DNA of 64,000 bases from Gigantopelta aegis. Taxonomy: Eukaryota; Mollusca; Gastropoda; Neomphalida; Peltospiridae. Below the pieces are notes generated by a model that did not search any database, was not told the origin of the DNA, and worked only from the letters and a program-made list of their open reading frames with translations. The translations under genes were made by a program, and so were the position numbers. Below are positions 1-64,000 of the stretch, in pieces. Location: assembly GCF_016097555.1 (NCBI RefSeq), contig NC_054701.1, positions 917,049 to 981,048 of the forward strand, in the 5' to 3' direction. Each line of letters starts with the position of its first letter. The stretch's first letter is position 1.

Positions 1-620
1 TCCTATCAGCAGTGTCAACCAAGTCGTGTTACAATGGATCTCTGTTCACTGTGGCATACCAGGAAATGAAAATGCAGACAGACTGGCAAAACTGGGTGCA
101 GCTAAAGAACAGGAGGATAACTGGGTGACATACGAAGAGATGAAATCCCATATTAAATCTCTCTATAGACCTCCCAAACATGGACATGTTTTATTTAACG
201 ACGCACTCAACACATTTTATTTTCGGTTATATGGCGTCAGACATATGGTTAAGGACCACACAGATATTGAGAGAGGAAACCCGTTATTATTATAACAAAC
301 CAATTATTATTACCTGCTGTCCAGTCAGGAACAGATCATCATTTTCCAACTAAGGACTGGACACAACAGGCTGAACCAGCACATGCATAAGAGGTTCTGG
401 CTCGTACCTTCTTCCATGTGCTCCTGTGAAGAAGCAGAACAGACGACCGAACATGTCATCCAAGACTGCATAAGCCTATAGCAGATGAGCGAGACTACAT
501 GAACAACTACAACAACTCTCCAGAAGAAGCTGTACGGCACAAGAAGTGATCTACAGAGAACAGTATCGTTCATAGTCACTGCTGGCCTTGACGTGTAGTC
601 AACAAGCGAACGAAAAGAAG
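1..620 (+). pseudogene. 3' end of a non-LTR retrotransposon (I-clade-like), RNase H to C-terminus, decayed
   Basis: The first about 185 bases encode the end of a retroelement RNase H domain, with the motif WISVHCGIPGNENADRLAK (the H-G-I-x-GNE-x-AD block typical of I/Ingi/Nimb-type non-LTR elements). After a SINE fragment the coding resumes at about 300 with IFQLRTGHNRLN, a CSCEEAEQTTEHV segment and, near 530-595, a LYGTRSDLQRT-like end. These are the usual C-terminal features of this clade, including the Cys/His motif. The element runs off the left edge, so the endonuclease and reverse transcriptase are not visible. It is broken by the SINE fragment, a frame change and a stop near 480. I read it as a dead copy; the clade is inferred from motif style only. 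Confidence 0.7.
188..296 (-). mobile_element. SINE 3'-end fragment interrupting the non-LTR element
   Basis: The segment starts with TTTTATTTAACGACGCACTC and ends in GAGGAAACCCG. It matches, in reverse orientation, the 3' half of the full SINE at 62360-62741. Only the tail half is present; no tRNA-like head is seen. It falls exactly where the RNase H reading frame is lost. Confidence 0.7.
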
Positions 621-966
621 AAGTGGTAAGCCTTCTGGCTGGATTTTGCCCATGTGTTTTGTATTGTGCATTAACTTTTGGGGACATGGGTGTATAGCGG
701 AAGAGCCGGTGGTTGTGAATGGGTTCCCGAACCACGTATTCGGATCGGTACTACAGCCAGATGCAGTCATATAGCTAAAAACTGAGATGGAAATGTTCTC
801 AATTTTCGAGTAAAAATAAATGCTTATATAATGTCTGTTCGCAATGGTATATGTTGTTAGTGCCAACGAGAACCCATTCTATTGGCAATCTTCATTTGAA
901 GTTGGCAAATTTAACGTGGATTTCAATGGCAGATGACATCTGTGTAATGAGACCTAACGGTGGGTG

Positions 967-1012
<46 letters not shown>

Positions 1013-3095
1013 ATATAAGTATCCGACCGTCGGCCGACGGTGCTGAGCGTGGTCTATGACTAGAAGACCACTCCCAACTCCATTGGCACACGGAGGGATA
1101 CTTATCAACTTTACACTACGAGTACGATACGTATGCAGTTGTAATACCTTTTTTTTTGGTCAGTATTCATTGTCATTTTTAATTAATAACAAGGTGTCAA
1201 AACGTTTCGAACGAGTCACTAGGTAGGCCTATATTTTGTTTTATTAGATACAACACGGGACAAACTGACAGTTCGTTTACAGTTGCCATTATATACCAAG
1301 CCTTGATGGTGTCATACTTGATACTGAGTCAGACAGTTACATTACGATTAAATGATAAGCTTGAAGTGTCCGACTTTAGATCAATAATGTGGCTTAACTT
1401 TCAAACAATTAAAAGACCTATATGTATACAAACATCTTTAAAATAAATACATGTAGGCCTACCATGTTTATCCAAAATATTAAATTAGTGTTATTAGTGT
1501 TTCTTTTAAGATATCGTTATAATTCCCCGAGTATAACAAGAAAAAAGAAACAACACTTTAAAAATGTACCTTATGTATTAAAACCTCCCGCTATGGTGGC
1601 TTCCTTCTATGTTAAATGATTGCACGCATGCAATGTTGGAAGAAACGACAAATCGCAGAGGTTTTGTACCTAATCTTTATAATTTATTTACTCTTCAGTG
1701 CCATAATACAACATCATTTATTGGGGGGGGAGGTTGGAGGGGGTTACGGCGTGGGTTTTTTTTTTAGGGGGGCAGGGGTATTGTTTCAATGGGGTTTTTT
1801 GTTCTTGTTGTTTTGTATGTATTTCTGTTTATTCTTAATTTTTATGTATTTATTTATTTATTATTTAATTTTCTGCTGTAATGTATTTCAATATTTTATC
1901 AAATGGTCGTGTACTAACGTAACCGAGCGTATTTGGTGACAGAGTTCCCGAATGCTGCTTAGGACCTCGCTACAAATATACTGATGGAAAGAAATAAGGG
2001 AACACATCAAAGTGTAGACCAAATTCAATTCACAACTAGCGTAGTAATGTCTGTATTTTATACTAAGTTGTAATGTGGGCTTCAATGTCTGTAGTGTTGA
2101 ATGAGCTGCCTATATGTTTCCAGTCAACTTTTGACAATATGAATTGATTTTTGATGCAGTCATTATTTCTTGTTGCTATTTGTGTGATCCTTTATTTCTT
2201 TCCATCAGTATATTAAATCATATACAGTCATTTTGACTTGATGCCAATATATTTTAACCTTTTTAGTTGAACGGACAGTAAAATGAACTGCTAGTGTGTA
2301 TATACGGGAACAGGACAGCAGAGAACATAAAACAATTAATGATCTTCTTGAAGTGTTCAAAGATGTCTACTCAACCGTAATTTACGTGATTTTAAGGTGT
2401 TACAGACAAGCTAAACGAGTTCTTTGCTGCCACTGTTGTTTCTCTTCAACACTGGCGTAGTTAGATGGGGGCTATGCCCCCCCCCCCCCCCCACACACAC
2501 ACACACAATCACACCACTTTCTCTTCCCTTTATATTTTCCTGTCGCCTAATAACACGATTCATACGGTGTACTTGCGCCCCCACCCCGTGTGGATGCCCT
2601 CCAGGCTACTGTTTAAGACTGAACACACGAGATACATGCCTTTTGAATCTTGAAAATAACGAAGGTTTGATGAATGGTTGTAGCAGTCGAGACATTCTAA
2701 AAAGAAATAACAATCACAAAACACAGATTGCGAACACTTGCGCTGGACTTGACGGATCTTAGCTATTCAACACTTCTCAATATCCAGTGTTTGTCAAATG
2801 TTTTCAACAACCGATTCAGTATGAACCTGCCACAAGCATGTTTCAATTTAATAGTGTGCATGTTTTTTGTACACAACCAGTTTTTGCACCCGCCCCACTA
2901 ATTGCAATCTTTGCTGTGTTACTTTTTTTTCAAGAATGGATAGTATGACATACAAAATTTGTAAACATTTGTTAAAGTATTATAGAAAATATGACATTTT
3001 AAAAAGTATACACTTTATTTTGGCATTCAGTATACATATACATGTATTTCACTAAAGAAAAACAGACATAATACATGTAGCTACTGATCACCAGC
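621..3095. other. Intergenic stretch without a recognisable gene
   Basis: No supported coding region. It contains a 44-base poly-G run at 968-1011, a G-rich patch at 1722-1782, and at 2440-2510 a poly-C/CA tract preceded by GGCGTAGTTAGATGGGGGCTATG, which looks like the end of a dispersed repeat. A short palindrome CCGTCGGCCGACGG sits at about 1026. The rest is AT-rich unique-looking sequence. Confidence 0.5.
968..1011. repeat. Poly-G homopolymer, 44 bases
   Basis: An uninterrupted run of G flanked by CGGTGGGTGC and TATATAAG. Run length is likely unreliable in the assembly. On the reverse strand it produces a spurious poly-proline open frame. Confidence 0.9.
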
Positions 3096-3103
3096 TGGTT
3101 GTG

Positions 3104-4665
3104 GAAGCAAGGTGACCCAATAACTCAAATATAGACCAACTGAAGCAAGGTGACCCAATAACTCAAATATAGACCAACTGAAGCAAGGTGACCCAATAAC
3201 TCAAATATAGACCAACTGAAGCATGGTGACCCAATAACTCAAATACAGACCAACTGAAGCACGGTGACCCAATAACTCAAATATAGACCAACTGAAGCAA
3301 GGTGACCCAATAACTCAAATATAGACCAACTGAAGCAAGGTGACCCAATAACTCAAATATAGACCAACTGAAGCAAGGTTGACAAAATAACTCTATATTA
3401 GACCAACTGAAGCAAGGTGACAAAATAACTCAAATATAGACCAACTGAAGCAAGGTGACCCAATAACTCAAATATAGACCAACTGAAGCAAGGTGACAAA
3501 ATAACTCAAATATAGACCAACTGAAGCAAGGTGACCCAATAACTCAAATATAGACCAACTGAAGCAAGGTGACCCAATAACTCAAATATAGACCAACTGA
3601 AGCAAGGCTGACAAAATAACTCAAATATAGACCAACTGAAGCAAGGTGAAAAATAACTCAAATATAGACCAACTGAAGCAAGGTGACAAAATAACTCAAA
3701 TATAGACCAACTGAAGCAAGGTGACCCAATAACTCAAATATAGACCAACTGAAGCAAGGTGACAAAATAACTCAAATATAGACCAACTGAAGCAAGGTGA
3801 CCCAATAACTCAAATATAGACCAACTGAAGCAAGGTGACCCAATAACTCAAATATAGACCAACTGAAGCAAGGTGACCCAATAACTCAAATATAGACCAA
3901 CTGAAGCAAGGCTGACAAAATAACTCAAATATAGACCAACTGAAGCAAGGTGAAAAAATAACTCAAATATAGACCAACTGAAGCAAGGTGACAAAATAAC
4001 TTAAATATAGACCAACTGAAGCAAGGTGACACAATAACTCAAATATAGACCAACTGAAGCAAGGTGACAAAATAACTCAAATATAGACCAACTGAAGCAA
4101 GGTGACCCAATAACTCAAATATAGACCAACTGAAGCAAGGTGACCCAATAACTCAAATATAGACCAACTGAAGCAAGGTGACCCAATAACTCAAATATAG
4201 ACCAACTGAAGCAAGGCTGACAAAATAACTCAAATATAGACCAACTGAAGCAAGGTGAAAAATAACTCAAATATAGACCAACTGAAGCAAGGTGACAAAA
4301 TAACTCAAATATAGACCAACTGAAGCAAGGTGACACAATAACACAAATATAGACCAACTGAAGCAAGGTGACAAAATAACTCAAATATAGACCAACTGAA
4401 GCAAGGTGACCCAATAACTCAAATATAGACCAACTGAAGCAAGATGACCCAATAACTCAAATATAGACCAACTGAAGCAAGGTGACCCAATAACTCAAAT
4501 ATAGACCAACTGAAGCAAGGCTGACAAAATAACTCAAATATAGACCAACTGAAGCAAGGTGACACAATAACTCAAATATAGACCAACTGAAGCAAGGTGA
4601 CACAATAACTCAAATATAGACCAACTGAAGCAAGGTGACAAAATAACTCAAATATAGACCAACTC
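3104..4665. repeat. 38-bp tandem array, about 41 copies
   Basis: The unit begins GAAGCAAGGTGACCCAATAA and ends with ATAGACCAACT, 38 bp in total. Variation is concentrated at the GACCCAAT / GACAAAAT / GAAAAAT position. A block with the variants GGCTGACAAAAT then GGTGAAAAAT recurs at about 3605, 3910, 4215 and 4510, about 300 bp apart, indicating higher-order units of eight copies. Confidence 0.95.
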
Positions 4666-4667
4666 AA

Positions 4668-6265
4668 GGAAATGTGCTCAAAAGAACATTACAGATAAAT
4701 ACCCAAGATGCATTTCTAAGAGGGAATGTCTATTTGACAACACCATGGTTGTGAGATGAGGGGGAAATAAGAGGATACTCTCCACTTATACTTAACTTAT
4801 AAAATGATAGAAAACAAATGTGTTAGCTCAGTATGCATTTAACATGTGACACTCAAATAACCAGAACACACACATTACATCAATTTAAAAGTTACATTAA
4901 AACTTTTTAATGTATGGATATCAAAACTACTGAAAAGAAATAAAAGAAAACATAATTTTTTTCTATTATTTATTACAAGTAACATTACATATGCATGTTA
5001 GACATGCTAGTACATGTACACATTGTCACGTTAAAGTAAACACATTCAATTCACACAACTTTTCTTGTTATTTGTGCACTCTGAAATAAAAGATACAAAA
5101 TAAAAACAATAAACATTGTCATGTTAATAAATATTGAATATAACTGAGACAGTGGTAATATTTAAAGATGAAACTAAAACTAGAACTCAATATGGACATA
5201 AATGTTTTAATTAAAACTAGAAATTCCTCCAAGATAACAGCACATAAAAGTTTTAATCCTGAATTGAAGAGCTCACAACTCTGTGCTAATAAAACATCCA
5301 TGTGTGCAGTCAAAATGTTACGGGTTCATCAAACTTTTAAAGGTAAAGAAAGACTGAGCCGACACTCATCAAACTTTCACAATCTGGACTCAAGAAGACT
5401 TCAAGTAGTGATCATAACCTGCTTACAATATTTTATTGTGACGTTCCACGCCACTGAACCCAGACTGAAAAGTGAAACTAAAACTATGCAGTTTAAATCA
5501 GATTAAACTTGTGATAAGCCCTGATATAGCCTACAATACTGTCACAATAATACCTCGAAAATGTTAAGTGATGTTTTATCCAATACAGTACTTCTAGAAC
5601 CGACAATATCAAAACACAGGCACCTAATGGAGCTTGTTGCTTCATCAATGAATGGTTTCAGCAATATGACTCAACAGATGATTTACATTCTCCATTTTGA
5701 ATTTATTAAAATGGCAATTCATTTTTAAAAAATGTTAAATCTCATTTTTCCTTTTATCAACAAGTTGCAAGGTCATCAGTAATTTTGGTTTTGTTTTGTC
5801 ATCAATTTATGTCAGAGGAATTTATATATACACATAACATTACATAAAGTAAAAACAAGCAGGAGACAAAATAATATCACATACTAAATTGTAATACTGT
5901 CGCCCTAATAAAGGCCCTATATAATAAACACTGAAAAATGTAAATATGTACATTCTAGATAAAAACCACAACACACAATAGCATGAACTTGGCATTTATG
6001 CCCTTGTTATTAAAATAAAAGTCATTTGTACATTAGCATTACAGAAATCACAATCCAGCGCTTGAAGGCACAACTATTAAATTAAACATTTAAACAGATA
6101 TATAGTGGCACAGTCAACGAAAGAGTGCATTTTAATTCTACACGAATAAGGCAAAATACATTTTGACAACTTAAATCAAATTACTGTACAGTATTGCAAG
6201 TGAAATTAGAAATTACTAACCTATCAGACATTAACATTTAACAAAGATGTAATTTGATGTCCGAC
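4668..6265. other. AT-rich non-coding sequence
   Basis: No convincing gene. The overlapping small frames at 5119-5506 lie on opposite strands, with no splice context or recognisable motif. No tandem structure seen. Confidence 0.45.
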
Positions 6266-6269
6266 AATG

Positions 6270-6402
6270 ATGTGTAAAACAAAACTTGCCATCAACCATT
6301 GACATATGTAAAATAAAACTTGTCATCAACCATCCATATGTAAAATAAAATTTGCCATCAACCATCAATGTGTAAAATAAAACTTGCTATCAACCATCTT
6401 AT
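6270..6402. repeat. Short tandem repeat, about 37 bp by 4
   Basis: Four imperfect copies of a unit containing TGTAAAATAAAACTTGCCAT followed by CAACCAT. Confidence 0.7.
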
Positions 6403-6797
6403 AAGGAACTATTTTTGCAAAAATATAATATTACTCAAGTCCAATTATCTAGGAAATAGTTTCATGATAAAATGTTCTGAGTGAAATTAGTGCCTTAAAC
6501 TTACATTTCAACTGCTGTGTATTAGAGCTTCAGCATTGATGATGTATTAAGAATGTTATGTTATTTGAAGATCGCATACAACAGCTGTCCTAGTTGCGAA
6601 CCAGTGTGTTAAATCAGCACTATGTAGCTTCATTCGCCAAGGGACGTTACTCTCCATGTGCATGTGCAGATGGAATGTGAAACAGGTCTACTATTTTACC
6701 TATATATTCACGTTAGTTCAAGTCAAGTCAATCACGTTTCGTCTGGCAGGTTTTGATTCGGGCCAGCAGAATTTATCGCTTACCCAACTGAATATCT

Positions 6798-7020
6798 GGG
6801 GCCTAATTAACTAAACTCTCACAACTTTGTGATCTCGCAGTGCAATGCTAAAAGACTTGCAAAGAGAATACTTTGTTGTCTAGCACAGCCTAAGAGAGCT
6901 TTGTGAATTAGGCCCCATATCTCTATAGAAGACAGATCTCGCAGTACAATGCTAAAAGACTTACAAAGAGGATGCTCTATTGTCTAGCACAGCCTAAGAG
7001 ACCTTTGTGAATTAAAGCCC
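6798..7020. mobile_element. MITE-like inverted repeat with a partial second copy
   Basis: The left end GGGGCCTAATTAACTAAACT and the right end (6894-6916, finishing GAATTAGGCCCC) are inverted copies with a few mismatches. The internal segment with CTCGCAGTGCAATGCTAAAA recurs at about 6937-7010 with a similar right end, so the element was partly duplicated in tandem. There is no coding capacity. Confidence 0.6.
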
Positions 7021-7185
7021 TGATCTCACTCTACTTATTTCTAGAAAAGTAACAGTAATAATATTTACACACAGACTCAGCATTAAAGCTATCGGAGAAC
7101 AGAGAAAAACAAATTTGTTATCTCAAGAATCAAGCCAGATCCATCAACATGTTAAGCAAGTTCCAATCACTGGACAACAGACATC

Positions 7186-7412
7186 CCCCCCCACACTTAC
7201 ATACCTCACACCCTTCACACCCCACACACCCCTCACACATGCACACCTCACCCCACACACCTCACCCCCCCACATACCTCACCCCCACACTTCACACCCC
7301 CACCCCCACACACCTCACCCCACACACACCCCACACACACACCTCACCCCACACACCCCTCACAAATACACACACACCCCACACACACCTCACACCCCAA
7401 ACACACCCACTG
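7186..7412. repeat. CA/CCCCAC-rich low-complexity tract
   Basis: Irregular runs of CACACCCC, CCTCAC and CACACA. The His/Thr/Pro-rich open frames over it are composition artefacts. Confidence 0.9.
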
Positions 7413-7951
7413 TTAGGCCCAAAATATACTGACGCTGGATCTGGGTCTGCCGAGAGTGGCAGAATCTGTAACTGTGACGTGTTATCAGCATTTATTACCC
7501 AAGTGGGCACTCATAACAGGGAAAATATATATCATAATTTCTCAGAGAAATTATTATGCATTGGTGTAACGTACAATATTATTGGACGATTTTACGCTTG
7601 CAAACAAATGACTTTGCTGGTACTAAATATGACGTCATCACAATTTGGCAAACATACACAATGACATCACATACTTTAAAACGCTTGTCTCTCGGTTTTT
7701 ATTGTTAAATTTGTAATAAAATGCTATTTTAATACAATTCAATATCGTATTTTGGCAAAATAAATAGAACTTGTTTCAGATTTTTTTATTTATCTGTGGT
7801 CGTGAATAAAATACAAAGTCATAGCAATACTCAGAATAGTGTGTAAAGTTGTCCACATTGTTTCTATATAAATGCATGTGGTCATAATGAACACAGAAGG
7901 TTCTTAAAGAACAAACAATGGCTGAGGTAATAAATAGAACAACAAACTCAG

Positions 7952-8063
7952 GACCAGTTATCAAATTTATATCTCAAATCAAATAATTTTCAGTTGTCAC
8001 TTGCTAAAGCTCCGACAACTGAAAATTATTTCACTTGAGACATAAATTTGATAATAACTGGCA
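7952..8063. mobile_element. Long hairpin, MITE-like
   Basis: Two arms of about 47 bp (beginning CCAGTTATCAAATTTAT and ending ATAAATTTGATAATAACTGG) pair almost completely around a loop near CACTTGCTAAAGCTCC. This structure is typical of a foldback MITE. No clear target duplication was identified. Confidence 0.6.
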
Positions 8064-8416
8064 ACTCATTTATTATCCTCTATATATTAACTGTGTTCAT
8101 GTCTTTAGATATATTTTCTTCCATAAACACCAACAATAATTATCAGAATTCCACTGATTAATATTTTTATTAAGAAATATGAAAAAGTAATGCTCAACGA
8201 ATATGGAGCAGCTGCCAGTCTGGCAGTGTAAAAATATAGCACATGTTCTGTCGTCTGGTTCCAGATCTGTAGTTGACGCCAGCACAGACGCAGGGTCTTT
8301 TGTCAGTGTCAGTGTGGTTTGAACCTCAGTATGCTACAATAATACTGACCGTACACAGTTCAGTACATGGCTTGTTTGTTTAGACTTATTTTTGTGCTTA
8401 TATCCTTTTTTTTTTA

Positions 8417-8705
8417 AGGTTCAAGCACACTGTCCTGGACACACAACTCAGCTACCTGGGCCGTATGTCCAGGATAGTGATTTAGTGGTTAGTTTGTTGT
8501 TAGTGAGAGAGAAGTCAGTGTAGTGATCTAGCCACCGAGTCATTCAACTCACCCAGGGTGGGAGACAGAAGTCAGTGTAGTGATCTAGCCACCGAGTCAT
8601 TCAACTCACCCAGGGTGGGAGACAGAAGTCAGTGTAGTGATCTAGCCACCGAGTCATTCAACTCATTCTGGGTGGGAGCCGGTACCAGGATATGAACCAA
8701 GCCTT
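8417..8705. mobile_element. SINE-like element with a tandemly triplicated 57-bp internal segment
   Basis: The sequence from AAGGTTCAAGCACACTGTCC to GGTACCAGGATATGAACC resembles a dispersed, tRNA-related invertebrate SINE; GGTACCAGGATATGAACC looks like a B-box-containing region in reverse. A 57-bp segment starting GAAGTCAGTGTAGTGATCTA is repeated three times at 8511-8680. Confidence 0.5.
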
Positions 8706-8779
8706 ACATGTAAGTCCATAAATGTCTCTCTCATTCAAAGACCTAATAAGAAAATAGAACCACGTTTAATCCATTTAAG

Positions 8780-9036
8780 CCACATGTCACACCACATGAG
8801 GCTGGTAGTACCTGGGTTTCTGAAGGTTTAACAGATGGCTGATTATAGGAACAATAAACCAACCCACATGTCACACCACATGAGGCTGGTAGTACCTGGG
8901 TTTCTGAAGGTTTAACAGATGGCTGATTATAGGAACAATAAACCAACCCATATGTCACACCACATGAGGCTGGTAGTACCTGGGTTTCTGAAGGTTTAAC
9001 AGATGGCTGATTAGGAACAATAAACCAAGCAAATGT
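8780..9036. repeat. 84-bp tandem repeat, 3 copies
   Basis: The unit starts CACATGTCACACCACATGAG and includes GGCTGGTAGTACCTGGG. Copies are nearly identical; the third has a short deletion before GGAACAATAAACC. Confidence 0.85.
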
Positions 9037-9039
9037 CTT

Positions 9040-9745
9040 ACATGTAAACAATATATAAAGTAAACTGGACTTGTACTCGGAGTAAACAATATACAGAGTA
9101 AACTGGACTTGTACTTAGTGAAAACAATATACAGATTAAACTGGACTTGTACTCGGAGTAAACAATATAAAGAGTAAACTGGACTTGTACTCGGAGTAAA
9201 CGATATACAGAGTAAACTGGAATTGTACTTGGAGTAAACAATATACAGAGTAAACTGGACTTGTACTTAGTGAAAACAATATACAGAGTAAACTGGACTG
9301 GTACTCAGAGTAAACAATATACAGATTAAACTGCACTTGTCCTCGGAGTAAACAATATACAGAGTAAACTGGACTTGTACTTAGTGAAAACAATATACAG
9401 ATTAAACTGGACTTGTACTCAGAGTAAACAATATACAGAGTAAACTGGACTTGTCCTCGGAGTAAACAATATACAGAGTAAACTGGACTTGTACTCAGAG
9501 TAAACAATATACAGAGTAAACTGGACTTGTCCTCGGAGTAAACAATATACAGAGTAAACTGGACTTGTCCTCGGAGTAAACAATATACAGAGTAAACTGG
9601 ACTTGTCCCCGGAGTAAACAATATACAGAGTAAACTGGACTTGTACTCAGAGTAAACAATATACAGAGTAAACTGGACATGTACTCAGAGTAAACAATAT
9701 ACAATATGTAATCAAAAAAACAATATACAGAGTAAAGATAAGCAC
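9040..9745. repeat. 38-bp tandem array, about 18 copies
   Basis: The unit is AAACAATATACAGAGTAAAC plus TGGACTTGTACTCGGAGT. Variants CTCGGAGT, CTCAGAGT and CTTAGTGA alternate. It is unrelated in sequence to the other 38-bp array at 3104. Confidence 0.95.
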
Positions 9746-10289
9746 AAAGTTTGAGCAGGTTTAATTCTGTTTTTAAGTCTGGACATGTAAAATAAATAAC
9801 AGATAACATTAAACAATAAATCTAAAATCAGTGTAATACAAACTGCAGATAACCAATGGCAGAATACTGGAGGAAATATTGTCACCATTCACACATAAAT
9901 AAAACACTAAATATGTATAGAAAAATATAGTTGTTCACTCTTATAGTTTGGTGTCTTCTGTCACTTGTCAAACAGGTCAACATGTTTTCTGGAAATGGTA
10001 TTTTATTCACAGTAAAATTCAAATATGACAATGTCAAAGTTTGAACAGTACACATAATACTGCACCTAGATTTAAATGGTCAACTGTTCATTGTTAACTG
10101 CACCAATACCAATCATGACCCGTTAGTGCCACGGACTACTTTTCTTGGTGATTCGGTTATTTCTATATATGGCCACAGGTTTACTCACAGGAGTTGTGGT
10201 GTGTTTATAACATACAGGAAGAATAATTCTGATGGAGAGAACTGCTTGGTTTTACAGACTGGTGACAACAGAAGGGTTGTCTCCCCTAT
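9746..10289. other. Non-coding unique-looking sequence
   Basis: Between the 38-bp array and the MITE. No gene, RNA or repeat recognised. Confidence 0.4.
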
Positions 10290-10293
10290 TTAA

Positions 10294-11623
10294 AGGCACT
10301 CGGACACGGATATTATTTTTATTTCTCTAAATATGGATTATAAATGAAACTTACATTTATTTGATATACCGTACCAAACCTCACTTTTGTATCATCCAAG
10401 ACATTTTAATTAAATCACACTGGAGGGGGATTCCCTGTCACCCTGTCGTCAATTAAAAGTTTTGAATTTTGGAACTCTTTCACGGTAAGTGCAGAAATTA
10501 CAACATTGGAACTCCTTGCAACCTTTCAGCGAAAAAAATTCCGATCGCAATGGGATATTTGCGTCATCATTGAAAATGAACGCTTAGACGGTGGATACCC
10601 GTCACGGGACTCAGAAAATAATATGTCACACCTCTGCTATCCAAATAGCCGTTATTTTTCTTTGAATTATGGACTGTTGACATAATTCAATTATGTTTAC
10701 AAAATATCAACAATAAGTGGGATATGGTGATTATGTAGATGGTTCAATAAAGTACTTTTAGGTACAAATCATATGTATATATTTATCAATTATTGACCGT
10801 CATGAGGGCAATATCAATTTCTTCGGTCCATAAAACATGATATTGCCCGAAATGCGGTCAATAATTGTTTTATTACATAATGTCATCCATAAGACTCGTA
10901 CATTCCTGCTTTGTTTATCAGAATCGAAATACGCCAACGCTTATAATTTCCCACAATGCGTTAAAAACTGATGGGATTTAGTGACATCACTTAATCCTAT
11001 GATGCTGTATGACACGCAGAGGAATGCGGAAATAAACAGTTGAAACATTACCAAGAAAAAAACAAATTCAAATTCGAGATATAACCAGCAAGAGTGCCAA
11101 AATCATATTAACAGCAAAATAAAAAACAAAATGTGATAAATCTGAACATACATTTATACTGAACAGTTACCGATTACGTTCAAATACATTTTATTTGTAA
11201 CATAAAATCCTGAGTGTCGATTCCAACTGCATTTTGATGTATTTTGTACGTTTCAAAATCTGAGATATTTTCCATACACAATTTGACGATTACTGACCTT
11301 GTTTTTGTCGTATTTGCGGAAATAAACTCGGTATGACTAAAGATGTTATCTTTTTGCTGAAGGACAGCAAAGTGTTTTGTCACAAGTTTGTGCTTTTTAC
11401 ATTGGAATTAGCAGTTGATGTTGCATTACGTTACCTACTCATTAACTGGATAGAATTTTGTCTCATCTTTATTTTCACTGGTCAGGGCAATATCACTATT
11501 TACGGACAGTCATGTGACTGGTTTTTGATCAATAAGAATACAGATATATTTTCATTATGTAATAATTTCAGATAATACTTTATTGGATCATTAATTAGGT
11601 CAGCCATTCGTGACTGAGTGCCT
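10294..11623. mobile_element. Non-autonomous DNA transposon with TTAA flanks (MITE, about 1.33 kb)
   Basis: The left terminus AGGCACTCGGACACGG is inverted at the right terminus CGTGACTGAGTGCCT, and both ends abut TTAA. A TTAA target duplication is characteristic of piggyBac and Kolobok elements. A strong internal inverted repeat lies at about 10785-10880 (ATTATTGACCG and GGGCAATATCA with their complements). No transposase frame is present; the open frames at 11180-11575 are short and overlap on opposite strands, so it would need a transposase supplied in trans. Confidence 0.65.
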
Positions 11624-11729
11624 TTAAAGATGCCTGGATCTGTAATTCAGAGTATCTGTAGAAACTAACTTCAGATTGGAATGTTTCAAATATTCAGGAC
11701 CATATCGCTTGCTTCCAGTCTATGTTTTT

Positions 11730-13265
11730 GGACGTGAAGTACTGGACATGAAGTACAGGACGTACTGGACGTACTGGACATGAAGTACAGGATGTACAGG
11801 ATGTACTGGACATGAAGTACAGGACATACTGGACATGAAGTACAGGACGTACTGGACATGAAGTACAGGACGTACTGGACATGAAGTACAGGATGTACTG
11901 GACATGAAGTACAGGACGTACAGGACGTACTGGACATGAAGTACAGGACGTACTGGACATGAAGTACAGGACGTACTGGACATGAAGTACAGGACGTACA
12001 GGATGTACTGGACATGAAGTACAGGACGTACTGGACGTACTGGACATGAAAAAGTAAAGTAAAGTTTGTTTTATTTAACGACGCCGCTAGAGCACATTGA
12101 TTTTTTTATCTTATCATCGGCTATTGGACGTCAAACATATGGTCATTCTGACACTGTTTTTAGAGGAAACCCGCTGTCGCCACATAGGCTACTCTTTTTA
12201 CGACAGGCAGCAAGGGATCTTTTATTTGCGCTTCCCACAGGCAGGATAGCACAAACCATGGCCTTTGTTGAACCAGTTATGGATCACTGGTCGGTGCAAG
12301 TGGTTTTACACCTACCCATTGAGCCTTGCGGAGCACTCACTCAGGGTTTGGAGTCAGTATCTCGATTAAAAATCCCATGCCTCGACTGGGATCCGAACCC
12401 AGTACCTACCAGCCTGTAGACCGATGGCCTGCCACGACGCCACCGAGGCCGGTCTTACTGGACATGAAGTACAGGACGTACTGGACATGAACTACAGGAC
12501 GTACTGGACGTACTGGACATGAAGTACAGGACGTACTGGACATGAAGTACAGGACGTACTGGACGTACTGGACATGAAGTACAGGACATGAAGTACAGGA
12601 CGTACTGGACATGAAGTACAGGACGTACTGGACATGAAGTACAGGACGTACTGGACGTACAGGACATGAAGTACAGGACGTACTGGACGTACTGGACATG
12701 AAGTACAGGACGTACTGGAGATGAAGTACAGGACGTACTGGACATGAAGTACTGGACGTACTGGACATGAAGTACAGGATGTACTGGACGTACTGGACAT
12801 GAAGTACAGGACGTACTGGACATGAAGTACAGGACGTACTGGACATGAAGTACAGGACGTACTGGACATGAAGTACAGGACGTACTGGACATGAAGTACA
12901 GGACGTACTGGACATGAAGTACAGGACGTACTGGACATGAAGTACAGGACGTACAGGACGTACTGGACATGAAGTACAGGACGTACTGGACATGAAGTAC
13001 AGGACGTACTGGACATGAAGTACTGGACGTACTGGACATGAAGTACAGGACGTACTGGATGTACTGGACATGAAGTACAGGACGTACTGGACATGAAGTA
13101 CAGGACGTACTGGACATGAAGTACAGGACGTACTGGACATGAAGTACAGGACGTACAGGACGTACTGGACATTAAGTACAGGACGTACTGAACGTACTGG
13201 ACATGAAGTACAGGACGTACTGGACGTGAAGTACAGGACGTACTGGACGTGAAGCACTGGACGTG
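11730..13265. repeat. 23-bp tandem array split by a SINE
   Basis: The unit is TACTGGACATGAAGTACAGG plus ACG (23 bp), often with an extra 9-base TACTGGACG or TACAGGACG step. The array runs 11730-12050 and resumes at 12453-13265 after the SINE. The units lack stop codons in all three reverse frames, hence the long Cys/Ser/Thr/Val frames, which I do not regard as genes. Confidence 0.95.
12051..12452 (-). mobile_element. Full-length tRNA-derived SINE inserted in the 23-bp array
   Basis: Reading the minus strand, it starts with the tRNA-like head CCGGCCTCGGTGGCGTCGTG, with a B-box-like GGTTCGGATCCC. It continues through a conserved body and ends in CGTTAAATAAAACAAAC followed by a (CTTTA)-type tail. 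TACTGGACATGAA occurs on both sides (12038-12050 and 12455-12467), consistent with a target duplication but ambiguous because it is also array sequence. It is almost identical to the SINE at 38992-39387, suggesting recent mobility. Confidence 0.85.
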
Positions 13266-13324
13266 ATCCAACATGATCAGATCCAGTCAGTAGGGCTATT
13301 TCAGCTTTCTCACAGTTCTCTATA

Positions 13325-14115
13325 ACATGATGTTTTGTACATAATGCTCGTTACTATGTTAGGTCTATTTTCTCTCTATTCTGTCTTTCACCAACATGAT
13401 GTTTTGTTCATAATGCTCGTCACTATGTTAGGTCTATTTTCTCTCTATTCTGTCTTTCACTAACATGTTTTGTTCATAATGCTCGTTACTATGTTAGGTC
13501 TATTTTCTCTCTATTCTGTCTTTCACTAACATGATGTTTTGTACATAATGCTTGTTACGTCCATTTTCTCTCTATTCTTTCACTAACATGGTGTTTTGTA
13601 TATAACAATGCTTGTTACGTCCATTTTCTCTCTATTCTTTCACTAACATGGTGTTTTGTATATAACAATGCTTGTTACGTCCGTTTTCTCTCTATTCTTT
13701 CACTAACATGGTGTTTTGTATATAACAATGCTTGTTACATCCGTTTTCTCTCTATTCTTTCACTAACATGGTGTTTTGTATATAACAATGCTTGTTACGT
13801 CCATTTTCTTTCTATTGTGTCTTTTCACTAACATGGTGTTTTGTATATAACAATGCTTGTTACATCCGTTTTCTCTCTATTCTTTCACAAACATGGTGTT
13901 TTGTATATAACAATGCTTGTTACGTCTGTTTTCTCTCTATTCTTTCACTAACATGGTGTTTTGTATATATATAACAATGCTTGTTACATCCGTTTTCTCT
14001 CTATTCTTTAACTAACATGGTGTTTTGTATATATATAACAATGCTTGTTACGTCCGTTTTCTCTCTATTGTGTCTTTTCACCAACATGGTGTTTTGTATA
14101 TAACAATGCTTGTTG
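13325..14115. repeat. Tandem array of about 60-70 bp units, about 13 copies
   Basis: The main unit contains TAACATGGTGTTTTGTATAT, AACAATGCTTGTTACGTCCG and TTTTCTCTCTATTCTTTCAC. The first three copies are a divergent longer form with TATGTTAGGTCTATTTTCTC, so the array grew from two related subtypes. Confidence 0.9.
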
Positions 14116-15990
14116 GGTTTATGCAATGATTATTAGGATTGTCTCCACTCAGTTTAAGTTTCTGGACATGGCACTGACTGAAAATGAAGAATCTCTGACT
14201 GGCAATGATGCAGTTACAAGTGAAACCACTATTAAACACATTCACACAGAAACATTACCTGTGAACTGTGAACACGGTCTTAAACGCTGTGAGGCAGACC
14301 TGCGTTCAGTGACAGCATGAAACACTGACATTCACAAACTACTTGACTGGTCCCAATTGTGGTCGTTTGGTTTAAGTTGAAGTGCATAAACCAGTCTATT
14401 GAATGCGTTCAAACTGTGTGTGGCTTAACCCTGTTTTGTTTTACCACAGTGCAGTGAAGATAAAATGTACAAAATATATTCCTCTAAACAGTCATAAAAA
14501 TCACCAGCCTTTAAGGTAATGGTAAGCATTAAAAGAAGTGTAGAATTTGGTCCCACAATAAAATACAAACATATGCATAGCAGAAACAGAAAAAACCAAC
14601 AAAACAAAAACGAGTAACATTTAAAAAGTACCAAAATAGAATACTAAAATAAACTGGTCCTATTATCCCAATGTGTGAGAATATTTGCATGAACTGTGAT
14701 TTCTCTTTCAATGACTGAATGTGTGAAGTAAACTATAAATGCATGGATGATGAGACAGAAAGGAAATACATGGAGGTCGTCACAGTGTCAGACTTCCATC
14801 GAATCACAATACCAGCATCGACAGAATAACGGAACTGTTAAAACCAAAATATCACGACCGTAGCTAGAATTTTTTGTTTGGGGGGGCAACCGAGTAGTTA
14901 ATAGTCTAAAACTCCTTAAATGGTTAAGAAGAAAATTTTCTTTAAGTTTCTATAATGCTTTCCAAACTTTTTTCTGGGGGGAGGGGGCAATTGCCTCCCT
15001 TGCCCCCCCCCCCCCCCCCCTGCTAGCTATGGCCCTGAATATAGCAAAAGCAAAAGCTAAAGATGATGCCACAACACAATATGCAGAAGAAAATCAATTA
15101 ACTTAAGACGAATTTCAAAAATAATTACCCCTCTGATGTTTAACATCTATTTTTTTTTTAATGTATTTCTACTCTGGAAAACAACAAAACTTTTTTGCAG
15201 TTAACAAACTGTGAGCAAGATTCATGTAATTTTAAATCACTTGGTATGCATATTACTGAAGTTGTCACAACCATGAATGTTCTTTCTTTTATTATTTCTA
15301 AAACATTCTAGCTAAATAAAGAGTTTGTTTTTTAAAATAGGTTCTGAGAATGGTAAACTTTCCACTGATCAAAGTAAAAGACACCAACCCGAGAAATGAG
15401 ATCACAGAATAGACATAAAGACATCAATCATATCCACACATAGTAAACATTAAACACAGTGTTTTACATGGCTCCCATGTAGCCAGGTTGTTCACGAATA
15501 TTATAAACAGTGTTTCACAAGGTTCCACATATAGTTAGGTTGTTCACAGGCTTTATGACAAAGCCAGTTACATTTTACAAAGGACAGCCTGTCCATTGCT
15601 AAATTAGCCAATTGCTAATTTTTACATAACGTGGCTGCACAATTTTGGCTAATAAAATATTCCTTAAAGTAACTACATTTTAATAATTTTCAAGAAAATA
15701 CTCTACATATCTGACAGCTGCATAAACCAAAATTCATTTCTGTGTGAGCCCAGCAAGAACAATATGTTTAGTTTCATTTAGGATTGATCCCAGGGTTAAA
15801 TGAAATCCAAACATGTATAAATCTCAGTAACTGTGATAAGTGTATTCATAAAAGAGACGGTAAACAGAAGCTAACGTCTGCCAGTTACAGAAAAGTAATC
15901 CATAGCTGACTATTCACAGCTTGATGTTGAAGATGAATTGTGACAACACTGCTGACGGTAGAACCATCTTGTCGACTTATTTCTGTTCAA
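14116..15990. other. Non-coding stretch; dispersed repeat at 14855-15040
   Basis: No supported gene. The segment 14855-15040 begins ACCGTAGCTAGAATTTTTTG, has G-rich and C-rich runs (an 18-C tract near 15003) and ends TGCTAGCTATGGCCCTGA, a probable dispersed repeat. If exon J is real, this stretch could contain 3'-untranslated sequence of the minus-strand gene; an AATAAA on the minus strand occurs at 15293-15288. Confidence 0.4.
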
Positions 15991-15994
15991 TCAT

Positions 15995-16597
15995 CCCAGA
16001 TTCTGAAACAACAATAAGAGATAAACATTCAACAGCCACTGTACATATGTGTAATATTAGGAAATGTCTGGACCATTCAACATTATCAACATTTTCTCAA
16101 ATATACAACAATAAGAGATAAACATTCAACAGCCACTGTACATATGTGTAATATTAGGAAATGTCTGGACCATTCAACATTATCAACATTTTCTCAAATA
16201 TACAACAATAAGAGATAAACATTCAACAGCCACTGTACATATGTGTAATATTAGGAAATGTCTGGACCATTCAACATTATCAACATTTTCTCAAATATAC
16301 AACAATAAGAGATAAACATTCAACAGCCACTGTACATATGTGTAATATTAGGAAATGTCTGGACCATTCAACATTATCAACAGTTTCTCAAATATACAAC
16401 AATAAGAGATAAACATTCAACAGCCACTGTACATATGTGTAATATTAGGAAATGTCTGGACCATTCAACATTATCAACAGTTTCTCAAATATACAACAAT
16501 AAGAGATAAACATTCAACAGCCACTGTACATATGTGTAATATTAGGAAATGTCTGGACCATTCAACATTATCAACAGTTTCTCAAATATACAAAGGT
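15995..16597. repeat. 97-bp tandem repeat, about 6 copies
   Basis: The unit starts ACAACAATAAGAGATAAACA and contains GTCTGGACCATTCAACATTA. Copies are nearly perfect (main variation AACATTTTC versus AACAGTTTC), implying recent expansion. Confidence 0.95.
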
Positions 16598-16621
16598 TAG
16601 ATGTTTTTCCTAGCCCCACTG

Positions 16622-16637
16622 TCACCACACGGCCCTT
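16622..16637 (-). CDS. Possible terminal exon J
   Basis: On the minus strand GTGTTTAG precedes AAGGGCCGTGTGGTGA. Joined to exon I in phase 2, this would add a few residues (RRAVW) and then a TGA stop. The acceptor has a weak pyrimidine tract and the coding part is too short to judge by composition. It is proposed only because it is the first AG in the correct phase that I noticed downstream giving a quick stop. Transcript data would be decisive. Confidence 0.25.
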
Positions 16638-16889
16638 CTAAACACATGTGATTTTGTTTTAATAAACTCACTCATAGACTCCACATGGAGATAATAAGTA
16701 CTAAACATGGTTCTGCATTGTCTGACATGGTCAGTTAGTTTTAAAAGAATTTATTTTGTAACAAATATTTCGATCAACATTTTACACTGGCATTAACACC
16801 CTTCATACAGTATATGACATGACCATACAACTGAATGGTAACATACAAATTCATATAACCCCCAACAGTAAAGCATTAATAAGAGACAG

Positions 16890-17617
16890 AACTTCAATCA
16901 TTATTTTCTCTACTTGTGCTAGCATCATTTGTCAGACCCACACAGTGTTAAGTTAGTAAACCCTGCTTAAAAAAAGTTATTTTGTAACAAATCATTTCGA
17001 TCAACACAGTGTCACATCAAACTGAACTCCGCTACTCACTTAAAAACACTTGTGCTAACATCATTTGTCACACCCTTCATACAGTATATGACTTGACTAA
17101 CATACAACTGAATGTGTAACATCAAACAAACTTCATACTAACCCCTCTACAGTAAAGCATTACATACACAGACAGAACTTCAATCATTATTTTCTCTACT
17201 TGTGCTAGCATCATTTGTCAGACCCACACAGTGTTAAGTCAAAGTAAACCCTGCTATTCACTTACAAAAAGTGTTCTTTTCTCTACTTGTGCTAGCATCA
17301 TTTGTCAGACCCACACAGTGTTAAGTCAAAGTAAACCCTGCTATTCACTTACAAAAAGTGTTCTTTTCTCTACTTGTGCTAGCATCATTTGTCAGACCCA
17401 CACAGTGTTAAGTCAAAGTAAACTCCGCTATTCACTTACAAAAAGTGTTCTTTTCTCTACTTGTGCTAACATCATTTGTCACACCCACACAGTGTTACAT
17501 CAAACTGAACTCCGCTACTCACTTAAAAACCTTGTTCTTTTCTCTACTTGTGCTAATATCATTTGTCACACCCACACAGTGTTACATCAAACTGAACTTC
17601 GCTACTAACTTAAAAAC
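16890..17617. repeat. 87-bp array carrying copies of the exon-I 3' end and donor site
   Basis: The unit is 87 bp, with well-conserved copies at about 17190-17617 and degenerate ones back to about 16890. Read on the minus strand, each unit contains GAGAAAAGAACA followed by CTTTTTGTAAGTGAATAGC or AGGTTTTTAAGTGAGTAGC. This matches the end of exon I and its donor (GAGAAAAGAACAAG then GTTTTTAAGTTAG). The array therefore begins inside the exon. Confidence 0.85.
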
Positions 17618-17684
17618 CTTGTTCTTTTCTCTTCTGCCGCTCGTTTCCATTCAGGCTCCTTGGAAACAGTTTTGTCCACTTCAG
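17618..17684 (-). CDS. Exon I of the W-motif protein gene
   Basis: The acceptor is AATTACAG on the minus strand; the exon starts CTGAAGTGGAC. It is entered in phase 1 and left in phase 2 and encodes AEVDKTVSKEPEWKRAAEEK followed by RTR. EPEWKRAAEEKR is another copy of the P-x-W plus basic-helix motif seen in exons E, F, G and H, which supports the exon. The donor is uncertain: AAG|GTTTTT is weak, and the neighbouring TTTTTAA|GTTAGT (GTGAGT in array copies) would extend the exon by several bases and change the exit phase. Confidence 0.65.
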
Positions 17685-17769
17685 CTGTAATTATTCCAAG
17701 AAACGCATCACATATTTGTTATGTTCAGTCTTAACTTTTGACTGTTGACATTCTATCTGATAGTGATTT

Positions 17770-18915
17770 CTAATGACTGCCAACATATTAACTGATAGGA
17801 TTCTAATTACTGCCAACATATTAACTGATAGGATTCTAGTGACTGCCGACATATTAACTGATAGGATTCTAATGACTGCCAACATATTAACTGATAGGAT
17901 TCTAGTGACTGCCAACATATTAAGTGATAGGATTCTAATGACTGCCAACATATTAACTGATAGGATTCTAATGACTGCCAACATATTAACTGATAGGATT
18001 CTAGTGACTGCCGACATATTAACTGATAGGATTCTAGTGACTGCCGACATATTAACTGATAGGATTCTAGTGACTGCCAACATATTAACTGATACGATTC
18101 TAGTGACTGCCAACATATTAACTGATACGATTCTAGTGACTGCCGACATAATAACTGATAGGATTCTAGTGACTGCCGACATATTAACTGATTGGATTCT
18201 AATGACTGCCGACACATTAACTGATAGGATTCTAGTGACTGCTGACATATTAACTGATAGGATTCTAGTGCCGACATATTAACTGATAGGATTCTAGTGA
18301 CTGCCGACATATTAACTGATAGGATTCTAATGACTGCCAACATATTAACTGATAGGATTCTAGTGACTGCTGACATATTAACTGATAGGATTCTAGTGCC
18401 GACATATTAACTGATAGGATTCTAGTGACTGCCGACATATTAACTGATAGGATTCTAGTGCCGACATATTAAATGATAGGATTCTAGTGACTGCCGACAT
18501 ATTAAATGATAGTGATTTCTAGTGACTACCGACATATTAACTGATAGGATTCTAGTGACTGCCGACATACTAACTGATAGGATTCTAGTGACTGCCAACA
18601 TATTAACTGATAGGATTCTAGTGACTGCCGACATATTAAATGATAGTGATTGCTAGTGACTGCCAACATATTAACTGATAGAGATTGCTAGTGACTGTTG
18701 GCATATTAACAGATAGTGATTGCTAGTGACTGTTGACATAATAACTGACAGTGATTGCTAGACACTGTTGATATATTAACTGACAGTAATTGCTAGCTTG
18801 TGTTGACATATTAAATTACAGTTATTGCTAGTGATTGTCAATATATTAACTAATAACGATTGCTGGTCAGTACTGACATATTATTAACTTATAGTGATTG
18901 CTAGTAACTGCCAAC
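17770..18915. repeat. 33-bp tandem array, about 35 copies
   Basis: The unit is ACTGATAGGATTCTAGTGAC plus TGCCGACATATTA. Copies degrade towards the right (18640-18915: ATAGTGATTGCTAGTGACTG). Because 33 is a multiple of three, one long frame arises on each strand; I treat these as artefacts. It lies in the intron between exons H and I. Confidence 0.95.
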
Positions 18916-18917
18916 AT

Positions 18918-19345
18918 ATTTGAAGTGGAGAACAGTCGTCTAACACTTACTAATACCTTTTGAAGTGGACGGCAGTCGTCTAACACTTACTGATACCTTT
19001 TGAAGTGAATGGCAGTCGTCTAACACTTACTGATACCTTTTGAAGTGAATGGCAGTCGTCTAACACTTACTGATACATTTAGAAGTGGACAGCAGTCGTC
19101 TATCACTTACTGATACCTTTTGAAGTGGATGGAAGTCGTCTAACACTTACTGATACATAACACTTACTGATACATTTAGAAGTGGATGGCAGTCGTCTAA
19201 CACTTACTGATATATTTAGAAGTGGACAGCAGTCGTCTAACACTTACTGAAACACTTACTGATACCTTTATAAGTGGACGACAGTCGTCTAACACTTATT
19301 GATACATTTAGAAGTGGACAGCAGTCGTCTAACACTTACTGATAC
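18918..19345. repeat. 40-bp array carrying copies of the exon-H 3' end and donor site
   Basis: On the minus strand the unit is CGACTGCCGTCCACTTCAAA then AGGTATCAGTAAGTGTTAGA, about 10-11 copies. The first 22 bases are the last 22 bases of exon H and the rest is the 5' end of the intron, so each unit repeats the exon-intron junction. Some copies carry substitutions in the exon-like part while GTAAGTGTTAGA is kept almost unchanged. Confidence 0.9.
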
Positions 19346-19442
19346 CTTTTGAAGTGGACGGCAGTCGTTTCTTCTTGAGCTGCGATTTCCAGATAACTCC
19401 AGGACTCGTGTCTTCCGTGGACTCATCCTTGTTAGCATCAGT
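19346..19442 (-). CDS. Exon H of the W-motif protein gene
   Basis: The acceptor is TTACTGTTACAG on the minus strand and the exon is entered in phase 0. It encodes TDANKDESTEDTSPGVIWKS then QLKKKRLPSTSK, an acidic start followed by a VIW-KxQL-KKKR motif like the other W modules. Two donors are possible six bases apart, AAG|GTATCA and TCA|GTAAGT. Both keep the same phase, so the alternative exon ends at 19340 and adds two residues; GTAAGT is the better match to the donor consensus. Phase 1 exit matches exon I. Confidence 0.75.
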
Positions 19443-19479
19443 CTGTAACAGTAACAAGTACCCCGGTTGTAATGAGAAA

Positions 19480-20240
19480 CACACGAGTTTGATATCCCCG
19501 TGGTGGTGCTTCGGCTGTACACACGGGGTATGATATCCCCATGGTGGTGCCCCAGTTGTACACACGGAGTATGATATCCCAGCGGAGTATGATATCCCCG
19601 GGTTGGTGCCCCGAGTGTACACACGGAGTATGATATCCCCGGGATGGTGCCCCAACTGTACACACAGAGTATGATATTCCCGTGGTGGTGCCATCGCTGT
19701 ACACATGGAGTATGATATTCCTGTGGTGGTGCCATGGCTGTACACATGGAGTATGATATTCCCATGGTGGTTCCCCGGTTGTACACATGGAGTATGATAT
19801 TTCCGTGGTGGTGCCATGGCTGTACACATGGAGTATGATATTCCCGTGGTGTGCCATGGCTGTACACACAGAGTATGATATCCCCGTGGTGGTGCCCCGG
19901 TTGTCCACACGGAGTATGATATCCCCATGGTGGTGCCCCAGCTGTACACATGGAGTATGATATCCCCGTGATGGTGCCCCGGCTGTACACACGGAGTATG
20001 ATATCCCCGTGGTGGTGCCCTGGTTGTACACACGTAGTATGATATCCCCGTGGTGGTGCCCCAGCTGTACACATGGAGTATGATATCCCCGTGATGGTGC
20101 CCCGGCTGTACACACGGAGTATGATATCCCCGTGATGGTGCCCCGGCTGTACACACGTAGTATGATATCCCCGTGGTGGTGCCCCAGCTGTACACACGGA
20201 GTATGATATCCCCGGGGTGGTGCCCCGGGTGGAGTGTGAA
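19480..20240. repeat. 41-bp array filling the intron between exons G and H, about 19 copies
   Basis: On the minus strand the unit is GGGGCACCACCACGGGGATA then TCATACTCCGTGTGTACAGCT, about 41 bp. The array starts about 25 bases after the exon-G donor and stops about 45 bases before the exon-H acceptor. Units lack stop codons in all three minus frames, so reading through from exon G stays open for more than 300 codons. Unlike the neighbouring arrays it does not include the exon junction. Confidence 0.9.
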
Positions 20241-20254
20241 GACATCCTACTCAC

Positions 20255-20430
20255 CTGCACGTCGGACTCGCGTCGTATCTTCTTCCTGTTCACGAGCTCT
20301 CTCTTCCACTGGGGTATTTCCCCCCCAACCCCCGACTCACCAGACACCCGGGGAACATGGTGCAGGTTTGGGGTTGACACCGACTTCAGCTTGTTTCCTC
20401 GCATCCAGCTCGGGGCATAGTCATCTTTGA
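20255..20430 (-). CDS. Exon G of the W-motif protein gene
   Basis: The acceptor is GTTATTTCCAG and the donor GTGCAG|GTGAGTAGG. Entered in phase 1 and left in phase 0 (176 nt). It encodes a segment starting VKDDYAPSWMRGNKLKSVST, then PNLHHVPRVSGESG, and ending IPQWKRELVNRKKIRRESDV plus Q. It therefore has two W motifs, PSW-MRGNKLK and PQW-KRELVNRKK; the second resembles the basic WKREL segment seen in several actin-associated proteins (family resemblance only). Immediately upstream is a 17-bp array ending at the acceptor. Confidence 0.85.
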
Positions 20431-20439
20431 CTGGAAATA

Positions 20440-20705
20440 ACACGTCACATCAAATAACACATCACATCAAATAACATATCAAATAACATGTCACATCAAA
20501 TAACATGTCAAATAACACGTCACATCAAATATCACGTCACATCAAATAACATGTCACATCAAATAACACGTCACATCAAATAACACGTCACACATCAAAT
20601 ATCACGTCACACATCAAATAACACGTCACATCAAATATCACGTCACATCAAATATCAAATCGTATCAAATAACACGTCACATCAAATAACACATAGTATC
20701 ATGTC
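20440..20705. repeat. 17-bp array adjoining the exon-G acceptor
   Basis: The unit AACACGTCACATCAAAT, with 10-17 bp variants, is repeated about 15 times. On the minus strand the last copy runs straight into the acceptor (GATGTGACGTGTTATTTCCAG), so the array occupies the branch-point and pyrimidine-tract region. Confidence 0.85.
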
Positions 20706-20709
20706 ACAT

Positions 20710-23700
20710 CTCACATGTACTGTCGTTAACCTATCTATAAACAGTCTTCCTGATCTCACCTGCATGTCGTTAACCTATCTATAAACAGTCTTTCTGATGG
20801 CACCTGTACTTGTATGTCGTTAAACTATAAACAGTCTTTCTGATCTCACCTGTACTTGCATGTCGTTAAACTATAAACAGTCTTCCTGATCTCACCTGCA
20901 TGTCGTTAACCTATCTATAAACAGTCTTCCTGATCTCACTTGTATGTCGTTAACCTATCTATAAACAGTCTTTCTGATGGCACCTGTACTTGTATGTCGT
21001 TAAACTATAAACAGTCTTTCTGATCTCACCTGTACTTGTATCACGTTAACCTATCTATAAACAGTCTTTCTCATCTCACCTGTACTTGTATGTAGTTAAC
21101 CTATCTATGAACAGTCTTTCTGATCTCTCATGTACTTGTATGTAGTTAACCTATCTATGAACAGTCTTTCTCATCTCTCATGTACTTGTATGTAGTTAAC
21201 CTATCTATGAACAGTCTTTCTCATCTCACCTGTACTTGTATGACGTTAACCTATAAACAGTCTTTCTGATCTCACCTGTACTTGTATGTCGTTAAACTAT
21301 AAACAGTCTTTTTGATCTCACCTGTACTTGTATGATGTTAACCTATAAACAGTCTTTTTGATCTCACCTGTACTTGTATGTAGTTAACCTATCTATGAAC
21401 AGTCTTTCTGATCTCACCTGTACTTGTATGTCGTTAAACTATAAACAGTCTTTCTCATCTCACCTGTACTTGTATGTAGTTAACCTATAAACAGTCTTTC
21501 TGATCTCACCTGTACTTGTATGATGTTAACCTATAAACAGTCTTTCTGATCTCACCTGTACTTGTATGTAGTTAACCTATCTATGAACAGTCTTTCTGAT
21601 CTCATCTGTACTTGTATGATGTTAACCTATAAACAGTCTTTCTGATCTCACCTGTACTTGTATGTCGTTAAACTATGAACAGTCTTTCTGATCTAACCTG
21701 TACTTGTATGTAGTTAACCTATCTATGAACAGTCTTTCTGATCTCACCTGTACTTGTATGATGTTAACCTATAAACAGTCTTTTTGATCTCACCTGTACT
21801 TGTATGTAGTTAACCTATCTATGAACAGTCTTTCTCATCTCACCTGTACTTGTATGATGTTAACCTATAAACAGTCTTTCTGATCTCACCTGTACTTGTA
21901 TGATGTTAACCTATAAACAGTCTTTCTGATCTCACCTGTACTTGTATGATGTTAACCTATAAACAGTCTTTCTGATCTCACCTGTACTTGTATGTAGTTA
22001 ACCTATCTATAAACAGTCTTTCTGATCTCACCTGTACTTGTATGTAGTTAAACTTTAAACAGTCTTTCTGATCTCACCTGTACTTGTATGTCGTTAAACT
22101 ATAAACAGTCTTTCTGATCTCACCTGTACTTGTATGTAGTTAAACTATAAACAGTCTTTCTCATCTCACCTGTACTTGTATGTAGTTAACCTATCTATGA
22201 ACAGTCTTTCTCATCTCACCTGTACTTGTATGATGTTAACCTATAAACAGTCTTTCTGATCTCACCTGTACTTGTATGTCGTTAAACTATGAACAGTCTT
22301 TCTGATCTCACCTGTACTTGTATGTAGTTAACCTATCTATGAACAGTCTTTCTGATCTCACCTGTACTTGTATGATGTTAACCTATAAACAGTCTTTTTG
22401 ATCTCACCTGTACTTGTATGTAGTTAACCTATCTATGAACAGTCTTTCTCATCTCACCTGTACTTGTATGTCGTTAAACTATAAACAGTCTTTCTGATCT
22501 CACCTGTACTTGTATGATGTTAACCTATAAACAGTCTTTTTGATCTCACCTGTACTTGTATGTAGTTAACCTATCTATGAACAGTCTTTCTGATCTCACC
22601 TGTACTTGTATGTCGTTAAACTATAAACAGTCTTTCTCATCTCACCTGTACTTGTATGTAGTTAACCTATAAACAGTCTTTCTGATCTCACCTGTACTTG
22701 TATGATGTTAACCTATAAACAGTCTTTCTGATCTCACCTGTACTTGTATGTAGTTAACCTATCTATGAAGTCTTTCTGATCTCACCTGTACTTGTATTAT
22801 GTTAACCTATAAACAGTCTTTCTGATCTCATCTGTACTTGTATGATGTTAACCTATAAACAGTCTTTCTGATCTCACCTGTACTTGTATGTAGTTAACCT
22901 ATCTATGAACAGTCTTTCTCATCTCACCTGTACTTGTATGATGTTAACCTATAAACAGTCTTTCTGATCTCACCTGTACTTGTATGTCGTTAAACTATGA
23001 ACAGTCTTTCTGATCTCACCTGTACTTGTATGTAGTTAACCTATAAACAGTCTTTTTGATCTCACCTGTACTTGTATGTAGTTAACCTATCTATGAACAG
23101 TCTTTCTGATCTCACCTGTACTTGTATGATGTTAACCTATAAACAGTCTTTTTGATCTCACCTGTACTTGTATGTAGTTAAACTATCTATGAACAGTCTT
23201 TCTGATCTCACCTGTACTTGTATGTCGTTAAACTATAAACAGTCTTTCTCATCTCACCTGTACTTGTATGTAGTTAACCTATAAACAGTCTTTCTGATCT
23301 CACCTGTACTTGTATGTAGTTAACCTATCTATGAACAGTCTTTCTCATCTCACCTGTACTTGTATGATGTTAACCTATAAACAGTCTTTCTGATCTCACC
23401 TGTACTTGTATGTAGTTAACCTATAAACAGTCTTTCTCATCTCACCTGTACTTGTATGATGTTAACCTATAAACAGTCTTTCTGATCTCACCTGTACTTG
23501 TATGATGTTAACCTATAAACAGTCTTTCTGATCTCACCTGTACTTGTATGATGTTAACCTATAAACAGTCTTTCTGATCTCACCTGTACTTGTATGTAGT
23601 TAACCTATCTATAAACAGTCTTTCTGATCTCACCTGTACTTGTATGTAGTTAAACTTTAAACAGTCTTTCTGATCTCACCTGTCCTTGTATGTCGTTAAA

Positions 23701-25041
23701 CTATAAACAGTCTTTCTGATCTCACCTGTACTTGTATGTCGTTAAACTATAAACAGTCTTTCTGATCTCACCTGTACTTGTATGTAGTTAAACTATAAAC
23801 AGTCTTTCTCATCTCACCTGTACTTGTATGTAGTTAACCTATAAACAGTCTTTCTGATCTCACCTGTACTTGTATGATGTTAACCTATAAACAGTCTTTC
23901 TGATCTCACCTGTACTTGTATGTAGTTAACCTATCTATGAACAGTCTTTCTCATCTCACCTGTACTTGTATGATGTTGACCTATAAACAGTCTTTCTGAT
24001 CTCACCTGTACTTGTATGTCGTTAAACTATGAACAGTCTTTCTGATCTCACCTGTACTTGTATGTAGTTAACCTATCTATGAACAGTCTTTCTGATCTCA
24101 CCTGTACTTGTATGATGTTAACCTATAAACAGTCTTTTTGATCTCACCTGTACTTGTATGTAGTTAACCTATCTATGAACAGTCTTTCTCATCTCACCTG
24201 TACTTGTATGTCGTTAAACTATAAACAGTCTTTCTGATCTCACCTGTACTTGTATGATGTTAACCTATAAACAGTCTTTTTGATCTCACCTGTACTTGTA
24301 TGTAGTTAACCTATCTATGAACAGTCTTTTTGATCTCACCTGTACTTGTATGTAGTTAAACTTTAAACAGTCTTTCTGATCTCACCTGTACTTGTATGTC
24401 GTTAAACTATAAACAGTCTTTCTCATCTCACCTGTACTTGTATGTAGTTAACCTATAAACAGTCTTTCTGATCTCACCTGTACTTGTATGTCGTTAAACT
24501 ATGAACAGTCTTTCTGATCTAACCTGTACTTGTATGTAGTTAACCTATCTATGAACAGTCTTTCTGATCTCACCTGTACTTGTATGATGTTAACCTATAA
24601 ACAGTCTTTTTGATCTCACCTGTACTTGTATGTAGTTAACCTATCTATGAACAGTCTTTCTCATCTCACCTGTACTTGTATGATGTTAACCTATAAACAG
24701 TCTTTCTGATCTCACCTGTACTTGTATGATGTTAACCTATAAACAGTCTTTCTGATCTCACCTGTACTTGTATGATGTTAACCTATAAACAGTCTTTCTG
24801 ATCTCACCTGTACTTGTATGTAGTTAACCTATCTATAAACAATCTTTCTGATCTCACCTGTACTTGTATGTAGTTAAACTTTAAACAGTCTTTCTGATCT
24901 CACCTGTACTTGTATGTCGTTAAACTATAAACAGTCTTTCTGATCTCACCTGTACTTGTATGTAGTTAAACTATAAACAGTCTTTCTCATCTCACCTGTA
25001 CTTGTATGTCGTTAACCTATAAACAGTCTTTTTGATCTCAC
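20710..25041. repeat. 46-50-bp array of about 90 units, each with the exon-F donor site
   Basis: On the minus strand the unit is GTGAGATCAGAAAGACTGTT, then TATAGGTTAACATCATACAA, then GTACAG (46 bp); a longer form has TCATAGATAGGTTAAC. Nearly every unit contains ACAAGTACAG|GTGAGATC, exactly the last ten bases of exon F plus its donor. Higher-order structure is visible: the rare variant AACTTTAAACAG recurs near 22045, 23650, 24360 and 24875 in the same neighbour order. Confidence 0.95.
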
Positions 25042-25329
25042 CTGTACTTGTAGCGGAAGTACTGTCCTCTGTTTTCGTTGTTTTCAGGGGAGACAACCTG
25101 TCATGTGTGTTGTCCGGTGTGAGAGTTGTGTTGTCTGTACTGCTGTTCACCCTCTTGTTAGACGGCTGGGGGGTCTGGGGGGTCATCTCACCACTGTTGT
25201 TGTCTTGGTTTTCCGTCAGCGGCTTGGTTCTGGGGGTTTTCCGCAGCTGCCGCTCACCAAGCCACGGTGAGGGTTTCTTCTCTTCATCTTCATCTATCTT
25301 CCTGGCCTTGTTTTCCTGGTTACGATTTT
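25042..25329 (-). CDS. Exon F of the W-motif protein gene
   Basis: The acceptor is TTTTATTTTAG and the donor AGTACAG|GTGAGATC; 288 nt, phase 1 in and out. It encodes ENRNQENKARKIDEDEEKKP, SPWLGERQLRKTPRTKPLTE, a Gln/Pro/Thr-rich part (MTPQTPQPSNKRV), TDNTTLTPDNTHDRLSPLKT and an end TSATSTG. The SPW-LGERQLRK segment is one more W module. The Ser/Thr-rich tail is probably disordered. The start joins the end of exon E (EIVMAQ) smoothly in charge and style. Confidence 0.85.
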
Positions 25330-25331
25330 CT

Positions 25332-25935
25332 AAAATAAAACATAATAATAATAATGATAATAATGATAATAATGAAAATAATAATAATAATAATCTTTAT
25401 TATTTTCAGAGGTAAATATATTAACAAGTGACTGGTTTCCCATGAAGATGTTTCTGACAAACGAACAATTTGCACTATTTGATATTTTATAAGCTGTGTA
25501 TAGTGGTTGCTAAATTACAAACGAATAATTTGCATTATTTGATATTTTATAAGATGTGTAGTGGTTGCTAAATTACAAACAAACAATTTGCACTACAAGG
25601 TATTTGATATTTTATAAGCTGTGTAGTGGTTGCTAAATTACAAAAATTCCCATCATGTTTATGCATCCTCCTTTTCCATTATTACATTTAGAATCAACAT
25701 AGTGAACACTCCTATCATGTTAATGCATTGCCCATTATTATATTTAGAAGCAACATAGTGAACACTCCTATCATGTTAATGCATTGCCCATTATTACATT
25801 TAGAATCAACATAGTGAACACTCCTATCATGTTAATGCATTGCCCATTATTACATTTAGAATCAACATAGTGAACACTCCTATCATGTTAATGCATTGCC
25901 CATTATTACATTTAGAATCAATGCACTGAGAATCA
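25332..25935. repeat. AAT microsatellite, then about 70-bp and 56-bp tandem repeats
   Basis: AATAATAATGATAAT repeats occupy 25341-25395. About three copies of a unit with AATTTGCATTATTTGATATT and GTGGTTGCTAAATTACAAA follow at 25450-25645. About four copies of a 56-bp unit starting TCAACATAGTGAACACTCCT follow at 25695-25925. All are in the intron between exons E and F. Confidence 0.85.
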
Positions 25936-26799
25936 GTTTGAAATTCACAAGCAGGAACTTGGTACAAATGTCAGCAATGTTGGCGCGTATAAAATCACTG
26001 AAGGCGTGACAGAGATAGATTCCATATTTGGGGTTTGATCCTGTGCCATCTTGCACTTCAGACAATCACAGTAGGTAGAATACAGCCAGACAATCTAATT
26101 TCTCATATAACTTTCACATTACCTTTATTCTGATGCATCAACAGTTATAGAAAACAGACAGAGCTAGAAATGTAAGACATATTTGTCCAAGATTAATGTA
26201 TAACATCTCTTTGTTTGAAATGCATTTGTCTTATATGTTTTTATCCAACATTTTCTCCACATCCTCTTGTCTCACCTTGCCTCATTTCCAGCTACTGACA
26301 GCCATGTACAATGTATTGTTCTTACGTCTATATTATCTTGACAACCTGTACAATACCAGTACTATATATAGTTTAGGTGAGATCACCATAGGCAGGGCAA
26401 TAAAGTAAAACAAACTAATAATTAACGCAATGATACAATTAGAAACATAATCAATACAGTTAGTAAGACAACAGAAAAGCTGAGGCAAACAACAAATAAA
26501 ACTTAGAATAATGCAAAATGAAGAAGAAAAAAAATGACTGAATGAAATAATAAGAATGTAATAAAATGAAAACAAACCTTGAGCAATGACAAGCTCAGCT
26601 GTTTTTTGTTTCTTCTGTGCTACTTTGAATAAAGCAAGAATGAAACAAATATGTAAATGAAAATAATGCAGTGAGCAAACCAATTAGGAATAATGAAAAA
26701 TGCAAGAGTTAAATCATAGAATAAAGGAATTAATAGTTCAGTTAATAAAATTATAAGTAAAGCAATGAAAAAAGGCAAAGCCAAGAATAAACTGAAGAG
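25936..26799. other. Intronic sequence without recognised elements
   Basis: AT-rich; the open frames here are short, hydrophobic and lack splice context. I see no gene or RNA. Confidence 0.4.
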
Positions 26800-27183
26800 A
26801 AACATAATGAATAAAGCAATGATAAAACAAAGACTAAAGCAATGATAAAACAAAGACTAAAGCAATGATAAAACAAAGAATAAAGCAATGATAAAACAAT
26901 GACTAAAGCAATGATAAAACAATGACTAAAGCAATGATAAAACAAAGAATAAAGCAATGATAAAACAAAGACTAAAGCAATGATAAAACAAAGAATAAAG
27001 CAATGATAAAACAAAGAATAAAGCAATGATAAAACAATGACTAAAGCAATGACAAAACAAAGACTAAAGCAATGATAAAACAAAGAATAAAGCAATGATA
27101 AAACAAAGAATAAAGCAATGATAAAACAAAGAATAAAGCAATGATAAAACAATGAGTTGAGCAATGACAAAACAATGAGTTGA
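26800..27183. repeat. 23-bp tandem array, about 16 copies
   Basis: The unit is CAATGATAAAACAAAGAATA plus AAG, alternating with CAATGACTAAAG forms. The array ends directly against a SINE at 27184. Confidence 0.9.
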
Positions 27184-27450
27184 GCAAGGAATGTTTGTTT
27201 AATGACACCTACGCACATTTTACACTATGGCCGTCCGATGTGTAAAATATGGTTATTTGACACTTGAATGAGAAAAAGAGAGGAAACCGACTGTCACTAC
27301 AAAGTGAGAGATTGTTTGTATGTACTTTGCCTTAGACAGGAGAATAAATACCAGTTGTGGGGCACTGGTTGGGGCAGGACAAAAATACAACTTTATAAAT
27401 GGTGATCCATCTTGAAACCCAGGTGCTCTACTACTGAGCAACAATAAGCA
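27184..27450 (-). mobile_element. Divergent tRNA-derived SINE
   Basis: The left end GTTTGTTTAATGACACCTACG is the tail region, and the body has GAGAGGAAACCGACTGTCAC. The right end, read in reverse, gives GTTGCTCAGTAGTAGAGCAC then CTGGGTTTCAAGATGGATCA, a clear tRNA-like A-box and B-box arrangement. It is older and more divergent than the three full SINEs in the window. Confidence 0.6.
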
Positions 27451-27599
27451 ATGAACAAAGGAATGTTAAAGTAATGAGTAATGCAATGTTGGTAACAAGG
27501 AAAAAACATTGAATAAAACAATCAGTTAACCAACAAATAAAGCCATGAGAAAACAATGAATAAATCAGTGAGTAAGGCAATGAGTAAATCCACAAGTAA

Positions 27600-28811
27600 A
27601 GAACGTTAACAAAGCAGAGACAACACAAACCTTGAGCCATGACGATACAAGTAAAGTAAAGAACGTTAACAAAGCAGAGACAACACAAACCTTGAGCCAT
27701 GACGATACAAGTAAAGTAAAGAACGTTAACAAAGCAGAGACAACACAAACCTTGAGCCATGACGATACAAGTAAAGGAAAGAACGTTAACAAAGCAGAGA
27801 CAACACAAACCTTGAGTCATGACGATACAAGTAAAGGAAAGAACGTTAACAAAGCAGAGACAACACAAACCTTGAGCCATGACGATACAAGTAAAGGTAA
27901 GAACGTTAACAAAGCAGAGACAACACAAACCTTGAGTCATGACGATACAAGTAAAGTAAAGCACGTTAACAAAGCAGAGACAACACAAATCTTGAGTCAT
28001 GACAATACAAGTAAAGTAAAGCACGTTAACAAAGCAGAGACAACACAAACCTTGAGTCATGACGATACAAGTAAAGGTAAGAACGTTAACAAAGCAGAGA
28101 CAACACAAACCTTGAGCCATGACGATACAAGTAAAGTAAAGAACGTTAACAAAGCAGAGACAACACAAACCTTGAGCCACGACGATACAAGGAAAGAATG
28201 TTAACAAAGCTGAGACAACACAAACCTTGAGCCATGACGATACAAGTAAAGTAAAGAACGTTAACAAAGCAGAGACAACACAAACCTTGAGCCATGACGA
28301 TACAAGGAAAGAACGTTAACAAAGCAGAGACAACACAAACCTTGAGCCATGACGATACAAGTAAAGTAAAGAACGTTAACAAAGCAGAGACAACACAAAC
28401 CTTGAGCCACGACGATACAAGTAAAGTAAAGAACGTTAACAAAGCAGAGACAACACAAACCTTGAGTCATGACGATACAAGTAAAGGTAAGAACGTTAAC
28501 AAAGCAGAGACAACACAAACCTTGAGCCATGACGATACAAGTAAAGAACGTTACAAAGCAGAGACAACACAAACCTTGAGTCATGACGATACAAGTAAAG
28601 TAAAGAACGTTAACAAAGCAGAGACAACACAAACCTTGAGCCATGACGATACAAGTAAAGAATGTTAACAAAGCAGAGACAACACAAACCTTGAGCCATG
28701 ACGATACAAGTAAAGTAAAGAACGTTAACAAAGCAGAGACCAACACAAACCTTGAGCCATGACGATACAAGTAAAGCAATGAATGTTAACAAAGCAGAGA
28801 CCAACACAAAC
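27600..28811. repeat. 60-bp array of about 20 units, each with the exon-E 3' end and donor
   Basis: On the minus strand the unit includes TATCGTCATGGCTCAAG followed by GTTTGTGTTGTCTCTGCTTT and GTTAACGTTC. Exon E ends GATCGTCATGGCTCAAG|GTTTGTG, so 16 exon bases plus the donor are in every copy. Units differ mainly in the presence of GTAAAGTAAA versus GTAAAGGTAA and a C/T in ATGGCTCAAG / ATGACTCAAG. The 20-codon repeat frames are artefacts. Confidence 0.95.
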
Positions 28812-29973
28812 CTTGAGCCATGACGATCTCGGCAGCCCTCTGTTTCTTTTCCTGGGCGGCTTTAAACCAGGCTGGCTTCTCGGGCTCCTGCTCCTGCAGC
28901 ATCTTACGGCTCAGGTCATCCGTACACTTGAGTTTCCGTGTCACCCACGCCGGCTGTCTGTCCACACCGTCACCCTTCACCTCACGCTGCTGGTGTTCTG
29001 TGAGAGACGCTTTCCACGCAGGCTTTACAACGTCAGCTTGTTGTGATGGTTTTACAATGTTAGCTTGTTGTGATGGTTTTACAACGTCAGCTTGTTGTGA
29101 TGGTTTTACAACGTCAGCTTGTTGTGATGGTTTTACAACGTCAGCTTGTTGTGATGGTTTTACAACCTCAGCTTTCTGTGAAGGTTTTACAACCTTGGAC
29201 TCTTGTGAAGGTTTTACAACCTCGGACTGTTGTGAAGGTTTTACAATCTCTGCTTTCTGTGAAGGTCTGACAAGCTCGGCTTGTTGTAGAGGTTTACAGG
29301 AGGACTCATCAAAGGAAACCTTACGTCCCGCAGTTTTAATCTGTTCTCCACTGACCTTGTGAGAAGATGTAGCATCACAGCGTGCTCCGTCAGAACTTGA
29401 TGAGCTGGTGCGAGGTTTGTGCCTCTGTTTGAAAGCAGTGGGAGAGAGAATGCCGTCAGTCAGTGCCTTGTCACTGGGACTCTGGTCTACTGCTGGTTTA
29501 TTGTGTGTTGATTCTTCAACCTGTTCAATTCTTGTCGCCAGTTCATTGAACTTGGTATCGAGCGATGCGTCAGAGGGAAGACATTTCCCCGCACTGAACT
29601 GATTCTGAGAATCTTTCTGGTCCTTTGAAACTCGTTTTGTCACAGTCCGGGGATGCACTTTTGGTTTTGTACCATTTGAGGAAGCGTTATTAGGTTTTGG
29701 TTTTTGTGAAGTGGAAACTGGTTTCAGTTTGGGAAAAATATTTTCGTTACCACTATGTTGGGATTCAAAAACAAGTTTAGGTTTGGAAGAACTCGAAGTA
29801 TCGTTGCTGGATTGTCTGACAACCGGTTTGAGTTTGGCCTTCATTTCGTTCTCACTTTGCGAGTTGTTATCATCGGCCTGGACAAGGTGGTTGTTTGTGT
29901 GATCAGTGAAACGACTCGTCTCTTTCTTCACACTGGAACCACCACCTGACTTCTTGGAGGATCCTGATAAAAC
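28812..29973 (-). CDS. Exon E (large) of the W-motif protein gene
   Basis: The acceptor is CTAATTGTAG and the donor GCTCAAG|GTTTGTG; 1162 nt, phase 0 in and 1 out, about 387 residues. It is Ser/Lys/Pro-rich and probably disordered, with an LKPV segment, a TVTKRVSKDQKDSQNQ stretch and a possible short helix TKFNELATRIEQVEEST. Then come ten 9-residue units of the form VKPSQQADV. The last unit grades into VKPAWKASL, followed by QPAWVTRKL and KPAWFKAAQEKKQRAAEIV: three W modules about 30 residues apart. There are no catalytic motifs. This is the most convincing coding block of the window because it is long, non-repetitive over most of its length and spliced in frame on both sides. Confidence 0.88.
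29028..29290 (-). repeat. 27-bp coding minisatellite inside exon E
   Basis: About ten in-frame copies of a 27-bp unit encode VKPSQQADV, VKPSQKAEV and VKPSQESKV. The central copies are nearly identical in DNA and the outer ones diverged. The C-terminal unit reads VKPAWKASL, so the repeat is in register with the first PAW motif. Confidence 0.9.
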
Positions 29974-31550
29974 CTACAATTAGATTAATCATAAATTTAC
30001 AGTGAAGATAGCAAGCAGGATAGCTGATACACCACACACAAAACAAAATGTGAAAAATAAAACTTAATTCTTTAAAGTGTACTTGATGAGACATGTAGTG
30101 ACATAAAATGAATGAAAGGAATAAAACAATGCCCCAAAAAGTTCAATTACTTTGTGTGACACTTAAACAAATCTGATAATCTATTTCTTATCTCTTCACA
30201 ATGTCAATAACATTCAATGAGATCAGTTACAAAGATGCTGAATGATGTCAATTTCCCAAACTGTGACTGCCGCAAGCTTGCAGCTGCTATACAGACTATA
30301 GTGGCATCAAGTGTGCAATAACAGTATTCAATGTATTGTTATGACTCACACCATAAAAATAGCGAGGTAAAATATGATATTTATTTAACCGTTTATTGTA
30401 AACAATGTCCATATAATATACAGTCAAGCACCTTTGTGTCTAACTTGTTGGAGTTGATATATCGCTTGTGTCGATATGACTGGCCAGTCCTGGCCAAAAC
30501 GTGTATTAACTATCAGGTTTTTATCTCAGTTGAGTCGATACATTTGAGTCGATATTATGTTTGTGTTGTTACATGTATATTTTTGGGTTCCAAAATAAAC
30601 TTTTATATGAAACAATATTTCTATTTGTCAATGTTAATATTATGTTAAAATAAATAAAATATTTAAAAAGGTCGATATGAATTACAAGATCTTAAATCAA
30701 TACCAGTATTGTGAGCATGTAACAAACCATCAAAAGAGTTGCCAACATTTGACTGTAAACACATGATTTGTACATACATTTACTGTAACAGTTCACATGT
30801 AAGATAATTATCTAAACCATTGAACAAGGTACCAAAATGGTCTTATTGAGCATAAAAAATTTGGGTATGACCCGGACAACTATGTTCCATCATCATACCT
30901 AACAGTGTGACTTCGGAGGAATATGCACGTGCTGACGACAGCCAAACACTTTACCAATACCTAACAGTGTGACTTCAGAGGAATATGCACGTGCTGACGA
31001 CAACCAAACACTTTACCACCTATGCTCGCAAGTCAGACGACATCATTGTCAAAGAGGTGTTAACTGCCCATGGCCCTGTGGTATCTGAAGTTGATGCAAG
31101 GATTGTCACGGAAAATGACGCGACGTCGATGTGTAAATGTTTTAGCTCTGTAGCTTTAATGCCATGAACCAATGGGTGACACACACTATTCCTAGACTTT
31201 ATGAATTAGGTGTGGAATTTTTAATTTGTTCTTCTACAAAACATTTGGTGTCACTGTATTTTGTTATTATAACTTTCTTATAAATTCAGGTTTGTTAAAA
31301 ACAAAATTTAGATTGTTCTAACATCCACAGTGATTTTAATTTTACAATTTATGAAATTTTAAAAGATGATTAACTTTGTTCAGAACATTCACAGCGGTAC
31401 AACAGACAAATTTTAATTTATTTTTCAAAGCATAACATTTTTTATTGGCTTAAATAAAAAATGGCGAACATAATACATTATTTTTATTCATAATATAGAC
31501 GATACCAAAATACACAAGAGTAATAATCTCTTTATCACATAATCTCATGC
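29974..31550. other. Intronic sequence between exons D and E
   Basis: Mostly unique AT-rich DNA. A tandem duplication of about 65 bp (CTAACAGTGTGACTTCGGAG with GGAATATGCACGTGCTGACG) lies at 30898-31020. The plus-strand frame at 30985-31167 overlaps the duplication and has no recognised motif or splice context. Confidence 0.45.
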
Positions 31551-31554
31551 TTAA

Positions 31555-32095
31555 AGGTAGACTAAACTCCAACAAGAGCCTTATGTGTTGGAAAAATGCA
31601 TACCCGGACCACCAACACATACTGACACTTTAACAAATGAAAAACGCGTAATTTTAGAATTAATAAAAAATCGTGATTATTCCTGCTAACTGGGGGCAGC
31701 CATTTTGTTTTGTTTTTGTGACGTCCGGTGATATAGCTTGGGGCGAAGTGACGTCAGCTCCAGGTCCAACTTCTCTATTATGCACAGTGTAAACAAATGC
31801 TCTAATTTACGACAAGGCGCTTCGCTTTCATCAACCTGACTTGTAAAACAACATAAATGACTTGATAGTATAATAAACTATTTAATTAAATATATTTCAA
31901 TTTGCATCAATATAACGAAATGGAGTTATAGTATTTTTTTCTTTTCAAAAATCCAAAGAAAAAATGCATATTACTAGGCCTATTGGTAGGATACGTTCGA
32001 GCAAAAACGACCACTCACGATACCCAAGTGATAATTTTCTTTTCTCTGGGACTACATAATTGTACAGTTTTGTGATTTTAGATGGGAAAGTCTAC
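31555..32095. mobile_element. TTAA-flanked MITE, 541 bp
   Basis: It is flanked by TTAA on both sides (31551-31554 and 32096-32099). The ends AGGTAGACTAAACTCC and (inverted) GTAGACTTTCCCATC share GTAGACT as a short terminal inverted repeat. There is no coding capacity. The target choice fits piggyBac or Kolobok derivatives. Confidence 0.5.
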
Positions 32096-32749
32096 TTAAT
32101 CAAGGGTTTTACAGAATTACTTACAGTAATAAAGCTGGTAAAGTCCATTACGATTTGAGGTTATCACACAATACCCTGTGATCTTAATAAAAGAGGCACG
32201 TCTTTTTAGTGTGTTTAGGCACAGTGTCTAGGGACCGTCTAAATATACACCTGCCAATCAAGAACCACAGGTACAGGCCACGGAAAGAAAATACCAATTA
32301 AGCAAGAAAACACTCCGACTATTATTTCAGTAAGTGGGTTAATTTATATACAAAATATAATACAGTTATTTCAACACTTTGACAATGGTGGTTTATTTTG
32401 TATTGAAAAATAAACCACATATACACATTACTGCGTTACTGGGATAGATATTATTGCAGAACATTGCGATGTATCCGCACAAATCAGGTATGTTTTGTTT
32501 CTTCAGTTCGAAGACTAATTCCTGATGTGACACGTTAGGTATTAAGTAACCACCAGCTCGCCAGAGGGCATATTCACTGGGATGGTACAAAATGGCTGCG
32601 CCCGTTATATATATAATAGCCATCACATTTAACCGTTTTATTAATTAACTATACGATTATACTTGTTGATATTAAGCAATAATGTGCATTATGTATCATT
32701 GAATATGCAAACCAGTCCAAAAGCCTTGCTTTAGCATTCTATTAATAAG

Positions 32750-33518
32750 CATGGGTGAAAGTGGAAAATTTTGAAAAACCTGAAAAAATTGCTGGGGTCC
32801 AGGGGCCCCTTAGGGCCCCAGTGGGTCCAGGGCAAAGCCCTGGCCAGGGGTTTCGGGGACCTGAGAATTAAGGAATTCAATGGGTTAAAATGCCTTTCCT
32901 GGGAATAAAAATGACTTTGAAAAAACAAACAAACCTGTCTTAAATAATCCTTCAGTATGACTAAATAATATTGATTTTCAAATATTTTTTTGTTTTCTCA
33001 TCAAACGTTTTATATCAGACATTTTTTCGAGTGATCCTAAAGCAATTAAAGACACGCTAATTCATTGGGTGGCTAAATCGAGCAAGCCAATCAAAAGTAT
33101 TGATTTAAACAAATGACAATGATGTATACAGGTCAGGAGCGTATTTGTTTTCTCGATCTCGTTTGACGGGACTGCAATTCGGTGTTTTCCGTTGAATGTT
33201 GATTGCACTGAGTCAGTTTTGCCGGAATCGAACGAAAGGATCGGGGATCTCCGTAAACAAAAAAATGCGCATCTACTGAAACGTACACGTATTAGATCGG
33301 GGGACTTTCTCGGAGTGAATCATAACTAAAAATAGGTGTGGAATCAGACTTTTTGTTGAACTTTGACAAATTATCTATCGAAAATCGGAGGAGTTGGGTG
33401 ATACCCCCTACCCCTCCCCTCTTAAAATCTCAACAGATTTACACGATTTAGAAAAACGACCCTTCGAGACCCACAAAAACTGCAAAATCTGGCATATGCC
33501 AGAAAACTTTCACCCATG
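32750..33518. mobile_element. Inverted-repeat element, 769 bp, with 6-bp target duplication
   Basis: It starts CATGGGTGAAAGT and ends ACTTTCACCCATG, a perfect 13-bp inverted repeat. AATAAG is present on both sides (32744-32749 and 33519-33524). The interior has a GGGGCC-rich palindromic patch near 32800-32850 (GGGGCCCCTTAGGGCCCC). No transposase frame was seen, so it is a non-autonomous DNA transposon of unknown superfamily. Confidence 0.65.
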
Positions 33519-33744
33519 AATAAGTGTTTTTGTAAACTGTATATGCAACTTTAATTCCAATCAGCCATTATTCAATATTCAAATAACATAAGAATATGTA
33601 ATATTTAACACAGTGCCTTTCATAATGGAAATGATGTCAAACTTCAATGACATCATTTTGCATATCCTTACATAAAAATGAACTAGTGTTTAACATTTTT
33701 TATTTTCTGAACGCTTAACAGCTTTCTGTGTAAAGTTGCTATTG

Positions 33745-34079
33745 AAATGTTTTTGTTTGTGTGTGTGTGCATGTATGCGTGTGTGCATGTGCATGTCTAT
33801 GCTATGTGTGTGTCTGTGTGTGTGCCTGTGTGTGTGCCTGTGTCTGTGTGTGTGTCTGTCTCTCTGTGTGTGTCTGTCTGTGTGTGTGCATGTGTGAGTG
33901 TGTGTGTGTCTGTGTGTGTGTGTCTGTGTGTGTGTGTGTATGTGTGTGTGTGAGTGCCTGAGTTAGTGTGTTTGTATGTGTGTGTGTGTCTGTGTGTGTC
34001 TGTGTGTGTGTGTCTGTGTGCGTGTCTGTGTGCGTACATGTGTGTGTGCGTGCGTGCGTGCATGTGTCTGTCTGTCTGT

Positions 34080-34156
<77 letters not shown>

Positions 34157-34398
34157 ACTGTCTGTGTGTGTTTGTGTACATGTGTGTGTGCGTGTGTCTG
34201 TCTGTGTGTCTGTCTGTGTGTGGGTGTGAGTGTTAGTGTGTGTGTGTCTGTGTGTGTGTGTCTGTGTGCGTGTGTGTTTGTGTGCTAGTGTGTCTGTGTG
34301 TGTGTGTGTGTCTGTGTTTGTGTCTCTGTGTGTGTGTGTGTGTTTGTGTACGAGTGTCTGTGTGTGTTAGTGTGTGTGTGTCTGTGTCTGTGTGTGTG

Positions 34399-34445
<47 letters not shown>

Positions 34446-34470
34446 TGTTTCTGTCTATGTCTATCTGTGT
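33745..34470. repeat. TG/CA microsatellite, about 0.7 kb
   Basis: TGTGTG runs are interrupted by TCTG, GTGC and TATG. It begins about ten bases downstream (minus strand) of the exon-D donor. Open frames over it are Cys/Val or Thr/His artefacts. Confidence 0.95.
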
Positions 34471-34479
34471 ATAACAAAC

Positions 34480-34652
34480 CTTTGATGTGTTGATCTGGTT
34501 GAGACTGGGAACGAAGGCACCAGGTGGCGCTCTTGGCTTGTTTATCTGACTGAGACTGGGAACAGCACTTCTAGCCGGGGACTTCGTCTGAGGTTTCTTA
34601 AACATTTCATCATTTTCGTCATCTTGAACCCCATTGGAAACAGGTTTTGGTT
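34480..34652 (-). CDS. Exon D of the W-motif protein gene
   Basis: The acceptor is TTTACTTCTTAG and the donor ACATCAAAG|GTTTGTTAT; 173 nt, phase 1 in and 0 out. It encodes EPKPVSNGVQDDENDEMFKK, PQTKSPARSAVPSLSQINKP and RAPPGAFVPSLNQINTSK. The internal duplication VPSLSQIN / VPSLNQIN (about 17 residues apart) marks a short linear motif used twice. The exon connects exon C (ending DST) to exon E (starting VLSGSSKK) without a frame conflict. Confidence 0.85.
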
Positions 34653-34869
34653 CTAAGAAGTAAAGATAGAATCACTCTATTTGTGGTGGAAATGTAGTTT
34701 CTCGTTTAGAATACAGATCTATGTAAATGTGGTGTTTTCACTTGTCCTCAAAATGGTCTCTTCCCAGGGGAAGATCCTCGATTTTGTAAAGGGTGAATAA
34801 CAAAATTCTCAAAAGGGCAATTTGTGTTTGTTGAAGGCAAATGAACCGAGCTTCCAAAGGCAGCAAGGT
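34653..34869. other. Short intronic stretch before the 50-bp array
   Basis: Contains the exon-D acceptor at its left end; otherwise unremarkable. Confidence 0.5.
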
Positions 34870-36162
34870 CTGTATGGGTGTGGGAGTATGAGATTAATGA
34901 TGTAAATACCTGTAGAATCTACACAATGTGATTACAGGTGAGTTTAATGATGTAAATACCTGTAGAATCTACACAATGTGATTACAGGTGAGATTACTGA
35001 TGTAAATACCTGTAGAATCTACACAATGTGATTACAGGTGAGATTACTGATGTAAATACCTGTAGAATCTACACAATGTGATTACAGGTGAGTTTAATGA
35101 TGTAAATGCCTGTAGAATTTACACAATGTGATTACATGTGAGATTAATGATGTAAATACTTGTAGAATCTACACAATGTGATTATAGGTGAAATTAAACA
35201 ATGTAAATACCTGTAGAATCTACACAATGTGATTATAGGTGAGATTAATGATGTAAATACCCACAGAATCCCCATTGCAGGCAAGTTCAATGATGTAAAT
35301 ACCCGTAGAATCTACACAATGTGATTACAGGTGAGTTTAATGATGTAAATACCCGTAGAATCTACACAACATGATTACAGGTGAGATTACTGATGTAAAT
35401 ACCCGTAGAATCCACACAACATGATTACAGGTGAGATTACTGATGTAAATACCCGTAGAATCTACACAACATGATTACAGGTGAGAACAACATGATTACA
35501 GGTGAGATTACTGATGTAAATACCTGTAGAATCTACACAATGTGATTACAGGTGAGTTTAATGATGTAAATACCTGTAGAATCTACACGTGATTACAGGT
35601 GAGATTACTGATGTAAATACCTGTAGAATCTACACAATGTGATTATAGGCGAGTTTAATGATGTAAATACCTGTAGAATTTACACAACGTGATTACAGGT
35701 GAGATTAAACAAAGTAAATACCTGTAGAATCTACACAATGTGATTATAGGCGAGTTTAATGAAGTAAATACCTGTAGAATCTACACAATGTGATTACAGG
35801 TGAGATTAAACAATGTAAATACCTGTAGAATCTACAAAATGTGATTAAAGGCGAGATTAATGATGTAAATATCCGTAGAATCAACACAACGTGATTACAG
35901 GTGAGATTAAACGATGTAAATACCTGTAGAATCTACACAACGTGATTGCATGTGACTTCAATGATGTAAATACCCGTAGAATCTACACAACATGATTACA
36001 GGTGAGATTAATGATGTAAATACCCGTAGAATCTACACAATGTGATTACAGGTGAGATTAAACAATGTAAATACCTGTAGAATCTACACAACATGATTAC
36101 AGGTGAGATTACTGATGTAAATACCTGTAGAATCTACACAACATGATTACAGGTGAGATTAA
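34870..36162. repeat. 50-bp array (left part), units with the exon-C donor
   Basis: About 26 copies of the unit GATGTAAATACCTGTAGAAT then CTACACAACATGATTACAGG plus TGAGATTACT. On the minus strand each reads ..GTAGATTCTACAG|GTATTTACATC.., the end of exon C with its donor. The array is cut at 36162/36163 by the DIRS element and continues at 42685. Confidence 0.95.
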
Positions 36163-36320
36163 TTAGAAAATTTGTTCCTAATTTTCATTATTATTCATAC
36201 TTACCTAGTGCTAGCATAACAAATATGCTATTCAACCTGAGTCATACCTACACACTGCAGAATTCTCTCCCTTGCCGGATATGCGCAATGCTATCCTTGC
36301 ACGGGCTACCTGTAACTTCA
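36163..36320. repeat. Left inverted terminal repeat of the DIRS element
   Basis: The segment from TTAGAAAATTTG through ATATGCTATTCAACCTGAGT and TGCAGAATTCTCTCCCTTGC to TAACTTCATTCTCAGTTC is inverted at 42535-42684 with only scattered mismatches in the inner part. The outermost tips differ, as usual in DIRS elements. Confidence 0.85.
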
Positions 36321-36385
36321 TTCTCAGTTCAAAGTCCACCCAAACCCACCGAGGGAAAGCCTCATAGGGGTGGGTGGGAGGTATA

Positions 36386-36494
36386 GTTTGTTGTGCTAGC
36401 ACTAGGTAAGTATGAATAATAATGAAAATTAGAAACAAACTTTTTAATAGTCTTATTCAACTTACTGTGCTAGCACAACAAATATGCTATAACG
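36386..36494. repeat. Internal complementary region (circle junction) of the DIRS element
   Basis: The left half (TGTGCTAGCACTAGGTAAGT.. to CTTTTTAA) is the reverse complement of the left tip. The right half (TAGTCTTATTCAACTTACTG to ATATGCTAT) is the reverse complement of the right tip. They meet at 36447/36448. Confidence 0.9.
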
Positions 36495-36777
36495 GACATG
36501 CAATGACACTGTTAGAGCACATGAATTCAACATTAATGGGAGGAGGTAAGAAAATAGAAGACTTACCCGTACCCAAAAAGCTCCTTTGAAGTAATGACAT
36601 GGAGATAGGACGAACCACGACATACGGTAACAAGGAGTCAAAAAACTTTTGGGAATAAAAAGGGGCTTCCCAAAAGAAAAAATCATCCCCATGAAAGGGA
36701 GGAAAAACATCTCCCCAGGGAGAGGAAATGGTAGACAACACTACAAAAAAAATCATCCCTCAAAAAAGGGTGGAGTG

Positions 36778-37889
36778 TTAAACATGTCCGAAGCGTGAAT
36801 CGATGGCAGTCGGATGGAAAAGAGGTCGACCCCTTTCTGTTGCCCTGCGCACAGACACGACGTGTTGAGCCGCAATGACTGTCTGGATCCTACGCGTACC
36901 GTCAGGACCAACCGCCATATCCCGGAAATAGAAACGGTCAAAAGTGTGCCGTCTTTTCCAAACCCCTGCATTCATGACCTTTATAATATCTAAAGAGTCA
37001 TGAAAATTCAGGGAAGCAGAAATGGCTCGGATTTCATGTGGTTTAACAGAGAAATTCCGAAACACATGATCACCTGCCATCTCATATGCTAGCTTGATGG
37101 TAGCTGCTATCTATCGAGACAAAGCATTTTTTGTGACATCACCAGGCCTAATGGTATAAGAAATAAACAATCTCTTTTTACCCTGCTGCCAGTTGTTCGT
37201 GCGCTCCAAATAATACTTCAATGCTCTCACCGGGCAAAGAAGTCTATCCGAGTTGTCAGATGACAGTGTACGAGATAAACTGTGAATAACAGTAGGTGGA
37301 AACTCTTCCCCCGGACTGGTTTTTAGCAACAAAGATAGGGTCGGTACGTAAAGTGACAGACCCGTCCGAATAGTAATCAACTAAGTCATGCAAAAAAGCA
37401 TGTATCTCACTGATCCGACGACAAGCCGCCAGTGAAACCAGAAACAGAGTCTTCCACGTCAAGGCACGAAGACTAGCAAACCTCAACGGCTCATAAGGCG
37501 CACCCTTAAGAGCATGTAACACAAGAAAGACATTCCATTTCGGAATAATGGAAGGTCGTTCAAACGTGGATTGCAATGATTTAAGTAAATCATGCAACAC
37601 CAAGTTTGTAGAAAAGTCACGACATCCACACTGTTTAAGAGTAGTGAAAATCGCAGCTCTGTGACTTTTTACTGTCATGACTTTAAGTTTCCTTTCTTGG
37701 ACCAACGCCAGAAAGTACTCCGCTAAATCGTTGACAGTAGGCAATAAGGGATTGAAATCCCGTGTGTTCGCCCAACGAACCCACATACGCCAGTGACACT
37801 GATAAACCGACTCGGTAAATTTGCTGAAGAGACGAGATGCGCAATTCTTGTCGAAAAACCTCTGCGTCGCAAGAACCTCCACGTCGCAA
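36778..37889 (-). pseudogene. DIRS tyrosine recombinase region
   Basis: Catalytic residues of the tyrosine recombinase fold can be located in order. An arginine sits in LAACRRISEIHAF, a histidine-arginine pair in VKPHEIRAISASL, and a C-terminal tyrosine in HTFDRFYFRDM. The N-terminal SAM-like part reads CHWRMWVRWANTRDFNPLLP and ends AALFTT-like segments. The frame is interrupted near 37260-37380 (frame change) and by a stop near 37110, so the copy is broken. The family role is site-specific integration of the circular cDNA, replacing an integrase. Confidence 0.85.
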
Positions 37890-37899
37890 GAACCTCCAC

Positions 37900-40118
37900 G
37901 CGTGAAGCCGGAAAACCTCCGGCTTCGGATGTCACACCGTCTGACTCAGTCGCTGGCTGAGTAGATCGGACAACACTGGTAACCGGAACGGGACTGCCAC
38001 TAACAGTGACAGGAGCTGTGGAAACCAGGGCTGCGCCACCCACAGAGGAGCTATCAACGTCACGTGACAAGGTTCCTGGACCATTTTGGTCAACACCTTG
38101 CCGAGTAAGACAGGAGGAGGGAAGGCATAAAAATCCAGTCCCATCCAATCCATACTCAACGCGTCGTACTGGGGACACGAACACCGGCAATTGGTTGTTC
38201 AACCGTGTGGCAAACATGTCCACCTGTGGACTGCCCCAAACACGGAGAACCGCTGTGACCACCCCTTTGTTCAACATCCACTCCGTCTGAACAGGGGTAT
38301 GTCGACTGAGGGCATCGACCAACACATTCACCAAAGAAGGAATGTGTTTCGCCCACAGAGTCGTCCCTAGTTGGTCGCAGAATTCCAAAATCACAAGATC
38401 TTTGTGACCCAAAGTCTCCGATTTGGTTCCACACCAACGATTGAGATATGCCACTACCGACGTATTGTCGCATCTCAACAGAATTCGATGGCGTCGAAGA
38501 ACACACTTGAAATGAAGACAGGCACGATGCACTGCCTCCATCTCCAAACAGTTGATATGAAGCTTCCTCATGGAGAGATTCCATACCCCTGAAATGTGTT
38601 GATCCAACAGATGCGCCCCGTACCCGTGCAGCGACGCATCCGTGAAAAGGATCAGATCCGGAGCAGGGGGGTGCAACGGAACCGATAGGGACATGCACTT
38701 GTCCGACAGGCACTCCTGTATCGGATGAGTGAACCATGGGCCCAGAGGCACTATCATGTCCCAATTGTGACCATCCCACCGTGGGGACAAATGCCACTGG
38801 AGTGGTCATTTGAATCGTCTGAACCGCACAATCAATGAGGCCAGAGATTCGAGGTGGCCCAACACCACATGGATAGATCGTACCGTAGTACTTTGCTCCA
38901 TCAAACATCGCTCCGACGTTTGAAAATTGTGGATACGCGCATCAGTGGGACGAACCGATGCTACCACAAGATCGAAGACCACTCCGAGAAAAGTAAAGTT
39001 TGTTTTATTTAACGACGCCGCTAGAGCACATTGATTTTTTATCTTATCATCGGCTATTGGACGTCAAACATATGGTCATTCTGACACTGTTTTTAGAGGA
39101 AACCCGCTGTCGCCACATAGGCTACTCTTTTTACGACAGGCAGCAAGGGATCTTTTATTTGCGCTTCCCACAGGCAGGATAGCACAAACCATGGCCTTTG
39201 TTGAACCAGTTATGGATCACTGGTCGGTGCAAGTGGGTTACACCTACCCATTGAGCCTTGCGGAGCACTCACTCAGGGTTTGGAGTCGGTATCTCGATTA
39301 AAAATCCCATGCCTCGACTGGGATCCAAACCCAGTACCTACCAGCCTGTAGACCGATGGCCTGCCACGATGCCACCGAGGCCGGTGCCCACTCCGAGAAA
39401 TGTGAAAATCTGAGCCGTCTCCAAAAACAACCCGACATTGGTCCGACACTCCTGTTGCGACGAAGCTGGGACCAACCAATCGTCCAGATAGGTATGCATT
39501 CGAACCCCTAACGAATGAACATGACCTACCACCGCTTTTACCACACGTGTAAATGCATGGGGACTCGTCGCCAACCCGAAAGGGAGCACACGAAACTCGT
39601 ATGCCGTCCCGTCGAAAAGGAAGTGCAGAAACTTCCAAAACGCCTTGTGCACCAGGACATGGAGGTATGCGTCTTTCAGATCGATCCCCAATTTGAAGAA
39701 GGTTCCGGACCGAATGAACCGTTTCCATTTTCATGGAAGGAACGTCGACGTAGACGTTCAGTGGCTTCAAATTTAGGATTGGTCTTCATTCCCCATTTTC
39801 CTTCTGGGTGAAGAAAAGATGAGAATAAAATCCCGGAGTGTCCAGACTGATTCTCTGGATGGCCCCTTTATCAAGAAACTCGGCAATCATACTCTCCACT
39901 AAAACGCGCCGATCCGCGGACGGTAACGGCGGCATTCTTGGAGTGGAAATAAGAGGGGGGCTCGAAGAAAAGGGTATTTTGTAACCGCGTCGAACGACCG
40001 ACAGAACCCAGGGGTCGAGACCCGGCAGCTTGCACCAATTTCGAAGGAAATGGCAGAGCCTGCCCCCCACGGGTATAGTTGCTAACGGTACCTCCGAAAG
40101 CAACTGCTGATCGTTCAC
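37900..40118 (-). pseudogene. DIRS reverse transcriptase and RNase H region, SINE-interrupted
   Basis: The RT starts with GGRLCHFLRNWCKL and GAIQRISLDTPGFYSHLF, continues with GIDLKDAYLHVLVH and has the catalytic box YLDDWLV. RNase H follows with FTDASLHGYGAHL, the ELxA-equivalent segment EMEAVHRACLHF and RCDNTSVVAYLNR. A frameshift lies near 39800 (after QKENGE), and the SINE at 38992-39387 separates the RT palm from the rest. It makes cDNA in the intact family; this copy cannot as it stands. Confidence 0.85.
38992..39387 (-). mobile_element. Full-length tRNA-derived SINE inside the DIRS reverse transcriptase
   Basis: It is flanked by a clear 13-bp target duplication CCACTCCGAGAAA (38979-38991 and 39388-39400). 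The tRNA-like head is at the right end (minus orientation) and the ACGTTAAATAAA-type tail at the left. It is nearly identical to the copy at 12051-12452 (a few single-base differences), so it is young relative to the decayed host element. Confidence 0.92.
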
Positions 40119-42416
40119 GTACCCTCACCCCAACCGCTTACCACCCATAGGCACAACGCCTTTGGTGGACTGAGAACAGAACGCAGTTCGATGTTTGCGT
40201 CCTCGCTTAGGGGAAGACGGGTTGTTACCTGGTTGCCTCCTAGTGTCAGGAACCCTAGGGATCTGAGCCGACCATAAAAAAGCAGCCTTTTTACAGGAGG
40301 CTTGAACCCCGAAAACATGGACCGGCGTTTACCAGAGATTGAGGGTTGAGTGTTCGGGACTGGTCGCAACAAATCTTTGTCTAGGACAATATTAAAATCG
40401 GGACCGAAAAGTAAATTTTCCCGTACCGAACGTGTACGAAAAAACGTCTTTGCAACGTTTGACACACTCAAACCCGCCAGGTAATGGTCATGCCGTAACA
40501 AAAGACTGTTCGTAAACAATCGGCCAGATAACTGAGCGATATGCTTAGAGGCTTTTGACGCAGCCTCCAAACAGCCTTTCGCCATTGCGGGAAGGCTCTC
40601 GACAGCCTTATCCAAGCCAAATAGGAAAGTACCTAAATGGTTATTAACCTGGAACATCGACTTAGTCAGCCATTCGAACGATTCCAGATCCGTGATTGGC
40701 AATGACACATGCGGCGATGGGGAACAAGAGGCTCGCACACTAGCGGGAACGACCGCCGGATGTTCAAGAAAATCCGCCCCCAACGTCTCATAGGAGTCAG
40801 CACGAAAAATGCGCGCTCCTGTTAAGATTTTCCCCGTAGGCAGTGCCTTTGGGTACTCATCAACACCCACTCCCAGGATACGATCACTGCCAGTGATCAA
40901 CGCATCAATGTCACAAAGTGAACTGTGCGCCTCCTGTGCAAGTGGTAAACCCGACTCCTCACGAGGAGTGACCAAATTCAAGGAACGGTTTCCGAAGGAG
41001 ACACCCTTGAATGTAGGCTGGGCCTCAACCTGAGGTATAGCGTCCCCGCATACCTGTCGGACCTGGTCCCTGACAAAAGCCAGAACCGCCGGATAATCGC
41101 ACTCCTCCTCTACCTCCGAACCGAAGTGAGAGAGAGCTGGGTCAGCGACAGAATCCGGTCCAACCTACGCTTCCTCTAAAGCCAGGTCACTGTCCATTGG
41201 ATCCTGAAGATCTACATGGACTCCTCCCCCTAAACGAGATGCCCCTGGGGCAGCGTCTCCCGAGACGGAAACAATGGAACTGAATGACAATCCCTAACTG
41301 CATCATCAAACTGCTGCCGAGACGCAGTTTCTGCTGGTTTTGGCGGAAAACGGGGGGGGGGGGGGGAATGGGAACCGCACCCGACGGTCCCGTCTGCGAA
41401 ATCAATGATCCCAACTGAGGCGAAGCGTTCAAAAATTCCACAAAACTCCGAAACAACGTTTCCTGAAAGCCTAACGGTTGTTCCTGCGCCAAGTGCGGAA
41501 CGGTCGGAGTTTGCAGCCAAGGGGTACCTGCGCGAACCTCGTCCTCTATCGAGTAAAGTCGAAGAGGTAGGGACCAAAGACGGTGCAAACTGTGAGGAGA
41601 TGTCTGTTGCTACCGAAGTCACCGGACCGTTGGGGTAAACATATGCAAACGGAGGACCCAAACGGGATGAGTCCTCCACCCAACGGTAATCATCGGTCGG
41701 GATGCCATTAGAAACGGATCCCGGCATCAGATCAACTGGCTCAGTTCGAAGCAAACTGGCAGAACTCTCCTCGGGCCTTGAGAATGCTGAGAATGCTGAG
41801 GTGCCGAAGCTACTGTCAGCAATCGAAGGCAAAGTCGGGGCCACCTGCTCTGCGGACGAAGCAGTGGACCTATGCACAACGGAGTACAAATGCTCAGTAG
41901 CCGATGAAGTCGTCAAAACCGGTGCTGCGACGACTCCACCCTGCCCTCCTTCTTTTTGTAAAGGTAACCGTAACGACGTGGCGACGCCAGAGACGAAGCC
42001 ACACAAACAGAAGACGGCGCCGTCACCAACGAAGACGGCTCACTTACCACGGTCACAATAGGAGCCCACGGGGGCGCTCCCGAAGTATCGGTAACTGTAC
42101 TCGTAACATGGACCGACAAAGAAACACACTTGTGTTTCCCCCCTTTCCGGACACTTTTCGAAGTGTCCACAGACTTATGGGACCTACCCACTAAGTCCGA
42201 CTTGCCTACTACTGCCGAAGCAGCCGACAAGATTTTGCTGGTACCCGAAACCTGAGTCTGCGAACCGAACCCACTGGTCAGGGGACCACGTGGCGCAGAA
42301 CAAGACCGACAGTCCGGACACAACACGTGTGTGTCTTTATGTCGTAAAGGAAACTGACAACCATCTTGCGCATAAACTTTCCGTGCGCTAGCTGTCAACG
42401 AACTCGCGTCGGACAT
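40115..42416 (-). pseudogene. DIRS gag-like region
   Basis: It starts MSDASSLTASARKVYAQDGC at 42416 and has a Cys-rich CPDCRSCSAPRG segment, then long Ser/Pro/Thr-rich sequence, and a C-terminal part (40981-40115) with LYGRLRSLGFLTLGGNQ-like residues before the RT. At least two frame changes separate the three open blocks, one of them near the 15-G run at about 41353. The position before the RT is that of the gag-like ORF of DIRS elements; function is inferred from position. Confidence 0.6.
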
Positions 42417-42534
42417 GGTAAATTCAACACAGAATTCCCAACTACCAACTGTATGTCAAGTTCAACCGAAAAACAAACACAAAATTACAAGTAAAGAAAA
42501 CTTTTTGCCAAAGCTTAAACAGGTGTTAACAGAT

Positions 42535-42684
42535 GGACTGCAGAATTGAGAATGAAGTTACAGGTAGCCTGTGCAAGGATAGCATTGCGCATATCTGGTA
42601 AGGGAGAGAATTCTGCAGTGTGTAGGTATGACTCAGGTTGAATAGCATATTTGTTGTGCTAGCACAGTGAGTTGAATAAGACTA
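42535..42684. repeat. Right inverted terminal repeat of the DIRS element
   Basis: Inverted copy of 36163-36320, ending TTGTTGTGCTAGCACAGTGA then GTTGAATAAGACTA, with the 50-bp array resuming immediately. Confidence 0.85.
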
Positions 42685-43474
42685 TGATGTAAATACCTGT
42701 ATAATCTACACAACATGATTACAGGTGAGATTACTGATGTAAATACCTGTAGAATCTACACAACATGATTACAGGTTAGTTTAAACAATGTAAATACCCG
42801 TAGAATCTACACAATGTGATTACAGGTGAGATTAAACAATGTAATACCTGTAGAATCTACACAACATGATTACAGGTGAGAGTAATGATGTAAATACCTG
42901 TAGAATATACACAACATGATTACAGGTGAGAATAATGATGTAAATACCTGTAGAATCTACACAATGTGATTACAGGTGAGATTAAACAATGTAAATACCT
43001 GTAGAATCTACACAACGTGATTACTGGTGAGATTACTGATCTAAATACCTGTAGAATCTACACAACGTGATTACTGGTGTGATTACTGATGTAAATACCT
43101 GTAGAATCTACACAACGTGATTACAGGTGAGATTACTGATCTAAATACCTGTAGAATCTACAAAACGTGATTACTGGTGAGATTACTGATGTAAATACCT
43201 GTAGAATCTACACAATGTGATTACAGGTGAGATTACTGATGTAAATACCTGTAGAATCTACACAACGTGATTACAGGTGAGTTTAATTATGTAAATACCT
43301 GTAGAATCTACACAACATGATTACAGGTGAGATTACTGATGTAAATACCTGTAGAATCTACACAACGTGATTACAGGTGAGATTACTGATGTAAATACCT
43401 GTAGAATCTACACAGCGTGATTACAGGTGAGATTACTGATGTAAATACCTGTAGAATCTACAAAACGTGATTCT
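42685..43474. repeat. 50-bp array (right part), running into exon C
   Basis: About 16 more copies of the unit at 34870-36162. The last copy merges into exon C: minus strand CACGTTTTGTAGATTCTACAG|GTATTTACATC at 43469-43438. Twenty or more exon bases are included in the repeat unit. Confidence 0.95.
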
Positions 43475-43596
43475 TCTGACTCGGAAACACAGCGCTTCAT
43501 ACTTGATCTGGTCGGCTTCTTTCTCAGAGCGAGGGAACCTTTCTTCCGTAACGACGTCTTCTGCTTGACGGCGTCAACGTCTAGCCGATCAGTGTC
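43449..43596 (-). CDS. Exon C of the W-motif protein gene
   Basis: The acceptor is GTTGTTGCACCAG and the donor TCTACAG|GTATTTAC; 148 nt, phase 0 in and 1 out. It encodes DTDRLDVDAVKQKTSLRKKG, SLALRKKPTRSSMKRCVSES and EESRFVDST. A very basic centre (RKKG, LRKKPTR) with serines is followed by an acidic cluster, typical of a phosphorylatable, disordered linker. The 3' end of the exon is the seed of the 50-bp array. Confidence 0.82.
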
Positions 43597-43609
43597 CTGG
43601 TGCAACAAC

Positions 43610-45484
43610 AACAGCAACATATGAAATATCAAACAGAAAATCAGGCAATTTTACACCATGAATCTTTAATGGTAAAAATTAAAGTTTATAAAACTTAAAA
43701 AATTGTTTCCATCTTAAAATTTAATGTTCATAAAAATATTTTGATTTTTCATTAATATAAAAACCAACATCCTCAGCAGAATAAACAAACAAGGTTCCAG
43801 AATTGACGTGGTGATGCGGCTTTTTTTTGTTTTCTGTATTTTGTTTTCTTTTTCTTTTTTTTCTCTGGAAAAGCATGGATTGCACAGAAGAGGTAGGTAT
43901 ATTTTGTTTTTGTATCTCCTGGTCATCTGCCTTGATCTGTCCTATTTGGCCATGGAACCGTAAATGCTTTCTATCATATTTTCCATATAGCCACGGCAAC
44001 TTTTATGTTGGGATGTGACGGTTCAGTTTTTTCATTTTCGATTTGATTTTCGGTTTTTGGTCCACAGTTTGATTTATTCACGATACTTTTCACAAGTAGT
44101 ACAAGTACGCCAATTACCATACATACATTTTTAAGAGCAAGACATTTTATTTTTAATGGTCATTTGTAAAATAATTGTAAATCTTGATTAGAAAACAAAA
44201 ATTGCATTGTTACCATGACATGTTAGCGTGTTGGGTCTGGGATACTTGGGCAATGTGTCCCCCAGGATTTGAGTTCAGAGGGTTGGCAAAATAATTTGGG
44301 GGCAAGAATGCTTGGGGGTTCCGGGGATAGTCTCTCTTGTTTGTTTTCGGTTTCTTTAATTCAGTTGTTTTTAGATGCATTCTGGAGTACATAATATATG
44401 GGTGTCATGTACACATTATAGAAGTCTAAAAGAAAGATACATGTCAAGATATATTACTCTAATGTTTATTATTATTTTGATAATATAAACCCAAATACAT
44501 AATATATAGGCCTACTGTTGATTATTTAACTCAACACAAGTTACATAAATAGGTATCACTGATTAAAACAGAAAGAAAAAAACAAGCACAAGTACATGCA
44601 CATAATATATAATAATTAATTATTTAACTAGTTATTTTTTTAGTTATTTTTTTTGCTCGTACTGAAAGTTAAAAAAAAAATCTGCAAAGATTTATTTTTT
44701 AAAAAAGAAAAAACAAAGTGCAAAGTAGTTTGCATACATTGTAGTTATGGAACTGCGGACAATTTTGAAGTTAACACATTCTTACTTTTTTCAATTTTGA
44801 CAACTCGGACGAAACATACTTACAATGTTTATTCTCTTGGCGGATTAATCACCGATATCAGTCCCTATTTTGGGAGGTTACAATTTTTATGGTCCCAGTA
44901 AGAAATTTGCGGGTTCTGTGCAGGATCCGAATGGCACCTATCGCCCATGAAAACATATCCAGTTTAAGGGAATCAAATGCTGTGATTGGCCAAAATACTT
45001 TACGGGTCATTGGGATTACCAGTAAGGTCCGGAAACGTTTATACATGTACCATTTAAAAAACAAATCGAATTGAACCATGGTTCACAAATTGAGAAACGG
45101 TGCACCAAACCATGGGACTAAAACTGCAGTTTTCGGCAACATGGAATAATCATCCCATCCCTACTTCTATGACTTGATGTCTCCCCCAAATCATCTCATT
45201 TAGACCCACAATGTCATGATGCAGCACAATAGTATTATTTGAGGTGGTGCAGCAGCATTGTTCTGGTATCGATGGCGCTGTTGTAGCTACTGTTGCAAAT
45301 ATGATTTTTTTTTTAGTTGACGTGCAATGTCAAAATCAACGCACGCACTCACCAGAGACTAATAATATATTTTCTCTATATCTGCTTCTTATTCTTGTTT
45401 GGTTTAATTATCATCTTCTGGGTAGACGATCTATCATATACAAGATGTAAACATTTCCACTGGCCAAATACATAAAGTTTAAAA
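43610..45484. other. Intronic sequence, possible old DNA transposon
   Basis: No gene. The segment from about 44006 (GGGATGTGACGGTTCAG) to about 45165 (CATCCCATCCCTAC) has weakly inverted ends and inner copies of GAACCATGGTTC / AATCGAATTGAACC. This suggests a decayed DNA transposon, but I could not define its ends or target site. Confidence 0.35.
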
Positions 45485-45487
45485 TAC

Positions 45488-45640
45488 AATAAGTTTATTT
45501 TGTTTAACGACACTATGAGAGCACATTGATTTTTTAATCATCCGCTTTTGGATATCAAACATTTGGTAGTTTTGAAATATAATCAATGGGGATCGATCCC
45601 AGATCGACCATGCATCAGGCAAGTGCTATACCATTGGGCA
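45488..45640 (-). mobile_element. Truncated, divergent SINE
   Basis: AGTTTATTTTGTTTAACGAC is the tail, and GATCGATCCCAGATCGACCA then AAGTGCTATACCATTGGGC is the tRNA-like part read in reverse. It is the boundary of the 42-bp array. Confidence 0.65.
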
Positions 45641-45644
45641 ATAA

Positions 45645-48600
45645 AATAAAATAAAGTAAGGTTGTTGTGTTTTAAAGTATCGTACCTCTAAAATAAAGTA
45701 ACGTTGTTGTGTAGTAAAGTATCGTACCTCTAAAATAAAGTAAGGTTGTTGTGTAGTAAAGTATCGTACCTCTAAAATAAAGTAAGGGTGTTGTGTAGTA
45801 AAGTATCGTACCTCTAAAATAAAGTAACGTCGTTGTGTAGTAAAGTATCGTACCTCTAAAATAAAGTAATGTTGTTGTGTAGTAAAGTATCGTACCTCTA
45901 AAATAAAGTCAGGGTGTTGTGTAGTAAAGTATCGTATCTCTAAAATAAAGTAACGTCGTTGTGTAGTAAAGTATCGTATCTCTAAAATAAAGTAAGGCTG
46001 TTGTGTAGTAAAGTATCGTACCTCTAAAATAAAGTAACGTTGTTGTGTAGTAAAGTATCGTACCTCTAAAATAAAGTAAGGTTGTTGTGTAGTAAAGTAT
46101 CGTACCTCTAAAATAAAGTAACGTTGTTGTGTAGTAAAGTATCGTACCTCTAAAATAAAGTAAGGCTGTTGTGTAGTAAAGTATCGTACTTCTAAAATAA
46201 AGTAAGGTTATTGTGTAGTAAAGTATCGTACCTCTAAAATAAAGTAAGGTTGTTGTGTAGTAAAGTATCGTACCTCTAAAATAAAGTAACGTTGTTGTGT
46301 AGTAAAGTATCGTACCTCTAAAATAAAGTAAGGCTGTTGTGTAGTAAAGTATCGTACCTCTAAAATAAAGTAACGTTGTTGTGTAGTAAAGTATCGTACC
46401 TCTAAAATAAAGTAACGTTGTTGTGTAGTAAAGTATCGTACCTCTAAAATAAAGTAAGGGTGTTGTGTAGTAAAGTATCGTACCTCTAAAATAAAGTAAC
46501 GTTGTTGTGTAGTAAAGTATCGTACCTCTAAAATAAAGTAAGGGTGTTGTGTAGTAAAGTATCGTACCTCTAAAATAAAGTAAGGCTGTTGTGTAGTAAA
46601 GTATCGTACCTCTAAAATAAAGTAACGTTGTTGTGTAGTAAAGTATCGTACCTCTAAAATAAAGTAAGGCTGTTGTGTAGTAAAGTATCGTACCTCTAAA
46701 ATAAAGTAACGTTGTTGTGTAGTAAAGTATCGTACCTCTAAAATAAAGTAAGGTTGTTGTGTAGTAAAGTATCGTACCTCTAAAATAAAGTAACGTTGTT
46801 GTGTAGTAAAGTATCGTACCTCTAAAATAAAGTAACGTTGTTGTGTAGTAAAGTATCGTACCTCTAAAATAAAGTAAGGTTGTTGTGTAGTAAAGTATCG
46901 TACCTCTAAAATAAAGTAAGGTTGTTGTGTAGTAAAGTATCGTACCTCTAAAATAAAGTAACGTCGTTGTGTAGTAAAGTATCGTACCTCTAAAATAAAG
47001 TAACGTTGTTGTGTAGTAAAGTATCGTACCTCTAAAATAAAGTAAGGGTGTTGTGTAGTAAAGTATCGTATCTCTAAAATAAAGTAACGTCGTTGTGTAG
47101 TAAAGTATCGTATCTCTAAAATAAAGTAAGGCTGTTGTGTAGTAAAGTATCGTACCTCTAAAATAAAGTAACGTTGTTGTGTAGTAAAGTATCGTACCTC
47201 TAAAATAAAGTAAGGCTGTTGTGTAGTAAAGTATCGTACCTCTAAAATAAAGTAAGGTTGTTGTGTAGTAAAGTATCGTACCTCTAAAATAAAGTAAGGT
47301 TGTTGTGTAGTAAAGTATCGTACCTCTAAAATAAAGTAAGGTTGTTGTGTAGTAAAGTATCGTACCTCTAAAATAAAGTAACGTTGTTGTGTAGTAAAGT
47401 ATCGTACCTCTAAAATAAAGTAAGGTTGTTGTGTAGTAAAGTATCGTACCTCTAAAATAAAGTAACGTTGTTGTGTAGTAAAGTATCGTACCTCTAAAAT
47501 AAAGTAACGTTGTTGTGTAGTAAAGTATCGTACCTCTAAAATAAAGTAAGGGTGTTGTGTAGTAAAGTATCGTACCTCTAAAATAAAGTAACGTTGTTGT
47601 GTAGTAAAGTATCGTACCTCTAAAATAAAGTAAGGTTGTTGTGTAGTAAAGTATCGTACCTCTAAAATAAAGTAACGTTGTTGTGTAGTAAAGTATCGTA
47701 CCTCTAAAATAAAGTAACGTTAGTAAAGTATCGTTGTAAAGTAAAGTATCGTACCTCTAAAATAAAGTAGGGTGTTGTGTAGTAAAGTATCGTACCTCTA
47801 AAATAAAGTAACGTTGTTGTGTAGTAAAGTATCGTACCTCTAAAATAAAGTAAGGGTGTTGTGTAGTAAAGTATCGTACCTCTAAAATAAAGTAACGTTG
47901 TTGTGTAGTAAAGTATCGTACCTCTAAAATAAAGTAAGGTTGTTGTGTAGTAAAGTATCGTACCTCTAAAATAAAGTAAGGTTGTTGTGTAGTAAAGTAT
48001 CGTATCTCTAAAATAAAGTAACGTTGTTGTGTAGTAAAGTATCGTACCTCTAAAATAAAGTAACGTTGTTGTGTAGTAAAGTATCGTACCTCTAAAAGTA
48101 AAGTAAAGTAAGGCTGTTGTGTAGTAAAGTATCGTACCTCTAAAATAAAGTAACGTTGTTGTGTAGTAAAGTATCGTACCTCTAAAATAAAGTAAGGTTG
48201 TTGTGTAGTAAAGTATCGTACCTCTAAAATAAAGTAACGTTGTTGTGTAGTAAAGTATCGTACCTCTAAAATAAAGTAACGTTGTTGTGTAGTAAAGTAT
48301 CGTACCTCTAAAATAAAGTAACGTTGTTGTGTAGTAAAGTATCGTACCTCTAAAATAAAGTAACGTTGTTGTGTAGTAAAGTATCGTACCTCTAAAATAA
48401 AGTAACGTTGTTGTGTAGTAAAGTATAGTACCTCTAAAATAAAGTAACGTCGTTGTGTAGTAAAGTATCGTATCTCTAAAATAAAGTAAGGGTGTTGTGT
48501 AGTAAAGTATCGTACCTCTAAAATAAAGTAACGTTGTTGTGTAGTAAAGTATCGTACCTCTAAAATAAAGTAACGTCGTTGTGTAGTAAAGTATCGTATC

Positions 48601-49795
48601 TCTAAAATAAAGTAAGGGTGTTGTGTAGTAAAGTATCGTACCTCTAAAATAAAGTAACGTTGTTGTGTAGTAAAGTATAGTACCTCTAAAATAAAGTAAG
48701 GGTGTTGTGTAGTAAAGTATCGTACCTCTAAAATAAAGTAACGTTGTTGTGTAGTAAAGTATCGTACCTCTAAAATAAAGTAAGGGTGTTGTGTAGTAAA
48801 GTATAGTACCTCTAAAATAAAGTAACGTCGTTGTGTAGTAAAGTATCGTATCTCTAAAATAAAGTAAGGGTGTTGTGTAGTAAAGTATCGTACCTCTAAA
48901 ATAAAGTAACGTTGTTGTGTAGTAAAGTATAGTACCTCTAAAATAAAGTAAGGGTGTTGTGTAGTAAAGTATCGTACCTCTAAAATAAAGTAACGTTGTT
49001 GTGTAGTAAAGTATCGTACCTCTAAAATAAAGTAAGGCTGTTGTGTAGTAAAGTATCGTACCTCTAAAATAAAGTAACGTTGTTGTGTAGTAAAGTATCG
49101 TACCTCTAAAATAAAGTAACGTTGTTGTGTAGTAAAGTATCGTACCTCTAAAATAAAGTAAGGCTGTTGTGTAGTAAAGTATCGTACCTCTAAAATAAAG
49201 TAAGGTTGTTGTGTAGTAAAGTATAGTACCTCTAAAATAAAGTCAGGGTGTTGTGTAGTAAAGTATCGTACCTCTAAAATAAAGTAACGTTGTTGTGTAG
49301 TAAAGTATCGTACCTCTAAAATAAAGTAACGTTGTTGTGTAGTAAAGTATCGTACCTCTAAAATAAAGTAACGTTGTTGTGTAGTAAAGTATCGTACCTC
49401 TAAAATAAAGTAACGTTGTTGTGTAGTAAAGTATCGTACCTCTAAAATAAAGTAACGTTGTTGTGTAGTAAAGTATCGTACCTCTAAATAGTAAGTAACG
49501 TTGTTGTGTAGTAAAGTATCGTACCTCTAAAATAAAGTAAGGGTAAGTTGTGTGTAGTAAAGTATCGTACCTCTAAAATAAAGTAACGTTGTTGTGTAGT
49601 AAAGTATCGTACCTCTAAAATAAAGTAACGTTGTTGTGTAGTAAAGTATCGTACCTCTAAAATAAAGTAACGTTGTTGTGTAGTAAAGTATCGTACCTCT
49701 AAAATAAAGTAACGTTTTGTTGTGTAGTAAAGTATCGTACCTCTAAAGGAGGTTTACATCTAGTAAAGTAACGTTGTTGTTGTAGTAAAGTATCG
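45645..49795. repeat. 42-bp tandem array, about 98 copies
   Basis: The unit is GTTGTTGTGTAGTAAAGTAT then CGTACCTCTAAAATAAAGTAAC. Variants alternate at AACGTT / AAGGTT / AAGGCT / AAGGGT and ACCTC / ATCTC. On the minus strand each unit reads TTTATTTTAGAG|GTACGATAC, which looks like an acceptor-plus-donor but is not joined to any exon I recognise. The last units (49490-49795) are rearranged. Confidence 0.95.
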
Positions 49796-49796
49796 T

Positions 49797-52700
49797 ACTA
49801 GTCACAGTTGACACTAAATACAAGGAGGTTTACATCTAGTCAAGTCAGTAAGAGTTTGTGATGTTTTCTAAATAGTCACAGTTGACACTAAATACAAGGA
49901 GGTTTACATCTAGTCAAGTCAGTAAGAGTTTGTGATGTTTTCTAAATAGTCATCAGTTGACACTAAATACAAGGAGGTTTACATCTAGTCAAGTCAGTCA
50001 GTAGAGTTTGTGATGTTTTCTAAATAGTCACAGTTGACACTAAATACAAGGAGGTTTACATCTAGTCAAGTCAGTAAGAGTTTGTGATGTTTCTAAATAG
50101 TCACAGTTGACACTAAATACAAGGAGGTTTACATCTAGTCAAGTCAGTAAGAGTTTGTGATGTTTTCTAAATAAATAGACACTAAATACAAGGAGGTTGA
50201 CACTAAAGTCAAAGAGTTTGTGATGTTTTCTAAATAGTCATTGACTAAATACAAGGAGGTTTACATCTAGTCAAGTCAGTAAGAGTTTGTGATGTTTTCT
50301 AAATAGTCATGTTTTCTAAATAGTTGACACTAAATACAAGGAGGTTTACATCTAGTCAAGTCAGTAAGAGTTTGTGATGTTTTCTAAATAGTCACAGTTG
50401 ACACTAAATACAAGGAGGTTTACATCTAGTCAAGTCAGTAAGAGTTTGTGATGTTTTCTAAATAGTCACAGTTGACACTAAATACAAGGAGGTTTACATC
50501 TAGTCAAGTCAGTAAGAGTTTGTGATGTTTTCTAAATAGTCACAGTTGACACTAAATACAAGGAGGTTTACATCTAGTCAAGTCAGTAAGAGTTTGTGAT
50601 GTTTTCTAAATAGTCACAGTTGACACTAAATACAAGGAGGTTTACATCTAGTCAAGTCAGTAAGAGTTTGTGATGTTTTCTAAATAGTCACAGTTGACAC
50701 TAAATACAAGGAGGTTTACATCTAGTCAAGTCAGTAAGAGTTTGTGATGTTTTCTAACTAGTCACAGTTGACACTAAATACAAGGAGGTTTACATCTCAT
50801 CAAGTCAGTAAGAGTTTCTGATGTTTTCTAGATAGTCAGTTGACACTAAATACAAAGAGGTTTACATCTAGTCAAGTCAGTAAGAGTTTGTGATGTTTTC
50901 TAAATAGTCACAGTTGACACTAAATACAAGGAGGTTTACATCTCATCAAGTCAGTAAGAGTTTCTGATGTTTTCTAAATAGTCAGAGTTTGTGACACTAA
51001 ATACAAGGAGGTTTACATCTAGTCAAGTCAGTAAGAGTTTGTGATGTTTTCTAAATAGTCATAGTTGACACTAAATACAAGGAGGTTTACATCTAGTCAA
51101 GTCAGTAAGAGTTTGTGATGTTTTCTAAATAGTCATAGTTGACACTAAATACAAGGAGGTTTACATCTAGTCAAGTCAGTAAGAGTTTGTGATGTTTTCT
51201 AAATAGTCATAGTTGACACTAAATACAAGGAGGTTTACATCTAGTCAAGTCAGTAAGAGTTTGTGATGTTTTCTAAATAGTCATAGTTGACACTAAATAC
51301 AAGGAGGTTTACATCTCATCAAGTCAGTAGAGTTTGTGATGTTTTCTAAATAGTCAGTTGACACTAAATACAAGGAGACACACATCTAGTCAAGTCAGTA
51401 AGTGTTTGTGATATTTTCTAAATAGTCAGTTGACACTAAATACAAAGAGGTTTACATCTAGTCAAGTCAGTAAGAGTTTGTGATGATTTCTAAATAGTCA
51501 CAGTTGACACTAAATACAAGGAGGTTTACAAGTCAAGTCAGTAAGAGTTTGTGATGTTTTCTAAATAGTCACAGTTGACACTAAATACAAGGAGGTTTAC
51601 ATCTAGTCAAGTCAGTAAGAGTTTGTGATGTTTTCTAAATAGTCACAGTTGACACTAAATACAAGGAGGTTTACATCTAGTCAAGTCAGTAAGAGTTTGT
51701 GATGTTTTCTAAATAGTCACAGTTGACACTAAATACAAGGAGGTTTACATCTAGTCAAGTCAGTAAGAGTTTGTGATGTTTTCTAAATAGTCACAGTTGA
51801 CACTAAATACAAGGAGGTTTACATCTAGTCAAGTCAGTAAGAGTTTGTGATGTTTTCTAAATAGTCAGTTGACACTAAATACAAAGAGGTTTACATCTAG
51901 TCAAGTCAGTAAGAGTTTGTGATGTTTTCTAAATAGTCACAGTTGACACTAAATACAAGGAGGTTTACATCTAGTCAAGTCAGTAAGAGTTTGTGATGTT
52001 TTCTAAATAGTCACAGTTGACACTAAATACAAGGAGGTTTACATCTAGTCAAGTCAGTAAGAGTTTGTGATGTTTTCTAAATAGTCAGTTGACACTAAAT
52101 ACAAAGAGGTTTACATCTAGTCAAGTCAGTAAGAGTTTGTGATGTTTTCTAAATAGTCACAGTTGACACTAAATACAAGGAGGTTTACATCTAGTCAAGT
52201 CAGTAAGAGTTTGTGATGTTTTCTAAATAGTCAGTTGACACTAAATACAAAGAGGTTTACATCTAGTCAAGTCAGTAAGAGTTTGTGATGTTTTCTAAAT
52301 AGTCACAGTTGACACTAAATACAAGGAGGTTTACATCTAGTCAAGTCAGTAAGAGTTTGTGATGTTTTCTAAATAGTCACAGTTGACACTAAATACAAGG
52401 AGGTTTACATCTAGTCAAGTCAGTAAGAGTTTGTGATGTTTTCTAAATAGTCACAGTTGACACTAAATACAAGGAGGTTTACATCTAGTCAAGTCAGTAA
52501 GAGTTTGTGATGTTTTTTTCTAAATAGTCACAGTTGACACTAAATACAAGGAGGTTTACATCTAGTCAAGTCAGTAAGAGTTTGTGATGTTTTCTAAATA
52601 GTCACAGTTGACACTAAATACAAGGAGGTTTACATCTAGTCAAGTCAGTAAGAGTTTGTGATGTTTTCTAAATAGTCACAGTTGACACTAAATACAAGGA

Positions 52701-53705
52701 GGTTTACATCTAGTCAAGTCAGTAAGAGTTTGTGATGTTTTCTAAATAGTCACAGTTGACACTAAATACAAGGAGGTTTACATCTAGTCAAGTCAGTAAG
52801 AGTTTGTGATGTTTTCTAAATAGTCACAGTTGACACTAAATACAAGGAGGTTTACATCTAGTCAAGTCAGTAAGAGTTTGTGATGTTTTCTAAATAGTCA
52901 CAGTTGACACTAAATACAAGGAGGTTTACATCTAGTCAAGTCAGTAAGAGTTTGTGATGTTTTCTAAATAGTCATAGTTGACACTAAATACAAGGAGGTT
53001 TACATCTAGTCAAGTCAGTAAGAGTTTGTGATGTTTTCTAAATAGTCATAGTTGACACTAAATACAAGGAGGTTTACATCTAGTCAAGTCAGTAAGAGTT
53101 TGTGATGTTTTCTAAATAGTCACAGTTGACACTAAATACAAGGAGGTTTACATCTCATCAAGTCAGTAAGAGTTTGTGATGTTTTCTAAATAGTCAGTTG
53201 ANNNNNNNNNNNNNNNNNNNNNNNNNNNNNNNNNNNNNNNNNNNNNNNNNNNNNNNNNNNNNNNNNNNNNNNNNNNNNNNNNNNNNNNNNNNNNNNNNNN
53301 NNNNNNNNNNNNNNNNNNNNNNNNNNNNNNNNNNNNNNNNNNNNNNNNNNNNNNNNNNNNNNNNNNNNNNNNNNNNNNNNNNNNNNNNNNNNNNNNNNNN
53401 NCTAAATAGTCACATTTGACACTAAATACATGATGGTTTACATCTAGTCAAGTCAGTAAGAGTTTGTGATGTTTTCTAAATAGTCACAGTTGACACTAAA
53501 TACATGGAGGTTTACATCTAGTCAAGTCAGTAAGAGTTTGTGATGTTTTCTAAATAGTCACAGTTGACACTAAATACATGGAGGTTTACATCTAGTCAAG
53601 TCAGTAAGAGTTTGTGATGTTTTCTAGATAGTCAGTTGACACTAAATACAAGGAGGTTTACATCTAGTCAAGTCAGTAAGAGTTTGTGATGTTTTCTAAA
53701 TAGTT
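49797..53705. repeat. 74-bp tandem array, about 52 copies, with an assembly gap
   Basis: The unit is AGTCACAGTTGACACTAAAT, ACAAGGAGGTTTACATCTAG, TCAAGTCAGTAAGAGTTTGT and GATGTTTTCTAAAT. Subtypes differ at CACAG / CAG / CATAG and AAGGAGG / AAAGAGG / ATGGAGG. It ends about 20 bases from the exon-B donor. Confidence 0.95.
53202..53401. other. Assembly gap, 200 N
   Basis: Exactly 200 N inside the 74-bp array. The true array length is unknown. The subtype changes from ACAAGGAGG to ACATGGAGG across the gap. Confidence 0.99.
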
Positions 53706-53723
53706 AGGCACTGTTGTACTTAC

Positions 53724-54017
53724 TGCACTTTTCTGTGATGAGTACGAAGAATCACGTTTTTTAAACGGCCAGGCACTGTTGTTGACATCTGCGTCTTCAA
53801 GAAATCCAAATATGTCATCATTGTCAACTCCATCCATGTTTGCCTCATGACTATTAATGAGATCGGGCGTCCCACTCAGTAAGTCATCTGCGAGTATATC
53901 GGGTACCTGCTGACCAGAAGAGGATTTCCGTTTGTCTGCTCCATCACCAAACAGCATGTCGTCACAGAACGGGTCATCGGTCATCCCTTTATCAACGACC
54001 GTCCACGAGGAGTCAAT
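53724..54017 (-). CDS. Exon B of the W-motif protein gene
   Basis: The donor is AGTGCA|GTAAGTAC; the acceptor GTGGTGAAG has a poor pyrimidine tract and is the least certain boundary of the gene. 294 nt, phase 0 in and out. It encodes IDSSWTVVDKGMTDDPFCDD, MLFGDGADKRKSSSGQQVPD, ILADDLLSGTPDLINSHEAN, MDGVDNDDIFGFLEDADVNN and SAWPFKKRDSSYSSQKSA. Acidic-hydrophobic motifs DDPF, DDMLFGD, DDLL and DDIFGFLED are spaced through it, as in proteins that bind adaptors or capping complexes. The partner is unknown. Confidence 0.82.
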
Positions 54018-54745
54018 CTTCACCACAAATATTATAAACTCAACATTGAAAAACACACAAGTCACATAAATTTATCAATAAAAAACTAAATTATGACAAT
54101 TTCCATTAGGCATTATTCTCTATAGAATTTCCACAATGATTGGCAGTCAAGGGATGGGATAGGTTGGAGTGGGGTGTGGATGGGGGTGGGGTGGGACTGG
54201 GTATTAGGATTGGGATTGTTAAATGGTTTATTTAACAACACACTCAACATATTTTATTTACGATGGGCTACTCTTTTCGATTCAGGTCAGGTTAGGTCAG
54301 AATTTAATGTGCACATTCAGAACAAGCTGTTGTAGTATGGGATGGGGATGGTGATGAGGATGGGGATGGGATGGGGATAGGGATGGGATGGGGATAGGGA
54401 TGGGATGAGATGGTGAAATGAAACTGCAGCATGAAATGAAAATTATATTGGCTATCTGGTTACCCTGCATTACCAGTCACTTGTTTCACTGATTACCACT
54501 GTAACACTAGCACATACACTGGCTGTTTTTAGAAGGAACCAGGACTGACCCAGACAGACGCTAAATGTCAATTTATACACATTACCTATTTGGTATAGAG
54601 GGCGAGTATAATTGATAGAGATATCACTTTTCTTAGTCTTTCAATTTCTACACATTGGCTAACACGGTACAACATATCCAAAAAGCCTTCATGTATGTAT
54701 GTGATCCTATTATTTTAATAAAAAATATATCTGTATTTCACAAAC
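54018..54745. other. Short intron with SINE tail fragment and GGGATG repeats
   Basis: A SINE-tail fragment lies at about 54225-54292 (GGTTTATTTAACAACACACTC to GATGGGCTACTCTTTTCG). A GGGATG/GGGGAT simple repeat lies at about 54330-54415, with another G-rich patch at 54150-54215. No donor-site repeats are seen in this intron. Confidence 0.6.
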
Positions 54746-54991
54746 CTCTTGTTCCAGTTTGTCCCAAGACTGAATCTTGCTTGGTTTGTCTGCAGGCACT
54801 TGTTCCGTTATTTCACCTCCAAGTAGATTGTCTGTGGGAACTGTTTCTAAGAACTGATTGTCTGTAGGGTATTTTCCCAGGGAACGATTGTCTGAAGGTG
54901 CCGTTTCCGGGGACAGATTGCTGGGGTCAGACTCTCCAATATCAATCAGGAGGTCAGGGTGACCAGACGATCTTTCATTCACAGGTACAAG
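54746..54991 (-). CDS. Exon A, most upstream exon recognised of the W-motif protein gene
   Basis: The acceptor is TGGTGTACTTTCAG and the donor CAAGAG|GTTTGTGAAA; 246 nt, phase 0 in and out, 82 residues. It encodes LVPVNERSSGHPDLLIDIGE, SDPSNLSPETAPSDNRSLGK, YPTDNQFLETVPTDNLLGGE and ITEQVPADKPSKIQSWDKLE plus QE. An internal repeat is visible (APSDNRSL, YPTDNQFL, VPTDNLLG, VPADKPSK), spaced by about 10 residues. LLIDIGESDP resembles a clathrin-box or adaptor-type acidic motif (inference). The preceding exons are further right or missing. Confidence 0.8.
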
Positions 54992-54994
54992 CTG

Positions 54995-57900
54995 AAAGTA
55001 CACCAGTTAATATACTGTCACAAAGTACACCAGTTAATACAGTGTCACAAAGTACACCAGTTAAAACACTGTCACAAAGTACACCAGTTAATAGTGTCAC
55101 AAAGTACACCAGTTAACAGTGTCACAAAGTACACCAGCAAATACAGTCACAAAGTACACCAGTTATTACATTGTCACAAAGTACACCAGTTAATACGATG
55201 TCACAGTGTACACCAGTTCATACACCATCACAAAGTGCACCAGTCAATATACTGTCACAAAGTACACCAGTTAATACACTGTCACAAAGTACAACAGTTA
55301 ATACACTGTCACAAAGTACAACAGTTAATATACTGTCACAAAGTACACCAGTTAATACACCCACAAAGTACACTAGTCAATACACTGTCACAAAGTACAC
55401 CAGTTAATATGCTGTCACAATGCACACCAGTTAATACACTGTCACAAAGTACACCAGTTAATACACTGTCACAATGTACACCAGTTAATACACTGTCACA
55501 ATGTGTACCAGTTAATACACTGTCACAATGTACACCAATTAATACACTCACAAAGTACACCACTTAATACACTGCCTCAAAGTACACCAGTTAACACACT
55601 GTCACAATGTACACCAGTTAATACACTGTCACAATGTACACCAATTAATACACGGTCACAATGTACACCAGTCGATATATTGTCACAATGTAAACTAGTG
55701 AATACTGTCACAAAGTACACCACTTAATAGTCACATAGTACATTGTTAGTTAATACACTGTCACAAAGTACACCAGTTAATACTGTCACAAAATACATTG
55801 TCAGTTAATACAGTCACAAAGTACTCCAGTCAATACACTGTCACAAAATACACCAGTTAAAATACTGTCACAAAGTACACCAATTAATACACTGTCACAA
55901 TGTGCACCAGTTAATACACTCACAAAGTACACCAGTTAATATACCGTCACAAAGTACACCAGTTAATACACCATCACAAAGTACACCAGTCAATATTCTG
56001 TCACAAAGTACACCAGTTAATACACTGTCACAAAGTACACCAGTTAATAGTCACAAAGTACACCAGTTAATAGTCATAAAATACACCAGTTAATACACTG
56101 TCACAACGTACACCAGTTAGTAAACTGTTACAAAGTACCAGTTAATACTGTCATAAAATACACCAGTTAATACACTGTCACAATGTACACCAGTTAATAC
56201 ACTGTCACAATGTGCACCAGTTAATACACTCACAAAGTACACCAGTTAATATACTGTCACAAAGTACACCAGTTAATACAATGTCACAAAGTACACCAGT
56301 TAATACACTGCCACAAAGTACACCAGTTAATACACTCACAAAGTACACCAATTAATACTGTCACAAAGTACACCAGTTAATACACTGTCACAAAGTACAC
56401 CAGTTAATATACTGTCACAAAGTACACCAGTTAATACACCCACAAAGTACACTAGTTAATACACTGTCATAAAGTACACCAGTTAATATGCTGTCACAGT
56501 GTACACCAGTTAATACAGTCACAAGGTACACCAGTCATCACACTGTCACAATGTACACCAGTTAATACACCCACAAAGTACACTAGTTAATACACTGTCA
56601 TAAAGTATACCAGTTAATACACTGTCACAATGTGCACCAGTTAATACACTCACAAAGTACACCAGTTAATATACTGCCACAAAGTACACCAGTTAATACA
56701 CTGTCACAAAGTACACCAGTTAATACACTGCCACAAAGTACACCAGTTAATACACTCACAAAGTACACCAATTAATACTGTCACAAAGTACACCAGTTAA
56801 TACACTGTCACAAAGTACACCAGTTAATATACTGTCACAAAGTACACCAGTTAATACACCCACAAAGTACACTAGTTAATACACTGTCATAAAGTACACC
56901 AGTTAATATGCTGTCACAGTGTACACCAGTTAATACACTGTCACAAGGTACACCAGTCATCACACTGTCACAATGTACACCAGTTAATACACCCACAAAG
57001 TACACTAGTTAATACACTGTCATAAAGTATACCAGTTAATATGCTGTCACAATGTACACCAGTTAATAAACTGTCACAATGTGTACCAGTTAATACACTG
57101 TCACAATGTGCACCAGTTAATATATTGTCACAATGTACACCAGTTAATAGTCACAATGTACACCAGTTAATACACTCACAAAGTACACCACTTAATACAT
57201 TGCCTCAAAGTACACCAGTTAACACTGTCACAATGTACACCAGTTAATACACTGTCACAATGTACACCAATTAATACACTGTCACGATGTACACCAGTCG
57301 ATATATTGTCACAATGTACACCAGTGAATACTATCACAAAGTACCACCAGTTAATAGTCACATAGTACATTGTTAGTTAATACACTGTCACAAAGTACAC
57401 CAGTTAATAGTTACAAAATACACCAGTTAATACACTGTCACAAATACACCTGTTGATATACTGTCACAAAGTACACCAGTTAATATACTGTCACAAAGTA
57501 CACCAGTTAATAAATCCTCACAAAGTACATCACTTAATACACTGTCACAAAGTATACCAGTTAATACATTGTCACAATGTACACCAGTTGATACTGTCAC
57601 AATGTACACCAGTTAATACACTCACAAAGTACACCACTTAATACACTGTCATAAAGTATACCAGTTAATATGCTGTCACAATGTACACCAGTTAATACAC
57701 TGTCACACTGTATACCAGTTAATAAACTGTCACAATGTGTACCAGTTAATACACTGTCACAATGTGCACCAGTTAATACATTGTCACAATGTACACCAGT
57801 TAATACAGTCACAATGTACACCAGTTAATACAGTCACAATGTACACCAGTTAATACACTGTCACAATGTACACCAGTTAATACACTGTCACAATGTACAC

Positions 57901-58575
57901 CAATTAATACACGGTCACGATGTACACCAATCGATATATTGTCATAATGTACACCAGTGAATACTGTCACAAAGTACCACCAGTTAATAGTCACATAGTA
58001 CATTGTTAGTTAATACACTGTCACAAAGTACACCAGTTAATAGTTACAAAATACACCAGTTAATATACTGTCACAAATACACCTGTTGATATACTGTCAC
58101 AAAGTACACCAGTTAATATACTGTCACAAAGTACACCAGTTAATAAATCCTCACAAAGTACATCACTTAATACACTGTCACAAAGTATACCAGTTAATAC
58201 ATTGTCACAATGTACACCAGTTGATACTGTCACAATGTACACCAGTTAATACACTCACAAAGTATACCACTTAATACAGTGCACAAAGTACACCAGTTAA
58301 CACACTAGTTGACACACTGTCACAATGTACACCAGTTAATACACTCACAAAGTACACCACTTAATACAGTGCACAAAGTACACCAGTTAACACACTAGTT
58401 AACACACTGTCACAATGTACACCAGTTAATACACTCACAAAGTACACCACTTAATACAGTGCACAAAGTACACCAGTTAACACACTGTCACAAGGTACAC
58501 CAGTGAATACACTGTCACAAAGTACACCAGTTAACACACTGTCACAATGTACACCAGTTGATATATTGTCACAAT
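54995..58575. repeat. 27-bp tandem array, about 130 copies, adjoining the exon-A acceptor
   Basis: The unit is CACTGTCACAAAGTACACCA plus GTTAATA, with 20-30 bp length variants. Larger blocks are duplicated: about 57040-57610 recurs about 633 bp later, about 56200-56600 recurs about 420 bp later, and an about 90-bp block is repeated at 58260-58480. On the minus strand the copy next to exon A reads AACTGGTGTACTTTCAG|CTTG and the others AACTGGTGTACTTTGTGACAG. Confidence 0.95.
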
Positions 58576-58581
58576 ATATGT

Positions 58582-58691
58582 TGTTAGACTGGCCTTTAAT
58601 GCAGAACCCTAGGAACACCTGTGACGTAATACACATTAGTACTACATAGTATAGAGAGCGACAATATGTTGGCTGTATCTATATCGTAACA
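58582..58691 (-). repeat. 3' LTR (110 bp) of the Gypsy element
   Basis: Read on the minus strand it starts TGTTACGATATAGATACAGC and ends GGCCAGTCTAACA, giving TG..CA termini. It directly follows a polypurine tract. 110 bp is very short for an LTR. The matching 5' LTR is not found up to the right edge, so the boundary rests on the polypurine tract and TG/CA ends. Confidence 0.6.
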
Positions 58692-58705
58692 TCTCCCTTT
58701 CTTTC
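58692..58705 (-). other. Polypurine tract of the Gypsy element
   Basis: GAAAGAAAGGGAGA on the minus strand, immediately before the LTR start TGTTAC. It primes plus-strand DNA synthesis in LTR elements. Confidence 0.7.
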
Positions 58706-59098
58706 AATTTGTTTTGTTTTTCTAAGCAACTTTACAATAAAAGAAATTACAGGTTTTCTCCCCTTAACAGTCCAACAAGAAAAGAAAATAAAGTCTAGTC
58801 CATTCAATGTTCTGATAGTGCTTCACCTCACACTTGATAATATCAAACAAAATTACTATTATCCATGATTGTCAGATATTCCAATTACTAGTACCTAGTA
58901 ATAACCATAATGCTGATATGTAGGTCAAACTTTAAACAAACAAAAAATCAATTATTCTTCCTAGAGTCAATCTTGCAATGTTCCTTACAAAGTTCTTAAG
59001 AAAAGAAAACAAGAAGAAACAATTAAAAACAAGCCTGTGAACACAACTTGTTATGTATGTAACACAACTTGGTGTGAAAAGGTATTCACTTTGGGTAA

Positions 59099-60470
59099 TC
59101 AACCAACAACAAAATCATCATACTTCTTTGGCAGTCTGTGTTGTCTAGATTCTTTGGTATGTGTTGTTGTAGACAGTTCTCCTGTGTTTTGTGAATTCTT
59201 TAGACTTAGTGAATTACTGTCATTGTTTGAAATATCTGAATCTTTCACGATCATGTCTGATGTGTGATTTTTAACTGATTTCGAATTATCAGAATTTGTA
59301 TTACCAAATTCACTCGCTGGTCTTGGTGGAATATTATCCAGGTTGTTGGGCTGGTTAATTGTCTTTTCAACTGTTGTTCGTAAGTATTTTCTGTTTCGGC
59401 GATAAAACTGTCTGCCGACATCAACAATGTATGATCTTGATGAAACTTGGTCTACACATTTGCCGGGCCTCCATATTTTGTCACGGTCGTTTGGAAGAGG
59501 AGCCATACGAATTTGTTGACCAATTTGCAGTTCTGGGAGCTCCTTAGCATGTTTGTCATAATGAAGCTTTGCTTTCTGGCGTTTCAATTTGATGTTGTCA
59601 TACACATGTTCAATCACTTGCGGTTTAAGTAAAACTTCTGCAATCGGTAATGAGTGTTGTGTTCTTCGTGACATAAGTCTCTGCACTGGACTACTTGACA
59701 TGCCTTCAGTTGGGGTATTACGCCAATCCAGAATAGATTTCCAGAGATCATTACCACTTTTCTGTGATTTCTTTACCAGTTTCTTGGCAATTTTCACAGC
59801 CGATTCTGCTTTGCCATTAGACTGACTGTGGTACGGTGAAGATGTAACATGCTCAAATTCCCACTCGCGTGCAAACTCATTGAACTCCTTGCTAGCAAGT
59901 TGTGGTCCATTGTCTGTAACCACAATGTCCGGAATTCCATGTCTGCTGAAGTATACTTTGAGACAATCGATGATTGTTGTCGAAGTTGTATCTTTAAGAA
60001 TGTCAAGTTCCCAGAAGTCTGAGTAGTAGTCCACTGTTACTAGGTAGTCTTGTGAGTGCAGTGTGAAGATATCTATACCTAGTTTACTCCAGGGGTGATC
60101 AGGAACATTGTGTGTTAAGAGCGGTTCTTTTTGTTGCTATGATTCATACTCGTTGCATGTACTACATTGTCCAATGTAGTCTTTGATTTCATTGGCCATG
60201 TTTGGCCAGTACAGGGCATCTCTTGCTTTTCTTAGCGACGCTTCCACACCCTGATGGCTGGAATGAATTCTTGTCAAAAGCTCACTGCGAAGGAGTTTCG
60301 GAATTATAACACGGTTTCCTTTGAAAAGAATTCCATTCTGAATTGTAAGTTCATCCCTAAAGTTCCAGTATTCTCGTATCTGAACTGGTACTTCATTCTT
60401 TGTTTCAGGCCATCCAGACAGAACAACGGATTTCAGTGTTTGAAGAGCTACGTCGTGCTGTGTGTTTATT
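59099..60470 (-). pseudogene. Gypsy integrase region of pol
   Basis: From about 60290 the HHCC zinc-binding part can be read (HSSHQGVEASLRKARDALYW, then QCSTC), followed by a stop near 60140 and the catalytic core. The core shows VDYYSDFWELD, VVTDNGPQLASKEFNEFARE and NGKAESAVKIAK, giving the D, D and E of the DDE triad. The C-terminal part is basic (RRNRKYLRTTVEK) and ends with RLPKKYDDFVVG, typical of the end of Mag-like pol. It is separated from the RT frame by a TGA near 60471. Confidence 0.88.
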
Positions 60471-62344
60471 CATATCTGTTGCAGTCTGAACACGCTGACT
60501 TTTAAAGAATCTGTGAAGTTAATGCACTCGAGTTCTTCTCTGAACTTTTCTTCTTCAACACGGAAGATATGAGATGATGTAGTGCTAGTTTCCACTTTTT
60601 GAAAAGGAAGTGATGCGCGTGATAAAGCATCTGCAATGTAGAGTTGCGACCCCTTCTTGTACTCTACATGTAAGCTGTACTGCTGCAATCTCAGCAGCAT
60701 TCTCTGCAGTCGTGTTGGTGCTCCAAGTAACGGCTTCTTGAAAATGATTTCCAGTGGTTTATGGTCTGAATGCACTGTGACCAAGTCGCGACCAAATATG
60801 TATTGGTAGAATCGTTCGCATGCAAAAACTATTGCAAGGCATTCCTTCTCGATTTGAGCATACCTTTGTTCTGCCTGCGTTAGTTCTCGTGATACAAAGA
60901 CGACTGGTTGTCCATTTTGAAGCAAAACTGCTCCAAGGCCGACTTCACTGGCATCACACTGTATTGTGACCTCCTCTGCCAGATCATAATATTTTAGAAC
61001 AGGTTGCTTGGTAACAAGAGTTTTGATTTCTTGAAATGCTTTTTCCTCTTGTGATTGCCACGACCAGATTGTGTCTTTATTTGTCAGTTGTCTGAGAGGT
61101 TCACAAACTTCAGACAGATGCGGCAGGAATTTCGCCAGGTAAGTAACAAGACCAATAAACTGTTGAACAGCTTTGACATCTGTCGGTTTTGGCATATCCA
61201 AAATTGCTTGGACTTTGATTGGATCTGGGCGAATTCCCTCTGAGGTAAGTATATTTCCCATATACCTGACCTCTGTTTGACGCAGTTTCAGTTTCTCTTT
61301 ATTGAATTTTAATCCAACTTCACAAGCACGTTCAAGAAGTTTTCCCAGGTTTGCATCATGATCTTTGATAGCCTCATCCATGTTGTCGCCACAACCATAG
61401 ATTAAGATATCATCAATGATAACCTCTGTGCTTTGGAGTCCTTGTAATGCATCACGCTGTCTACGCTGAAACTCTTCAGGAGCAGACTTGATTCCAAATG
61501 GCATGCAGAGCCATCTGTAATGTCCAAATGGTGTCCAAAATGTTGTTAGGTAACTACTGGATTCATGAAGATTAATTTGCCAAAATCCATCTTTTGCATC
61601 TAACACTGTGAACACTTTAGCTTTTGTAATCCTTGGAAGGATATCTTCAATAGTGGTCATAGGATAGTGAGACCTCTTTATTGCAACATTCAAGTCCTTT
61701 GGGTCTATACAAATGCGCAGTTTACCCAAGGGTTTCTTAACAGCTACCATACTGCTGATCCAATCTGTGGGAGTGATTACTTTTGCTAGCACCCCTCGTT
61801 TGACTAAGCAGTCAATTTCTTTCCGAAGATCAGATTCTAAGGCTTTTGGTACTCTACATGGTTGATGTTGTACAAGTTTTACCGCAGGGTCAACTTCTAT
61901 GTGGTATTTCCCTGGTAAGCAACCTAATCCTTCGAACACATCACCAAATTTATCCATCAGCTGTTTGTGATTCAGCGAAGTTCCGTGGTCAGTCACACTG
62001 TTTACAGTGTTTAATGTCAACAGACCCATTTTTGTACAAGCATCAGCTGACAACAAAGTTACTTGGTCTACATCAACTACTAGGAATACAAAGTCATGCG
62101 ATTTGTTTCCATCTGTGCACTTAATTGTGCACTGTCCTTCCGACAGCATTCTTGTATCATCATAGAGCTTTATTCTTACATTGCTTTGCTCTAGCTTAGG
62201 ATTGCCATCTTGCACTATCCTGCAGTATTCATTTAAACTGATTACATTGCAAGTGGAGCCTGTGTCCAGCTGACATTTAACCTTGCGAGTACATTTTCCG
62301 ACAGTCATTTTCATATTCATTTCTGAATAAACTGAAAACAACAA
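60470..62344 (-). CDS. Gypsy pol: protease, reverse transcriptase, RNase H (open block)
   Basis: A 624-codon open block. The protease has CQLDTGSTCNVIS (about residue 25). The RT spans roughly residues 150-400 with KPLGKLRICIDPKDLN, VFTVLDAKDGFWQI, PFGIKSAPEEFQR and the catalytic IIDDILIYG (isoleucine in place of the usual tyrosine before x-DD). RNase H (about 440-570) has IQCDASEVGLGAVLLQNGQP and TVHSDHKPLEIIFKKP. The block is bounded upstream by the SINE and downstream by a TGA, so it is not translated as a full Gag-Pol here. The methionine at 62344 is only the first after the SINE. Confidence 0.88.
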   Translation of the reverse strand: MLFSVYSEMNMKMTVGKCTRKVKCQLDTGSTCNVISLNEYCRIVQDGNPKLEQSNVRIKLYDDTRMLSEGQCTIKCTDGNKSHDFVFLVVDVDQVTLLSADACTKMGLLTLNTVNSVTDHGTSLNHKQLMDKFGDVFEGLGCLPGKYHIEVDPAVKLVQHQPCRVPKALESDLRKEIDCLVKRGVLAKVITPTDWISSMVAVKKPLGKLRICIDPKDLNVAIKRSHYPMTTIEDILPRITKAKVFTVLDAKDGFWQINLHESSSYLTTFWTPFGHYRWLCMPFGIKSAPEEFQRRQRDALQGLQSTEVIIDDILIYGCGDNMDEAIKDHDANLGKLLERACEVGLKFNKEKLKLRQTEVRYMGNILTSEGIRPDPIKVQAILDMPKPTDVKAVQQFIGLVTYLAKFLPHLSEVCEPLRQLTNKDTIWSWQSQEEKAFQEIKTLVTKQPVLKYYDLAEEVTIQCDASEVGLGAVLLQNGQPVVFVSRELTQAEQRYAQIEKECLAIVFACERFYQYIFGRDLVTVHSDHKPLEIIFKKPLLGAPTRLQRMLLRLQQYSLHVEYKKGSQLYIADALSRASLPFQKVETSTTSSHIFRVEEEKFREELECINFTDSLKVSVFRLQQI

Positions 62345-62359
62345 TTCACTAGATTCAGA

Positions 62360-62741
62360 CCGGCCTCGGTGGCGTCGTGGTAGGCCATCGGTCTACAGGC
62401 TGGTAGGTACTGGGTTCGGATCCCAGTCGAGGCATGGGATTTTTAAACCAGATACCGACTCCAAACCCTGAGTGAGTGCACCGCAAGGCTCAATGGGTAG
62501 GTGTAAACCACTTGCACCGACCAGTGATCCATAACTGGTTCAACAAAGGCCATGGTTTGTGCTATCCTGCCTGTGGGAAGTGCAAATAAAAGATCCCTTG
62601 CTGCTAATCGGAAGAGTAGCCCATGTAGTGGCGACAGCAGGTTTCCTCTCAAAATCTGTGTGGTCCGTAACCATATGTCTGATGCCATATAACCGTAAAT
62701 AAAATGTGTTGAGTGCATCGTTAAATAAAACATTTCTTTCT
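62360..62741 (+). mobile_element. Full-length tRNA-derived SINE between gag and pol
   Basis: It is flanked by a perfect 15-bp target duplication TTCACTAGATTCAGA (62345-62359 and 62742-62756). It starts with the tRNA-like head CCGGCCTCGGTGGCGTCGTG and B-box-like GGTTCGGATCCC, and ends CGTTAAATAAAACATTTCTTTCTTTC. Its 3' third (GTGTGGTCCGTAACCATATG, AAATGTGTTGAGTGCATCG) differs from the SINEs at 12051 and 38992, marking a second subfamily that shares head and tail. Confidence 0.95.
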
Positions 62742-62756
62742 TTCACTAGATTCAGA

Positions 62757-63595
62757 GCACTCGGAACTACAGTCATCTTCTACTGCATGTATTCTCTTTG
62801 ACAGTTGTGTGCGGGACTGTCTGCAAACTGAATGAAAATGATTCTTCTTGTTGCATTTCGAACAAGTCTGACCATATGCAGGACATTTATTTTTATCTTT
62901 GACATGCGTTTTCCCACAGTATTTGCAAGATATTTTTTCTCTTTTGTCTCTCTCGGGCTTTGCTCCATATCGCAACTGAAAAGATATTTTGCTTCTATCT
63001 TTTCTACCCGATTCTTTTTTCTTTGCAGCATAGTTCACTGACTGAACTTCAGATTCCTTCAACTTTCTCAGCTGTTGAGAAGTTATTTCACTGGTTCTGC
63101 ACATGACTATCGCTCTCTTAAGAGTAAGTTCTGGCTCTCGCAGCATTCTAGACCTTGCACCTCCATCATTAGTACCTAAGACAATTCTATCCCTGATCAG
63201 TTCATCTCGAAGTATGTCATATGCACATGACTCAGTTAAACTTCACAGCGTAGAGACGTAAGTATCTATGCTTTCCGATGGTGCTTGATCAGTAGTGTTA
63301 AATATGTATCGTTCATATATAACGTTTGTTTTGGGCTCAAAATGTTTCTGAAGTGCTTTGAGGATTTCACTCTCTTTTTTTCTATCTTCTTCTAATATAG
63401 CTAGATGCTGATAAATCATGTAGCAGTCTTTTCCCATCACTCTTAAAAGTGTTGCTACCCTAATGTTCTGATTTTTTTTATCTAACTCGGTTGCTATTTT
63501 GTAATTGTTTCACTGTGAACTAAAAAACTTCCAGTTGCTTTTAAAATCACCTTTTATTACCATTGGCGCTGGAACGGGAATGCCTCCTGATGCCA
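62757..63595 (-). pseudogene. Gypsy gag with zinc knuckles
   Basis: The start MASGGIPVPAPMVIKGDFKS at 63595 leads into NWKFFSSQ and then a TGA where a tryptophan is usual. The frame then continues (NNYKIATELDKKNQN, LLRVMGKDCYMIYQHLAILE) to a second TGA after DTYVSTL near 63243. It continues again to two zinc knuckles, CKYCGKTHVKDKNKC and CSKCNKKNHFHSVC. Thus two premature stops break the capsid part. The C-terminus runs into the SINE. Confidence 0.82.
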
Positions 63596-64000
63596 TAATC
63601 AAGATTTGTTTTCTGTACCGTACAATTTTATTTATTTTTTTCGGACAGTATACCTTTTAACTGTTTCAAGTGTTTGTGCCTGCTTTCATCACAAACGAAA
63701 CATTTATTAGTGTCACTCGAATCGAAACGATGATTAAACTGTATAAATGTTTGTTGTTTTTTGTTTTGTTTTTGTTTTGTTTTTTATTTCACTATTCATG
63801 AGTCACATGAAGCTGTATTTGTGGACGTCACTTTTGCAATGTGATTTTCGCGGGGGTTTTTCCCCGTCATGAGCCGATGACATTTCACATGGATATTTAG
63901 GCAGTTTTAGACAGTACCAGGCTTTAAATCAGTGCAGATTGCTTTACGGTTACTTAACTGTCCTATGCATTCCATTTTTAACAGCGAAACCACTTCTGAC
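63596..64000. other. Leader of the Gypsy element or flank
   Basis: No copy of the 3' LTR start is visible here, so the 5' LTR is outside the window, replaced or deleted. A TTTTG-rich tract lies at 63745-63785. No gene seen. Confidence 0.4.

Follow-up and report, generated by a model that had tools for sequence, protein, structure and literature searches.

The window analysed here is a stretch of 64 000 nucleotides of the genome (1.15 Gb) of Gigantopelta aegis, a snail of deep-sea vents. It covers positions 917049-981048 of contig C3, which is 97 Mb long, and starts 0.9 Mb from the beginning of that contig. Its minus strand carries the gene LOC121367343, whose exons and intronic arrays are given below in window coordinates on that strand. 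A single open frame with consistent phases spans ten exons: E1 (54746-54991), E2 (53724-54017), E3 (43449-43596), E4 (34480-34652), E5 (28812-29973), E6 (25042-25329), E7 (20255-20430), E8 (19346-19442), E9 (17610-17684) and E10 (15977-16002), the last containing the end of the coding sequence. A further exon of 42 nt, E5b (26578-26619), lies between E5 and E6. Exons E3, E5, E6, E8 and E9 correspond to those called C, E, F, H and I in an earlier note made from the letters of the window.

From E3 to E10, E5b included, the exons translate exactly into residues 9-736 (728 residues) of P0001, the deposited G. aegis protein, which is an uncharacterized, predicted isoform X2 of LOC121367343; E5b and the E9 donor were taken into the model from P0001 itself. 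Residues 560-888 of our first conceptual protein had matched this isoform with 95% identity over 99%. P0001 does not extend to E1 and E2, which are based on the open frame and phases, the acceptor of E2 being our choice. No Pfam domain was found in the first, 888-residue gene model, the 287 C-terminal residues of that model match no solved structure, and an Rfam search of the window gave no hit. The interior of E5 (29024-29295) contains a coding 27-bp tandem repeat with the repeated motif KPSQQADVV; a similar, longer repeat is present in the related protein P0002.

Arrays that copy an exon tail together with its donor are confirmed in five introns of LOC121367343. Each of these five introns, among ten, holds a different minisatellite that begins inside the preceding exon and whose unit includes the last 11-24 exon bases and the donor. 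The earlier note had described five different donor-spanning repeats, and the unit lengths that it gave (50, 60, 46-50, 40 and 87 bp) were recovered when the main copy spacings were measured again (50 for E3, 60 for E5, 46/50 for E6, 40 for E8 and 87 for E9). The arrays were located with TRF and their copies counted in more than one scan. The 50-bp array of E3 (42685-43472) begins 24 bases inside the exon, 23 of which match, and contains 16 donor copies. The 60-bp array of E5 (27594-28827) begins 16 bases inside the exon and has 21 donor copies. The 46/50-bp array of E6 (20735-25052) takes in 11 exon bases and has 89 to 92 copies by scan, so that intron 6 is essentially all array. The 40-bp array of E8 (18919-19368) begins 23 bases inside the exon (22 match) and has 10 copies. 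The 87-bp array of E9 (17190-17632) also begins about 23 bases inside the exon and is degenerate; it comprises five copies, or three by a stricter scan, and degenerate copies can be followed by eye to about 16890.

The array of E3 has a second part (34889-36163), with 25 further copies of the 50-bp unit, beyond a retroelement (36164-42684, minus strand) whose ends were taken from the edges of the array. Because the element sits inside the array, the array was contiguous before the insertion and is older than it. The element contains a reverse transcriptase, a weakly matching RNase H and inverted terminal repeats of 123 nt (96%), on the strength of which we read it as DIRS-like; an open frame at the place expected for the recombinase matches no Pfam family. 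The inventory of five arrays in the earlier note thus stands, with the continuation of the E3 array and exon E5b to be added to it. A second retroelement (58700-63242), with reverse transcriptase, RNase H and integrase, lies near the array upstream of E1 and reads as Gypsy-like.

The donors of E2 and E7 also lie less than 30 bp from an array edge (a 74-bp array at +19 bp and a 41-bp array at +26 bp, respectively). An assembly gap of 200 N (53202-53401) separates the 74-bp arrays 49799-53196 and 53402-53704, and the assembled length here may differ from the true one. Arrays also adjoin three acceptors, without entering the exon: that of E1 at 3 bp (54995-58574, periods 25-106), that of E7 at 4 bp and that of E10 at 5 bp (16008-16593, 97-bp unit). 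Arrays overlapping an exon are therefore found at five of ten donors and at none of ten intron acceptors. The statement that the arrays are always on the donor side holds for those that overlap exons, and has to be given up for arrays that merely adjoin them.

The units of the five arrays were compared in ten pairs and two orientations, with 300 shuffles each. Most comparisons reveal no similarity; four of the twenty (E3/E6 antisense, E3/E8 sense, E5/E9 sense and E5/E9 antisense) are exceptions, with scores reached by at most 4 of the 300 shuffles. The earlier description of the arrays as unrelated in sequence is thus right for most unit pairs and may be too strong for these four matches, which are short. 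A common origin of the five arrays was considered and rejected, since most of the unit pairs are dissimilar. On its antisense strand, the E3 unit (42685-43472) includes a donor-like sequence, ACAGGTGAGAT, that resembles the E6 donor (20735-25052).

The position of the arrays at donors is non-random in LOC121367343. In 20000 trials, the arrays of each intron were shifted to random positions in an interval made up of the intron and 30 exon bases. Five or more donors had an array overlapping the exon in 21 trials (P about 0.001), and seven or more lay within 30 bp of an array edge in 12. The difference between donors (5/10) and acceptors (0/10) in this gene gives a Fisher P of 0.033. The gene was chosen for its arrays, and these chance values therefore apply to LOC121367343 alone. 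The surrounding region is rich in minisatellites: six neighbouring 10-kb stretches (L009-L014) consist of 7, 30, 40, 48, 66 and 76% minisatellite, whereas 20 spread 10-kb loci have a mean of 8.4% and a median of 5.7% (8.8% when pooled without N, which number 7051 in L018 and 837 in L028).

Myosin genes provide a sample from elsewhere in the genome. A search for exons matching the myosin head family gave at least 80 matches genome-wide; among these, the donor side of 25 exons and the acceptor side of 15 were examined. The first 20 donors are those of the 20 best-scoring matches on large contigs, with small ones omitted, and the last five were hand-picked from a set of twenty; the 15 acceptors belong to exons among the first 20, and some genes are represented by several exons. 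The ends of the HMM matches served as exon ends, and the donor was recognized by eye in most cases. Exon-overlapping arrays are present at 2 of the 25 donors and at none of the 15 acceptors, a difference (P 0.52) that by itself gives no evidence of asymmetry. The donor at C8:71020354 is followed by an 80-bp unit that includes 23 exon bases and recurs over the whole of the stretch examined; the array at C1:27055734 is more degenerate, and some of its copies extend about 45 bases into the exon. At one other donor a 21-bp array starts at about intron base 10, at another a CT-rich microsatellite lies shortly downstream, and at one acceptor a 43-bp array ends 5 bp upstream without entering the exon.

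The 20 spread loci (192 kb without N) contain 80 arrays with a period of at least 10 and 56 with a period of at least 20. From this density, an array edge is expected within a given 30 bp of the exon end at about 1% of donors. The two cases in 25 are a modest excess over random edges, with P 0.02-0.04 when 30 exon bases are considered and P 0.11 if 2.3% per donor is assumed. The proposal of the earlier note that such arrays arose repeatedly and independently at donors is supported by the mostly unrelated units, by their non-random position in the gene and by the two myosin donors with arrays of this kind.

This recurrence could mean that duplications start preferentially at donors, seeded at transcribed junctions by R-loops, breaks or nucleosome edges. 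Half of the donors of LOC121367343 are affected, against some 1-2% per donor predicted from the edge density of the spread loci, and 2 of 25 myosin donors point the same way. However, a splicing filter acting in a repeat-rich region predicts a bias in the same direction. The unit joins, compared by eye only, have no motif in common and no long microhomology, and a single heavily affected gene is known. We consider preferential seeding rather unlikely.

With a strict scan, and counting the true donors, the GT is kept in 133 of 139 copies (16/16 for E3, 20/21 for E5, 85/89 for E6, 9/10 for E8 and 3/3 for E9). According to the predicted protein P0001, the exon-proximal donor is used at all five arrays. 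Use of the next copy would have consequences for the protein, for an in-frame stop precedes it in E3, E5, E8 and E9, and in E6 it lies 46 bases further on and would shift the frame. Donors were scored with a weight matrix; by this matrix, sites scoring at least as high as the true donor, itself counted, number 14/16 for E3, 20/21 for E5, 81/89 for E6, 5/10 for E8 and 3/3 for E9, where the donor copies outscore the true donor. Many copies score as well as true donors, and donor strength alone therefore cannot explain the choice. On one view, donors that are transcribed first are favoured. We infer that position sets the choice: the authentic donor would be the first to be transcribed and would give an exon of normal length. 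The arrays are thus a natural test of spliceosome choice, with one donor selected among up to ninety that are nearly identical.

The same observations bear on whether the copies are a selected feature, acting as U1 decoys or as regulated poison alternative donors. Retention of GT in most copies agrees with this, as do the stop or frame shift that downstream donors would bring. Young arrays, however, would retain GT regardless. Column conservation was examined in five sets of exact-period units (E3 near, E3 far, E5, E6 and E8). In E6 only three of the 46 windows diverge less than the donor 9-mer (rank 4), which favours selection, but the donor 9-mer is unremarkable in the other four sets (12/50, 22/50, 34/60 and 22/40), and no consistent extra constraint on the donor bases relative to the rest of the unit was detected in the five sets. 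On this ground, selection on the donor copies was rejected. The suggestion in the earlier note of U1 decoys or alternative donors fares badly against proximal donors at five of five arrays in P0001, a stop or frame shift before the copies and donor bases that are not consistently more conserved than the rest of the unit; we regard a selected role as improbable.

Exon E5b lies beyond the 60-bp array of E5 and resembles the end of that exon. Together with its donor it is identical to the E5 end at 47 of 61 aligned bases, with one 3-nt gap, and the likeness extends upstream of the E5b acceptor. Eight of 13 residues are identical in the protein alignment, and none of 5000 shuffles reaches its score; of 2991 segments drawn at random from the window, only 8 score as high as the DNA alignment, and every one of these lies on the E5 end itself. 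Judged from this likeness, E5b is probably an old donor-side copy of the E5 end that has become coding. The direction of copying would be from the E5 end, and splicing of E5b is as predicted in P0001. The E5b reading parallels the model proposed for amphioxus globins, in which a copy becomes an exon after gaining an acceptor by mutation (PMC3087553).

The introns themselves might have been made by tandem duplication of an exonic AGGT, with the arrays as remnants. This mechanism has been reviewed (PMC3443670, in the portion cited), and E5b suggests that recruitment of duplicated exon tails is possible. The evidence on the age of the junctions is against it. The motif at the end of the C8 myosin exon is also encoded by two paralogous myosin exons (L041 and L042) that end at it and are array-free in the roughly 300 bp that follow; the C8 junction is therefore older than its array, and its intron did not arise from an AGGT duplication of this kind. 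The relative P0002 has a conserved E5 end, after which its frame enters a different short tail, as expected with an intron at that place. Intron birth of this type appears very improbable.

Another course, in which exons once ended further upstream and were extended into intronic arrays as a repeat copy became the donor, has in its favour a possible alternative donor of E3, 54 bases upstream of the one used. However, the C8 tail is common to paralogues and the E5 tail is common to P0002, which makes both old coding sequence. Exon sliding is the least probable of the explanations considered here.

We favour, with a probability of about 0.6, the reading that the arrays are mirage-type minisatellites, produced by neutral duplications across junctions and tolerated at donors. 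A short tandem duplication would cross an existing exon-intron junction, so that its copy holds the exon tail together with the donor and some tens of bases of the intron; slippage or unequal exchange would then expand the array within the intron. Such duplications would persist at donors, where the authentic site remains upstream, is transcribed first and gives an exon of normal length, but not at acceptors, where the extra copies would precede the authentic site. That five of ten donors are affected would follow from the location of the gene, 0.9 Mb from the contig end, in a stretch rich in minisatellites. One old copy past E5 appears to have gained an acceptor by mutation and so to have become the coding exon E5b. 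The duplication mechanism and the splicing filter are inferred.

A wider form of this reading, in which donor-side duplication is going on throughout the genome, fills introns with exon tails and now and then turns a copy into an exon such as E5b, is a tentative possibility; if true, exons and introns would still be arising by this route in a mollusc. Genome-wide, tandem triples of donor motifs are not consistently commoner than those of control motifs. Three copies of AGGTGAGT spaced 30-60 apart occur 2956 times, against 1442 for the reversed motif; the corresponding counts are 2077 against 3301 for AGGTAAGT and 1119 against 2190 for the control AGTGGAGT. Large single arrays account for many of the matches listed.

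The origin of new introns and exons is an old open question, and few recent cases have been caught while happening. Mirage-type arrays are a possible route for the birth of both. A word search of the paper on the G. aegis genome did not find the term 'tandem repeat' in its main text, and in the open-licence literature we found no mirage-type report for a mollusc; the reports of mirages that we found concern amphioxus.

Intronic minisatellites of the ordinary kind are found in intron 3 of the abalone TSSK1-like gene (PMC6905558) and in the introns of earthworm metallothionein (PMC12783039), where duplications of exon 4 that are missing from the transcript are also mentioned. The parts of these two reports cited here describe no unit composed of an exon tail and a donor. 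Introners, which are transposon-like intron families, are a different matter, as they have a sequence common to many introns, whereas our five units are mostly unrelated, with a few short low-shuffle matches. The snail arrays resemble AGGT intron gain, as described in the portion of the review cited (PMC3443670), in the tandem duplication across an AG|GT site; they differ in having many copies rather than one duplication and in that one or more of the junctions existed before the array.

The closest parallel is with the mirages of amphioxus, minisatellite-like duplications of exon-intron boundaries in Adh3, globins, troponin C and PGBD5, for which the published model, in the parts of the reports cited, leads from a copy to a new exon and to the creation of introns (PMC3087553, PMC3902484). 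The earlier note had set the arrays apart from known, isolated cases, which is only partly right, as these same sections describe the structure in several amphioxus genes. Our arrays are like mirages in that tandem repeats span the exon-intron boundary, in five of ten introns of LOC121367343 and at two myosin donors, and in that the units carry splice signals. They differ in being found in a mollusc, five in one gene, with up to about 90 copies and a candidate coding exon derived from a copy; moreover, the exon-overlapping arrays of the snail are on the donor side only, whereas amphioxus also has acceptor-side cases (PMC3087553, PMC3902484, in the parts cited). Five independent junction-copying arrays and an apparently exonised copy thus make the amphioxus mirage model testable far from amphioxus.
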